NCBI GenBank assembly: GCA_032622095.1 | Contig: CP136065.1 | Location: 204,052,618-204,116,617, forward strand | Length of the DNA stretch: 64,000 bases | Origin: Siphonodentalium dalli | Taxonomy: Eukaryota; Mollusca; Scaphopoda; Gadilida; Siphonodentaliidae | Reading direction: 5' to 3' | In this document: piece after piece, positions 1 through 64,000 of the stretch | How the letters are laid out: the number at the start of each line of letters is the position of its first letter | Numbering within the stretch: the stretch's first letter is position 1 | The notes under the pieces: model-generated | Told to the model about the DNA's origin: nothing | Database searches by the model: none | The model's input: only the letters and a program-made list of their open reading frames with translations | Program-made: the position numbers and the translations under genes

Positions 1-554
1 GATATTTGCATTTTACACTTGATATGGGTGTTCTACACTAAGTAAAAGGAAATACTACGCACTATTCTATCATTCTGGGATCCAATCCCAGGCGATGGCT
101 ATACTTAGCATATTATGACATTGGGGGAGGGTTAAGTTTTTGCATATTATTGCTAAATTTGTAGGGTCAGGAAAATAAACTTAATACCTCCGGGTAGAAA
201 ATACTCCATTCTTTCCAAACATATATGATAAGATAAGCTCAATCCAGCGTGCTAGTTTTGTACAGAGTTGACGGGCGACAGTTTCTCTGAATCGTCATGT
301 TTTGACACATAACGTTACATTCTCCACCATGACGTCGTGAAATCTCAAACAAACCAGAAAAATAACAACGTTCCGATCTAGTATCACCATGTACCCCATA
401 ATAACAAATAGAACATTCTGTTTTTGGTGATGTGCTTAACTTTTAACCAATTGTGTATAGCTGGCCAACCGCTGAAAACAGGCTTATTTTTCAGTAGGTA
501 CCTTCACAAATAGTCTTACAATACATAGCTGCCACCAATTCCGGCAATATATAT
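1..554. other. Non-coding stretch, nothing recognised
   Basis: AT-rich sequence with no reading frame, RNA gene or repeat end that I can support. It lies beyond the 3' side of the first LINE fragment, which runs on the minus strand. Confidence 0.4.
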
Positions 555-639
555 TTACCTTTCAGAAAAAGTTGGTTTCAACTTGGTAGGGGTATCTCGA
601 AAACTAAGGCCCTTTTTGGATTTGGCCGCTCCTCTAGAG

Positions 640-1872
640 GCTTTCCTCGATCTCATCCAACCGGACAGCACCCTCGCACAATTCCGCTCGATCAGAGGAT
701 AGCTTGGGAACTGACCCCAAAAGGTCATCGATGGCATCATCGTCGGTTGGCTCGCTCTGATATAGATCAGAATAGAACCGCCTAGAATACTGCAATATGG
801 ACTCTGTAGTGTGATAAATTTTGCCATTTACTGGGCCCGAGAGCGAACTTGCGACCCCTGTAAATAGGTCTCATTGACTTTCCGAAGTTGAGTTTTGATT
901 GCAGATAATTCCGAGAGGTAATCACCAGGTGACAATCGCTCGCAGTGTAATGCTACCTTCTACTGTTTCTCCATATAGCGAAAGACCCTATTTCTAACTT
1001 TAGTTTTCGTTTTAGAATAGCCGATAACAACATTTTGGGAATCAATTTTAGCTTGATCCCACCAGGACGGAGTAATGATGGCCGCTTCGGCGTAATTATT
1101 CCAATATGTGCTAAACGTTTCTACTGGAGGAGGGTCTCATTAAATTTCCAGTAGCCCTGTCCTATAGTGATCTTAAACGGGGTCTTGATCGAAAGATGCA
1201 CATAGTCGTGGTCCGAATCAGGACAGGGCTCAATATCACAGTACAAAATATCATCTAGATAGCGCTCGGACAAGTAAAACCGATCCAAGCGACATCCTAC
1301 AGACTTACTGTGCCATGTCGTGGCCAAAAGATTAGGATGCAAATGGCGGTAGATGTCTTTTAGAGTGAAATCACTGCACAATTTGCCTATTTATTCAGAA
1401 CCTGCCAGTGCCATAAATAGGATTACCTCCCACTTTGTCAAGACTCGGTTCCTTGATGCAATTGAAATCGCCACCGCAAATAGTGAAATGCTGACCAAGA
1501 AATAAATGACTTAGTCCTTTGAAATATTCTATCCGTTCTTCCTTATCATTGGGTGCATAGGAATTTGATGAGGTGGAATTTGGAACCATGCACCACGATA
1601 TCGACAGAGACGAGTCTTCCATCAACACCGCTGTGCACCATTCCAACCGTCGCACCAAGACCCGATGAAATGCAAATTCCGACCCCTCGACTCCGGTTGG
1701 AGCCAAAAGACCAGAAACACTCACCTCCCCATTCTTGCTTCACCCTCTCAGCAAATCTATATGAGTCTCCTGCAAAAATAGAACATCGATATGCTTATCT
1801 CGACAGTAGCCAAATACAGACTGTGTCCTCACCGGGTCATGGAATCCGTTCGCATTGAGCGTCAAGACGTGT
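640..1872 (-). pseudogene. ORF2 remnant, APE endonuclease and start of RT linker (family A)
   Basis: Broken coding sequence for a LINE endonuclease, the enzyme that nicks target DNA to prime reverse transcription. Recognisable pieces are the QETHI-type motif near 1770, the WSFGSNRSRGVGI block near 1700, GGDFNCI near 1460, and an RLDRFYLSER...SDHDYVHL segment near 1200-1300 that carries the catalytic SDH. The pieces lie in different frames, so several indels separate them. The linker homologous to 45032-45379 follows, with an internal deletion near 830. The protein cannot be active. The assignment rests on motif order and on matches to two other copies in this window. Confidence 0.8.
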
Positions 1873-2349
1873 AATGACCTAGCCATTAATGGGCGCTGGA
1901 AGGGTTACCAACCTACGCCCACCCAACGCCAGGCGCTAAAAATAAAACGCTCTCTGCGCACGAACTCCGCAACACGGGACTTCACAGAAAGCGAAACGTC
2001 AAACAGAGTACACATCCATATACCAAAGCAAGACCACCCCCTGAAGGCTGCAATTACCTGGCTATGAAACACTCCATGCTCAAGATACGTACCTTTGACA
2101 CCACCAAGCAGCACGCGACTAAAGTAGATATAAATATGAAAATAAAGTGGAGCTACACCACCATGCGAAAAACCATAATATTTTGCGCAACACAAAACAC
2201 TATTGAGAACCGGGGTAAGACCCCTCGGAGGAAGTAGAATGAATCGTGGACAATCCGTGGTCGAGTTGATGCCGTAGAAGAGAAGCCGTAATTCGAGGGA
2301 CGAGATCCGGGTCGTAATGAATATGAGAATTATACAGAAAACCGCGATG

Positions 2350-2815
2350 AGTCATGATGGATCCACCGGGGGATCACCATCAGCGTTAGGCGGTGATACC
2401 ATGTCGTTGCCCATCTCCTCGGACGCGAACGATTGGTATTCATCATGGTTTAACCCAGACTGTGTCTCCTGTGAGTCATCGTCGTCGGAACCGAACAGAA
2501 CCTCAGAACAAACAATTTCTTTCTCCTGGCCGGACAATCCGGACTACTGCGGACATGTCCAACTGCATGACAACGCAGACACTTAGGCGGTTGCCCGGGA
2601 ATTGTAATCAATAAAGAAAACCCTGCATCGGTTTCTACCACGTCCGGTAAGGTGCTGAACTTGGCCGGATCCGTTACCAATATAAGTTTACATACACCAC
2701 TTTTAACACCGGTACTTTTGTCTTTCTCGAACTCCATTGTATCCACCGTTCCGAATTGTTTAAAAACCCTTGAAATGAAAGATTCTCTTACGTATGGCGG
2801 AATCCAATGGACTCA
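2350..2815 (-). pseudogene. ORF1 remnant with CCHC zinc knuckle (family A)
   Basis: C-terminal half of a LINE ORF1 nucleic-acid-binding protein. The knuckle CLRCHAVGHVRSSPDC is intact (C-x2-C-x4-H-x6-C) and follows a GQPPK segment, as in all ORF1 copies here. Upstream, a segment resembling HW-P-YVRESF corresponds to the HWLPYFVRDSF block of the copy at 30 kb but needs a frameshift. Downstream is an acidic, Ser-rich tail. The 5' truncation falls near 2815. Confidence 0.7.
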
Positions 2816-3349
2816 GGAAAAATAATTGGTAACATATGTATTTACAAGGGTTCCCGACAGCCGTTAAAAACCGATTACATAAGATAACGGCGATATCACA
2901 GATAAGGATGACTGTCGGGACTGCTAATGTGGGAAGTATTTACACTTTCCAATTTAATGGTTTGTCTGTTAGCATGATTCGAAGAGATAAGCTGAGTCTG
3001 GTCGTTGATTAATTGCGGCACCATGCTGACATGGTGTCACACCAAACGAAAGCCCAGAGTTATGGTCTGAAAACGATACACATGACACATTGGTGTGCCA
3101 AAAGGACCGTGTTTGTCGGCTCATAACGCCATCTGTATATTGACATTACTTATTGGGTAATTGATTGATTAGGGCGTCATATGTTGCCTGCCGCGTGAAA
3201 CGTGTTCCTTTCGCGGTGCCACGCCGTTTAAGTGCCTGTCAATATAGCACTGTGTGTGGGCGGGTCTTATGAACATAGAAATGGTGGTATTTGCATATGC
3301 GCTGTGCATTGATATGAAAACAAAAGACAGTGGGAAAATTGCGAGCGTT
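2816..3349. other. Non-coding gap between two LINE remnants
   Basis: No reading frame or RNA gene recognised. It includes the host flank next to the A-tail of element B. I find no U2 sequence here, so the 3' flank of element B is either not U2 or has been rearranged. Confidence 0.4.
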
Positions 3350-6300
3350 TTTTTTTTTAAATGTGAATACTTTGTCGTTTATGACTTGACATATGTCATT
3401 ATTTTGTGCCCAATATTCATGGAAATGTAACCTCTCGAGACGCCGGAAGTCGCACATGAAGTCGCGCTAGAAAAGCGACAACTAGGCTGTCTCGAGAAAT
3501 GCATTTACGCCTGAATTTGGTTTCATTTCTTTCAAACCAAATTGTATTGATTGCCTCAGAAATGAGAGCTAAACTTGCCGAACGTTGTGTTTTGGCGAAG
3601 TCTGCTGGAAGGTGCAGAAATCTGATAGCTTTAGTAGATGGTGATACTTTAATCTCTGTGACAAGATTTGAAATCCAATTAAAAACGAGTAGCCATAATA
3701 ATTGTATAGCTTTGCAGTCGACAAACAGATGCTGTATAGTCTCGGCTTCCGCTTTGCATAGACAGCATCGATTATCCCGTGCAATATGAAAATTATGTAA
3801 TTTATAATTTGTTGGCAGAATTTCATGAATTACGCGCCAACATGTTGATCGACAAAATGGATCTAGAAATTTATCAGAAAGATTGGTCCAAGTAATTCTA
3901 AAATCAAACTTTAGACAATTTTGTTCAACATTTGATCTCCGAATTACTTTAGTCATTAGAACATCATAAAATTGTTTGGTTGATATATTTTTGAACTCAA
4001 ATGAGTCCACACAAGATTTGTACGCCCTGAGAGCGGAAAGACATTGTAAATAAAACAATGGGGTATAGTCCATGCTGTGAGGTATGAGATTGGATGCAAA
4101 ATCTGGCCTATAATGCCGGAGTAAGAATCCAATCCAATAGATGGCAAAATGTTTCCATCGTACACCAGGATTATTTATGAGCCTTTGCATATGGCTAAGA
4201 TAAAAAGCTGCTTGTTTTGTTGGAATGTGGCACAAATTAATGCCTCCATTGAGGACATCATTGTGACACACAGAACGCGCAAGTGACTCACCTTTAATTT
4301 TCCAGAAATGTGAAAACAGATTTTTGAAATAATTTGGTATAATGTTTAGGTATTGGAACTATACCTGCATAATACCACAGCTTACTACAGGCAAAAACAT
4401 TAATGTGTTTGGCTCTCCCGAAGTGAGAGAGTTTCCTGTCATATAAATTATTGCACGAGCCAGTAAATTTAGTATATAATTTATGAAAATGATCGTCGGC
4501 TGGAATGTTATTTCCAAATTGTATGCCAACAATTTTAGCGTGTTTTGCCCATGAGATCCCAAAGGGATGATCAGAGCAGGATTTCCATTTTCCGAGAAAA
4601 ATGCCACATGTTTTGTGCATGTTTAATTTTGAGCCAGAGGCTTTTCCAAAAAGAAAACAAGATTTGAATAATTCGCCGATGGAATTTTCAGATGTGAGAA
4701 TGGCTGTTACATCATCGGCGTACGCACTGAGCTTGACCACTTCTGATGTACCGAACATTTTCAAACCCAAAATTTATTATTACGGATTATTACGCAGGTG
4801 AATAACGAATGGCTCTATGCATAAAACATACAATAGAGGTGAGAGGCTGCACCCTTGCCTTACGGATCGGGTGACAGGGAATGGATCTGATACATAATGA
4901 TTAACCAAGACACTGGAACAAATATCAGTATAAAATACTTTCACCCATGCAATGAAATTATCGCCAAAGCCGAAGGCTGTTAATGTTTTGAGTAAATAAT
5001 CATGATTTACTCTGTCGAAAGCCTTTGCTTGATCTAGTGCTATAAAAGTGCATTCATCATTCTTCTGATTAGTATAATCAACAACATTCCGTTAACAAAT
5101 GTGCATTATCAAGAATAGTTCTTCCCGGCACGCCACACGTTTGATCGGGATGAACTATTGATGATATCACATTGCGTAGTCTGTTGCTGAAGATTTTCGA
5201 TAGGATTTTATAATCGTAATTGAGAAGACTAATAGGTCGATAATTGCCCATTTCTTCTGGATGTAAAGGGTCTTTTTGAAGAAGTACAATTAATGAGAGC
5301 TTTTGAGATGGCGTAAGTGCCTTACTGTTGAAAACATCGGAATACACCTCGAGAAGTGTGGGCGCTAACATGTCAATGAATGATGCATAAAATTCTTTTG
5401 CTAAGCCATCACTGCCTGGTGATTTGTCATTTTGCATGTCTTTGACTGCTTTTTTGATTTCAGATAATGTGATTGGCGACTCGCACATTGCTGAGCCTAA
5501 AGAGGAAATTTGAGGAAGATCCTTGGGAAATGAATCGCAAGCACTTTCCCCAATTTCCTCTTTTGTGAATAAGTTGGAATAAAATTCCCGGAATTTGCAT
5601 AAAATATCGTCTGTTTTGGTGTATGTATGTTCACCATCTTTGATGTTTGTAATTATTTTCTGAGATGCACGTCTTCTTTCCAAATGAGAGAAGAAAGAAG
5701 ACGGCTCCTCTTGGTGGTCGAGGAAATTAGCTTTAGATCTGATATGGGCGCCAATTGTAGCTTTTGATTGCAAATCTCTAATATTGTTATGCAATTCGAC
5801 TATTTGTTCGGTGTAATTACCGGGGTTTGATTTTTCAGCATCCGTTAGTGAATAATATAATTTTTGCATATCCATTAAAGTGGATCTGTCTTTGCGGGAA
5901 TTACTTTTTGAGAATGCAATTATGAAATCTTTGATGCGCTGTTTAGTGGTTTCCCACCAATCTGTGGTGACAGTGTTATCAATTATCTCATTTGTTATTG
6001 CATACCAAAAGGTTTTGAATTCTTCACGAAATTCATGCAAATGGAATAATGAATTATTGGCTTTCCAATAACCAGGTCCAATGGACTGGCACTGAATATC
6101 AGATAACGTGAAGTGAATAAGGTCGTGGTCTGAAAAACCAACGACAAGTTGGTTGCAATCTTTTACAAACGGCATGACCGACTTGGAGATGTAGAAACGG
6201 TCGAGACGCGTTGCTACACCTCTCTGTCGCCATGTCGTGCATATAGATCGACTATTCAAATGTCTATAAACATCAATCATTTCAAATTGTGACATTGTAT

Positions 6301-6805
6301 TTGCCCACGTTTTACCTGTGGCCGAAAGGGTAATGTCACCTCCTATTTTGTCGAGCTTCAAATCCGTTATAAAATTGAAATCGCCTCCTAGTATTATCGG
6401 GGTCCTAGTAACAAAATGCTTAACTATGTTTTCGAAGAATGTTTTCCTATCACCTTGGGTGTTGGGGCCGTAGATATTAATGAGCCTGACTTTTTGGCCA
6501 TTAATGTCTGCGTCCACAATGACATAGCGTCCTTCGAAATCATAATTATATTTATGGATTTTGAAATTAAGGTGTTTTGATATAAGTATTCCGGTACCAG
6601 ATGACCGACTTGAACCGAATGACCAAAAGCCATCGCAGTTCATTGATTTTGAAATATTTCTTGCTTCATATAAATTTGTTATATGAGTCTCTTGTAAAAA
6701 TAATATGTTAATTCCATTATGATCAGATAAGTAATTTAAAATGTGACGTTTTCTATGTTGGCCCAAGCCATTGCAATTAATCGAGGCTATTTTTAATTTA
6801 TCCAT
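3350..6805 (-). pseudogene. ORF2: APE endonuclease / reverse transcriptase of element B
   Basis: Starts with MDKLKIASINCNGLG at 6805. The first 575 residues are open (6805-5078) and hold the whole endonuclease (QETHI, GGDFNFI, SDHDLIHF) and the RT N-terminal blocks (NDKSPGSDGLAKEFY, NYRPISLLNYDYK, DQTCGVPGRTI). The frame then breaks near 5080. The segment at 4294-4770 carries AYADDVTAI with the catalytic aspartates. The segment at 3417-4271 carries the C-terminal domain, including a CCLCKAEAETIQHLFVDC knuckle. A last shift moves the final 30 residues into another frame. The protein copies RNA into a nicked target, in the nucleus. At least three frame breaks make this copy dead. Its start overlaps the end of ORF1 by 13 nt. 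Confidence 0.88.
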
Positions 6806-7705
6806 GATTGATTAAGGGTTGTAGGCGAGCTGAAAACATATATAGAACATACCTTTCTGAAATATTTAACTATAATAACAGAACTAAGCATAAAGATGCG
6901 AGCAAGAGGCAAAAGCCAAATGCGTGAAATTCGTAGTCCATGGGCGTTCCGGGTCGTTTTGGGTCCAATTAGAGTTTTCCGTGTTTCTGGGGACAAATCC
7001 GTGTCGTTTCTAGTGTTATAATTGTCACTTTTAATATCCATCAGGTGCCGTCTTGAAGTTCCCTCCTGGAGGGGCCGTCCTGTACAACAATCAGCAAGTC
7101 CTGGGGGGGGGGGTGTTCCTGTGCCCCTCGCCTCCGTGCAATTTCTGCTTCGGTGTCCCACATTTAGGCACCGAAGACACAGCGGTGGTCTCCCAGCTAT
7201 AGTTAGCAGACATTTATAGGTGTTCATATTTGCAGTGTGCGGAATAAACGCCTTGGTGTCGTGATCAATTATCATGATAATTTCCCGAACCCCCGTCTTG
7301 TACTCTATCCCTTGTGTGGATGCCATCAGAACGGTTCCGGACTGTACTTTCCCAAATCGTCCCAAAAAGTTCATTACTACTGACGTTGGTACATGGTAAG
7401 GTAACCAATGTACCCTTACTTTGACTGTCTGCTCCAGATAGTGGGAGAACATGAACGTAATCCCATTCACTTTAAAGTCACTCATCGATCCCACATCTTT
7501 AGCGGATATGTCACTGACCATCACAAAAAACCGCTCGTCTGAACGTTCCATCCGGTACACAGCGTCCAGTCTACCGGATAGTCTACAATAATCCTTAAAG
7601 CTGGATACCAGCTTATCCTGATTCATGGAATTTGCCTGACGGCCTTTAACAGAAATCTTAACAGTCCTAGAGACGATCGAGTGAAGCAGCATCCGATGAA
7701 GCCAT
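6793..7705 (-). pseudogene. ORF1: zinc-knuckle nucleic-acid-binding protein of element B
   Basis: An open stretch of about 299 codons starts at 7692. The likely original start is the ATG at 7705, now in another frame, so a small indel near the N-terminus is inferred. A middle block HWLPYHVPTSVVMNFLGRFG is followed by AGRPPLCLRCLNVGHRSRNC, a C-x2-C-x4-H-x4-C knuckle near residue 180. A G-run at 7087-7095 then probably shifted the tail. The family partner binds element RNA in the retrotransposition RNP. Confidence 0.78.
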
Positions 7706-7783
7706 AGCGGCTAGCGCTGGGGTAATTAATTACCTGCCACAGCGCGATGCAGAGCGAGAGCGAAAACACGTCCTCACTCACGA

Positions 7784-7815
7784 GATAAGAACAGATAGTA
7801 GAACAGATACTACAC
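7784..7815 (-). ncRNA. U2 snRNA fragment between Keno-1 and element B
   Basis: Read on the minus strand, this is AGTGTAGTATCTGTTC followed by TACTATCTGTTCTTATC. It corresponds to U2 nt 30-45 and then about nt 34-50 again, a short tandem repeat of the target. Keno-1's A-tail joins on one side and element B's 5' end on the other. The rest of the U2 3' domain is absent here, so the gene copy is destroyed. Confidence 0.82.
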
Positions 7816-8102
7816 TTTTTTTTTTTTTTTATAAAAAGTTTATTAAGGAATAATAATGAATCAAGGTTTCGGTACAAATGGAAAGAATATAACAACATAG
7901 CAAAATGGAAATAATGTATGGTATATAAAGAAAAGGAATAGAAAGCCGACAACCTGCCAGCACCGCACCGACCCCCGCTCCGAATAAAAACAGACGAATC
8001 TGCGTTATCACAGGCTGGAGCGAGGATCGTATGAAACAAAAAGAGTTGGGCAATATTAATAACCCTCCCAACTCCCCACGAAATATGAAAGAAAGAAAAA
8101 CA

Positions 8103-8162
8103 GAGTTATCAATCCTGCATCCCGGAGACGCAAGGGTCTCCACAATGCAGGAAGGATAACTC
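8103..8162 (-). other. Conserved 60-nt hairpin in Keno-1 3' UTR
   Basis: GAGTTATC at one end pairs with GATAACTC at the other. Inside, CCTGCAT pairs with ATGCAGG and GGAGA pairs with TCTCC. Equivalent hairpins of the same length occur in Keno-2 (twice) and Keno-3. A partial second repeat starts just after it (near 8177). In other LINEs 3' UTR stem-loops are recognised by the element's own RT; that role here is inference. Confidence 0.7.
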
Positions 8163-8201
8163 CACTGAAAAGTAAACAGAGTTATCTTCTAAAGGTGCAC
8201 T

Positions 8202-11200
8202 CTAGAATGTGAATTCCACTTTGCCGTTCGAAATCCGACAGATATCAGTTGTTACCAACCAATACCGGTCGAACTCCGAACGGTGGAGGCGCGCGTAATC
8301 AGCGAGGATACAAATTTTAAGGCGATTTAAATAATCCACAATAAGTTTATTAGAATGAGTCGTGCCTTTGTGAAACTTTGCTTCATTGCGAAAGTACCAA
8401 ATGGTGCTGATGGCTTCAGTCAGAAGCACGAGAATTGTGGCTTTGTGATGCCTGTCGAGATTCAGAGGTAGTTGCAAAAAGCGAACAATTTTGGCTAGGG
8501 GTTTAATCTCTGATTTGGGCAGTAAGTTATTGGCCCACTGAAAAATTAGCCGCCACAATGGTTGAACATGTGGACAAAAACAAAATAAGTGTTCGCGACG
8601 TCTGTCCGACAAAGGGGGCATAATTTATATGGCTGTATTTTCAAATAATGCAAAAGTTGATTAACAGGTAAGATATCATGAGCCAACTTCCAAATGTCAC
8701 GCCGTGCAATGGGACCGATAAAGGGATTGTGTAAATTATTCCAAGTTAAGTTAAACTGAATAGTAGGGTATCTGTTAATAACAATTGGGGACTTGACAAT
8801 TTTACTTAGAAAATCCAAGTAGAATTGTTTGGTAGTAAAGTTGTCGAAATGAAAATCGGGGCGAATTGTCAGATATTTCCTAAGGGCTGCCAGAACTTTG
8901 GTATAAAATGGGAATTGAAAGAACATAAATAGGCTGCAGAAAGGGGAATAATAGAACAATAGTACCATAATTTGGATAAAGCATATGTATTAACAAGGGC
9001 GGTACGGGAGAAGGGGGTCAATTTTCGATCAAAAGAATTTTGTAGTACGCCCGAAAATTTGGAAAGGAGATTGTGAAAGTGACCATCTAGACTAATGTCA
9101 TTGCCATATTGAATTCCGAGAAGTTTTTGATGAGAGACCCATTTTAAGCCATGTGGCGTGTCTGTGCGGTCTCTCCAAGAGCCTAAAAATATACCGGCTG
9201 ATTTGTTTAAATTTAACTTAGCTCCGGATGCTTTACCAAAAAGTGTGCAATTAGATAATATATGTTCCATAGAGTTGTCATTAGTGACTATCGTGGTGAC
9301 GTCGTCCGCATACGCAGCTACCCAAAATCTACCCAAAATCTGCGTATCCGAACGGAATTTAATCTAAAGGGGCTCAAGACAAAGGCCATACACAAGCGGG
9401 GAAATACTGCAGCCTTGACGTACTGATCGAGTGACGGGGAAAGGGTCGGAAATAAACTGGTTTACAATAACAGACGAAGTGATGTTACTGTAAAAAAGTT
9501 TAATCCATGAAATAAATTTGGGGTGAACCCGTATGCAGAAAGGGCGCGAAAAAGGTATGTGTGATCCACTCTGTCAAAAGCTTTAGCTTGATCAAGGGAA
9601 ATAAGGGCACACCGAATATTTTTATTATTTACGTAATCAATGAGATTGCGTAAAAGATGGGCATTGTCTAAAATGGACCTTCCGGGAATGCCGCAAGTTT
9701 GGTCAGAGTGCACTAAAGTGCCAATGACGTCCCGGAGGCGGTTTGTGAAAAATTTTGAAAGAATTTTATAGTCATAGTTCAATAAACTGATGGGGCGATA
9801 ATTTGAAACGAGTTCAGGGTGCTGGGGGTCTTTGAGAAGTAAAACAATAAGGGACTGTCGCTGCGAGGCAGACAGTTGACCTGAAAGGAAACAGTGATTA
9901 TATAAATGATGTAGGATGGGCGCGATATAGTCAAGAAAAGTAAAATAAAATTCCTTGCCTAACCCATCGCTACCAGGGGATTTATTATTTTTCATCTGGG
10001 AAACCGCAGTTTTAATTTCATCTATAGAAATGGGGGAATCACATAAGGATTTATCAGAGGGCGATATTTGGGGTAAATCATGTAAAAAGTCCGAACAAGC
10101 GGAATCATCAATGGCCTCGGCAGTAAACAGGTCTGAATAAAATTCCCGAAATTTAGTTAAAATATCATGTGAATCGGTACAAGTATTGTCATTTACGGTA
10201 ACCAAAGAGATAGTTTTCCTGGAACCACGATGGTGCTCCATCCGATGGAAGTGCGAAGAAGTGGATTCCTGAGAATCCAACTCCTGCGCACGACATCGGA
10301 TGAAGGACCCGTGCTCCAGTTCCAAATATAATTCATGGAGCTTTTGGCAAAATGCCGAGATTTGCTCTGAATAATTTCCGGGATTAAATTTTTCCATTGT
10401 ACATAAATTAAAATACTGCTGTTCGAGATCACGGATTACGGATTTATTGGAATTGGAAAGCCGTTTGCTATGAGTAATTACGAAGGACTTTATCTTCTTC
10501 TTGATCCCCTCCCACCAATCAGACGTGACCGCATCAGCGGCCACGCCCGACGTGAGAGAAGACCAAAAAGAGAGAAAGGCCTCCTGAAAAGTTTCATCTT
10601 GAAATATTTTAACATTGGCCTTCCAATAACCGCGACCGAATGACTGGCAATTAAATTTTTTAATTGTAAATGAAATAGCATCGTGGTCGGATATGCATCC
10701 GACGATTTGTTTAAAGGCATGAATAGATGTTAACAGGGACTCAGAGACATAGCACCGGTCAAGCCGAGAAGCACTATGCCCCCGAGTCCATGTAAATTGC
10801 GTTGCTGTGGGTTCCTGTTGACAAAATACATGTTTGAGTTTGAATTTGTCACGTAAACTTGCCCACTTCCGGGACACAGGAAGGACCCGGTCATGACCAA
10901 TTCGATCGAGCGACACATCATCCACGAAATTAAAATCGCCCCCGATAATAATCGGGCGAATACAAACCAAATGAGGTATCACTCGATCGAAAAAGTCACG
11001 ACGGGGTCCACCGCTATTATTAGGGGCATAAACATTAATGAGGCGAAGTAATTGGTCATCGAGTAAAATATCCAATACGACCATGCGGCCGTCGGTGTCA
11101 TAAAAGAATTTGTCAATCTGAATATCTAAATGAGGAGAAATTAAAATAGCCGCACCACGGGCGGAATTCGTACCATAAGAGTAATGGCCCTTCATATCAA

Positions 11201-11366
11201 GATTAGAATTAAGTGAGTCGGCTTCAAGTTTGCCTAAAATGTGAGTCTCTTGTAAAAATATAATGTCGATTGAATTGAAACGAACAAGCATTTTCAAAAG
11301 GCGCTGTTTCTGAGAACTGCCCAGGCCATTGCAGTTAAGTGATGCGATATTTAGGTTCGCCATCAT
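8202..11366 (-). pseudogene. ORF2: APE endonuclease / reverse transcriptase of Keno-1
   Basis: Opens with MMANLNIASLNCNGLG at 11366. The first 634 codons (to 9462) are continuous: endonuclease with QETHI, GGDFNFVDD and SDHDAISF, then RT blocks NKSPGSDGLGKEFY, NYRPISLLNYDYK, DQTCGIPGRSI and DQAKAFDRVDHTYLF. After a frameshift the AAYADDVTTIV active site lies near 9310. The C-terminal part is in two further frames and ends in CPLCRTD, with the downstream His/Cys partly lost, at 8202. The deletion near 8908 removes about 88 codons between RT and knuckle. Upstream of the start there is a structured leader, which suggests non-standard initiation of ORF2. Confidence 0.9.
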
Positions 11367-11538
11367 GACAGTTAGTTTACCCTACAATAACCCACAGCAA
11401 CAAAAATGAAAGGAAAAATGCCATAAATTGGGGTAGCGCGGCCGCCAACCACGTGGACCGATGAACCGCGGCGTACCGATGCGCATCGACCCACGCAGAA
11501 AGCCCCCGCGCCAACCACAACAAACACTTAAAGTGCAG

Positions 11539-11568
11539 GGTCATAGAGAGCGTTGCTCTCTGATGACC
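11539..11568 (-). other. Inter-ORF hairpin, copy a, Keno-1
   Basis: A 30-nt near-perfect hairpin. The outer stem is GGTCAT/ATGACC, the inner stem AGAGAGC/GCTCTCT, with a three-base loop and one bulged base. Homologous hairpins in Keno-2 and Keno-3 keep the pairing with different bases. Confidence 0.65.
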
Positions 11569-11813
11569 AACGTTGAAATGAGACAAAAAGCGCGGACAGC
11601 ACATCGCCATACCCGGACGAGCAGAGTGCAGTCTAAAACGGCCACACTCTGATCGACCAAGCACGTCGACACACCGTCCACGAACAATACAAAATACAGA
11701 GAACAATGAGACAGTGCGACAACGATGCCGGTCAGCCAGCGAAACGCGGATTACCGGTGTACGATAGCCGCTCGACAAAGTCGTCACACTGTCAACAAAG
11801 TATAAAATTGCAA

Positions 11814-11843
11814 GGTCGCCGAGTGCGATACACTCTGGCGACC
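11814..11843 (-). other. Inter-ORF hairpin, copy b, Keno-1
   Basis: GGTCGCC pairs with GGCGACC and GAGTG with CACTC around a five-base loop. It sits about 275 bp from copy a inside a two-unit tandem duplication of the leader. Confidence 0.65.
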
Positions 11844-12108
11844 CAGCACTGCGGACACAAAGAAAAATAACACTGAGTGGCCAGCGCGGCGACAAACTCG
11901 ATCGCGCAGAGAACAGCCTAAATCGGCCGTAATCTGAGCGATCGCGAATGTCGACACACTGTCCACCCACAACAATACATACATAAAAACACATAAAGAG
12001 AAATCCAGGGACGGTCCAAGTTCGGGGTGGGGGTCGTTGGAGAAAACACAAAGTCCGGTTGAACAGGTCCACAGGTCGAGAAATAGTTCGTTGTATCTTC
12101 ATGAAGAG

Positions 12109-13514
12109 TTATTCCAAGGACGGCGACACCATCGAATGCCCCGATGCTGCGTCAGAGTCAACAGACAAGTACTGCTCCTCGTTGGGAGATGTACATAACC
12201 TCTGATTTGCCTGGTTGTTATAGCCATCCGACGACTCCACATCATCCGAATCATGAAATCTTTTGAGGGAAGGTCTCGCATCGTCCATCGGATCATCAAA
12301 CAAATCCTTCTGTGTGTCGTCAGGCGAACCTGACGCAGGGACAGTAGGTTGCGGACCAGGATGGGTGACGTCCTCCGAGTCAAAAGGCACAAAGAGCCCC
12401 TCCACCGTCGCGGAGGATATCACCTCCGGATTGGGCGAAGGGGGAGATTTACTCCCCTGTTTCGCAACAGAGTCCTCTGTTGGAGGGGCAGGGGGTGCTC
12501 CCGGAGCGACAACTGGAGACCGGGTCTCCAATGAGGGGTCCCCCGGCGGGGGGATCTCTGGCGGGGGTTCCCGCTGCATCTCCTGCCGGGCAAGAGGGTT
12601 CGAATCGGACAGAGACGTATCGAGCTCCCTCGCCGTCCCGGTGGATATCTCCACCCGAGAAGACGAGGGGGAGGCTGACCTCCCTGCGCCCCAGCAGAGT
12701 CCTCTGCTGGTGCGGTATGGTTAGCACCCTTCGGACCTGACTTCGGTGGAAGGTTCCACCTCGGAAGTACCAAATTAAAGTCCTCGTTAACAGCAGATGC
12801 GTATGTACGAATAGGTCTGCTAAGCACACCAGCCGCCTGGAACTCCGACTGCTCCGCTCGCCGCTGTTGAACACGCTTGGGGCAATCGGGATCCCGGCTC
12901 ATGTGCCCAACGTTTTTACACGCGAAGCACAAGGGCGGCCTGCCCGGAATGAGCAGCGGGCAAATCTGGCCCCTCCCCATGTCGATATAGGCCGGCATGC
13001 GCTGTAAGGCACTGTAAGTTAATTTCATCACGGCCTCCTTCTTCCCGTTTGCATAATGTCGGCCCTCCACCGCATCATATTTGTCAACAAGAGTCATGAC
13101 TGGTCCAAATCTTTTTAAAAATTTTAAGATCGATTCGGTCGACATATGGTACGGAACCCAAAAAATTTGAATGGTTACTGTCTGCTCAAAGAAAGGCTTC
13201 ATTGTAAACACAACACCAGAGTCAAATGTATGAGAAGAACTACCAATTGCAAATTGATCTTTATACTGCTCGAAGTACTGGTCATGAGTAAAAGTTACGT
13301 ACCAGATGTCCGCCCTCTGCAATCTATAAAACGCCGAAATAGTAGTGACATCCACAATCAAAAAACGAAAATAGGCAACCATCTGTTTCGTGGTCAGCAT
13401 TCTCGATCCCGGCCCGGACACACGAATCTCCAAAGTCCGGGCCGCCCGATCTTCATTTACATCATTGTCGCCATGGCGACGTCCCTGGCGGACCAAACAA
13501 ACAGCAATCAGCAA
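12109..13514 (-). pseudogene. ORF1: zinc-knuckle protein of Keno-1
   Basis: The reading frame from 13514 lacks a suitable ATG at the family position. The homologous start (MA..NEDRA in Keno-2) is shifted by one base near 13475. Conserved parts are NEDRAARTLEIRV, a middle IFWVPYHMSTESILKFLKRFG block, and the knuckle CFACKNVGHMSRDPDC near residue 195. A frameshift within the Pro/Ser-rich tail moves the C-terminus (ending near 12109) into a second frame. This is the RNA-binding partner of ORF2 in the element's RNP. Confidence 0.82.
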
Positions 13515-13537
13515 TCAAAATAAATCAAAACTAGCCC

Positions 13538-13547
13538 TTTGAGTTTA
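13538..13547 (-). ncRNA. U2 snRNA 5' part, small downstream piece
   Basis: Continues U2 nt 22-31 after the 5' piece at 14675-14698 (minus strand: TAA then ACTCAAAG). It was separated from that piece when the fold-back element inserted. The TTA at 13545-13547 is that element's target duplication. Confidence 0.6.
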
Positions 13548-14674
13548 TAGTTAGGGAGCCCGCATATGTTCTATTTACACTTTTGCGTACAAAAGGTTTG
13601 ACCCCCTAAAGTTGGTACCAATAATGGAACATTCTGAAAAACCGATTTCTTAAGTTGCGCATTCCTGGGGTTTAGGGGCCGCTGAACCCCAAAAAGTGCC
13701 AAAAATCACTTCTATTTACACTTCCGTGTACATCGATGAATTTTGGTTTGATGATACTCCTAAGTGTACTGATTAAGAAAACACAACTTAAGAAAGGGAT
13801 TTTCCTGGGGTTTTCAGATAAGAAAGGGTGTCCCATGCTGAACCCCAAAACGTGATTTTTCACTTTTTTTTATACTTTCGCGTACATCCATAATTTTTGG
13901 TCTCAAAGTACTTTGATATATACTAATTATAAAAACACAACTTAAGAAGCAACATTTGTATACATTTTACTAGATTTTCCGCTATAATTTTCATAAAACT
14001 GGCTCACTTATAGTTCTAGAAAATGGATCGGGTTGGGGGGGGGGGGGGGGGGTAACAAGTCTCGTTCTTATCAGAAAACGACATGAATATATATTTCTTA
14101 AGTTGATCGTATCGATTTAGGGATGTATTGGTTGTAATAGTGCAACGTTCCAGGGGTGTACGCACATACACACACGTTGGACGAATGCAATCATGTAAAT
14201 AAAAGTGATTTTTTACGTTTTGGGGGGTGACCCGATGACCCCCTTCTTATCTTAAAAGCCCAGGAAAAGTTGCTTCTTAAGTTGTGTTTTTATAATTAGT
14301 ATATATCAAAGTACTTTGAGACCAAAAATTATGGATGTACGCGAAAGTATAAAAAAAAGTGAAAAATCACGTTTTGGGGTTCAGCATGGGACCCACTTTC
14401 TTATCTGAAAACCCCAGGAAAATCCCTTTCTTACGTTGTGTTTTCTTTATCGGTACACTTAGGAGTATCATCAAACCAAAATTCATCGATGTACGCGGAA
14501 GTGTAAATAGAAGTGATTTTTGGCACTTTTGGGGGTTCAGCGGCCCCTAAACCCCAGGAATGCGCAACTTAAGAAATCGGTTTTTCAGAATGTTCCATTA
14601 TTGGTACCAACTTTAGGGGGTCAAACCTTTTGTACGCAAAAGTGTAAATGGAACATATGCGGGCTCCCTAACTA
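13548..14674. mobile_element. Fold-back DNA element with 406-bp inverted arms and TTA target duplication
   Basis: The left arm 13548-13953 and the right arm 14269-14674 are near-identical in inverse orientation. Each begins TAGTTAGGGAGCCCGCATATG-like at the outer end (outermost 8 bases TAGTTAGG). The 315-bp core includes an 18-G tract near 14036. TTA flanks both ends (13545-13547, 14675-14677), which fits the TWA target duplications of PIF/Harbinger. There is no coding capacity, so it is non-autonomous. Assignment to Harbinger rests on the 3-bp duplication only. Its ends were not found beside the transposase at 56 kb. Confidence 0.78.
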
Positions 14675-14698
14675 TTAGCCAAAAGGCCGAGAAGCGAT
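14675..14698 (-). ncRNA. U2 snRNA gene copy 1, 5' end
   Basis: Minus strand starts ATCGCTTCTCGGCC and runs through TTTTGGCTAA, matching human U2 nt 1-24 base for base. The gene then meets the fold-back element and Keno-1. The 3' domain of this copy is missing. Confidence 0.9.
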
Positions 14699-15282
14699 GC
14701 CGATTTTTCGCGGAAAAAAATCGGGCCATTCAGCAGGAACCGTCGAGAAAATGGTTTTAATAAAAGGTGTGTCATCAAATCCCAGGAATCGACATGAATC
14801 TTGAAAAAGAAAGAAATATGCATGAGAAGCGAAAATGGCGAAATTCCGGTGTTTTGCATGAAGCATGTGTTCGGATTTTGTTACAATTAGAATAAACACA
14901 AGAATTTCGTCATTTTTTTTCGTGACTCCATTTGAGACGTACGACGTACGTTCTTCTGACTCTATTTAATACTGTACTGTTGATCCATTATAAGCTCATC
15001 GAGTCGTGCAAACCAAAATGTTGCGAAAGATGCTGAATGTCGCGAAATCTGAACCTTACTTTTTTGCAATAGTTTTCTTTGCATTTGTGAAATTACATTA
15101 AGGGTGATTTAGAATAAACGTTGTTCATTGTAATATGAATGCAATGCAAACGCTCTTTATCAACAATGTGTGGTATCTGTTCTTATCAGCATGACATCTA
15201 AACATTCGAAATGAAACTCTGTTCCATGTCAGAAGGTACAGAGAGGTTGGGGAGGGGCAACTAATTTTAGATTATTTAAGAA
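14699..15282 (-). promoter_or_regulatory. U2 array spacer 1, including U2 upstream region
   Basis: About 0.58 kb between the 5' end of U2 copy 1 and the 3' end of copy 2. It is nearly identical to 21399-21995, 27737-28321 and 39918-40435. It must contain the U2 promoter (snRNA PSE/DSE), but I cannot place those boxes with confidence. Directly upstream of U2 there is a small inverted repeat (CGATTTTTCGCGGAAAAAAATCG on the plus strand, here 14700-14723 broadly). A sense-strand copy of the U2 target motif lies at 15167-15190. Confidence 0.7.
15167..15190 (+). repeat. Inverted U2-like target motif in spacer 1
   Basis: TGTGTGGTATCTGTTCTTAT then CAGC on the plus strand resembles U2 nt 30-53 in the opposite orientation to the array. 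It is present in all four spacers. Confidence 0.65.
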
Positions 15283-15402
15283 TGGGCCGATCCCGGAGGT
15301 ACTGCAATACCGGGCCAACCCGTGGCGAGGTTAGAGCAAGCTCTAGGCCACTCGCCTACAGTCAAAAATCAGATATTAAGCTGATGAGAACAGATAATAC
15401 AC
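15283..15402 (-). ncRNA. U2 snRNA gene copy 2, 3' part, with internal deletion
   Basis: Begins after Keno-2's A-tail with AGTGTATTATCTG (nt 30 on) and ends near TCGGCCCA. The Sm-like ATTTTTGA, the CTTGCTCTAACC segment and the GGTATTGCAGTACCTCC loop are clear. Compared with copy 3 it lacks about 34 nt covering stem-loop IIb between two ATCTGAT/ACTGAT-type repeats, and has G-to-T in the branch-point recognition region. Confidence 0.88.
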
Positions 15403-15688
15403 TTTTTTTTTTTTATAAAATGTTTATTAAGGAATAATAATGAATTATGGTATCGGTACAAATGTGAAAAATATAACAAGAAAGCAAAATGGTAATAATG
15501 TATGGTATAGAATGAAAAGGAATAGAAAGCCGACAACCGGCCAGCACCGCACCGACCCTCGCCCCGAATAAAAACAGACGAATCTGCGGTATCACAGGCC
15601 TGGAGCGAGGATCGTACGAAACAAAAAGAGTTGAGCAATAATAATTGCCCACCCAACTCCCCACGAAAAATGAAAGGAAAGAAAAACA

Positions 15689-15748
15689 GAGTTATCAATC
15701 CGGCATCCCGGAGACTCAAAGGTCACCACGATGCAGGAAGGATAACTC
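15689..15748 (-). other. 3' UTR hairpin, first copy, Keno-2
   Basis: 60 nt, closed by GAGTTATC/GATAACTC. It has one unpaired change in the CCGGCAT arm. Same fold as in Keno-1 and Keno-3. Confidence 0.65.
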
Positions 15749-15764
15749 CACTGAAAAGTAAACA

Positions 15765-15824
15765 GAGTTATCAATCCTGCATCCCGGAGACTCAAAGGCC
15801 TCCACGATGCAGGAAGGATAACTC
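15765..15824 (-). other. 3' UTR hairpin, second tandem copy, Keno-2
   Basis: Identical length and closing stem. Separated from the first copy by a 16-bp linker also present after the Keno-1 hairpin. The unit of about 76 bp has been tandemly duplicated. Confidence 0.65.
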
Positions 15825-15836
15825 CAAAGGTGCACT

Positions 15837-18800
15837 CTAGAATGTGAATTCCACTTTGCCGTTCGAAATCCGACAGATATCAGTTGTTACCAACCAATAC
15901 CGGTCGAACTCCGAACGGTGGAGGCGCGAGTAATCCGTCAGGATGCGAATCTTTAAACGATTCAAAAAGTCTACTATCAGTTTGTTGGAATGGGTCGTAC
16001 CTTTGTAAAATTTCGCCTCGTTGCGGAAATACCAAATGGTGCTAATAGCTTCCGTCAGAAGGACGAGAATCGTAGCTTTGTGATGCCTGTCAAGATTCGG
16101 GGGCAATTGCAAAAACCGCACAATGTTTGCGAGGGGTTTAATTTCCGATTTGGGCTGTAAATTATTGGCCCACTGAAAAATTAGCCGCCATAATGGTTGA
16201 ACTCGGGCACAAAGACAAATAGATGTTGGTGAGATTCGACATCTGTACGACAAAGGGGGCATAATTTATAAGGCTGTATTTTCAAATAATGTAAAAGTTG
16301 ATTTACAGGTAAAATATCATGTGCTAACTTCCAAATGTCTCTCCTTGCAACGGGACCGATAAAGGGGTGGTGTATATTGTTCCAAGTTACGTTAAACTGA
16401 ATATCAGGGTATCTGTTAATAACAATGGGGGACTTAACAATTTTACCTAGAAAATCCAAGTAAAATTGTTTGGTAGTGAAACTGTCAAAATTAAAATCGG
16501 GGCGAATTATCAGATATTTCCTAAGGGGTGCGAGCACCTTGGTATAAAATGGGGGAGGTTGTTCAGAACAATGGGGAATCAAATTGGTGCGGAGTTCAGG
16601 TTTAAAACAAATTAGTGATAAGCCGATCCAATATGTAACAAAGCAACCCCATCGGATATTGGGGAATTTCATGTATCGTTGAAGATGTTGCATATAAAAT
16701 GCATCTAATTTGGAAGGAATATGAGAAAGCCCCGTTCCGGCCCGCAGTTTGCTTTCGCAAACCGTGAGGCGGGACAGGGGTTCCTGCTTATTCTCCCAAA
16801 TGAATTTGTACATCTTGGAATTGAAAGAACATAAATAGGCTGCAGAAAGGGGAATAATAGAACAATAGTACCATAATTTGGATAAAGCATATGTATTAAC
16901 AAGGACGGTGCGGGAGAAGGGAGTCAATTTTCTATCAAACGAATTTTGGAGTACGCCCGAAAATTTGGAAAGAAGATTATGAAAATGACCATCTAGGGAA
17001 ATATCATTACCATATTGAATGCCTAAAAGTTTTTGATGAGAGACCCATTTTCAGCCATGTGGCGTGTCTGCGGTCTCTCCAGGAGCCTAAAAATATACCG
17101 GCTGATTTGTTCAGATTTAATTTTGCACCGGAAGCTTTACCAAAAAGGGTGCAATTAGCGAAGATATGTTCTATAGAAATGTCATTTGTGACTATCGTAG
17201 TGACGTCATCCGCATACGCAGCTAGCTTTATCGGTTCAGTGGAACACTGAACCGACAAACCCAAAATCTGCGTATCCGAACGGAATTTGATCAAGAGGGG
17301 TTCTAAACATAGGACGTACAAAAGTGGAGAAATACTGCAGCTTTGGCGTACAGATCGTGTAACGGGAAAAGGGTCAGAAAGAAATTGATTGACAATAACG
17401 GATGAAGTAATGTTGGTATAAAATAGCGTGATCCAGGAAATGAAAGAGGGGCCGAAACCATAAGCCGAAAGGGCACGAAAAAGATAAGTGTGGTCAACGC
17501 GATCGAAAGCTTTAGCTTGGTCAAGTGAAATCAGGGCACACCGAATATTTTTGTTATTTACGTAATCAATGAGATTATGTAATAGATGAGCATTATCTAA
17601 AATTGACCGACCGGGAACGCCGCAAGTTTGGTCAGAGTGCACTAAAGTGCCGATGACGTCCCGGAGGCGGTTTGTGAAAAATTTTGAAAGTATTTTGTAA
17701 TCGTAATTCAATAAACTAATTGGCCTGTAATTAGAAACAAGTTCGGGGTGCTGGGGGTCTTTAAGGAGTAAAACAATAAGGGACTGTCGCTGCGAGGCAG
17801 ACAGTTGACCTGAAAGGAAACAGTGATTATATAAATGATGTAGGATGGGCGCGATATAATCAAGAAAAGTAAAATAAAATTCCTTGCCTAACCCATCGCT
17901 ACCGGGTGATTTATTATTTTTCATCTGGGAAACCGCAGTTTTAATTTCATCGATAGAAATGGGGGAATCACATAAGGATTGATCAGAGGGCGATAGCTGG
18001 GGTAAATCAGATAAGAAATCCGAACAAGCGGAATCATCAATCGGCTCAGCAGTAAAAAGGTCTGAATAGAATGCCCGAAATTGAGTTAAAATGTCTTGAG
18101 AATCTGTATAATTAGTGTCAGCTACAGTTACCGAGGAAATAGTTTTCCTGGAACCACGATGGTGCTCCATCCGATGGAAGTGCGAGGAAGTGGATTCCTG
18201 AGAATCCAACTCCCGCGCACGACATCGAATGAAGGACCCGTGTTCCAGTTCCAAATATAACCCGTGGAGCTTTTGGCGCAATGCCGCAATTTGCTCAGAA
18301 TAATGACCGGGGTTAAATTTTTCTAATGTGCATAAATTAAAATACTGCTGTTCCAGATTACGAATGACAGATTTATGGGAATGGGAAAGCCGTTTACTAT
18401 GAGTAATGACGAAAGACTTTATCTTCCTTTTGACCCCCTCCCACCAATCGGACGTGACGGCATCAGCGGCCACGCCCGACGTGAGAGAAGACCAAAAGGG
18501 GAGAAAGTCCTCCTGAAAATTTTTGGCATTGGCCTTCCAATAACCACGGCCGAAAGACTGGCAATTGAATTTTTTTATGGTGAATGAAATCGCATCATGA
18601 TCAGAAATACAACCAACAATCTGTTTAAAAGAATGAAGAGATGAAACCAAGGACTAGGAGACATAGAACCGATCGAGCCGAGAAGCACTATATCCCCGAG
18701 TCCAGGTATACTGCGTTGCTGTGGGTTCGTAATGACGAAAGACATCCTTAAGTTTAAATTTGTTACGTAAATCAGCCCATTTCCGGGACACAGGAAGGAC

Positions 18801-19277
18801 CCGGTCGTGACCAATTCGATCGAGCGACACATCGACGAAATTAAAATCTCCCCCGATAATAATCGGGCGAATACAAACCAAATGAGGGATAACTCGATCA
18901 AAAAGGTCACGACGGGGTCCGCCGCTATTATTTGGCGCATAAACATTAATCAGGCGAAGTAATTGGTCATCAATTAAAATATCTAGTACGACCATGCGCC
19001 TGTCAGTATCATAAAATAGTTTGTCAATTTGAACATCTAAATGAGGCGAAATCAAAATAGCAGCACCACGTGACGTGTTTGTACCATAAGAATAAAAACC
19101 TTTCATGTCGAGAGTAGCATTAAGTGAATCGGCTTCCAACTTGCCCAAGATGTGAGTTTCTTGTAAAAAGATAATGTCAATGGAATTAAAACAGATAAGC
19201 ATTTTCAAAAGGCGCTGTTTTTGAGTACTGCCCAGGCCATTGCAGTTGAGTGAGGCTATTTGTAAATTCGCCATCAT
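15837..19277 (-). pseudogene. ORF2: APE endonuclease / reverse transcriptase of Keno-2
   Basis: Starts MMANLQIASLNCNGLG at 19277. The endonuclease (QETHI, GGDFNFVD, RLDRFYVS) runs to an in-frame TAG near 18654. After it the frame continues for about 545 codons with SDHDAISF, NKSPGSDGLGKEFY, NYRPISLLNYDYK, DQTCGVPGRSI, DQAKAFDRVDHTYLF, RQSCSISPLLYVLC (one Gly changed to Ser in the usual RQG) and AAYADDVTTIV. A frameshift near 17000 leads to the C-terminal domain (16927-16181). A last shift gives the end at 15837. The CPLCRTD knuckle lies near 16240. It is dead as it stands, but only a handful of lesions separate it from an open frame, so it is a relatively young copy. Confidence 0.92.
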
Positions 19278-19463
19278 TAATGGTTGATATCAAACAAAAA
19301 GACACCACAGCAACGCCCACAAAAATGAAAAAATAAGCAAGGGAGAAAATTGAGGCAACGCGGGCGCAACCTTCGCCGCCCCGCGAGCGCTGGCATACCG
19401 ACGCACACGAACCAACAAAGGAGGCCCCCGCGCCAACCACAACAAACACCGATAAAAGTGCAG

Positions 19464-19493
19464 GGTCGCAGAGTGCGCTAAACTCTGACGACC
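19464..19493 (-). other. Inter-ORF hairpin, copy a, Keno-2
   Basis: GGTCG pairs with CGACC and AGAGT with ACTCT. Same position and length as the Keno-1 hairpins, with different paired bases. Confidence 0.62.
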
Positions 19494-19738
19494 CAACGTG
19501 AAATTAAACGAAAAGCGCGGACAGCACATCGACAAACTCGAACGAGCAGAGTGCAGTCTAAATCGGCCACACTCTGATCGACCAAGCAAGTCGACAAACC
19601 GCCCACAAACAATAGAAAATATGGAGAACAATGAGACAGTGCGACAACGATGCCGGTCAGCAAACGAAGAGCGGATTACCGGTGAACGAAAACCGCCCTG
19701 GAAAGTCGCCACACCGTCAACAAAGTCTAAAAGTGCAG

Positions 19739-19768
19739 GGTCACCGAGTGCGATACACTCTGGTGACC
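19739..19768 (-). other. Inter-ORF hairpin, copy b, Keno-2
   Basis: GGTCACC pairs with GGTGACC and GAGTG with CACTC. It is 275 bp from copy a, the same spacing as in Keno-1. Confidence 0.62.
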
Positions 19769-20023
19769 AAGCACTGAGAAACCAAAATGAAATAACACTG
19801 AGTAGCCGGCACAGCGACAAACCCGATCGAGCAGAGAACGGCTTAAATCGGCCGTAATCTGATCGACCGCGAATGTCGACATACCGGCCACCCACAACAA
19901 TACACACAGAGAACAAAACACAGGATAAATCAGGGACGGTCCAAGGTCGGGGTGGGGGTCGCATAAGAAGAAGAATAGTCCTTAAACACAAGTCCAAATC
20001 GTTCATATTAAACTTAAACAATC

Positions 20024-21307
20024 TCAAGAAGGCGATGGCGGCAACGACGAGCCCACCGACGAACACTCTTCGGCAGGGAGCTTCTTAACCCGAGCATAGT
20101 TCCGTTCGTATTCAGCATCTGAAGAGAAACCATCCGACTCGTGTTCCCTCTTCCTGGAGAACCGGGGTTCCGACATCTCGACTACATCAAACACATCCTC
20201 CTGTGTGTCGGCAGGGTCGGATGACTCTGCCGCAGGGACAGGAGGGGACGGACCAGTAGGAGACTGGTCAAAGGGACCGATCATGTCCTGCTGTGTCGCG
20301 GTGGATAATTCCACCGGAGGGCCAGCGGTGGGAGGCTTATCCGTCGCTCCCAACGAGCCTACGGGAGACCGGGTCTCCAGCGGGGGGTCCCGCTCTGACA
20401 CTGACGCCGCAATCTCCTGTGCCGTCGCGGTTGACACAACAACCAGAGGGGGCACAGGAGGAACAGGAGAGTCGCGGTTGACACAACAACCGGAGGGGGC
20501 ACAGGAGGAACAGGAGAAACAGGAGGGGGAAGCTCACCCCCCTGCCCCCCAACAGAGTCCTCTGTCGGAGGGTCAGGGGTCTTACCCAAAATCTCCTTCT
20601 CGATCATGGTGACCGGCGTAACCACTCGCGCATAGCTCCGTGGCGGGGCCCTCCTGGTCCCAGAAGGGCTCTCCCTGTCTGCAGCCTCGGCATGGCGCCG
20701 AGCCATCCGTGTTGGGCACGACGCGTCCTTACTGTGATGGCCAACACATTTACAAGTAAAACAGAGGGGTGGCCGCCCCGGAATAAGGACAGGGCAGATG
20801 CCCCGACCAATTTCCAAGGAAGGTGGAATCATCTGAAACTTTTGGAAGGAACACGTCATGATGACAATTCTCTCGCTGGTCGTGAATACCGATTGGTCCA
20901 CCTGCATGGTCACATCTCTGAGAGTATGAATGGTGCCATATCCCCCTAGAGCTCGAACAAGGACCTCATTGGACACAAAGTAAGGCACCCATAGAATGCG
21001 CATTTGGAATCGTTTTTCAAAAAACGGTTTAAATGACAAGTCCACACCGAAATGGAAAGAATGGATGCCTCCGGTACCGGCTGAGCTATCCAAAAAGGAA
21101 TGGTAAGCTGGTTCCTTTGCAAATGTTATAAACCACTGGTCAGGCCTCTTCAGCCGGAAAATTGCGTCAATGGAAACCAATTCGACCCCAGCATCCTTAA
21201 GTAGCACCGCAAAGTTGGTAGGCTTTAAAAGCCTGAAGTTTGGTCCGTAGGCCCGCACCTGAACGGTGCGCCCCGCCCTGTCCTCATTGACGAAACTGCC
21301 GGCCATC
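20024..21307 (-). pseudogene. ORF1: zinc-knuckle protein of Keno-2
   Basis: The likely start is MAGSFVNEDRAGRTVQV at 21307 (the frame is open further upstream). It is open to about 20359, then shifts to the frame ending at 20024. The middle block ILWVPYFVSNEVLVRALGGYG is followed by GRPPLCFTCKCVGHHSKDASC (C-x2-C-x4-H-x6-C, near residue 190), then a Pro/Glu-rich acidic tail containing small tandem repeats near 20430-20540, which may have caused the shift. It is the RNA-binding component of the element's RNP by homology. Confidence 0.85.
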
Positions 21308-21357
21308 CCTGACCGACAGCAACACAAAAGCAATTAAAACACAATGAAACTAACCTT

Positions 21358-21398
21358 CAGATACACACTTTGACTTAGTCAAAAAGCCGAGAAGCGAT
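21358..21398 (-). ncRNA. U2 snRNA gene copy 2, 5' end
   Basis: 41 nt starting ATCGCTTCTCGGC at 21398 and ending GTGTATCTG at the Keno-2 junction. It carries substitutions in the stem I loop region (TTTTTGACTAAG against TTTTGGCTAAG), so this half is decaying. Confidence 0.88.
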
Positions 21399-21995
21399 GC
21401 CGATTTTTTGCGGAAAAAAATCGGGCCATTCAGCAGGAACCGTCGAGAAAATGGTTTTAATAAAAGGTGTGTCGTCATCAAATCCCAGGAATCGACATGA
21501 ATCCTGAAAAAGAAAGAAATATGCATGAGAAGCGAAAATGGCGAAATTCCGGTGTTTTGCATGAAGCATGTGTTCGGATTTTGTTACAATTAGAATAAAC
21601 ACAAGAATTTCGTCATTTTTTTCGTGACTCCATTTGAGACGTACGACGTACGTTCTTCTGACTCTATTTAATACTGTACTGTTGATCCATTATAAGCTCA
21701 TCGAGTCGTGCAAACCAAAATGTTGCGAAAGATGCTGAATGTCGCGAAATCTGAACCTTACTTTTTTGCAATAGTTTTCTTTGCATTTGTGAAATTACCT
21801 TAAGGGTGATTTAGAATAAACGTTGTTCATTGTAATATGAATGCAATGCAAACGCTCTTTATCAACAATGTGTGGTATCTGTTCTGATAATATCAGCATG
21901 ACATCTAAACATTCGAAATGAAACTCTGTTCCATATCAGAAGGTACAGAGAGGTTGAAGGGGGGGGGGGCCAACTAATTTTAGATTATTTAAGAA
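21399..21995 (-). promoter_or_regulatory. U2 array spacer 2, including U2 upstream region
   Basis: Homologous to the other three spacers and collinear along its whole length. Contains the inverted U2-like motif at 21869-21897, here with a 5-nt insertion. A G-tract near 21959 lies just beyond the U2 3' end. Confidence 0.7.
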
Positions 21996-22149
21996 TGGGC
22001 CGATCCCGGAGGTACTGCAATACCGGGCCAACCGTGGCGAGGTTAGAGCAAGCTCTAGGCCACTCGCCTACAGTCAAAAATCAGTTTAATATCGAAGTCC
22101 CCATTTGGGGACGTATCAGATATTAAGCTGATAAGAACAGATACTACAC
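21996..22149 (-). ncRNA. U2 snRNA gene copy 3, complete 3' part
   Basis: About 154 nt, from AGTGTAGTATCTG to TCGGCCCA. With the 30 nt upstream of the break this would give a U2 of about 185-187 nt, the normal metazoan length. It contains the GUAGUA branch-point recognition sequence, stem-loop IIb (GTCCCCAAATGGGGAC), the Sm-like ATTTTTGA and the final stem-loop with GGTATTGCAGTACCTCC. It is the best U2 sequence in the window, but it is detached from its promoter and 5' end by Keno-3. Confidence 0.93.
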
Positions 22150-22288
22150 TTTTTTTTTTGTAACGGTTACAAAAGAGTACAGTAATATAATGAAAGGAAT
22201 GCAAAGCTGGCAATCTGCCAGCACTGTACCGGTCCCCGTTTGGTAATAATTATTACCCACCCAACTCCCCTCGAAAAATTGTTGGATA

Positions 22289-22348
22289 GAGTTACCGATC
22301 CCGCATCTCGGAGACACAAAGTTCTCCGCGATGCAGGAAGGATAACTC
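22289..22348 (-). other. 3' UTR hairpin, Keno-3
   Basis: 60 nt. GAGTTACC/GGATAACTC closes the stem with one wobble or mismatch. The CCGCAT/ATGCAGG and GGAGA/TCTCC pairings are kept. The sequence has diverged from Keno-1/2, but length and fold are conserved. Confidence 0.65.
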
Positions 22349-22392
22349 CAACGAATCCGACAAAAAGAAGGCCGACTATAGAGTGCTCGGTA

Positions 22393-25300
22393 TTAGAAAT
22401 TAAAGGTAACCTTGTTGTCGGCCGAAATTTGACAGATATCATCCGTGACCGTCCAATACCTGTCAAAGTCCGGCCGAGATAGGCGACAGAAATCCGCTAA
22501 AATGCGAATCCTGAGCCGATTCAAAAAGTTAATGATTAATGTGTTCACATGCGTGCTACCTTTGTGAAATTTGGCCTCGTTCCTGAGGTACCAAATGGCG
22601 CTAATGGATTCCGTAATAAGGACCAATGTAATTGCACGATGGTGTCTACTGATGTTGGTAGGAAGCCGTAAAAAACGGATAGTTGCACATACATGCCGAA
22701 TTTCAGTATTGGGATTGAAATTATTAACCCAACTGAATATCAGATGCCATAGTAACTGAATATTTGGACAAAAGCAGAATAAATGTTCAATTGTTTCAAT
22801 TTCCTTCTTGCATAAGGGGCATAATTTATAGGTTGTCATATGGAAGGAATGTAACAGATAATTCACTGGCAGAATTTCATGGATGACACGCCAGGTGTCC
22901 TTACGACCGTGAGGTCCTATAAATGATTGGTGTAAATTGGACCAAGTTTTGGCGAAATCAATTGTAGGATATCTGTTTATGATGCGTGGGGGATGAATAA
23001 TTTTTGAAAGAAACCCTTGATAAAAAACCTTACAAGAAATATCATTAAATGAAAGATTTGGTTTTATTGCCAAGTATATTTTCAAGGCTTTAAGAACGCT
23101 GGCATAAAATGGTGGTGGCAATTCCGAACAATGGGGTATCAAATTGGAACCGAATTCTGGACGAAATTTACTGGAATGACCGATCCAATATTTAACGAAA
23201 CATCCCCAGCGGACATCTGGAAACATAATTAACCGTTGCAAGTGCCTCATGTAAAAGGCATTCAGCTTGCTAGGGATGTGAGAAAGTCCTGTTCCGCCAC
23301 TCAGTTTATCGTGATAAACTGCTTGGCGGGCCAAGGGGTCTTTCTTACCTTCCCACAAAAAGTTAAACATTTTAGAATCAAAATACTTATTGTATGCACG
23401 GGATAATGGGATGATGGAGCAATAGTACCACAATTTCGACAATGCAAAGGTATTAATAAGTGTGGTTCGATTAAATGGTGACAATTTTCTGTCAAAAGCA
23501 TTGCGTAATACACTGGAAAATTTTTGGAGCAAGTTATGGAAATGACCATCTAAAGATATGTCATTTCCAAACTGAACTCCAATAATTTTCTGATGTGGAA
23601 CCCATTGTATGTTATACGGTTTGTCTGTGCGACCGCGCCAAGAACCCAGAAAAATACCAGCTGATTTCTGTAAATTTAATTTCGAACCAGAGGCCTTACC
23701 GAATAAAGTGCATAATAAAAGCAATTTAGCCACTGAGCTAGTTGTAGTAACCACCGCGGTGACGTCGTCCGCATACGCAGCGAGCTTCACCGGTTCAGTG
23801 GAACACTGAAAACCTACAATCTCCGTATCCGAACGAAGCCGCCGCAAAAAGGGTTCTAAACAGAGAACATATAAGAGAGGGGATATGCTGCATCCCTGTC
23901 TCACAGAGCGTGTCACGGGAAAGGGGTCAGAAATGAATTGATTAACAATCACAGAAGAAGTAACATCTGTATAAAATAGTCTGACCCAAGAAATAAATTT
24001 AGGGCCGAAACCAAAAGCCTGTAATGTTCGAAATAAGTATGTGTGATCAACTCTATCAAAAGCTTTCGCTTGATCTAAGCTAATAAAAGCGCATGGAATA
24101 TTCTTTTGGTTGACATAATCAACCACGTTACGTAATAAATGAGCATTGTCAAGAATGGTGCGCCCCGGAACACCACAAGTTTGATCCGGGTGCACCAAAC
24201 TGGCAATGACATATCGTAAACGGTTCGCAAATATTTTGGACAAAATTTTATAGTCATAATTCAATAGGCTGATGGGACGATAATTAGAAACTAATTCAGG
24301 ATGATTGGGGTCTTTGAGAAGTAAAATAATAAGGGACTGTCTTTGTGTCTTTGTTAAACTGCCAGAGTTAAAACAGTTATTGTATAACTGAAGAAGTGTC
24401 GGTGAAATCAAATCCAAAAATGTATAATAAAATTCACGGCCGAGACCGTCATCACCAGGTGATTTATTATTTTTCATGTCAGACACTGAAGTTTTTATTT
24501 CCTCGATAGTTATGGGAGCATCGCATAAGGCGGAGTCAGTTGCAGATAAATTGGGTAAATCAGTGAGAAAAGTATCACAAATTGTTCATAAAAATCCTTA
24601 AAGTGATGAAGAATATCTTCGGATTTAGTATACGTCTGGTTGTCAACAATGACAGAAGAAATGTTCTTTTTAGAGCCACGGTGATGCTCCATCCGATGAA
24701 AGTGCAGGGAAGTGGATTCCTGAGAATCCAATTCCCGCGTACGAGATCGGATGAAGGACCCACGTTCCATATCTAAATACATGTCATGTAATTTTTTACG
24801 AATCGCTTTAATTTGATCAGCATAATTACCAGGATTAAATTTTTCCGCTGAACATAAGGAAAAGTATTGATTTTCTAAATCCCTAATTACTGATTTTTTC
24901 TGGAAAGATAACCTCTTACTGTAAGAAATGATAAAGGATTTTATCTGCATTTTGACCCCCTCCCACCAATCAGGCGTGACGGCATCAGCAGTCACACCTG
25001 AAGTGAGAGAGGACCAAAACGAGAGAAAAGCCTTCTGAAACGATAAGTCTGTAAAAGTATTGCAATTCGCCTTCCAATAACCACGTCCTGTGGACTGGCA
25101 TTGGAACTGCTGAATTTGAAGAACGATTATGTCATGATCAGAAATCCCGGAAACAATTTGACGGAAGGAATGAATTGATGATAATAATGTAGCAGTTGCA
25201 TAAAACCGATCGAGTCTAGAAAAACTAGTACCCCTACTCCAAGTATATTTAATCTCATTTGGATTTAAAGTACGAAATACATCTTTCAAATGATAAGTGT

Positions 25301-25802
25301 CTTTGATTTTATCCCATTTACGGGCTACCGCGAGGACCCTATCGTGACCAATTCGATCGAGCAAAACGCTGTCTACAAAATTAAAATCGCCCCCGCTTAG
25401 ATACCAAATGCGGAATTACTCGATCGAAGAAATCACGACGTGGTCCGCCGCTATCATTTGGCGCATAAATATTAATTAGGCGCAAAGGTTGATTATCTAG
25501 TGTAACATCTAACACCACCATACGTCCATCAGTATCAAAAAAGCGCTTGTCAATAGTCAGCTCTAAATGTTTAGAAATAAGAATGGCTGTGCCACGGGCT
25601 GTGTCAGTTCCAAATGACCAATAACCGTCCACATCTAAAGAAGCATTTACAGATAGGATTCAAGTTGTCCGGAAATGTGTGTTTCTTGTAGAAATAAAAT
25701 ATGTAAAGAATTCATGTGAATCATTATTTTAAGAATGCGTTGTTTCCGTTGACAGCTAAGGCCATTACAATTGAAGGATGCAAAATTAACAGGCGCCATC
25801 AT
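22393..25802 (-). pseudogene. ORF2: APE endonuclease / reverse transcriptase of Keno-3
   Basis: Starts MMAPVNFASFNCNGLS at 25802. The endonuclease half is in three frames (25802-25647, 25632-25381, 25364-24510) with QETHI and SDHDIIV. The GGDFNFV region near 25390 is disrupted by a small deletion. The RT plus C-terminal half (24486-22393) is one open frame: NNKSPGDDGLGREFY, NYRPISLLNYDYK, DQTCGVPGRTI, DQAKAFDRVDHTYLF, RQGCSISPLLYVLC, AAYADDVTAVV, and the C-terminal knuckle CPLCKKEIETIEHLFCFC, ending at VTFNF. This C-terminal half shows the undamaged domain order, useful as a reference for the other copies. The N-terminal lesions make the copy inactive. Confidence 0.93.
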
Positions 25803-25983
25803 GACGGTTAATTTTGAGCGCGACAGTAATACAGCTCGATCTAGCCGGACACAACAATAAAACCGAACAGAATCAAAAAGGCAGCGCGAAGACAATGCCG
25901 GTCGACCAATGAACAGCGGATTATCGCTGAACGGCGGCCGCCCGGCAAAGTCGACGCACTGTCAACAAACCCTAAGAGTGCAG

Positions 25984-26013
25984 GGTCACCGAGTGCGATG
26001 CACTCTGGTGACC
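25984..26013 (-). other. Inter-ORF hairpin, Keno-3
   Basis: GGTCACC/GGTGACC and GAGTG/CACTC, with a loop of five. Only one copy of the leader repeat is seen in this element. Confidence 0.62.
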
Positions 26014-26294
26014 AAGCACTCGGAAGGCACAGATAAATAACACTGAACGGACAGCACAGCGACAAACTCGACCGAGCAGAGAAAAGCCTAATACGGCTGT
26101 AATCTAATCGATCGGGTCCGGCACTACACTATCCGCACAGAACAAAGAAAAATAAAACCACAAAGAATAAGCCTCCACCAAAACACTGGTGGATGAGTGC
26201 AAGTCCAGGGGCGTTCCGCGTTCGGGTTGGGGGTCGATGAAGAATTGAGAATGTCCGTATGAGAATAGTCAGTGTTCGTTGTGGATCCATTGAG

Positions 26295-27636
26295 TTAGAC
26301 CATGGAGTCGCACTCCGACGTCACGTACTCCTCGTCTGGCTGGTTGTTGAGGTCGGCGTAGTTCCGCTTGTAGTCCATGACGTCGTCGGACGACTCCGAA
26401 ACAGAGCGTTTCAACAAATTCCTGGGTGGTCTAGTGTCCATGGCCGAAAACAAAATCGGAGAATCCGGAACGAATGGATTCAGGAGGTCTTCCTGTGTCG
26501 CGGTGGATAAATCCACCGGAGGGACAGGGACTTCCCCTGAATCTGCCTTCTGCTTCTCAGCAGTGGTGTCCACCACTGCCAACTCCACAGAAGGGAGCGC
26601 ACAAACAGGAGCGGTGTCGCCATCGCCCTGCTCCCCGGCATCGAGGGATGCCAGGATAAACTCCATTACCTCCCTCGCCATCATGGAGGAAGGCTCCTCC
26701 AGAGGGGACGAGGGCGGAGGCTTATCCCCCTGGTTCGCACCAGGGGTCGCTAGGAGGCTGCAGCTCCGGCGGGGGGTCCCGCGGAACCTCCTGACCAGGA
26801 GGTGTCTCGCCATACGACGCCAGTAACTCCCCCGCCATCGCGGAGGTGACCACCTCCGGAGGGGACGAGGGGGAGGCTTACTCCCTTGCCCCACAGTAGA
26901 GTCCTCTACTGCAGGCACAAGGGGTGCTCCCAGTGACGCCACAGAAGAAACTCGTCGTGAACCGGCAGCAGCGGCGTAGGTCTTCGGTGGGTTCCTGAGG
27001 ACCCCCGAGGGGTTCTCTCGTTCCTCCGCCGCACGGCGCTCGGCCGCCACACGGTTCGGGTGAAGATCGATTGTGGCCTAAGCCACGGCACGAGAAACAC
27101 ATCCTCGGTCTCCCCGGGATAACAACGGGACAAAATCCCCACTTCCCGTAGTTAAGAAAAAAGGGAATCAGATCGAGGCTTCTCGGGGACACGGACATCT
27201 CCACCTGGATGTCCCCCGTGCAATAGCGGTGTCCGTCGATCACGTTGGTGGAATCTTTCACGGACATAATCTTCCCATAGGGGCGCAGTGCCCCTAACAC
27301 AAAGTCCCGATTCACGTGGTACGGCACCCACATGATTTTTACCATCGTTTTCCGCTCCCAGAACGGCTGGAAACCGATGGTGAACTTCATCGTGCCACCG
27401 TCCACAGGCATAGCACAAAGTCCTGCCTGGTAGAAGTCAAAGTCCTCCTGCGCCACAAAAACCAAATACCAAACACCGAATCGCTCCATCCTGTAAAGTG
27501 CCTGGATTTTGGACAAGTCCAGAACATCTTTTAACGCTGCCATCAATATCTGCCCCGTCACCATCCCTCTACTCTCTCCCCGAACATGCACCTGTAGTGT
27601 GCGTGCCACACGATCTTCCATAATATCGGCCGCCAT
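26295..27636 (-). pseudogene. ORF1: zinc-knuckle protein of Keno-3
   Basis: The likely start is MAADIMEDRVARTLQV at 27636. The first 200 residues hold MWVPYHVNRDFVLGALRPYG and GRPRMCFSCRGLGH, the first half of a knuckle. The frame shifts right after the knuckle His, and the rest (CGG/A-rich tail, 27050-26295) lies in another frame with a long acidic, Pro-rich C-terminus. Function by homology is RNA binding in the LINE RNP. Confidence 0.83.
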
Positions 27637-27709
27637 GGCTCCGTCCCTGGCGGTCAAACAAAAACAAAGTGCCAATCAAAAGAATTAGGTCACGTGACAA
27701 ATATCGACT

Positions 27710-27736
27710 ATCTTTGCCAAAAGGCCGAGAAGCGAT
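27710..27736 (-). ncRNA. U2 snRNA gene copy 3, 5' end
   Basis: 27 nt starting ATCGCTTCTCGGCC at 27736 and ending GGCAAAGAT. One substitution (T22A) relative to human U2. The sequence then passes into Keno-3 5' sequence with no GTGTAGTATCTG. Confidence 0.85.
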
Positions 27737-28321
27737 GCCGATTTTTCGCGAAAAAAAAATCGGGCCATTCAGCAGGAACCGTCGAGAAAATGGTTTTAAT
27801 AAAAGGTGTGCCGTCATCAAATGCCAGGAATAGACATGAATCCTGAAAAAGAAAGAAATATGCATGAGAAGCGAAAATGGAGAAATGCCGGTGTTTTGCA
27901 TGAAGCATGTGTTCAGATTTTGTTACAATTTAGAATAAACACAAGAATTTCGTCAATTTTTTCGTGACTCCATTTGATACGTACATTCTTCTGACTCTAT
28001 TTAATACTGTACTGTTGATCCATTATAAGCTCATCGAGTCGTGCAAACCAAAATGTTGCGAAAGATGCTGAATGTTACGAAACTGAACCTTACTTTTTTG
28101 CAATAGTTTAGTTTTCTTTGCATTTGTGAAATTACGTTAAGGGTGATTTAGAATAAACGTCGTTCATTGTAATATGAATGCAATGCAAACGCTCTTTATC
28201 AACAATGTTTGGTATCTGTTCTTATCAGCATGACATCTAAACATTCCAAATGAAACTCTGTTCCATGTCAGAAGGTACAGAGAGGTGGGGGCTTGGGGAC
28301 TAATTTTAGATTATTTAAGAA
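27737..28321 (-). promoter_or_regulatory. U2 array spacer 3, including U2 upstream region
   Basis: Homologous to the other spacers. The GACGTACGACGTACGT palindrome present in three spacers is shortened here (near 27980). The inverted U2-like motif is at 28206-28229. Confidence 0.7.
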
Positions 28322-28379
28322 TGGGCCGATCCCGGAGGTACTGCAATACCGGGCCAACCCGTGGCGAGGTTAGAGCAAG
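28322..28379 (-). ncRNA. U2 snRNA gene copy 4, 3' terminal domain
   Basis: 58 nt from CTTGCTCTAACC to TCGGCCCA, including GGTATTGCAGTACCTCC. Its upstream neighbour should be the rest of U2. Instead it joins the interior of a family A ORF2. Confidence 0.87.
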
Positions 28380-28990
28380 TAAAACCTATACCCTGACATC
28401 CTACCGACTTATTGTGCCATGTCGTAGCCAAAAGATTTGGATGCAAATGGCGGTAAATATCTTTTAGAGTAAAATCATTACACAAAATTTGCTTATTTCT
28501 TCAGAACCGCCGGTACCATAAATAGGATTGCCTCCCACTTTGTCAAGGCTCGGTTCCTTGATACAGTTGAAATCGCCTCCCCAAATGGTGAAATGATGAC
28601 CAGGAAACAAATGACTTAGTCCTTTGAAATATTCTATTCGTTCTTCCTTATCATTGGATGCATAGGAATTGATGAGGCGGAAATTGGAACCATGCACCAT
28701 GATATCGACTTGAGACAAGTCTGCCATCGACACTGCTGTGCACCATTCCAACCATCGCACCAAGACCCGGTGAAATGCCAATTCCGACCCCTCGACTCCG
28801 GTTGGAGCCAAAAGACCAGAAACACTCACCTCCCCATTCTTGCTTCACCTTCTCAGCAAGGGTTGCTGAATCTATATGAGTCTCCTGCAAAAATAGAACA
28901 TCGATATGCTTATCTCGACAGTATCCAAATATAGACAGTCTCCTTGCCGGTTCACGGAATCCGTTCGCATTGAGCGTCAAGACATGAAAT
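28380..28990 (-). pseudogene. ORF2 remnant, APE endonuclease (family A copy C)
   Basis: Begins near LTLNANGFREPARR at about 28985. It has QETHID, WSFGSNRSRGVGIGIS, INSYASNDKEERIEYF, GGDFNCIKEP and a DIYRHLHPN-type segment before the deletion junction. Two or three frame breaks. No RT. Confidence 0.8.
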
Positions 28991-29459
28991 TACCTAGTCA
29001 TGACTGAGTGCTGGGATAGTTACCAACCTACACCCAGCCATTAGCCAGGCGCTAAAAATAAAATGCTCCCTGCGAACGAACTCCGCAAACCGGGATTCAA
29101 CAGAAAGCATAACAACAATTGGAGTACACATCCACATACCAGAGGGGGACAACCTACTGAAAGCTGCAACACCTCGGCCATGAAACACACAATGCTTAAG
29201 ATACATACCTTTTGTGCCGACGCCACCAAGCAGAATGTGATTTAAGACTATATTATAAATAATATGCAAATTTGTAACCGGGGTTAAACCCCTCAAAAAT
29301 ACCATAATTGTTGGGCGGTCCGCGGTCGAACATGAAGCACAGTAGAATTTGAGAATTTCCGGGGACGTAATCCAGGTCGAGTAGGGTTTGCAGAAGAGAC
29401 GGGAATGATCAATGGACGAAATACGATTCAGAATAATTAGGAAGATAAACAACACAAAT

Positions 29460-30474
29460 TCCCAACCTAGTCAATCTGCTGGTTGAGACGCTCCATGCTC
29501 GAAACTTTCATCAGCTTGCCGGTTGACAAGGTCTTGGTGATCCTTTCGAGCGCTAACGTTCTCATCAACAATGATATTGGTGTCTGACTCTTGTGTCAGA
29601 GAACAACCCGTGCTCTTTGGCCGGCGGCTCGTCGAATCTGAGTCGTCAGAATCATGGCGATCCTTCTTTGTTGTGCTATCGTCTTAGTCGTCCGACGGAA
29701 GACCTCTTTTCCTACTTGTACTCTTCACTCCGATATCCATCTCGGCATCCAAGAACGGCCCCTCAACCTGAGGTTTTATGTCCGACCCAGCTATGTCCGT
29801 GTCTGGATCCTGAGGTGAAGTGTGCACAACAACTACTGTCTCAGCCGAAGCTGGGACATCTGGATTACCGGAAGCATTAGCAGCTTCCGGTTTCTTGGCC
29901 GGGGCTCTCTTCGGCTTCCGTTTGGGACACTGTTGAGAGCTCCTAATGTGGCCTTGCTCGCCACACGCTAAACACTTTGGTCATCGTCTTGGTAGAGTTA
30001 CCAACATTGATAGGCCGTTTTCGAATCGAACAACATCCGGAATCGAACAGAACTGGTCTGGTCAGTTTCCAGTTGGATTTTCCGGACACCCGTACCAATT
30101 TTTATGTTATCGTGCTTGAAGTATTCCATTTCAACATCCTGCACTATTCCAAATTTTGAAAAAGACTCCTTTACAAAACTATCCCTTACGAAGTAGGGGA
30201 GCCAGTGTGCTTTGCACGTAAACATTTGCTTATGAACAGGCCTGGTAAAATATTTGTGCCCTTTAAAGCTGGTTTGACCGATTGCATTTATTTTGTCCCT
30301 GGTCAAAACATCTTTTGCAGCGACGTACCATCCCGTACTGCTTTCCTCCCTCCACACACAATCAATGTTATTGAGGTTGATAGATTTATTCTTAAGAAAC
30401 TCCACGACCTGCTTCCGGACTGGCCGGTGTAAGCCACTCACCTGACATGTCAGCCGCCTTCTCTCTGGGTTCAC
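29460..30474 (-). pseudogene. ORF1 of family A copy C
   Basis: The N-terminal 158 residues are open from 30474 (NPERRRLTCQVSGLHRPVRK..., with HWLPYFVRDSFVKESFSKFG near residue 90). After a frameshift the knuckle CLACGEQGHIRSSQQC lies near 29935-29985, followed by a basic KRKPKRAPAKK stretch and an acidic tail to about 29460. A nucleic-acid-binding LINE protein by homology. Confidence 0.75.
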
Positions 30475-30880
30475 TGGTGACCCGATCTGACTCTAGATAC
30501 CCACTAAGGAAACCAGAACCGCCCCTTGCAGTTGGGTAATGCCAGCAGGTAGCAGTCGGTCTGGTCCTTAGTGACTAAACCCTCTCGCGGGTTCCCCTTC
30601 CTAGTCTGCCAGCCGTCCCTGCGTCCATAGGAAACGACGTAGAAGAAAGAGAGGGCTCTAACTGATCCGCACTGAGAAGGCGGTCTTGGCTGTAGTGGCC
30701 ATAAGGCACGGATGCTCTTGGAGAGTGGAACGCGTCACTAAACCGCAAGGTAAAGGAGCGCTCAGTCGGTTCTAAACCTCACAAAAAAAGGTCACAGGTT
30801 AGATCCTGGAGAAATAGACACGCTTCTCTGGCGGGCAGGTAGGTGCAAGACCCGCGCTGACCGTTTGGCTGACAAAGAAT

Positions 30881-30897
30881 CTGACAAGAACAGATAC
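30881..30897 (-). ncRNA. U2 snRNA gene copy 4, middle fragment
   Basis: GTATCTGTTCTTGTCAG on the minus strand, U2 nt 36-52. It lies between the 3' end of element D and the 5' end of family A copy C. An imperfect repeat (TTCTTTGTCAG) follows at 30869-30880. Confidence 0.82.
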
Positions 30898-33648
30898 TTT
30901 AACGACTCAGTAATGGTCCTCTAGCTCACGGGACCACAAACCAGTAACAAAGACAGTGACGGAGAACTGGTGGTAAATAAGTGGTGAACGAGCAAACGAT
31001 GGAACCTGATCATCATAGTCGCTGGACCCTTCAAAATACTGAAAAAGAAATGAAAAAGTGGGCTCTTGGCCTCTTTACGGGTCATCTTTTCAACAAAAAA
31101 AAAACGGGGTGTACCTTTAATGAAAATGAAATTAATACCACAGTCATAAATATACAATACAAGAGAAATGCGAGAATCATAAGAATGAGCATAGGGAAAA
31201 TAAACAACAAGTAAGTAGAAATAAGGTAAGTACAGATCAAGATAAGCAAAGGTAAAATATAGCAATAGAACGTGGTCAAGAAAGCATGAACTCAATTTTG
31301 TTATCATTATCAATTGTACAGATATCATCGTTAGATAGCCAATATAAAGCAAATGATTCTTTGGGAAGTCGGAAGAAGTCACCCAGGACGCGGACCCGGA
31401 GTCGCGATAAAAAGGAAACCACGACCGTGTCCCGTGTGACTAACTTCTTAACAAACTTTACCTCGTTCCGAAGGAACCATATCGTATGAATTGCTTCCGT
31501 AATGAGTGCTAAACTAACTGACCTTTGATTAAGGCTGAATTTAGACGAAAGTTGTAAAAATCGAATCGTTCTAGAAGAAGGGGTTGTTGAAATTTGGGGA
31601 TTTAAATTGTTGATCCACCTAAAAACTAAAAGCCAAAGTAACCTTAAAGTGGTGCAGTCTACAAACAAATGTTCTATGGTTTCAACCGAAGTTGAACACA
31701 TACAACATGTGGTGTACGACTGAATTAAAAAAAAAATTTAAAGTAAAGTTGGTTGGAAATATCTCATGAATCACTCTCCAACTTGTGGATCTATTGAACG
31801 GGTCAAGGAAATTATTGTGCAAATTTTTCCAGGTCATGTCGAAATTAATAGTTGGAGCAGACATTATACATCTGGCTGGTTTGCAAAATTGTTGCCAAAA
31901 CAAATTGTAAAATTCATGTGAAGTGACTGTATTAAATGCTATGCCACTCGTAAAACTGTTGAAGCGTTTGAATACTTCGAGACATTGCTTGTAAAATGGT
32001 GGTATGAAAAGAAAACTGTGGGGTATGGAATTGGAAGCGAAGGACGAGTCCAACTCTCTCAAAGCCATACCTATCCAATAAATTGCAAAGTATCGCCATT
32101 TGAGAGCAGGGTTAAGTAACATTCTTTGTATATGTCTAATGTGAAAAGCATCTAATCTACTCGGTAAGTGGCATAAATTCGCACCACTTTGTGATTTAAT
32201 CTGAGATACCGCAGTTCTAGCTAATGGTTCTGCTTTGATGCTCCAAAAAGATGGATAACTCTGGCGTTGCATTAAAGTAATGTAATGTTTTGGAAGAGAA
32301 ATTATCTGGCAATAGTACCATAATTTGCTACTAGCAAATACATTTATGGCTATAGCTCTCCCAAAAAGGAAAGCCGACGCTCTTTAAAGCTGTTCAATGT
32401 ACTAGTAAATTTTAAAGATAAATTATGAAAATGGTCATCATTTGTTAAATTATTCCCAAAATTAATGCCTACTATTTTTTGCTTTTGGACCCATTGAATA
32501 TTGAAAGGTTGATCTCTACGAGATTTCTGTGAACCAATAAACATGCCCGAAGTTTTATTCAACTTTAATTTTGAGCCCGATGCTTTACTGAAATGATGAC
32601 AAGTCATAAAAAGTTGCCTTATAGAATTATCGGTCATTAATATCGCTGTAACGTCATCGGCGTACGCTGTCGGCTTGACGCTCTCGGGAGTCCCCGGGAG
32701 TCTCAAACCGACAACCGCGGGATTCCGTCGAAGATTTATCAAGAATGGTTCCAAACACATGACATAAAGCAAAGGGGAAAGACTACATCCTTGTCTAACT
32801 GATCGCGTTATAGAGAATGGTTCAGAAATGAACTGATTGATTATTAAACTGGATTGTATGTCCGTGTATAAAAGTTTTACCCATTGAATAAAATTTGGTC
32901 CGAAACCAAAGGCAGAAAGCGCTTTGAACAAGTAAGCCATACTTACTTGGTCAAAGGCCTGCTGCTGGTCCAAGCTTATAAAAGCACATGGTGAGTCTTT
33001 TTGGTTAGAATAATCAATAACATTTCTAAGTAAATGAGCGTTACCCAAAATAGATCTTCCCATGACACCGCATGTTTGGTCAGGATCGATGATGGAAGAA
33101 ATTACTGCTTTCAAACGATTGGTTAACACTTTAGATAAAATTTTATAATCATAGTTCAGAAGACTGATTGGACGATAATTACCATGTTCTTGTGGCTTAT
33201 TTGGGTCTTTTCGAAGTAATATGATGAGAGACAATCTGTTATGGAGTTAAAGTTTCAGATAAAAAGCATTCGTTATAAATTTCTAAAAGATCTGAAAATA
33301 TACTGTATAAGGATTTTTCAAAGCCATCACTTCCGGGGGACTTGTTATTTTGCATATCGGAAATTGCGTCAGTTATTTCAGTTTCTAAACGTGTAAAATA
33401 TTTTGAAGGTTTTTCCTGCGATGTTATATAGCGTGCTCTTGATCTAATATAAGCTCCTTTGGATGCTTCTGTGTTTAGTTCCAATAATCGATCACGAGTT
33501 TCTTTAATTTGATCTGTGTATTGATTAGGATTACTTATTTCCGCTTTACATAATTCAAAATAAAGAGACTCAAGCTCTTTAATTTCAGAATTGCGAGTCC
33601 GAGCTTATGTTAAAGAATAACTTTGGGCGAATGAACCCATGCATTTTT

Positions 33649-35607
33649 AGCTCAACTTACTTTTGTAAGTTTGAGCTATTGCCATGGTTTGTCGTGCGTG
33701 TGTCCGTCAACAATTTCCTTTGGCGCAGGCTACAGGTTGTACCTTTGGTCTGATCTTCATGAAATTTGTCATGAATGTTGACATTGACATGTAGATAGGA
33801 ACGAGTCATTTTGGGGTCATTCGACCAAAAAACATGGCCGCTGGCAGCCATCTTGGATTTCAAGATTCAATCCATTGGCGCGGCCTACATGTCGTTCTGT
33901 TCATCTGATCATCATGAAATTTGTCATTGATTTTAATAATGACATGTAAATGGGAACGAGTGATTTTGGGGTCGTTCGGCCAAAAAACATGGCTGCCAGC
34001 AGCCATCTTGGATTTTACTGTTTGCATGACTAAATCATTTGGCGCGGGCTACAGGTCGTTGTTTTGGTCGGAAGTTTATGAAATTTCTCATGGATGTTAA
34101 CACTGTCATGTAGATGGGAACGAGTGATTTTGGAGTTGTTCGACCAAAAAACATGGCCGCCAGCAGCCATCTTGGATTTTACTCTTTGCATGACTAAATC
34201 CTTTGGCGCGGGCTACAGGTTGTACCTTTGGTCTAATCTTTATGAAATTTGTCATGAATGTTGACATTGACATGTAGATGGGAACGAACCATTGTGGGGT
34301 CATTCGGCCAAAAAACATGGCCGCTGGCGGCCATCTTAGATTTCAAAATTCAATCCATTGGCGCGGGCTACAGGTCGTACTGTTCGTCTGATCATCATGA
34401 AATTTGTCATGGATGTTAATATTGACATGTAGATGGGAACGAGTCATTTTGGGGTTGTTCGGCCAATAAACATGGCCACCAGCAGCCATCTTGGATTTTA
34501 CTCTTTGCATGACTAAATCCTTGGGCGCGTGCTACAGGTCGTAGCTTCGATCGGAACATCATGAAATTTGTCATGGATATTAACAATGACATGTAGATGG
34601 GAACGAGTGATTTTGGGGTTGTTCGGCCAATAAACATGGCCACCAGCAGCCATCTTGGATTTTACTCTTTGCATGACTAAATCCTTTGGCGCGGGCTACA
34701 GGTCGTAGCTTTGATCGGAACATCATGAAATTTGTCATGGATGTTAACAATGACATGTAGATGGGAACGAGTGATTTTGGGGTCGTTCGGCCGAAAAACA
34801 TGGCCGCCAGCAGCCATCTTGGATTTTACTCTTTGCATGACTAAATCCTTTGGTGCGGGCTACAGGTCGTAGCTTTGGTCAGATGGTCATGAAATTTGTC
34901 ATGAATTATAACAATGACATGTAGATGGGAACGAGTCGTTTTGGGGTCATTCGGTCAAAAAACATGGCCACCAGCATTTTACTCTTTGCATGACTAAATC
35001 GTTTGGCGTGGGCTACAGGTCATACCTTTGGTCTGATCTTTATTAAATTTGTCAAGGATGTTAACACTGACATGTAGATGGGAACGAGTGATTTTGGAGT
35101 CGTTCGGCCCAAAAACATGGCCGCCAGCAGCCATCTTGGATTTTACTCTTTGCATGACTAAATCCTTTGGCACGGGCTACAGGTTGTACCTTTGGTCTAA
35201 TCTTTATGAAATTTGTCATGAATGTTGACATTGACATGTAGATGGGAACGAATCATTGTGGGGTCATTCGGCCAAAAAACATGGCTGCCAGCGGCCATCT
35301 TGGATTTCAAAATTCAATCCATTGGCGTGGTCTACAGGTCGTACTGTTCGTCTGATCATCAAGAAATTTGTAGGTCGTAGCTTTGGTCAGATCTTCATAA
35401 AATTTGTCATGGATGTTAACAATTATACGTAGATGGGAACGAGTTCTTTTGGGGTCGATTGGCCAAAAAAAATTGCCACCAGCAGCCATCTTGTATTTTA
35501 CTCTTTGCATCACTAAATCCTTTGGCGCAGGTTAGACATTTCAATTAGCACCTTTCCTGTTCCATTTACTGTCAACCATTAAATTATTCCCCTACCTAAG
35601 TTGAGCT
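33649..35607. mobile_element. Tandem-repeat (Helentron-like) non-autonomous element
   Basis: Ends are inverted: AGCTCAACTTA at 33649 and TAAGTTGAGCT ending at 35607. Just inside the left end TAAGTTTGAGCT forms a hairpin with the terminus, so on the minus strand the element finishes in a hairpin followed by CTAA. Between lie about 12 imperfect tandem units of roughly 155 bp, each with a 'gcgggctacaggtcgta', 'gacatgtagatgggaacgag' and 'catggccgccagcagccat' segment. The hairpin end plus central repeats resembles Helentron-derived elements (DINE-1/pearl type). That class is inference. It interrupts ORF2 of element D. Confidence 0.65.
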
Positions 35608-35986
35608 ACAGTGTCATTGACACTTTCATTTGACATATTCCCACCATTCTGAAACCGTGGGAAAATTGTGCACGATAAGATAAATATATTGGCCAAAATT
35701 CTTTGAAATTCAATTGAAAATTAGGATCTTGCAATATAGAAGAATTACATTTCCAATAACCAGGGCCGTTCACGGGAGAATTTGGAATATTAAAGGAAAA
35801 CCCGATAACATCATGGTCGGAGACTGCAGCTACATGTTGATACCAACACCGGAGCGACCCCACTAGAGAACCGGAAACATAGAAGCGATCTAAGCGCGTA
35901 CCTACGGCCCCGGATCTCCAAGTGGTCGCCACAGTGTTTGGATAATAATGCCTATAAACATCAACTAGCTTAGATTCAATAATCTG

Positions 35987-36979
35987 AGGCCTGTTTTATA
36001 CGATGTGTAATACACGTGTAACGTTAACTCGTCGTCAACACGAGTTTTTAACGTTTGATTTATATGACGTGTTAACTTTACACGTGTAATCTAGACTGGC
36101 GTCAAGGGACGTACTGATTATTCTTTCGCATTTAATTGTATTTATAACTATTTCTAAACACACTACGATTCTCACACACATTTACTACACCAATCTGACT
36201 AACTCAAAAAAAGTAAACAAATAAAGTCATGTCGTCCGCTCTAAATCATGTCGTGATATGGCCTTAGTGGCTAAAGCGACATAAAACCCCAATCAATCAA
36301 TTCGCTCTAAATCTACAACATCTTGTCCTTCTAAAACTGTTACGGATTCGCGCTGAGCGTACAAAACGCAATGGAATTCTTATGCTTTTGCGCCAAAGGG
36401 AGTTAATGTTGAGAACATTAATGTTGTCAGTATCTCAACTGAATATGCAATTGTGTGTCCATAGGGAGCAAAATCGGTCATGCCGACGCCTTCTCGAAAC
36501 CAGGGTTGGTTCGAAACAGTCAATGCCTATGGCGACAGACACTTAAAAAAAAACATTCCGAATTAGTCGGGGGACTTTTAACCATATCCTTGACAATATT
36601 TGTCGCCATCTCGTCAAGAATGAGCTCGTAGAAGACAAGTGATATCGATTTCAGTACAGCCCGACCAAAACAAGTTGTCATAACTCTTCTGAGCATGTAC
36701 GATCGCCCTGGGGCTCAAAATGGGGTGAAATATTATGCCATATTGTGTTCCGTTACTCGTGTCATACCCGTCGTATAAATCAGCGACGCGTAATTGACGA
36801 ACAGTGATGAGTTACGCGTCCAGGCCAGTTGTGTAATACGTCGACACGTGTAAGGACGAATTTCGACGAGTATCGTGGTTTTATACGACGTGTAATACAC
36901 GATCAATTGCCGACTCGCTTATTTCACCAGGAAAATAGCCATTTAAACACGTGTATCACACGTCGTATAAAACAGGCCT
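35987..36979. mobile_element. Non-autonomous TIR element inside element D ORF2
   Basis: Inverted ends of about 32 bp, AGGCCTGTTTTATACGA outermost, with GTGTAATACACGTG inside. Removing 35987-36979 rejoins the endonuclease reading (...KWKSQIIESK...). The target duplication is ambiguous (one to three bases), so I do not assign a superfamily. No coding capacity. Subterminal repeats of ACGTGT and GTGTAATAC are scattered near both ends. Confidence 0.7.
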
Positions 36980-37684
36980 GCGATTTCCATTTGGTTGTTG
37001 TTGTGATTGCGTTGTTACCGCCAATTTTATCTAAACGATTGGACATTATGAAATTAAAATCACCGCCAACTATTATTGGGAAACTCCCAACTAATAAGGG
37101 AGCAATACTTTGAAAATATGGTTTACGATTTCATTCAAGATTTGGACCATAAATATTTAATAGTCAGAATTTTTTACCATTAATAAGAATGTCAACATAT
37201 ACTGTTCTACCTTCAAAGTCATGAAAAACTTTAACTGACTCAAATTGAACTTTTTCAGAAATGACGAAGCTGACGTTCCAAATGACCAATAGGCTTTACA
37301 ATTCAGATAGTTTGAAATATATTCAGTTCTGGCTAGGGTATTGACGTGTGTTTCTTGTAAAAATAATATATCATAATTGTTGGAATTTTTTTATATATTT
37401 TAATTTGGATAATTTATTGGGGTTTCCCAAACCATTGCAATTAATGGACCCTAGTTTTAATTTATTGGCCGCCATTATATTATTGTTGAAGAGAGGAAGT
37501 AAAAATGAATGAATGTGAAAGAAAACAATAAGATAAATGAAAAAACCGAAACTGTGAGAGAGGGGGTAATTCTTGGACAATGCGCAGTCAGGTTTAGATC
37601 CATGTAGAGCAGCCATTATGTAAGAGACATTCCACTATCGTATAGGTATATTCCACCATCATACTCAGTATATCACAACAGAAA

Positions 37685-39763
37685 TTAAGAAATGATCGAT
37701 GAACTGTCTGAAAAAGGCGAGTCCATCATCTCGTCCCCCGAGGGGTACATACCTTTCGACTGTAATAACAGTTTCATCTGTGGTTCTTGGGTATCCGAGG
37801 ATTCTGATTCCAAAGATCTCTTCCGACCCTGTGTATCAAAAAGAAGTGGAGTGGTTTCAAACCCGGCGTCTGGATCCTGTGTTTGCGACACTGTAGTAAT
37901 ATCATTTTGTTTTGTTGGTGCTAGTTTCGGTGGCGAAACAATTGGTAAAACCGATGCTAGTAATTGCTGCTGTGGTCCTTCCACAACTGGTGGTTGTACT
38001 TCCTGCTGTTGTCCTTCCACAACTGGTGTTTGTAAAGTTGGGGATTTCTCGGAATCCAGGTTAGGTTGTTGTTGTTGTTGTTGTTGAGAATCAGGTTGTG
38101 GAGGTTTGTCCACAATTTGGAGTTGTGGCTTCTGCTGTGGTCGAAGTGTAGTGTATTTGTTATTTTGCACGGGATGAATTTTTTGTCGTTGTTGTAATGG
38201 TGCAGAAGTAGAAGCGGCATCTGCAAAAGATGCAGGTTTTTTCGGAAAATTCCGGGTGTTGTGGTTGACGACTGTCGCTTGACACAGTCGGCCCTATTAT
38301 GGCCGAATTCGTTGCAAAAAAGGCACATGGGGGGTCTTCCTCGAACTAGAGGTGCCACGATTATTGATTTTGATAATCGATAATCGGTTGTCAATAATCG
38401 ACTATAATCGATTAATCGTACCTAATAACTTCAGTGGAAGATTTCCGTAATATGGCCTATTGGCTGGGGGCTGGTTAAATGCACTGTCGCTGATTGTGGC
38501 ATCGGCTGATGTAATTTTTTACATTAATAAAGTGCATCATAAACCACTGTTAATGACCAATGAACACAATGTATTGAATACCACCACAGTTCTCGGCGAT
38601 GTTATGATTATAATATTTGTGAGTTCATTTGAACGAACGTTGCGATTGATTTCAGTTATGAATAGCCAAACATACAAACAATATAAAAGTAGGAAAGTTA
38701 GAAACTATAAGTTTCATCAAACATCCAGTGCGTGGTTAACAATCACAAACGTGTGCCCCCACCCGCAAATTACAGGACTTAGAACAAGTTAAGTATGATA
38801 CACAATAACCTGTATTAGTAACATCTAAGGTGACAGTCGGCACATTTCAAAGCCATAGTGCCACCTGTCAAGTTTAAATTTATATACAACGACGTCACCA
38901 TAAGTTCAAAGCTGCAGTGCCACCGATTTGTAGAATATACAATGGGCCGAAGAGTAACCATGTCGCATCATCAAATGAACTGCCGAGTGTTTGCAACATA
39001 AGTTAGTAGTACTCATGTTGTCGGAATCTCTTTGATTAAATTGATGTTGTTAACCCTTCGGTTGTAGATTAAACTGTGTAAAAGAAACACCGTATTCAAT
39101 AATACCCGGCATTTTCCAACGTCTGAAATAAATAACGCAGATTAATCGACTATGGCAATGGTAATCGATTATCGGCTTTATCAACGGTTCATCGATTATA
39201 CGATTAATCGTGGCACCCCTACCTCGAACCGTAACCAAACACTGATGATCAGCAATTAAATAATTGTATGGAATGGTATCAATATCATCAGCATTCAAAG
39301 AAAGTTTGGCTTGAATAATGACGTTCGCCACCGAAATCCATTCACTGTGCCCATTTCCTGTATCTACCTTAACTGGGGTAACATCTCGGTGCCATTCGAT
39401 AACTTTGCCGAAAGCATGGAGTGCCGCATGGATATGCCAATCATCAACATGCAACGGCAGCCAGTGAATTCTGACATCAACGGTAATTGTGTCATAATGG
39501 TCTACAGCGAACAAAATATCACGGGTGATTTGTTTTCTGTCGACAACTTCCTCGGCTTCGGATTGAGAATCAAATACAACAAAGTATTCGGAGGGCTTAG
39601 CCATCTTATAAATACCGGCTGGTTTACACTGGGGGATAATGGATCTAACAACATAAACCATATCCGCTGTTTTGATACTGTGGGCATCTCTGCCTTTCGC
39701 TTGAAACCGGACTGTGCGTTCCTTTATGTTAGTGACCGTGGCCCCTCCAAAGGTGGAGGCCAT
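37685..39763 (-). pseudogene. ORF1: zinc-knuckle protein of element D, interrupted
   Basis: Starts MASTFGGATVTNIKERTVRF at 39763. Open for about 180 residues with IHWLPLHVDDWHIHAALHAFG, then interrupted by the hAT-type element at 38347-39221 exactly at VRGR. Beyond it RGRPPMCLFCNEFGHNRADC gives the knuckle (C-x2-C-x4-H-x4-C). A frameshift then leads to a Gln/Pro-rich tail (38170-37685) with a poly-Q run and an acidic end. The Q-rich tail is unlike the other ORF1 tails here. Confidence 0.82.
38347..39221. mobile_element. Non-autonomous hAT-type element, 8-bp target duplication
   Basis: Flanked by CCTCGAAC at 38339-38346 and 39222-39229. The ends are TAGAGGTGCCACGATTA / TAATCGTGGCACCCCTA, close to the TAGGGGTG start common in hAT elements. 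Several ATAATCGATTA-type subterminal repeats lie at both ends. 875 bp and no transposase. Excising it restores the GRGRPP context of the LINE ORF1. Confidence 0.85.
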
Positions 39764-39875
39764 GGCGAAAGTAGGTCAAGCCAAGAAAAAGTTGTAAATA
39801 AAGAATTCCGACGATCAAAAGTCCAATAAAACGAGAATAATAACACAATCAAACGAAATTTTCACTAACCTTGGT

Positions 39876-39917
39876 ACAGATACACACTTTGGTCTTAGCC
39901 AAAAGACGAGAAGCGAT
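39876..39917 (-). ncRNA. U2 snRNA gene copy 4, 5' end
   Basis: 42 nt starting ATCGCTTCTCG at 39917 and ending GTGTGTATCTGT at the junction with element D. Small differences from human U2 (TCTTTTGGC, AAGACCAAAG). Confidence 0.88.
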
Positions 39918-40435
39918 GCCGATTTTTCGCGGAAAAAAAATCGGGCCATTCAGCAGGAACCGTCGAGAAAATGGTTTTAATAAAAGGTGTGCCGTCATCA
40001 AATCCCAGGAATCGACATGAATCCTGAAAAAGAAAGAAATATGCATGAGAAGCGAAAATGGCGAAATTCCGGTGTTTTGCATGAAGCATGTGTTCGGATT
40101 TTGTTAACATTAAGAATAAACACAAGAATTTCGTAATTTTTTTCGTGACTCCATTTGAGACGTACGACGTACGTTCTTCTGACTCTATTTAATACTGTAC
40201 TGTTGATCCATTATAAGCTCGTCGAGTCGTGCAAACCAAAATGTTGCGAAAGATGCTGAATGTCGCGAAATCTGAACCTTACTTTTTTGCAATAGTTTAT
40301 TTTCTTTGCATTTGTGAAATTACGTTAAGGGTGATTTAGAATAAACGTTGTTCATTGTAATATGAATGCAATGCAAACGCGCTCTATCAACAATGTGTGG
40401 TATCTGTTCTTATCAGCATGACATCTAAACATTCC
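39918..40435 (-). promoter_or_regulatory. U2 array spacer 4, truncated
   Basis: Same order as the other spacers from the U2 5' end up to '...gcatgacatctaaacattcc', then it is cut at 40435/40436 by Keno-type ORF1 sequence. The inverted U2-like motif is at 40394-40417. Confidence 0.7.
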
Positions 40436-41000
40436 AGGGGCGGCCGCCAAGGAATAAGAATCTGGGGCAGATGCCCCTACCCACTTCCAAAAATGGAGGA
40501 ATTTCGTGAATGAGCAGGTCATGGTGACAAGTCTCTCACTCGTCACGAAAACAGAATGGTCGACCTTGCAGACCGCATCACGGAGGGTGTGGATTGTTCC
40601 ATACCCGCGTGAACAAGCACCTCATTTGAAACAAAAAACGGCACCCACAGCACGCGCATCTGGAATTCTTCTCGAAGAAAGGTTTAAATGATAGGTCAAT
40701 TCCAAAGTGCGCTGAATGTATTGGCGTGTACGAAAACTTCTCCAAGAATGAAACATACGAATCCTCACTACTCTTGGTAGCAAACCAAATATCCGGCCGC
40801 TCTAGACGGAAAATGGCATCAATGTCGTCCAAGTCAAACCCAGCATCCTTCAACAAAACAGCAAACACGTCCGGTTTGAGCATCCGGAAATTGGGCCCAA
40901 AAGCCCGCACATGGATGGTGTGCCCCGCCCGATCCTCGTTCACGTAGCTGCCGGCCATTCCTGACCGACAGCGAACAATGCCTACTAATCACACCTACAT
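40436..41000 (-). mobile_element. Keno-like LINE fragment, 5' end and ORF1 N-terminus
   Basis: The frame from 40958 starts MAGSYVNEDRAGHTIHVRAFG, closest to Keno-2 ORF1. It covers about 165 residues, with a shift after KPFFEK, and stops abruptly at the spacer before the knuckle Cys. The 5' UTR is about 40 bp. No U2 half is seen beyond it. This shows that a further Keno-like element once lay upstream in the array. Confidence 0.8.
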
Positions 41001-41537
41001 CTACGAAGTACAGCGACTCGTGCATCTAAAAATAACGCTTAATGGCGGGAAAATAGTACAATTCGAATGTGGCCGCACGGTGGTTAATATTTCAGTTTCA
41101 CCAGTGTAGATTGCTTTATGCAGTACTTGAACTTTAATAGCCGAAAAAGAAAAGAAAAATAAATAAGGAAAAGGCACATATGAAACAATTAAATACAAAA
41201 TATTACACAAAGTTAGATAACATAGACAATTAAGGTAAGCAAAAAGGTAGTTTAAATTTAAATTCAAAAGATGACCCTAGAAGAGGCAGATGGAATGTGC
41301 CCATTTAAATGTAAACTTACAAGAAAAAAACTGAGTACGGTTAGTGGAAAGTAGGAGAAAATTTTGTTGCACCCCCCCCCCCCCCTCCCCCCCAGCCGAG
41401 AGACCTCGATACAAAATGCAACATCCTGTAGACTAAGGTAGTGGCGGCCAACTCAGATGTTACAAGAGGCCCCCTTCGTCCACCGCCCTTAGCAGACCAA
41501 CGCCGAAGTCCCCTCTGGAGAGGTATCAGGCGGCAGT
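41001..41537. other. Unresolved retroelement-like sequence with C-tract
   Basis: 41001-41340 is A-rich on the plus strand, like LINE 3' UTRs elsewhere in the window. 41340-41537 starts with a C-tract near 41371-41392 and ends against U2 sequence, as a LINE 5' leader would. I cannot match either part to a named copy. Confidence 0.35.
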
Positions 41538-41554
41538 CTGATGAGAACAGATAC
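41538..41554 (-). ncRNA. U2 snRNA fragment next to family A copy E
   Basis: GTATCTGTTCTCATCAG on the minus strand, U2 nt 36-52, directly after the A-tail of copy E. Same span as the piece at 30881-30897. Confidence 0.8.
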
Positions 41555-41853
41555 TTTTTTTTGTTTTTATATAAAAGAACTCAGTATACCGGTCTAAGGC
41601 GCGAGGGCACAAGACCGGGACTAGTCCGAGGACTCGTCAACATCATGGTCCTTCTGGACCCATCAGTGTCTTGGGCATTTGCCTCTTTTCTTGGGCTTTT
41701 TATGAAGTCATCTTTTTTGGGGCAATGCCTCTTCTGGGGTAATCTTTTTATGCTTTGTGCTGTTTTCTGAAAGCTGCCTTGTGATTGTTTTTTCAAGGCT
41801 ATTTTAAAATTTATATATAATACATTTTGTAATATTTCATCAAACTGATTTTT

Positions 41854-42710
41854 ATACGCCCTTTTTGAAAAAAGGTCGTATTCTGTCTGTCCGTCCGTCC
41901 GTCCGTTAACATTTTTGGTTCCTGATCGATAACTCCAGTTTGGATTATTTGATCTGAACCAAGATCTGAACCAAAGTTGGTATGTGTATTTCCCAGCTAA
42001 AGATACAGGCCAAGTTCGAATATGGGTTATGTCCAATTATTTTTACATGAGTTACGGCCCTTTTTCAACTTAGAATTTGATTCGACTTAGAATTTGACCG
42101 TCTGTTAACATTTTTGGTTTCTGACCGATAACTCCAGTTTGGATTATTTGATATGAACCAAAGTTGGTATGTGTCTTTCTCCCAGCAAAACACAGGTCTA
42201 GTTCGAATTCGGGTTCCGGCCGCCAATTTTCACCAGAGTTATGTCCCTTTTTTACTTAGAATTTTTGCCAATTTGAGTTTTCCGGATGATAACTTTAGTA
42301 AATGTGTACTGAATGAAATTAAATTTGGTATGTAGGTTTACTAGCACTAAAGACAGGTTTTTATGCGCAAACAACAGTCGTATCAAGCCGACACTTAGAG
42401 GCGGACATGAGGTCTACCGACCTTTTATTCAACTTAGAATTTGACCAATTTGAGAACATTTTGGTTTCCGACCGATAACTCCAGTTTTTATTATTTGAGC
42501 TGAACCAAAGCTGGTATGTGATTTCCCAGCTAAAACTACACGCCAAGTTTGAATATAGGTTCTGTCTAATTATTTTTGCATGAGTTATGGCCATTTTTCG
42601 ACAATTTGACCACATTTTGGCATTAGGGGTATATCAGATTTTTTTAAATGTAAGCTCAAAGTATTATCTTATTTTGCGATAGTACAATTCGAAATGGCTA
42701 AAGGGCGTAT
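41854..42710. mobile_element. Second tandem-repeat (Helentron-like) element
   Basis: Ends ATACGCCCTTT / AAAGGGCGTAT. The left end folds on itself (GCCCTTTTTGAAAAAAGGTC). Inside there is a run of GTCC repeats near 41888-41904 and about 3.5 units of roughly 200 bp containing 'gataactccagtt', 'aaagttggtatgtg' and 'gagttatggcc'. Same plan as 33649-35607 but different sequence. Located in the 3' UTR of family A copy E. Confidence 0.6.
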
Positions 42711-42979
42711 TTTGCCACGCCCTAGCGATGCTCTTGTTGACAGTGGCGAGACAATATGTCTCTTACCTTAGTTGTCTTTGATATGCCACCTAAATTGGAT
42801 GAAAAGCAGATGTATATGAAAGTGCAATGAGGGGTATAAGCAATTTTTCATATTGCGATATACCGTAACCTTGGATCTTTCTGATCCGGTGTATCTATGG
42901 ACACTTCTGGTCCCTGCGAGATAACAAAGGACACATATGGTCCTTAATAATTACTTTAGTCGGGAGTATATTAAACTCC

Positions 42980-45512
42980 TCAGAAAGAAAGCCTGAGTTT
43001 GCCGTTGCCACCTGGACTGGCTATGGAGGCGCAATGGTTGGTAAAGGTGGCTGAATCGAGATCCGCTGTGATCTGAATTCCCAGCAAAACTGCGAAGTAG
43101 GACCTCGGCTCGTCACGGGTCACGTTTTTGTCCTCATGCTTTACTAAATTGCGCTCAGTCCAGTTGGCATACCGATATTGGCCCAAAAGAGCCAAGATCG
43201 TCACCCTGGTGTCATGGTTTACCTTTTCAAGGATAGGATGAACTCCTAAAAGGATAAGGTCAACTGTGATATCGACCGGCTCGCCTGCGACCTTCTCCAA
43301 CAATAAAGCCAGAAGAGCTCGCAGGGGCCGGATGAACACAGTTGGCAAATAGATGTAGGATTGTCTCCCCTCGTGTACAAAAGGTACACTCGGTAGAGCG
43401 AGAAATGCCCAATACCATCAGGCTCAGAATACGCTGATGGGACACCAGCCAGTTGAACCCTCGATGGATAGGTTCAATAAATCTGTCGAGATTGGCCCTC
43501 CAAACATCAGGAAACCCGATGTGTGGAAACTCAACCACGACAGAAGGAACAACAATACCGTGCTTCTTTTTAAGAAGAATATCATACAGCTGCTTGGTGG
43601 ATGTTGTCAACCAGTCAATACCATCATTTTCCACCCTCTTGAATATCCGAAGACATTCATCATAGAAATTTGGACGAAAGGCATCCGAATGAGGGTGGGT
43701 ATTCAAAAAGAGAGACGGATTAACATGGCGGAGGGCCATACCAATCCAGTACCTTGCCAAATAGAACCATTTGCTCTCGGAATTCAAAATGATCCTCCGG
43801 ACATGGGACAACTTCAGCGCTTGGAGCTTCACATCAACATCCACGACGGCCAGGCTGCCGCTTCCTGGACCCTGATACAAAACTCGACGCTTCAGAAGGT
43901 CCATGTCGGAAGACCAAATAAATTTAAACACACGGCGCTGAATCGGATTGACGTAATGTTGCGGCATCAAAAATACCTGACCAACATACCACAGCTTTGA
44001 CAAGGCCATGACCTTAATGATCATGGACTTGCCGTAATAAGAAAGCTTCCTGGAAGTCCACAGATCCAAGGTCTTGATAACCTTCTCTACTATGGAATCC
44101 CAGGAGTCATCGGCAAGATATCGCGGCCGAAAAATTTCACCGAGCACCAAGAAATGCCAAAGGCATGATCAGAAGATGTACGAAAGTGCCCGAAGGCGAT
44201 GCCTTTCGTTTTCAGTTTGTTTAGCTTGGCCCTGGAAGCGCGACCAAAAAACTCAGCCCAGTACAAGAACCTGTCAACAGAATACTCGTCCGAACAAAAA
44301 CAAGTAGAATCATCGGCATAAAGGGAAATTTTAGCTTGCTCCTCGGAAATGGGCAATTTAAGCCCAGTTATAGAGTTATCCGATGCTCAAAACGTAAAGA
44401 AGGGGCGATAACGAACACCCTTGCCGGACGGATCATGTAATACTAAATGGATCAGAGATGTGTCCATTAATGACGATAGAACTTAGAACTGCGTACATCA
44501 CTGTAAAACAACTTGACCCAATTAATGAACATAGGTCTGAAACCATAGGATTCCAAACATCGGAACAGCCACTTGTGTTCCACTCGATCAAAAGCTTTTT
44601 TTCTGATCCAAAGAAACGACATGATCGACATAATCAATGATATTTCTGAACAGATGCAAATTATCTGTAATTGACCGACCTGGGACGGAGCAAGTTTGGT
44701 CAGGATGAACAACATCGCCGATAACTCCACTCAGTCTGGACGCTAGTACCTTTGACAGGATCTTGTAGTCGAGGTTTAAAAGCGATATAGTCCGCCAAAA
44801 AGAGAGCTGTTCTGCTTTCGAACGATCTTTGCAAAGAAATATTACATAGCCAAGTCGTTGCGAATAACTAAGTTGACCTTCAGAATAACACAGATTATAT
44901 AAATGCTGCAAAATAGGACCGAAAAGGTCAAAAAATCTCAGATACCATCCTCGGGTAAAGCCGTCGGGGTCCGGGGGGATTTGCCTGACTGCATTCGACT
45001 GAGGCTTTCCTCGATCTCAGACAGCACCCTCTCACAATTCCGCTCGATCCGAGGATAGCTTGGGAACTGACCCCAACAGGTCATTGATAGCAGCATCGTC
45101 GGTTGGCTCACTCTGATATAGATCAGAATAGAACCGCCTAGAATACTGCAATATGGACTCTGTAGTGTCATAAATTGTGCCATTTTCGCTCAATTTAATG
45201 ATTAATTTATCTACTGCATTTTTGTGTTCTGCCATAAAAAAGTAGCGAGATGGCTGTTCGCTATTGTCCAAATACTTGGCCCGAGAGCGAACTTGCGACC
45301 CCTGCAAATAGGTCTCATTGACTTTCCGAAGTTGAGTTTTGATTGCAGATAATTCCGAGAGGTAATCACCAGGTGACAATCGCTAGCAGTGTAATGCTAC
45401 CTTGTACTGTTTCTCCATGTAGCGAAAGACTCTATTTGTAACTTTAATTTTCATTTTAGAATAGCCGATAACAAAATTTTGGGTATCAATTTTAGCTTGA
45501 TCCCACCAGGAC
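42980..45512 (-). pseudogene. ORF2: reverse transcriptase and C-terminal domain of family A copy E
   Basis: Fragments in several frames: RT linker 45379-45032, NYRPISLLNYDYK-like block near 44770-44850 (here WRTISLLNLDYK), DQTCSVPGRSITDN near 44680, AFDRVEHKWLF near 44590, LYADDSTCF with the catalytic YADD near 44320, then about 296 open codons (44150-43260) for the C-terminal domain with knuckle CTFCTRGETILHLFANC, ending near 42980. A family A RT differs from the Keno-like RT at many positions, so this is a separate lineage. No open frame remains. Confidence 0.85.
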
Positions 45513-46766
45513 GGAAATGCTCATTTACCTTATTGCGTCAGAAAATTCCAGAATCTCTGATATGCGCTTGGAAAAGATTAATCTATCAATGGCAAATAAA
45601 GCGTGTTCTCATTCTCCTGTGTCCCGGTTTCCCTTAAGCATGACTAATAAAGAGCGTTCGTTTATTCGTGACATGGAATGGATAAAGAGCGTTTGTCTAA
45701 CTGATAAACGAAAAATTAAAAATGGCAGACTTCCATCAGTTTTAGTAATTAGCGCGGTTTACTGTATAGTATTAATCACACGGCAAGCAATAATTGATTA
45801 TCGCGAAAATTACGAACTTTCGGTCTCGATTTTCGAAACGGCCTTTTAGTATATTTTCTTGTTATCTGTTATCGAGGCACACCATGGTCGGCAAAAGATG
45901 ATATTTGTCAGTGAAACAGTTGTTCAAACTGGGTGTGGCTGACCGTGATTAGCGCCATCGGAGTCGGAATGGGTGAATTTAATGCATTTTGTATTGGCAT
46001 GTTGTTCATTAAAGATACTGGGGTAATGCATTTAACGTGTTAGAGCAAGCAATTGGTTAATCGCTATATAAAACTGTAAGTTCGTAATTTTAGCGTTCCT
46101 AAGTAAATTCCTAAGTTTGTAAAGCTGGACTTGTGTTCTCATGGTACTCGACTAGATATATCCAAGGAAATTACTTGCTTGTAATTGGAATTTAACTCAA
46201 GTCGATTTATCTTTGTTTGCAACATATATCGACGTGACATGATATTTTATAACACCTTGCATAATTAAATTGGTGCTATATTATGAATCTCTGGGAATTT
46301 GTTTTGCCTTATTCATTCTTTTTATTGGTGTTTGTTAGGACAGCGGTCTGTAATTTATTCCACGGTTTTGTAATCCCCCCATGCAGTGTTCGGGGTGGGG
46401 TCTTAATTTGGCGTTGTGAAGCGCTCGTAAAACGGCGCAATAATTATGGCCCTAAGTCATTACCTGTGATATTTAATAGATGAACCTAGCATAATGTGTT
46501 AACGGAATCAATATGACTAGTCTTGTACAACCAATATATAGTTTTGCTCACAAGATTACTTTTTTCCAGAAACCGGGGTTCGTGGTGGGGCGTGAATTTG
46601 ATGCTACTATACAGCCCTCTTAGTGTAATGTGTTAACGGAATCTATATGACTAGTACTATAAACCCATGACCGATAAGATTTCTAGTGTCAAATTTCCAT
46701 CGTCACCGTGACCGAAATTTAGCAAATGGGCAATTATTACATAGAGATATAATCATATAGCAAATG
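45513..46766. other. Intergenic sequence with a two-copy repeat
   Basis: No supported gene. A unit of about 135 bp occurs twice (near 46370-46520 and 46560-46650), marked by 'gtgttaacggaatc' and 'atatgactagt'. A plus-strand open stretch at 45517-45849 has no recognisable domain. Confidence 0.4.
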
Positions 46767-46772
46767 TTTATT
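46767..46772 (-). promoter_or_regulatory. Poly(A) signal AATAAA
   Basis: TTTATT on the plus strand, about 58 nt beyond the stop codon of the possible exon at 46830-47033. AATAAA is common by chance in AT-rich DNA. Confidence 0.35.
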
Positions 46773-46829
46773 CTAAATAAATACATAACAAACGTAACAC
46801 GTATACACATGTACAACTGATCACAATAC

Positions 46830-47033
46830 TTAATGGCGGCCAATTGGTGATGGCAGTGGCGACGACGGAGGTGTTAGCATCCAGTCTGGACATTTAGCGG
46901 TTGGCGAGCTTTTTGGCGTCGATTGCTTGATGGGTGACTTTGGTTCACAATCATTCAACATTTCCAGCATATCCGTGACATTTAGTGATCGTGTCTCAGA
47001 GTCCGTCTCGCATAACAAACTGGCGGCTGAGCC
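46830..47033 (-). CDS. Possible 3' terminal exon, unknown protein
   Basis: An open frame of about 68 codons ending in TAA at 46830. It is preceded by TATATTTTAAG at about 47034, which would serve as a splice acceptor, and followed by a poly(A) signal. The product end is rich in Ser, Pro and Lys (SPIKQSTPKSSP, LTPPSSPLPSP), with an acidic LNVTDMLEMLNDCE stretch before it, as in disordered tails of regulatory proteins. No upstream exon recognised. It could also be a chance frame. Confidence 0.35.
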   Translation of the reverse strand, partial: GSAASLLCETDSETRSLNVTDMLEMLNDCEPKSPIKQSTPKSSPTAKCPDWMLTPPSSPLPSPIGRH

Positions 47034-47644
47034 AACTTAAAATATAATCATGCATGGTTAGTTGGTTAGCTGTTTGGTGAGCCAGGCTATACTACAGAAT
47101 CGAGAAAAATACAATTAACGTCTTCCAAAAACAATAGGTTTCTTGTTGATCACCACATTGATTTACAAGTCGGCGAGATGATATTATACATTACATATTA
47201 TTAAGTCGGCGAGAACGAATTTATAGTAGGATCATATGCACCTAACTACGGCAACGGTAAGGCTATTATAAATTCAAATCTTTCCTCTTGTGCATTGACC
47301 ATGTATACCCAATTTATCTAACATTTATGTACATTTCATGTTGTACTGACGTCGCCAATTAAATATTGTCGAGAATGCAGGATAAGTTGGCCCGGTGAGG
47401 AAGTCGGCACCTGAGAAGTCGTCCCCATATTTACACCAGACTAGCATTTTACAATTAAAATCAATTTGTTTAATTGTAGATGAACAAATTACCACTGAAT
47501 CAGCTATAATAGTTCATTACCCCTTCCCCCCAACTGAAAAAACAGTAATTGTGCCATCATCGAAATTGCAATTAAAAGTGCTGATTAAATGTCGATGCTT
47601 CCGGGTTCGGGAACCGTCTTATTTTATGTGGCAATAACAATATA
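47034..47644. other. Non-coding stretch, nothing recognised
   Basis: AT-rich, with no supported gene or repeat boundary. Confidence 0.35.
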
Positions 47645-50165
47645 TTAAATATACTCTTTTATGTTCTCTAACCTGTCATTATTTTCCTCAGCCTGGCGAG
47701 ATATACGTGCCATCTCAACAAGATGGTCTGCAGCTACACTTCGTTTGTGTGCAGGAGATAGTGATTTATATTGAGCGTGACCCTGTTTGAATAATGCAGC
47801 AGCGGAGATGAAAGTCCCACAACCCGATTTATTTATCTCTAGGCGTCTCCATTTGTGGGCAAAATATACTGCAGGATTTTTGCCAACTGCTTTCAATTTG
47901 ATCTTAGGAAAGCAAGGGACTATGTTCTTTTTACGTCTCAATTTTGTTCATGCAATGCCTTTACGTTTCTTTGAGTTTTTATCTCGCAACGACTGTTGCT
48001 TTAAAATAGTAGGAAATGAATCTCTGCAAATGAGATATTGATCCTTGTCCAGTTGTTCACCAGCTTTAATTGAATCTAGAATGTACTCCTATTTAACAAT
48101 GGGAAAGCCCTTTGATAATGCAGCAACCAGGTCAATGGAAAGTTTGGCACCCTTTGTCTCCGATGAAACAACTGTATATTGTTTCATGGAGTCGTTTTTC
48201 TTGCCAGACGGAAATCGAACTAGCTACGTTTCCACCGTTTTGTTCGATAAGATTTTTAATATCGCACTGTTTTAAGTTTCGAAAGGGGCCCGTCTTTGGA
48301 ACAGTTCCACATAGAACAAATTTGCCAGAAAAGACAGTCACAGCATCAGCTTTACGCTTTTGCTGACGAGGGGATGGCTCAGAATTTAATATGTTTGCAA
48401 CATATTTCTCGAATTCCACATGTGCTAACTTGTCTCTGTTTGTGATTTCAAAATGAAGATTATTCCAACTGTGTTGAAATATTTTCAAAACAGGGTCCTC
48501 TCTTTGTCTGCCCCCACCTTGCATTGTTTTGGTATAGTATATACGGGCATGGTCATAATTGGCATGTTCTCCACCCTCCGCCTGGAATCTGGCTAATGGA
48601 AATGGAAGATTTTTCATCAAGGTTGGAGCTATATCAATGAACTTTAGCATGTAAGGGGTCAGTTCCTTGTGTGTATATCGAGAACAAAAAAGTTGATAAA
48701 AACATTCTGAATTGTATTTGTATTTGACAATGTCATCTTCTGAATATCCCCAAGAGTAATCATCTGGGCGAAGAGAACCCAAAGGAATCCGCTTTTTAAC
48801 ACTGGATCGGGATCTTTCTTTGCGATTTCCATCATCTCATAAAATGTTGCCAAATCAACGACACTTGCTCAAATTCTGTGAAGGAGTTTGGTAACTTTTT
48901 ATCTAAGGGGCTGGGAAATGTGTCGTCATCAGGAACGACATTACTCCATGGATGAGGCCAGTTGGTTCCAGGCGGAGGTGGGGCGATGATGGCGATTGCA
49001 TGGTCTTTGTTAAATTTAATGGGATCGGGTTTACCGTTGGTATATGTAAAAGAAAAATATCCATATTTAATGTATCTTTTATTCAGGTTAGATTTCAAGT
49101 TTCCCAAACGCATGTTGCGATCAGTATTCTCGTCAAATCCAGGTCTGCCTTTTACTCTACTAGAATGGTTTAGTATTAAGTTGATTTCAATATTCAAGAC
49201 CTTTTCAACGCTCCTAGCAATACCGTGGAGGACACAGAAAGCGAAGTCATGTATGGGTATGGCAGGTATTAATGAGGTTTCATGTTTCCGATTAAGGGAT
49301 TCTACCACGTCGGTGCGAAAACATGTACTTTGGTCTACAACATTGGCATCCTTCTTTGAAGATGTGTAAATACTGTGCTCCATGTCTTTCCTAGGACCCA
49401 AGTTCCCCTTACCGTCAAGTATGGCCTGTAATAACATATCTCCTGTCATGAAAACTTTTATGCCTTTATTTTGCAAAGATTTCAGTTCCTCATTGAGGTC
49501 TGCCAATCAGATCCGTGAAAAATGTAAATGGGGTAAACAATTTTGCTACTCTGGAGTAAATTTCCATGCAGGCACATTGCATTATCGATGGGAGTAATGG
49601 CCAGAAATGTTTGACTTTTTTCCTATTACTCTGCCATCACCATATATTCGAAAATTCAACACATTATCGGCCGAGAGGAAAGGGAATCTAACTGTAAGGA
49701 CTTGTATGAGCCATTCTACGCTGACACGCCAGCCAGTGGATGTCATTGTTGGCTGTATCACACTCGAAAACATTTCTTTTAAATGTAATTTCACCTTTCG
49801 TTCGGCCCTTTGACTTGGAATTGCACCCGGGAGATCTTTCCGCAATCGCTCAACCATACAAGTCCCCATTAAATTCTCCTCTATGTTAATGATTTTTTCG
49901 GGTGTCATTTGATATACTCGACAGGCGTTCTGTGTCACTAGCTCAGTCAGCAAATTGCTGGGGGCTTTATTATTGGGATTTTTGGATCGTTTTTTGCATT
50001 TAATTGTCTCGAGGAATTGAGACAATTCTTCCACTGAGATCATATTTGAACTTTGAGTTTTTGGTTATAATATGGAGCGCAATCATTTAAGACAGTTTTC
50101 TTATTAACTGTTTTATTTTTGGTTTTGGGAGAATTAGTAACAAATGATTCAACTGAGTGAGACAT
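47645..50165 (-). pseudogene. BRCT-domain pseudogene, possibly transposon-derived
   Basis: A chain of minus-strand open segments that read as one broken protein. The N-terminus is near MSHSVESFVTN (50165). A segment 50043-49582 contains STGWRVSVEWLIQVL and FRIYGDGRVIGKK. A segment 49506-48832 contains GIKVFMTGDMLLQAILDG and IHDFAFCVLHGIARSVEKVL. A segment 48782-48132 ends in a BRCT first half (FSGKFVLCG...LIEQNGGNVASSI). After a frameshift the BRCT second half reads AALSKGFPIVK, stop, EYILDSIKAGEQL. A Lys-rich region and a final 98-residue block end at 47645. Breaks are near 50043, 49506, 48820, 48140 and 48090. BRCT domains bind phosphopeptides or DNA ends in repair proteins. I do not recognise the N-terminal family. 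The 'MTGD' and 'HDFAFCVLHGIARSVEK' segments suggest a multi-copy, transposon-like protein; that is inference. Confidence 0.6.
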
Positions 50166-50266
50166 TGAATGAGTGACTATATGTGCGGTGAGTGCACTCG
50201 TGTAATCCATTCTTAACTTATGGAATTGTTTGCTTTCTAGAAGGACCGAGAACGCTGTCTAGGATA

Positions 50267-50840
50267 TCATTGCCCTGAGTTCTTGCTTACCTCTATTAAC
50301 GAAAATAAAGTATGCAACTGAGATCGGTATGAAGTTAATTCCAATGTCGCTCCGTGATACACAGCTGTCCTAATCGTACCTGATATTATGAAATTCTTAG
50401 TTAATTTAAATCCAATTGAAGTTACAAAATTATACAAATGTTCATTCTGAACAAAATCCCACGAAGCTCCCAAAATTCTATCTAATCCAGAAATTGTATG
50501 GTTGTGCTGCTCAAATTTGTTCGATGTTATCGTGCTGTTTATGCCCAAAATTGAGGGATCAGTGTTTGGAGCAAACAGACCCAAAGAAATATGTTTCCTA
50601 TGTGTTGCATTTTTTAGTGATTGTCTGTTTTTGATATAACAGATTCGCCAAAAGGGCGTTTCTTGATTCTACTTGTGACAGTAAGATTTGTTTCTCCAAT
50701 GACAATTTTTTCAACACAAGTTTATCCTGCGAACATGACAATTTAGCTTTTTTAATTTCTGACACTTTGTGTGATGACGCAATGAGCTCTATATCCGTAT
50801 CCAAACAATCATGATTTAGCAAATAAACTCTTACTTTCAC
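50267..50840 (-). other. Two short adjacent open frames, function unknown
   Basis: 80 codons (50840-50598, Leu/Lys-rich, likely coiled coil: KLVLKKLSLEKQILLSQVES) and 105 codons (50584-50267). They follow each other on the same strand as the BRCT pseudogene and could be its decayed upstream part. No domain recognised. Confidence 0.25.
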
Positions 50841-52183
50841 AGCATTCTTCTCTTCTTTTATCGCGCTGACCAGGATATTATGTTGGCCGACCTTTGCCGT
50901 GTCGCCAATTTCATTTATCTATAGTCTTAATATTTGAACTTCAACATGCGTGTGTAACGCCAGTAAGTGGGAAAGAACTACAAAAAACGAGTTTGACTAT
51001 GTCATTGAAAGGGTCATTCCACATTTTTAGTTTAAACATATTTTATGGTGAATTAACAAAGGGATTGGGGTAAAAGTTACGAAAACTTACAGTAGAACCG
51101 TCTCCCGATAAAATTGTGTATTACGTGGACTGAACAAAATCCACATTTATTCACCAGGTAAGGACTCGTCATGTCGTAGAATAATAAGGACTGCCATTAT
51201 GATGTCGAAGTTATAGTCGGCCAATTGTCTTTCACAAATTCGAGGGTGTAATGATCCATACAGGTTCTGTGGGAAATTTATAGCCCGGTGAAATGACATT
51301 GATGCCACCGACGAGATATCGCCATTCGCTTTGATGATCCAGTAAGAGTTGATGCATCAGTAGTGTTTGTACGAGGTTCACAGTGCATCGAATTGCATGT
51401 TGTTGGAAGCGTTTAGAGTATTATTTTTTTTTGGAACATATAGGCCCTGAAAAGGGCCGAAGCCCGGGAGTCCCACGCATGTAAAATAAAAGAACTAATC
51501 AACTTGGCTTGTTCCTATATAATTGTTGTTACACGTAGTGCCGGCTACTTACTTTGGCTTATGTAATCAATTATAATGCATATTAGTTTACATATCTGTC
51601 TTTTGTGCCAGACACATGTTTGCATTGAACGGATCCACCGACGGACTTTCGATATGTAGGTACATTCTGTGTTTTACACCAAATTTTCGGACAAGAATTA
51701 CACTCCTAAAATGAATCATCGGCGTGTTCTGTCGACTACTCCCATACATTGATGTTCACGTTATTACCTTAACCTCTCTATTTATAATGAATATCATAAA
51801 GACATGAATATCGATATGCAACCTCAAACAAAGCTGCAAGAAGTTTTGATGCACCAGACGGGAATACTCTCATACATTGATGTTCACGTTACACGCTATT
51901 ACCTTAACCTTTCTATTTATAATGAATATCTCAATGTGCATGGTAGTTAGATTACCTCATAAACAGAACATATGACCACACGATGAGGACATCAAGTTTA
52001 GAACATCAAACGACTGATGTAGCAAGTCTTACAAATGTCTACTTTTACAAGAGTCATGTCAAAATGTGATATATGGGTAATTTGCTGGCTATATTGGCTT
52101 AATTAATTTAGTGAGGTTGGGACCCCGACTTTCTTCTATAATCTGGGGTATGCAGTTTAAAGCAGATGTACACGTAATGAATC
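50841..52183. other. Non-coding sequence with a direct repeat
   Basis: No gene. The segment 'catacattgatgttcacgtta...attaccttaacc' followed by 'ctatttataatgaatatc' occurs at about 51745-51796 and again at 51871-51930. Confidence 0.4.
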
Positions 52184-52565
52184 CATGCTTAAAAAAATAT
52201 TCAAAAATATTCTAATGCACTAACTGCCATGATTCTGCCTGGAATGTCAAATTTGAAGGGGGGTTTAATCATCAATAACCTGTTGCAAAGTTAAGTTCGG
52301 TTCACCTTATGTCAGAATGTGATAATCAGTTCGTTTACCTCGTACCTTTCATAGATGACAGATCATAACAGTACACATTGTTTTACTAAAGTGTATTTCA
52401 CTTTTTATGGTTCATATACCCATGCTCCATGCTTAAAAGATACATAAATATATATCAAAAATATTCAAAAATATTCTAATGCACTAACTGCCAATATTCT
52501 GCCTGGAATGTAAAAATTTGAAGGGGGGGGGGGGGGTTTAATCATCAAATAACCCTGTCGCAAAT
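52184..52565. repeat. Interspersed repeat, two partial copies in tandem
   Basis: 'Catgcttaaaa...tattctaatgcactaactgcca' up to the G-run begins at 52184 and again at 52428. Between them lies a segment (52280-52382, 'cttatgtcagaatgtgataatc') that recurs at about 54190-54287, and 'tactaaagtgtatttcac...ggttcat', which recurs at 58438-58470. One interspersed family has been broken up across 6 kb. Confidence 0.55.
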
Positions 52566-52655
52566 TGTATGCTATCAAAGCTTTTCCCAACGAATTTATC
52601 CGATAAATTCAGATCCTGTATCAACAGCACTTTGCTGATTTGCACCCTTTCAATG

Positions 52656-54006
52656 GGGAACATGTCTCTATTCCGAAGGTTCGCTACTCCGAAGGTTCGC
52701 TATTCCAAAGGTTCTCTATTCCGAAGGTTCTCTATTCCGAAGATTTATTTTTCAAAGGTTAATTATATATTCAAGTATTGAGGGTTCTTTATCACGAAGA
52801 CTCTTTTTTATGAAGGAAATAACTTAAAATATTGAAACAATAAATGTTGTTTTTTATTTGTTCGCGGGTTTCCTTGAGATTTAATGTCATTACGTATGAC
52901 GTTATTTTCCAATACATATTCACGTCAGGCAGCCCACACAATTGCTCTTTCCATGCGATATAATGTCATCGCGTATGGCGTTATATCTCAATAATCTTAC
53001 AGGCAACAATACGCCAGCTAAAGGCGGGATTAAAACAGCGGGACTATAACTCTTAATGAATACTGCGAAGCAGAATGTCGTTGAATAGACGGGTATGAGT
53101 TGAACCTAACTGCAACTGCAATTGTGAATTTGTATTGAATTGTAAGGCCCACTTAATTTTCGAGTCGTCGGCTATTTTTTATAGTACCTTGTTATCAGGT
53201 TTTAAACACCATCTGTGCCATAAAATATGATTAAAACACTATATATAGTTCATCACTATTCCAAACGTCTGTATCAGAAGATGCCCCTAGAAAAATAGAA
53301 AACATCTTAAATCATAAAAAGATTCCCCTGTTATATGTCATGGCTCTCAGAATGCAACAGAATTCAACCTAGTGTATTTTCAATTGAAGGGGAATAACAT
53401 TATCTTTAAAATATAGAGTTACCCCCCTCCATTGAAAATAATACACTTTACTTTGCGCAACAAAAACAGATGAACCTTAAGCACAAAAACAAGTCGCTAA
53501 CCCTGCGTTAGAGAGCTTCATATTTCAAATGGTATATATAGTGGCATATATTTTATATATGTGATCTGGAGGTTCGAAAATTAAGTGGGCCTTGAACGTT
53601 GATGTGTTTTTTTTCAAATACAGATTGCCAGTTCGGAAAAACTATATCTCTTACATGTAGTTTATTTCAGTCATCGTGTTTTTAACTTTCCATAATGAAC
53701 GATAAACTGATACTCTTTTCTTGCTATTAATAACCGATATCTAGGACAATTTGGGAATTAGAAGTGGATGTATAAATGTACTATATATGTATACTAGCGT
53801 AATCGTAATTTTCATTCCTCGTGTGGTTATTGTGGTGGGGTGCAAATTTTGATTCATTTCTGGTTAAATACGCCCAGAATAGAAAACCTTCGGAATAGCG
53901 AACCTTCGGAATAATGAACCTTCGGAATAGGGGGAACCTTCGGAATAATGAACCTTCGGAATAGCGAACCTTCGGAATAATGAACCTTCGGAATAGAGAA
54001 CCCTAC
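52656..54006. mobile_element. Fold-back element with inverted 16-bp repeat arrays
   Basis: The left end carries about five units of TATTCCGAAGGTTCNC (52669-52745). The right end carries about seven units of the reverse complement (53887-54003). CCCTTTCAATG flanks both sides (52645-52655 and 54007-54017), as expected for a target-site duplication. About 1.1 kb of non-coding core. Terminal inverted arrays of short repeats with duplications of 9-11 bp resemble Foldback/MULE-type elements. The class is inference. Confidence 0.6.
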
Positions 54007-54189
54007 CCCTTTCAATGAAGCCACTCATTTGGCGATAGTGCTCTAGATGCACCCTTGAAGTGTGGTCCAAATGATTGCATACCCACTGCAGCTCATTTGG
54101 GTTGAGGTTAATAACCTAGAAAAAAAATACAAATGCCAAATTTAACAAGGAAAAGAGGAATAATTTGTCAATTTTACAGAAATTACATA

Positions 54190-54850
54190 GCAAAGTTTAG
54201 TTCCGATCACCTTATGTCAGAATGTGATAATCAGTTTGTTCACCTCGTACCTTTCAGAAATGACAGATCATAACAGTACACATTTTTATGTTTACCCATA
54301 CCATAGTATGGTAAACATAATGTCGACGTCCGGATTGACCACTCGTCGTGCGTCCGTCTGTCTGTCTGTCCGTAGACACTTTACGCATGGTGCGATAACT
54401 CAATAATTTTCTATCCGATCGCATAACCAAATTTTGTATATGGGTTTCTCAGCACCAAATACAGATCGAATTCAAATATGGGTTTGATCCGAGTTTTTTT
54501 TACAGAGTTATGGCCCTTTTTCGACTTCGAATTCACGCATGCTGTCATAACTCAAACAATTTGTATCTGATCGGAACCAAATTTGGTATGCGAGTTGCTC
54601 AGTCCAAAATACATATCGAGTTCAAATATGGGTTTGATCCAATATTTTTTAATGGAGTTATGGCCCTTTGACATATAATTCATGCATGTTTCAATAAATC
54701 TACAATTTTTCAACTGATAGGAACCAAATTTTGTATGTGAGTTTCTCAACTCAAAATACAGATTGAGTTCGAATATGGGTTTGATCCGATATATTTTAAT
54801 GGAGTTATGGCCCTTTGATTATTTTATTCATCTCTAAAATATATCAAAGA
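54190..54850. repeat. Repeat block with hairpin and 'tggtatg'-type tandem units
   Basis: A copy of the 52280-52382 repeat runs into a perfect palindrome TACCATAGTATGGTA (54299-54313). A GTCTGTCTGTCTGTCC run follows, then three units of about 125 bp with 'ataactcaa', 'ccaaattttgtat', 'caaatatgggtttgatcc' and 'gagttatggcccttt'. Same plan as 41854-42710, but I find no matching second end, so it is probably truncated. Confidence 0.5.
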
Positions 54851-55749
54851 TACAGGTTGCATTGTCCAGGTAAAATCTCATAAATCAGGTTTACAAAGCC
54901 ATGAAGTTGTCTTTCTCACATAGACCAACAGTGATAGTAGTCGGGGAGCCAATAAGGTCCACCTGCACCCCCCCCCCCCCCCCCCCAAAATGACGGCAAA
55001 TAATTTCGACAAAAATTCAAAATGGCCGCCGAAAAATGACGTCATATGCACGAAAATAGGAAATTTAATTAATATTTCACCATATCTTCCATTTTTCTTC
55101 ATATTAATCATTAGTAAATGGCAATGTTTTTGAGACAGTCATCAAGCATGATATTATAGCGTCATTTTAAGACATTTGCCATTGACGAGGGTTCCGTAAT
55201 AGATACAGAAAGAGGATTTGAAAAAGAGGGGTGAAATTTCTGATTTTTTTTGCAAGACGATTTTGATAGTCATTTTAACGACAAACCACACAGGCTGTTA
55301 ATAGAATGTCAACAACTATGTGTTTTATTTTATTGGACGGATGTTTTACTTCAATGGGAATGAAATTGGTGTATAAAATTTCCAAAATGGCTGCCGAAAA
55401 AATGGTAAATATTGCTCCAGGGTGTCCTGCAATGGCTTACAAGTTGTGGTTGATATATAAAATTGGCTAATCTGTATTATATACATTGAATACTAACATG
55501 TCTGATGCACCATGGATCATTGTTTCTATTGTCACCACTGACATCACCAGAAATATTGGATTTTTCTCTCACAAACTTGACATAAATAAATATCGGCAAA
55601 AATTCACTTTTCAGGGTTGGACAATTGTTCTCCCAAAACATAATGGGAACTAAAAAGGTAAATGTACAAGCAGACATATTTTTATTACATATACATATAT
55701 AATACGTATCCAGTGGCTACCTGCGAGTATATCAGGGCGAGGCCTAACT
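54851..55749. other. Non-coding stretch with C-tract
   Basis: C-run at about 54967-54987. Two 'aaaatggc(c/t)gccgaaaaa' segments near 55020 and 55385. No gene recognised. Confidence 0.35.
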
Positions 55750-56756
55750 CTACTCGAACAGCCGGAGTAGTTGGTCGCGCCTCACCGCGTTCTCAACTTC
55801 ATGGTTAACGTCTTCATCTTCAGCATGTCTGTATGGGCGCCATTCAGATATGTGCCATCATCCCCATGACTGAGACATAAATTGTGTAGAACAAAAGCAC
55901 ACTGACATAATTCGGATGCTCTTGATATGTCTCACTCGCATGATTGTCCTTAGAACATAGAATCGATTTTTAACAACTCCATAGCACCGTTCAACTGTTT
56001 CGAGCTTTACGGTGTGCCTTGTTAAATCTTCTATGGGCTGCTGTGCCTTCTGTGGGAAAGGGTGTAATCAGCCAATCCGTACAAGCATACGCACTATCCC
56101 CCAAAATGACAGCTCTCGGAAACGGTCTCCTGCCCCTGCCATCAAATTCACGCCACAATGCCGATTCTCGAACAACACGGGAATCATTCCAACTTCCTGG
56201 TGCCAGAGTGGTAGCGAAATATATATAAAGATCGGGTCCACAAACGATCGCGACGTTAAGACTATGCACATGGTGTCGATTTACATACGCCGCTTCGTCG
56301 AGACTGCCAGAGATTACTCGTATGTGCGAGCCATCAATTATTCCACAGATACTGGGCACCCCACTCATCTCAAAAAACTTCCGTGCCACAGCAGTGGTGT
56401 CATCTGGCCATCTAATTATCTCTGGTGCTAAGCCAACGACAAGAGGAGCTACCTTGTGAATGATTCGCTTGACAGTATCTCTGCCAACGCCATGACAATC
56501 TTGTATTACATGATAAAACGCATTGGTTCCTAGGAAATGTAGAAATATTAGCATTTGCTCCCTTGGAGTTAATGGTTTGCTGTTGTCCATGTTTGCAGCT
56601 AAGTGAACACCTATTCTATCCACTAAATAGTCCACCACACTTTCTGGAACTCTATAACGCTCGTAGGTGTAAGCGACGTTGCCTAAAGAGACGTTCTCGG
56701 CGAACATGTCGATCGAGAAGAAATAAATCTAACTCCTCGTCCGACGAATAAGCCAT
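55750..56756 (-). pseudogene. PIF/Harbinger transposase (DDE_Tnp_4, HARBI1-like), frameshifted
   Basis: The likely start is MAYSSDEELDLFLLDRH at 56756. A shift near 56690 leads into YERYRVPESVVDYLVDRIG and 238 open codons down to 55991. The first catalytic Asp is in CGIIDGSHIRV and the second in LGDSAYACTDWLITPF. Right after KAHRKARN, two bases are missing. In the shifted frame VERCYGVVKNRFYVL supplies the third catalytic residue (Glu). A further shift gives CAFVLHNLC and the Asp/Glu-rich end RRDQLLRLFE, stopping at 55750. About 335 codons in all, normal for the family. The enzyme cuts and pastes elements with TWA target duplications. Three frameshifts make this copy dead. No accompanying MADF/Myb partner gene or clear TIRs were seen. 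Confidence 0.9.
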
Positions 56757-58437
56757 GTTCTTTGTTTTGGTCACATGCGAAACGAGAACGAGACTCAGTA
56801 ATGAAGTACATGTAGTAGCAATAACAGAGGCGGAGCCAGCTGATGTCCATGGGATATGTGGGTTCATATATGAATAGTTGGGTGGGGTATCACTTTATGC
56901 GTACATTGAATTCCCTATATTCCACTCTTAATAGGCAATCAATGTGGGATAAAACATAGATGTACCTTTATACATCAACTAAACCACCCGTCAACAGTTA
57001 CTGACTCAAATATATATGTAGGCTTTACTATATCCATCAATATTAGAGTAACTTCCCTTTACCCATTAACAAGCGTTCGCATCCACGCGCAGATAAACGG
57101 AGATCCATAGTACTGGATTTTATCTGTTCTTGTAAATGACGGGGAATCGCACACACTTGTAAATTATCGTATCCATAGTATTCGACAGTTTGTCCACGTG
57201 GAGAAACACGGCTATTGTAAATCTATAGTATAGGCCCCAGGTTAAGTAAATCTAAGGAGAACATTGTTTTGATATAAACTAATGTATTCCACTATAAAGA
57301 ATGACCAATTATCACATTATACTACCCGTACATCATATATATATTGTTGGTATATTTGATATATGTATGTACCTTTTTATAGTATATATCTATTTATATC
57401 AGACCTGTTTACTTTCATAATTGGAAATAGGGAGATTTGTCCTCAGAAATAGGGAGATTTAGTGAAAAATAGGGAGATTTTTTTCAATGTCAGCAACATG
57501 GAAAACACTTCATATTTTTTATTTAAATGTCATAGACTGTTTGTTGCATTTAATTTTAGTTTGCATCTGCCACACCTCAGTTACCTGTTTCTTGATTTTC
57601 TGCATTCAAAGGCACACCCTTTCGGTAGTATTCACAGTTTAGTACATCTATGATCTATGCACAATTAACGAGAATCAGGGGGGAAACATCGCAAGAGCTA
57701 TACTCTGACCTAATTTATAATGATCTTACAATCGCTCTATTAGGCAAATATTCGTGACTTTTTCCCCATGGTTAGAAGGGAATCAAGGGTTTTCCGGATG
57801 GGGTCGGAAACCTAAGGAATTCAAGGGCTTGGAAAATGTATTTTAATATTCAAGAATTAACTCCACAGAAGGCGAATTTGGTGACGCTAGCAGACAGGCG
57901 CCACTAAATTTTCGAACAGTTATTTACAAAACTTGTTGATGTCGACAACAATCGGAACCATTGTCTATGGCCATATTATTGCAACATGCTCAGCAATAAT
58001 TCTGTGGTTTCCTGGAACTGAACGCGATGTAAAAAAACAGACCCATTTATGGCACCGATTTACTGACGAAATAACTCTGCAGCAGGCGCACTTGAAGCTC
58101 AAGCAATTCGGCATACCGCACGGAGTCCTGTTCAGCTTATTCTGATGGCATTGATGTTTTCCACCTTTGATGTTTTGCTCCAATGTATTTGCGTGCTATT
58201 CTTATTGTTTTTTCAGGAGATGGACTGTTGTCAATTTCATTTTGTCAATATTAATGAAAATAAGTGTAGATATATAGCCTGTCGACACAGACAAGACTGA
58301 ATAAGTTTTTAATAACGTCATTTATTTGTGTATGAGCGGGATTTCATGCAACGACCGACGGGGGAATGGGTCCGTGGTACGGACCCGCAGCCGGCCTAGC
58401 GGAAACCCTGCATCTGCCGATCGTGATCGGCCTCTCG
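56757..58437. other. Non-coding stretch, nothing recognised
   Basis: No supported gene. A few short open frames (57462-57653, 57933-58145) lack recognisable domains. A small direct repeat 'agggagattt' occurs three times at 57429-57480. Confidence 0.4.
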
Positions 58438-59270
58438 TTTACTAAAGTGTATTTCACTTTTTATGGTTCATGGCACTAATTTTTTAGTCCAGTTTTTTTC
58501 CAAAACTCGACTTATAGTTTGATGAGGGACGGTGGGCGGGCGGGCGCGGGCGGGCGACGTGTTTTGCTTATAACTCAACCGTTTATTGACGGATTAAAAT
58601 AAATTTTGGTGTGTGAGTACATATCTATGCACAATCTACATATCTATGCACAAAAAAATTACCATTTTTCACGAATTTTCAGCTCGTTAGCGCGATAACT
58701 TCAACAAACGTTATCCGATTTGATTGAAATTTGGTATATAGGTGTCTCCCAAGAGTACCTCGGACGAGTTAGAAAACCGGCCCGGTCCGATAAAATTTGA
58801 TAGAGTTATGGTCCTTAAGTAGTCATTTTGTACGAATTTTCAGCTCGTTAGTTGAATCGGATGACGTTTGTTGAAGTTATCGCGCTAACGAGCTAAAAAT
58901 TCACGAAAAATGACTAATTAAGGGCCATAACTCTATCAAATTTTATTGGGCCAGGCTGGTTTTCGAACTCGTCCAGGATATTATTGGAAGACACTTATAT
59001 ACCAAATCTTAGTTGAATCGGATGATGTTTGTTGAAGTTATCGCGCTAAGATTTGGTATATAAGTGTCTTCCAATAATATCCTGGACGAGTTCGAAAACC
59101 AGCCTGGCCCAATAAAATTTGATAGAGTTATGGCCCTTAATTAGTCATTTTTCGTGAATTCTTAGCTCGATAGCGCTATAACTTCAACAAACGTCCTCCG
59201 ATTTGTTTAAAATTTGGAATAGACATACTTGCCAAGAATATTTCAGACGAGTTCGAAAAACCAGCCTGGC
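58438..59270. repeat. Tandem/inverted repeat block ('agttatggccctta' type)
   Basis: A copy of the short repeat of 52383-52414 (58438-58470), a GGGCGGGC-rich spot near 58536, then units of about 175 bp marked by 'cagctcgttagcgcgataacttcaac', 'aatttggtatata' and 'gagttatggcc'. One unit is inverted against its neighbour, making a hairpin with arms 58855-59011 and 59047-59203. Confidence 0.6.
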
Positions 59271-60760
59271 CAACCAACCATTCAACAAGCTCTTCTTCTT
59301 TCCTTTTTCGCATGCCATCGACCTAGGAGTAGTCTTAGTTTCCAGATACGAATTGAAAATACTTTTTTATCTCTTCCTCTTCTGAATTCGTCCACTGTTG
59401 TCGCTTGCATTTCCGTTTCTTTTTCGTACCACCCCCCATTTCTTCATTAAGTAGTTCTTCTTCAATCGAGCTGTTAAAGGAAAAATCATGCAATGAGTTG
59501 TAATCTAATGTATTAGTTCATTCTGAAGGAGATTAAGGTCAAACCTACAAACTCAGTCATCACTAGTGATGTTCCGATAATGAAAAAGCCCATTGGACCG
59601 ATTTCCGATAACTGGAGGCACAATCGGCCTATTTCCGATGTTTACATCTATATATTGTGCGTTTGTTCCCATAATGGACTTATATACACTCATTGCACTC
59701 CCTACCTCGGTACAGTTTCAAAGCCAAATAAAACAACCCAATATATACACACTGCCACAAAAGTATTTCCGCCGACGTCAGTTTTGCGCTGCCTTTGATG
59801 TATACCGGTAGTTGTTTGACAAAGAGATTAAAGGTGCCAACTCAGAGTACCGTTATGACACTGTGGGGAACACGGTGTAAAAGTCTTGATTGAATACTTG
59901 TAAGTTGCAACAATGTATGGATTGGCTTTGATTATTAATTAAATTTAGATTGATGGATAATAATTGCTGTCATATTTGTCTGAGATTTCCCATATTCCCA
60001 TTGTTCACACCTTTTGTATTTTAACAACTGGGAAGCTTTTATAGTTCCGCCTACTTAATTTTTGTTTCGTGAGACCGCTTCCAAGTTCAAAGTTTAGGTA
60101 AGCATATTTCATTGCGTACGCTGTAACTTGTAATGAGAGCATCACTGTAACAATGGCGACTCGCAGAACGAAACAAAAATGCAATTTGGTACTACTTCAC
60201 CGTATTGTCCCCTACAGATGAAACACCCAATTATGCCCCTCCTCACGACGTGTTGACTGCGCTGAGTTCTAGTTCCAATTAAGTCGGAATGGAAAGAAAC
60301 CGCCATCTTGGACCGAGTCACCAGGCCACTTAAAATAATTGTTCGTGGGATAACCTATATGGTGGACATTCTATTTAAATAATTACCAGTCCTCTCTTGA
60401 TATTTATAGCAGTGGTGGATCAGAATTCCCCCGACTTGAGGCTATATGTGACCCCCAACTTGGGGCTATATATGATCCCGAAAGCTACCAGGCAGGGGTG
60501 GCTAACTCTGAGCTATTCAAGTAAAACATATTATATTGTACCTTCTTGTCCAGATTATTCAGACCGATATATTCAACTAAGTCCCTTAGCGATTTGAAGC
60601 TTTCGAGACCCCTCGCAAACAAGCATCACAGTCGAACATGTTCTATAGCAAACATGTATATGCCAGACGTGTCGTATCTGGTGTTTGTGCATTAATAAAA
60701 TGCTAAATATCACACAGACTTGACTAATTTCTGCATCCCTAAGAGAAGACATGTTTTGGG
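59271..60760. other. Non-coding stretch, nothing recognised
   Basis: Short open frames only. The motif 'agtgatgttccgata' at 59567 resembles hAT ends, but no partner end was found. Confidence 0.35.
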
Positions 60761-61124
60761 CTGGCCTTAAATGTCCTGATAGCAGACAGTTTGACTTCGC
60801 TTATAACCACTCACTTGTCTGGTCCGTTAACAATGAACCGCTCGCGCGCAGGTGATTAATGTTGTCAATTATTGGCGTGGCCATGTAAAATACATGTATT
60901 TTACATACTTACATACAGAGATTACATGCATGTGTGTATCCACCCTTAGGGTGGATACATACATGCATGTAATATTTGTATGTAAAACCCATGTATTTTA
61001 CATGGCCACACCAATCATTGATAATATTAGTCACCTGTGTACAATCGACAATTTCAACAGACGAGACGAGTGAGCAGTTATAAGCCATTATCAAACTACC
61101 TGCTATCAAGAAATTTCAGGCCAG
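60761..61124. mobile_element. Short palindromic (MITE-like) element
   Basis: 364 bp that folds on itself end to end. CTGGCCTTAAAT and ATTTCAGGCCAG are at the tips, then matching blocks 'tgatagcag', 'cttataac', 'caggtga.taat', 'ggccatgtaaaat' and 'acatgcatgt'. The centre is CACCCTTAGGGTGG. No coding capacity. A partial relative of the central part ('agattacatgcatgtgtgta') lies at 62025-62045. Target duplication not evident. Confidence 0.6.
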
Positions 61125-62971
61125 TCATGAATTCTTTCATGGATACCGACATGAATAAATCCTGTCTGATATCTGTTGCTGTTTTTCACGAGTTTTAATT
61201 CATTTCAAAAAGTGAATTTGAATCCCTCGATTTTGTACTTTATTTGTTTCTCGTAATTTAGGGTAATCCAGAATGAAAATAAAATGTGCAGAATTTGAAG
61301 CACTTTTAGGGCGATTGTGAGACACGAGTGTTTAATGTCCTAACAATCCGATATGATGCTCTCATGCTTTGAATAACTGTTATTGGATATTTAAGACAGA
61401 CAATACCGGTTCGTTGAGGTTCTTCGGATAGTTTCATAGCGAGCTCATGTGATAAAATTCAATTGAGATTTTCATGGAAATATCCACTGCAGTGCCTCCT
61501 AACTGTCACAATTTTAGCTTGTACACACTTGAATTATAAAATTTTGGACCATAATCCATGATTAGGGAGGGGCTGGTTCTAGAAAGCTTCGAATAACTAA
61601 GGGATCTTGTTGAAAGTATGCTGAATATTAGACTAATCACTCGTAGCAAACAGACACGACAGAAATGACTGTCAACTACAATATTTATAAGTCAGGAATG
61701 ACTTTGAGGCTTCATGTGTGTGGGGGAGGGGGTCAGGACTCAATAGTGCTGCATGCCACCACCCCACCCATCGAGGAAATATGCAATGGTTAGTCCGGTA
61801 ACTTCCGGGGGGGATCATAGCCCCTGCCGTGGGGAAATCCTGGGCCCAACAATGGCGCAAAAAATTATTTTAAGTGGCCTGACAACTTTGTTCAGTCAAC
61901 GACTCTGCACTGTCATAGCTTGGCTCGGTGTGGTCAAACATAGCCGCAATTATTGGGTTGTTAGCGGACACATATTACATGGTCTGTATGATCCATGTAA
62001 AACGACAAATACTCGACATTTATAGAGATTACATGCATGTGTGTATACACCCTTAACTGAAATATTAGCTCTATACTTATATAAACAGCGCGTGTTGCAA
62101 GTATTTACGGACAGGAACTAGTCTATAGGCCTAATATTGAGTTGAAATTGAAACTTACTTAAAATTATCGATTGATCACCAAAATGTAATATAACTATGC
62201 ACTAATGTCGATAAATTTTTAAGATATTGTGGCAATTTAAAACAAGCTCCGAGGAATAGATCAATGTTGTGTTATCGTCAATAGGACCAACGAGTTAAAA
62301 ATCCAGCAAAAGGTAAGTATAATAAAATGTTAAACCTTCTAGATTGTAGGGCGTGAGAGTTATGTCAAATTTGAGCACCAAATATTCATTGGTGCCTACA
62401 GTTCAACGAGGAAACATTTGCGAATTTGAAGAGAAAAGTCTGGTAGTCTCTCATGAGTTTCATTTGAAGGCAATCGATATTGAAACATTTTAGTTATGTT
62501 CAATTACCCGGTTCTACTGATTCCTCTTGGATTGTTGCAGGTTTCGTGGTAACTGCAAAGAAATAAATGGATTAGTTCGACAATAAAATTTAATTGTAAT
62601 TTATATGAGCAAAAATAAAGTATTCTAGTTGTCTATTTAAGCGATACGTGTATGAAACAACAATAATCAGTTTTTAATGTACAAAACATTTGTACGAAAA
62701 TAAACAATATTTCATACTTTTGGACCAAATGTTGTCAAGTTGATATCAATGTTTTGCTTGGCATTCATTGTAAGATTTTTACCCCAAGTGTTGCAGAGCT
62801 GCCGATTGTTTTGGTGTCTATTTTCGTTAGTGCATGATTCAATGTATAAAGTTATTCTCTTGGCTCGATGCGAAATTGTCAGAAAACAAGCATCTATTAG
62901 TCAATGAGAGATAAAGGAAATATGTAATTGAGTGTTAATGGTGTAATATGCGTTTCATTGATATATAGAGG
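61125..62971. other. Non-coding stretch with a half-copy of the neighbouring palindrome
   Basis: The only structure noted is the partial match at 62025-62052 to the centre of the palindromic element. A plus-strand open frame (61753-62025) has no recognisable domain. Confidence 0.35.
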
Positions 62972-63115
62972 ATCTACAACGAGTCCTCAGTTTATAGTGG
63001 AATTAACAAAACTCGTCCAGTAAATTATGTCTGGACCAAGCCTTTGGCGAGGTTCAGACCTAATTTACTGGACGAGTTTTGTAAATTCTGTTATAAACTG
63101 AAGACAAGTTGTAGA
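62972..63115. repeat. Hairpin, 144 bp
   Basis: Arms of about 60 bp: 'atctacaac' at the left end against 'gttgtagat' at the right end, and 'aaaactcgtccagtaaatta' against its complement inside. A few mismatches. The loop contains 'aagcctttggcg'. Confidence 0.6.
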
Positions 63116-64000
63116 TTGTATTTATTACATAATCCAAAACCTCGACAAAACATACTCAAATCAACTTCTATAGGGCATGCGATGGCGTTTTACGTAATTA
63201 TGTGTGAATTGCCCGCATAAACAAATAGTGCCATATAAATCTAGACCCTTTGTCGTAATTAATGGCTCTTCATTCATTAGAGTTCATTGGGAAAATATTG
63301 GAAGCCCGAGTATTTTTGAGACATAACGTACTGGATTTAAACAGACTACAAACCAGAAGTCAAAGGTCACCTGGCACTGTTTCCTGTTATCGAACGAACG
63401 TTTAATATCACAATTCATAGAATGAATGTATTGAATGGAATAAGGGTTGGATCATGTACTAAAGATATATTTAACATTCTTGTCTACTGTGTTCTGTTAA
63501 CAGAAGTTGCTTACAATAATCGTCTTCAGGGTTAATATGTTATCGATAACATGGGGCCTTTTATATATTTGTTTCCATTTCAGTTATTGAACGGCTTACT
63601 TATGGTATATCCAATATTGCTATAGTTGTTTTACAAACTTTATGTAATTATTCCCGGTGTATCGCTTAATGACGAGAAAAGTTTATATGGTTCGTTATGT
63701 CGCGAAAAGTATTAAGTGAGCTATTTTGTGCTAATTCATTGATAGTTGAAGGCTATCAATCGACTGTTTTGATTTTGATCTACATATCTCACAGATGTCA
63801 TGCAAAATATAAAGATATGAATACGTTTGAAAATTACCCATATTGAACATCAACCTTTGAGAATAAAATTTAAAAACAGTTTAAAAAGTGTTAACTCACA
63901 GTTTGAACGTCGTCTTTTACTTTGTATTGTTGGCAATTCCAAGTCATCATCACTGGAATAAAGATTGCCATTACATTTTTCTGTGTGTAATTACAGAACT
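63116..64000. other. Non-coding stretch, nothing recognised
   Basis: AT-rich. No supported gene, RNA or repeat end. Confidence 0.35.

Follow-up and report, generated by a model that had tools for sequence, protein, structure and literature searches.

The closest described systems to the present locus are two groups of elements that reside in U2 snRNA genes: Keno, whose 3' flanks start with TCTGTTC (PMC6136364, PMC4640811), and Utopia, which encodes a restriction-like endonuclease and belongs to the NeSL clade (PMC4640811). No LINE specific to U1 or histone genes was found among the titles and abstract openings listed in searches of the open-access literature. Here we analysed a stretch of 64 kb (C5:204052618-204116617, hereafter the window) and searched the whole genome of 2.23 Gb in 9 contigs.

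Four U2 5' parts and three 3' parts, all on the minus strand, were recovered in the window by cmscan and by blastn with the genome's own U2. The 5' ends lie at 14698, 21398, 27736 and 39917, and the 3' domains end at 15277, 21990 and 28316, in agreement with the positions and shared orientation given in the original prediction. The covariance-model search for U2 that had been proposed there returned two matches above the gathering score of 46 (129.9 and 82.6 bits) and two weaker ones below it (30.3 and 26.7 bits). The spacers, foreseen as homologous and about 0.6 kb long, measured 578, 591 and 579 bp, the other two being 96.5% and 92.0% identical to the 591-bp one. The expected minus-strand APE/RT elements were present too, since Pfam placed APE and RT domains in minus-strand ORFs: Exo_endo_phos and RVT_1 at 5078-6805 (lineage E) and 9462-11366 (lineage I), and RVT_1 and zf-RVT at 22393-24486 (LINE B). 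The features of the window are as follows.

637-2812, minus strand: piece of a lineage G LINE, 82-86% identical to the element L127 (see below), within the insert starting at 7783
5078-7783, minus strand: lineage E LINE; ORF1 with CCHC knuckle from 7179; APE and RT start, 5078-6805
7784-7800, minus strand: degenerate U2 nt ~35-52, 5' end of the lineage E LINE, by sequence reading
7800-7818, minus strand: scrap of U2 nt 29-47, flanked by the lineage E LINE and the poly(A) of LINE D, by blastn
7818-13546, minus strand: LINE D, lineage I, poly(A) end at 7818; ORF1 13514-12420; APE and RT start, 11366-9462
13547-14675, no strand: fold-back DNA element, arms of 411 bp that are 97.8% complementary, TA at the ends
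14675-14698, minus strand: U2 nt 1-24 (5' part)
14699-15276, minus strand: U2 array spacer of the 'GGC' type, 578 bp
15277-15405, minus strand: internally deleted U2 nt 29-192, following the poly(A) of LINE C
15406-21376, minus strand: LINE C, lineage I, broken frames, 84.5% identical to LINE D
21358-21398, minus strand: U2 nt 1-43 (5' part), one base missing
21399-21989, minus strand: U2 array spacer, 591 bp
21990-22152, minus strand: U2 nt 29-192, following the poly(A) of LINE B and 99.4% identical to intact U2
22152-27712, minus strand: LINE B, lineage I, family B, a family also found in U1 genes on C4
27710-27736, minus strand: U2 nt 1-27 (5' part)
27737-28315, minus strand: U2 array spacer, 579 bp
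28316-28379, minus strand: U2 nt 129-192 only, without poly(A) junction
28380-39895, minus strand: composite insert of several pieces
28397-29262 and 32350-33234, minus strand: lineage G piece and RT, respectively, of the composite insert
33716-35462, minus strand: 164-bp tandem repeat of the composite insert
39763-39050 (ORF) and from 38325 (CCHC), minus strand: LINE 5' part of the composite insert
39876-39917, minus strand: U2 nt 1-44 (5' part), one base missing
39918-40434, minus strand: partial fourth U2 spacer, 'GGC' type
40984-41126, minus strand: fragment 91% identical to the other kind of spacer, which belongs to the intact 920-bp array

The claim that every U2 copy in the window is split by a LINE stands as regards the run of invaded units, but the copy at 28316-28379, of which only U2 nt 129-192 remain and which has no poly(A) junction, is rearranged and not cleanly split, and the direct interrupter of U2 at 14675 is the 1.1-kb fold-back element, which landed in a copy that a LINE had already split. 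Two lineages were found within a single U2 at 7784-7818, where the tail of a lineage I element is succeeded by a scrap of U2 and then by the 5' end of a lineage E element; this 5' end (TTCTTATC, 7784-7800) recurs in other copies and repeats U2 nt ~36-46 of the adjoining scrap (7800-7818).

Genome-wide, a pattern taken from the U2 3' domain (at most 3 mismatches) matched 59 places, 24 of which fall in C5:203.817-204.757 Mb. In this block of ~0.94 Mb around the window, which we call the graveyard, all 24 U2 3' halves were read and none continued into an intact U2 5' half (0/24, at most 3 mismatches); all the U2 copies found there are broken, nearly all of them by LINEs. Their orientation is uniform over about 0.9 Mb except for two 3' domains at the far end, and 20 of the 21 spacers between graveyard U2 halves are of the 'GGC' kind, unlike the spacer of a clean array located about 0.5 Mb away. 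The predicted lack of intact U2 is borne out for all 24 graveyard 3' domains but does not extend to the genome, in which the proposed count gave at least 29 intact genes (at least 184 bits): 25 in the clean 920-bp array (C5:203.2696-203.3044 Mb), three on C6 and one on C9. The host does not lack U2 despite the graveyard. The clean array harbours one split U2 (L002), which shows a duplication of 17 nt (GTATCTGTTCTTATCAG) and carries a 1.9-kb insert. This insert ends in poly(A), and 220 nt of its tail are ~82% similar to lineage G; neither RT nor APE was found in it. An extra lone U2 5' half (203298864) and a run of N adjoining the U2 at 203289004, either an assembly gap or withheld sequence, were also observed in this array, and its spacer kind is present in the graveyard as well (L025, parts at L043-L046 and window 40984-41126). 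The description of the locus as a dead end of the array is apt for the broken block, which is dead, but not for the clean array ~0.5 Mb away with its one recent insertion, nor for the open ORF2s of the same family that persist in U1 genes.

Poly(A) is joined to U2 in 20 of the 24 graveyard copies, at one of two sites 5 nt apart. Fourteen of the 24 3' junctions lie before nt 32 (up to three A ambiguous), with flanks beginning GTGTAGTATCTG and tails of lineage I (window LINEs B, C and D and their relatives). Six lie before nt 37, inside GUAGUA (nt 34-39), with flanks beginning GTATCTGTT; the tails of these six and of L037, whose junction is ambiguous (poly(A)-rich, then TTCTGTTC), resemble L127 and represent lineage G. 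The other three (L019, L033 and window 28379) lack poly(A). L127 is an almost complete element in U2 (5' side L025, 3' side L024) in which tblastn detected APE and RT; its protein shares only 38% identity with lineage I and 35% with lineage E. Between lineages E and I identity is higher, at 57% across the RT half (C5:203920240), and the sole 3' junction seen for lineage E (L122, on C3) also lies before nt 37; therefore, two distant lineages, G and E, use one site.

These junctions bear on whether the locus reflects an ordinary invasion of U2 by Keno (Tx1 clade) and nothing more, Keno being the name used in the original prediction. The presence of APE and RT in ORF2 (in lineage G by tblastn, at 35-38% to lineages E and I), the insertion into U2 in the U2 orientation, the best PDB matches of the RT and APE, which are human L1 ORF2p and L1 endonucleases, and the fact that the sole endonuclease matches are L1-type and exonuclease III would all be in keeping with it. 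However, the 20 graveyard 3' flanks with a clear poly(A) junction begin otherwise than the Keno-type TCTGTTCTTATCAG and lie 3 or 8 nt upstream of the published Keno junction (PMC6136364, PMC4640811), and the same family is found in U1 genes and carries a U2 leader outside U2. We consider this reading unlikely and, because the 3' junction differs, do not file these LINEs as Keno; their place in the Tx1 clade is at most putative.

On the other side of the inserts, 36 U2 5' junctions were profiled, 33 from the graveyard plus L002, L052 and L053. Mismatches to U2 amounted to 12/684 at nt 3-21 and rose to 45/216 at nt 22-27 (Fisher p = 1e-19), and CAAAGTG (nt 28-34) recovered in most 5' sides (39/252). 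This patch dates from insertion, because a post-insertion decay of 0.7% cannot yield 21% mismatch. L032 and L035 share 99.1% identity across 329 nt, yet their patches differ. The patch is absent from L025, L044, L052 and L002, with U2 unchanged to nt 39 or beyond, and from L050, with U2 unchanged to nt 34. U2 is kept to nt 43 in L022 and in the two window units at 21 kb and 39 kb, which thus have a duplication of 12-15 nt; in the window, the 5' part at 21358-21398 together with its 3' part gives ~12-15 nt.

The graveyard U2 3' parts (22 of the 24 units, L033 and the window 28379 copy left out) differ from intact U2 at 25 of 3373 sites (0.74%). In the spacers of 19 units, omitting L025, which is of the other kind, and the deleted spacer L036+L015, 242 of 10918 sites depart from the spacer consensus (2.2%; p = 2e-9 against the U2 halves), and 167 of 9778 do so when the two most diverged spacers are removed (p = 3e-5). 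The U2 halves are thus young, and their lower divergence shows that U2 remained under constraint, or was undergoing homogenisation, up to a time shortly before it was split.

The possibility that all graveyard units are copies of one insertion was ruled out by the diversity of junctions and families. It could also be that unequal exchange or segmental duplication multiplied one or a few invaded units, the run then reflecting copy number, and indeed some 5' ends are near-identical (L032/L035, 99.1%; L024/L026, 97.9%; L027 and the window unit at 21 kb, 96.7%; L038/L042, 95.1%), L049 and L051 share 96% identity across ~680 bp of their upstream regions and have matching LINE starts, and some variable patches are common to several units. 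Nevertheless, only four pairs among the 34 LINE 5' ends are 95% or more identical across a minimum of 120 nt, the average difference between spacers is 4.1%, adjoining units carry different families and two junction sites, and even the joints of L032 and L035 are different, all of which makes this explanation an improbable one. Most LINE 5' ends are too different to stem from one copied insertion, so the run is mainly due to repeated invasion, which fits better than the copying of one event, with some duplicates existing.

The family of LINE B was also found on C4, where eight places at 20.62-20.92 Mb match its whole 697-aa RT half at 90-98% identity, seven of them with uninterrupted 1173-aa frames (best candidates scored). 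The flanks of these copies are U1 snRNA, as confirmed by Rfam. Six of the eight 3' junctions consist of an A-run directly followed by GGCGG (one of these, L108, is truncated where the piece read stops), that of L104 lies deeper inside U1, and no U1 was found at the end read of L101. Over ~1.5 kb of ORF2, the mutually identical U1 copies C4:20675 and C4:20891 share 98.1% identity with window LINE B and 96.3-97.6% with four more copies located in U2, and the six further C4 copies constitute a subfamily at 88-90%. In the tree, 20675 and 20891 group with the U2 copies (90), their exact place within the group being weak (60). A look-alike target motif exists, with GATCCAAAA/GGCGG in U1 against GATCAAA/GTGTA in U2 (slash, junction), and family B would reach U1 because U1 offers this similar site. 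U1 is mostly spared: 225 matches to the uninterrupted site compare with 285 to the 3' half (at most 2 mismatches), by patterns that differ slightly in length. Related LINEs end in histone genes. The histone H2B seems, by its look, to be of molluscan or lophotrochozoan type, and no recognisable telomere repeat was present at the four contig ends that were read. For a relative at C9:179 Mb, 5S rRNA is not supported as the target, the 5S gene lying ~350 bp past the poly(A) on the opposite strand.

A U2-like head is present at seven of the eight 5' ends of the family B copies on C4; the eighth (L126) is 5'-truncated and starts ~490 nt inside the LINE. At six C4 5' ends, U1 sequence ending in ...CCAAAAGGC(GG) runs into the head (CTCGGACCTTTTTGCTAG...), and in L065 the head follows a SINE-like element, not U1. 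An old 5' UTR resembling U2 by chance or convergence is a very doubtful source of these heads: two shorter ones are only moderately significant, their scores against U2 being reached by 9 (L113) and 2 (L065) of 5000 shuffles, but the longest, L062, matches U2 in 33 of 43 columns with 0 of 5000 shuffles as good, the U2 match is placed exactly at the LINE 5' end, and the separate lineage E has copies away from the U2 arrays, L077 and L121, that start with exact U2 nt 37-52. The latter two have the same 5' flank and may be one event. Two further lineage E copies away from the arrays, L119 and L123, start with U2 nt 45-52; L123 is ~1 kb from L053, a displaced graveyard piece. Since LINE copies located away from U2 genes have U2 sequence at the front, the RNA of these LINEs apparently has its start within U2, and probably at the U2 promoter, judging from these sequences. 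Counted against a start at the U2 promoter is the sequence just upstream of graveyard U2, which by eye is unlike that of the intact genes. The U2 heads also point to a transfer from U2 to U1, a direction for which the tree alone would also permit the reverse.

One copy, at C5:206.9 Mb, is preceded by U2 nt 1-50 and ~109 bp of spacer; U2 downstream and a target duplication were looked for and neither was found, so DNA-level rearrangement also moves such pieces, and a U2-started RNA is unsupported for this copy. The U2 5' pattern had 217 matches genome-wide, and 12 from outside the arrays (L065-L075 and L080, chosen by eye among the matches listed) were read and rejected as off-target LINE copies: 10 run into one SINE-like body, L073 into another and L068 into other sequence. 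SINEs with snRNA heads have reportedly been described by Kojima.

An assembly artefact, by collapse or misjoin, is a far-fetched explanation of the graveyard block, for although repeated units are hard to assemble and a run of N lies in the clean array beside the unit at 203.289 Mb, each graveyard unit has its own junctions, spacer changes and LINEs, and the orientation holds over ~0.9 Mb, save the two 3' domains at the far end. We consider it likely, with some reserve, that APE-type LINEs belonging to the L1 group, which cut U2 at set positions and use RNA from the U2 promoter, invaded the U2 array repeatedly. An inserted LINE would be transcribed from this promoter, so its RNA would start with U2 sequence; APE would nick the bottom strand, the poly(A) RNA would be copied from the nick, and the U2-like leader of the cDNA would then meet the target's own upstream U2 sequence. 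The outcome expected for lineage I would be the target's U2 nt 1-21, the patch of variable sequence at nt 22-27 and CAAAGTG contributed by the LINE itself. The patch as such is without explanation in the U2-leader model and was counted against it. Each insertion destroys one U2, so the units hit fall out of use and the clean array serves the host.

More tentatively, and short of what we would call probable, a LINE family on two spliceosomal RNA genes, with a U2-LINE chimaeric RNA, homology joining by the U2 leader, access to U1 via GATC(C)AAA at the junction, and open copies in U1 set against a graveyard in U2, may represent a target switch in progress, in a wider clade on multicopy genes (U1, U2 and histones). 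One family is readable here in U2, apparently its old and now exhausted target, as well as in U1, a second and mostly intact target, with U2 still on the LINE front end. This makes it a concrete and testable case of promoter capture and target switching, which bears on how target-specific LINEs are transcribed and how their targets change. The locus also shows how an entire U2 block can be lost from a genome in which a separate clean array is kept.

In comparison with known systems, these LINEs are like Keno (PMC6136364, PMC4640811) in combining APE and RT and in inserting into U2 slightly downstream of nt 30, destroying the gene; unlike in Keno, the junction is displaced upstream by 3 nt (lineage G) or 8 nt (lineage I), one family is also in U1, and there is a U2-derived leader. 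With Utopia (PMC4640811) they share the target gene, the occurrence of several lineages in one U2 array, the tandem copies and the variable 5' boundaries, but the junction is different and, in place of the restriction-like endonuclease of Utopia, APE lies upstream of the RT. Dada-U1 is likewise a mobile element specific to U1 genes (PMC3706591), but it is a DNA transposon with a 6-7 bp duplication, not a LINE, and its duplication GCGAAT is at another place in U1. Finally, like R2, whose RNA derives from a 28S cotranscript (PMC3414825, PMC3774820), the present LINEs live in multicopy RNA genes, here U2 and U1 and not 28S, and employ APE in place of the restriction-like endonuclease of R2; and whereas a ribozyme removes the 28S part from the R2 RNA, the U2 sequence apparently stays on the RNA here.

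Three of the four spacers between broken U2 snRNA genes in the window contain a degenerate inverted copy of U2 nt 28-63 (83-86% identity), detected by blastn with the genome's own U2, and the LINE target site falls within this copy:

window 15164-15199, inverted copy of U2 nt 28-63
window 28203-28238, inverted copy of U2 nt 28-63
window 40391-40426, inverted copy of U2 nt 28-63

Elsewhere in the window, strong inverted repeats were seen at 58855-59203 (158-nt arms, 97% complementarity) and at 60911-60985, the latter a hairpin matched by microRNA models at scores below their gathering thresholds.

U2 sequence was also found on other contigs. On C8 (666300-669800), two U2 copies 2722 bp apart carry upstream sequence of the type found in the block of broken genes, and in both a minisatellite takes the place of the last ~18 nt. 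On C3 (200.9257 Mb, locus L122), a lineage E LINE lies head-to-tail with the poly(A) of another, the U2 scrap GTATCCGTTCTTATC standing between them; a pattern search allowing up to 3 mismatches found no U2 3' domain on this contig. In addition, dispersed SINE-like elements (L058, L065-L075, L080) have a head that begins at U2 +1 and comprises nt 1-~47, preceded by a G in 11 of the 12 copies read, a sample biased by having been chosen by eye. At L058 (C2:221.24 Mb), such U2-headed elements form a tandem array of ~340-bp units.

U1 hosts a second LINE lineage:

C4:20.813-20.821 Mb, LINEs inserted in U1 (L097, L118)

Its ORF2 of 1155 aa is 40% identical to that of lineage E, and it is inserted at AAAA|GGCGG, as is family B, the 5'-side U1 ending after CCGTG. 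No U2 head was seen on these LINEs.

Among the best candidates scored, the interval C5:111.43-111.65 Mb holds 18 matches that are relatives of the U2 and U1 LINEs; in the majority of them the reading frame is open over 1224-1228 aa. In 6 of the 7 flanks inspected, the poly(A) end of such a relative abuts a histone gene near the start of its coding region:

C5:111.5 Mb, C9:143.9 Mb, C8:37.5 Mb and C8:0.05 Mb, histone-flanked LINE ends (L081-L083, L085, L091, L096)

We take these genes to be H2A (L081 and L082, with short starts), H2B (L083, L085), H4 (L091) and H1 (L096). Pfam confirms a core histone in the L085 frame; the L091 frame matches histone-fold models, the Histone model itself scoring under its cut-off. 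More than one lineage is represented among these relatives, which are possibly histone-gene-specific LINEs.
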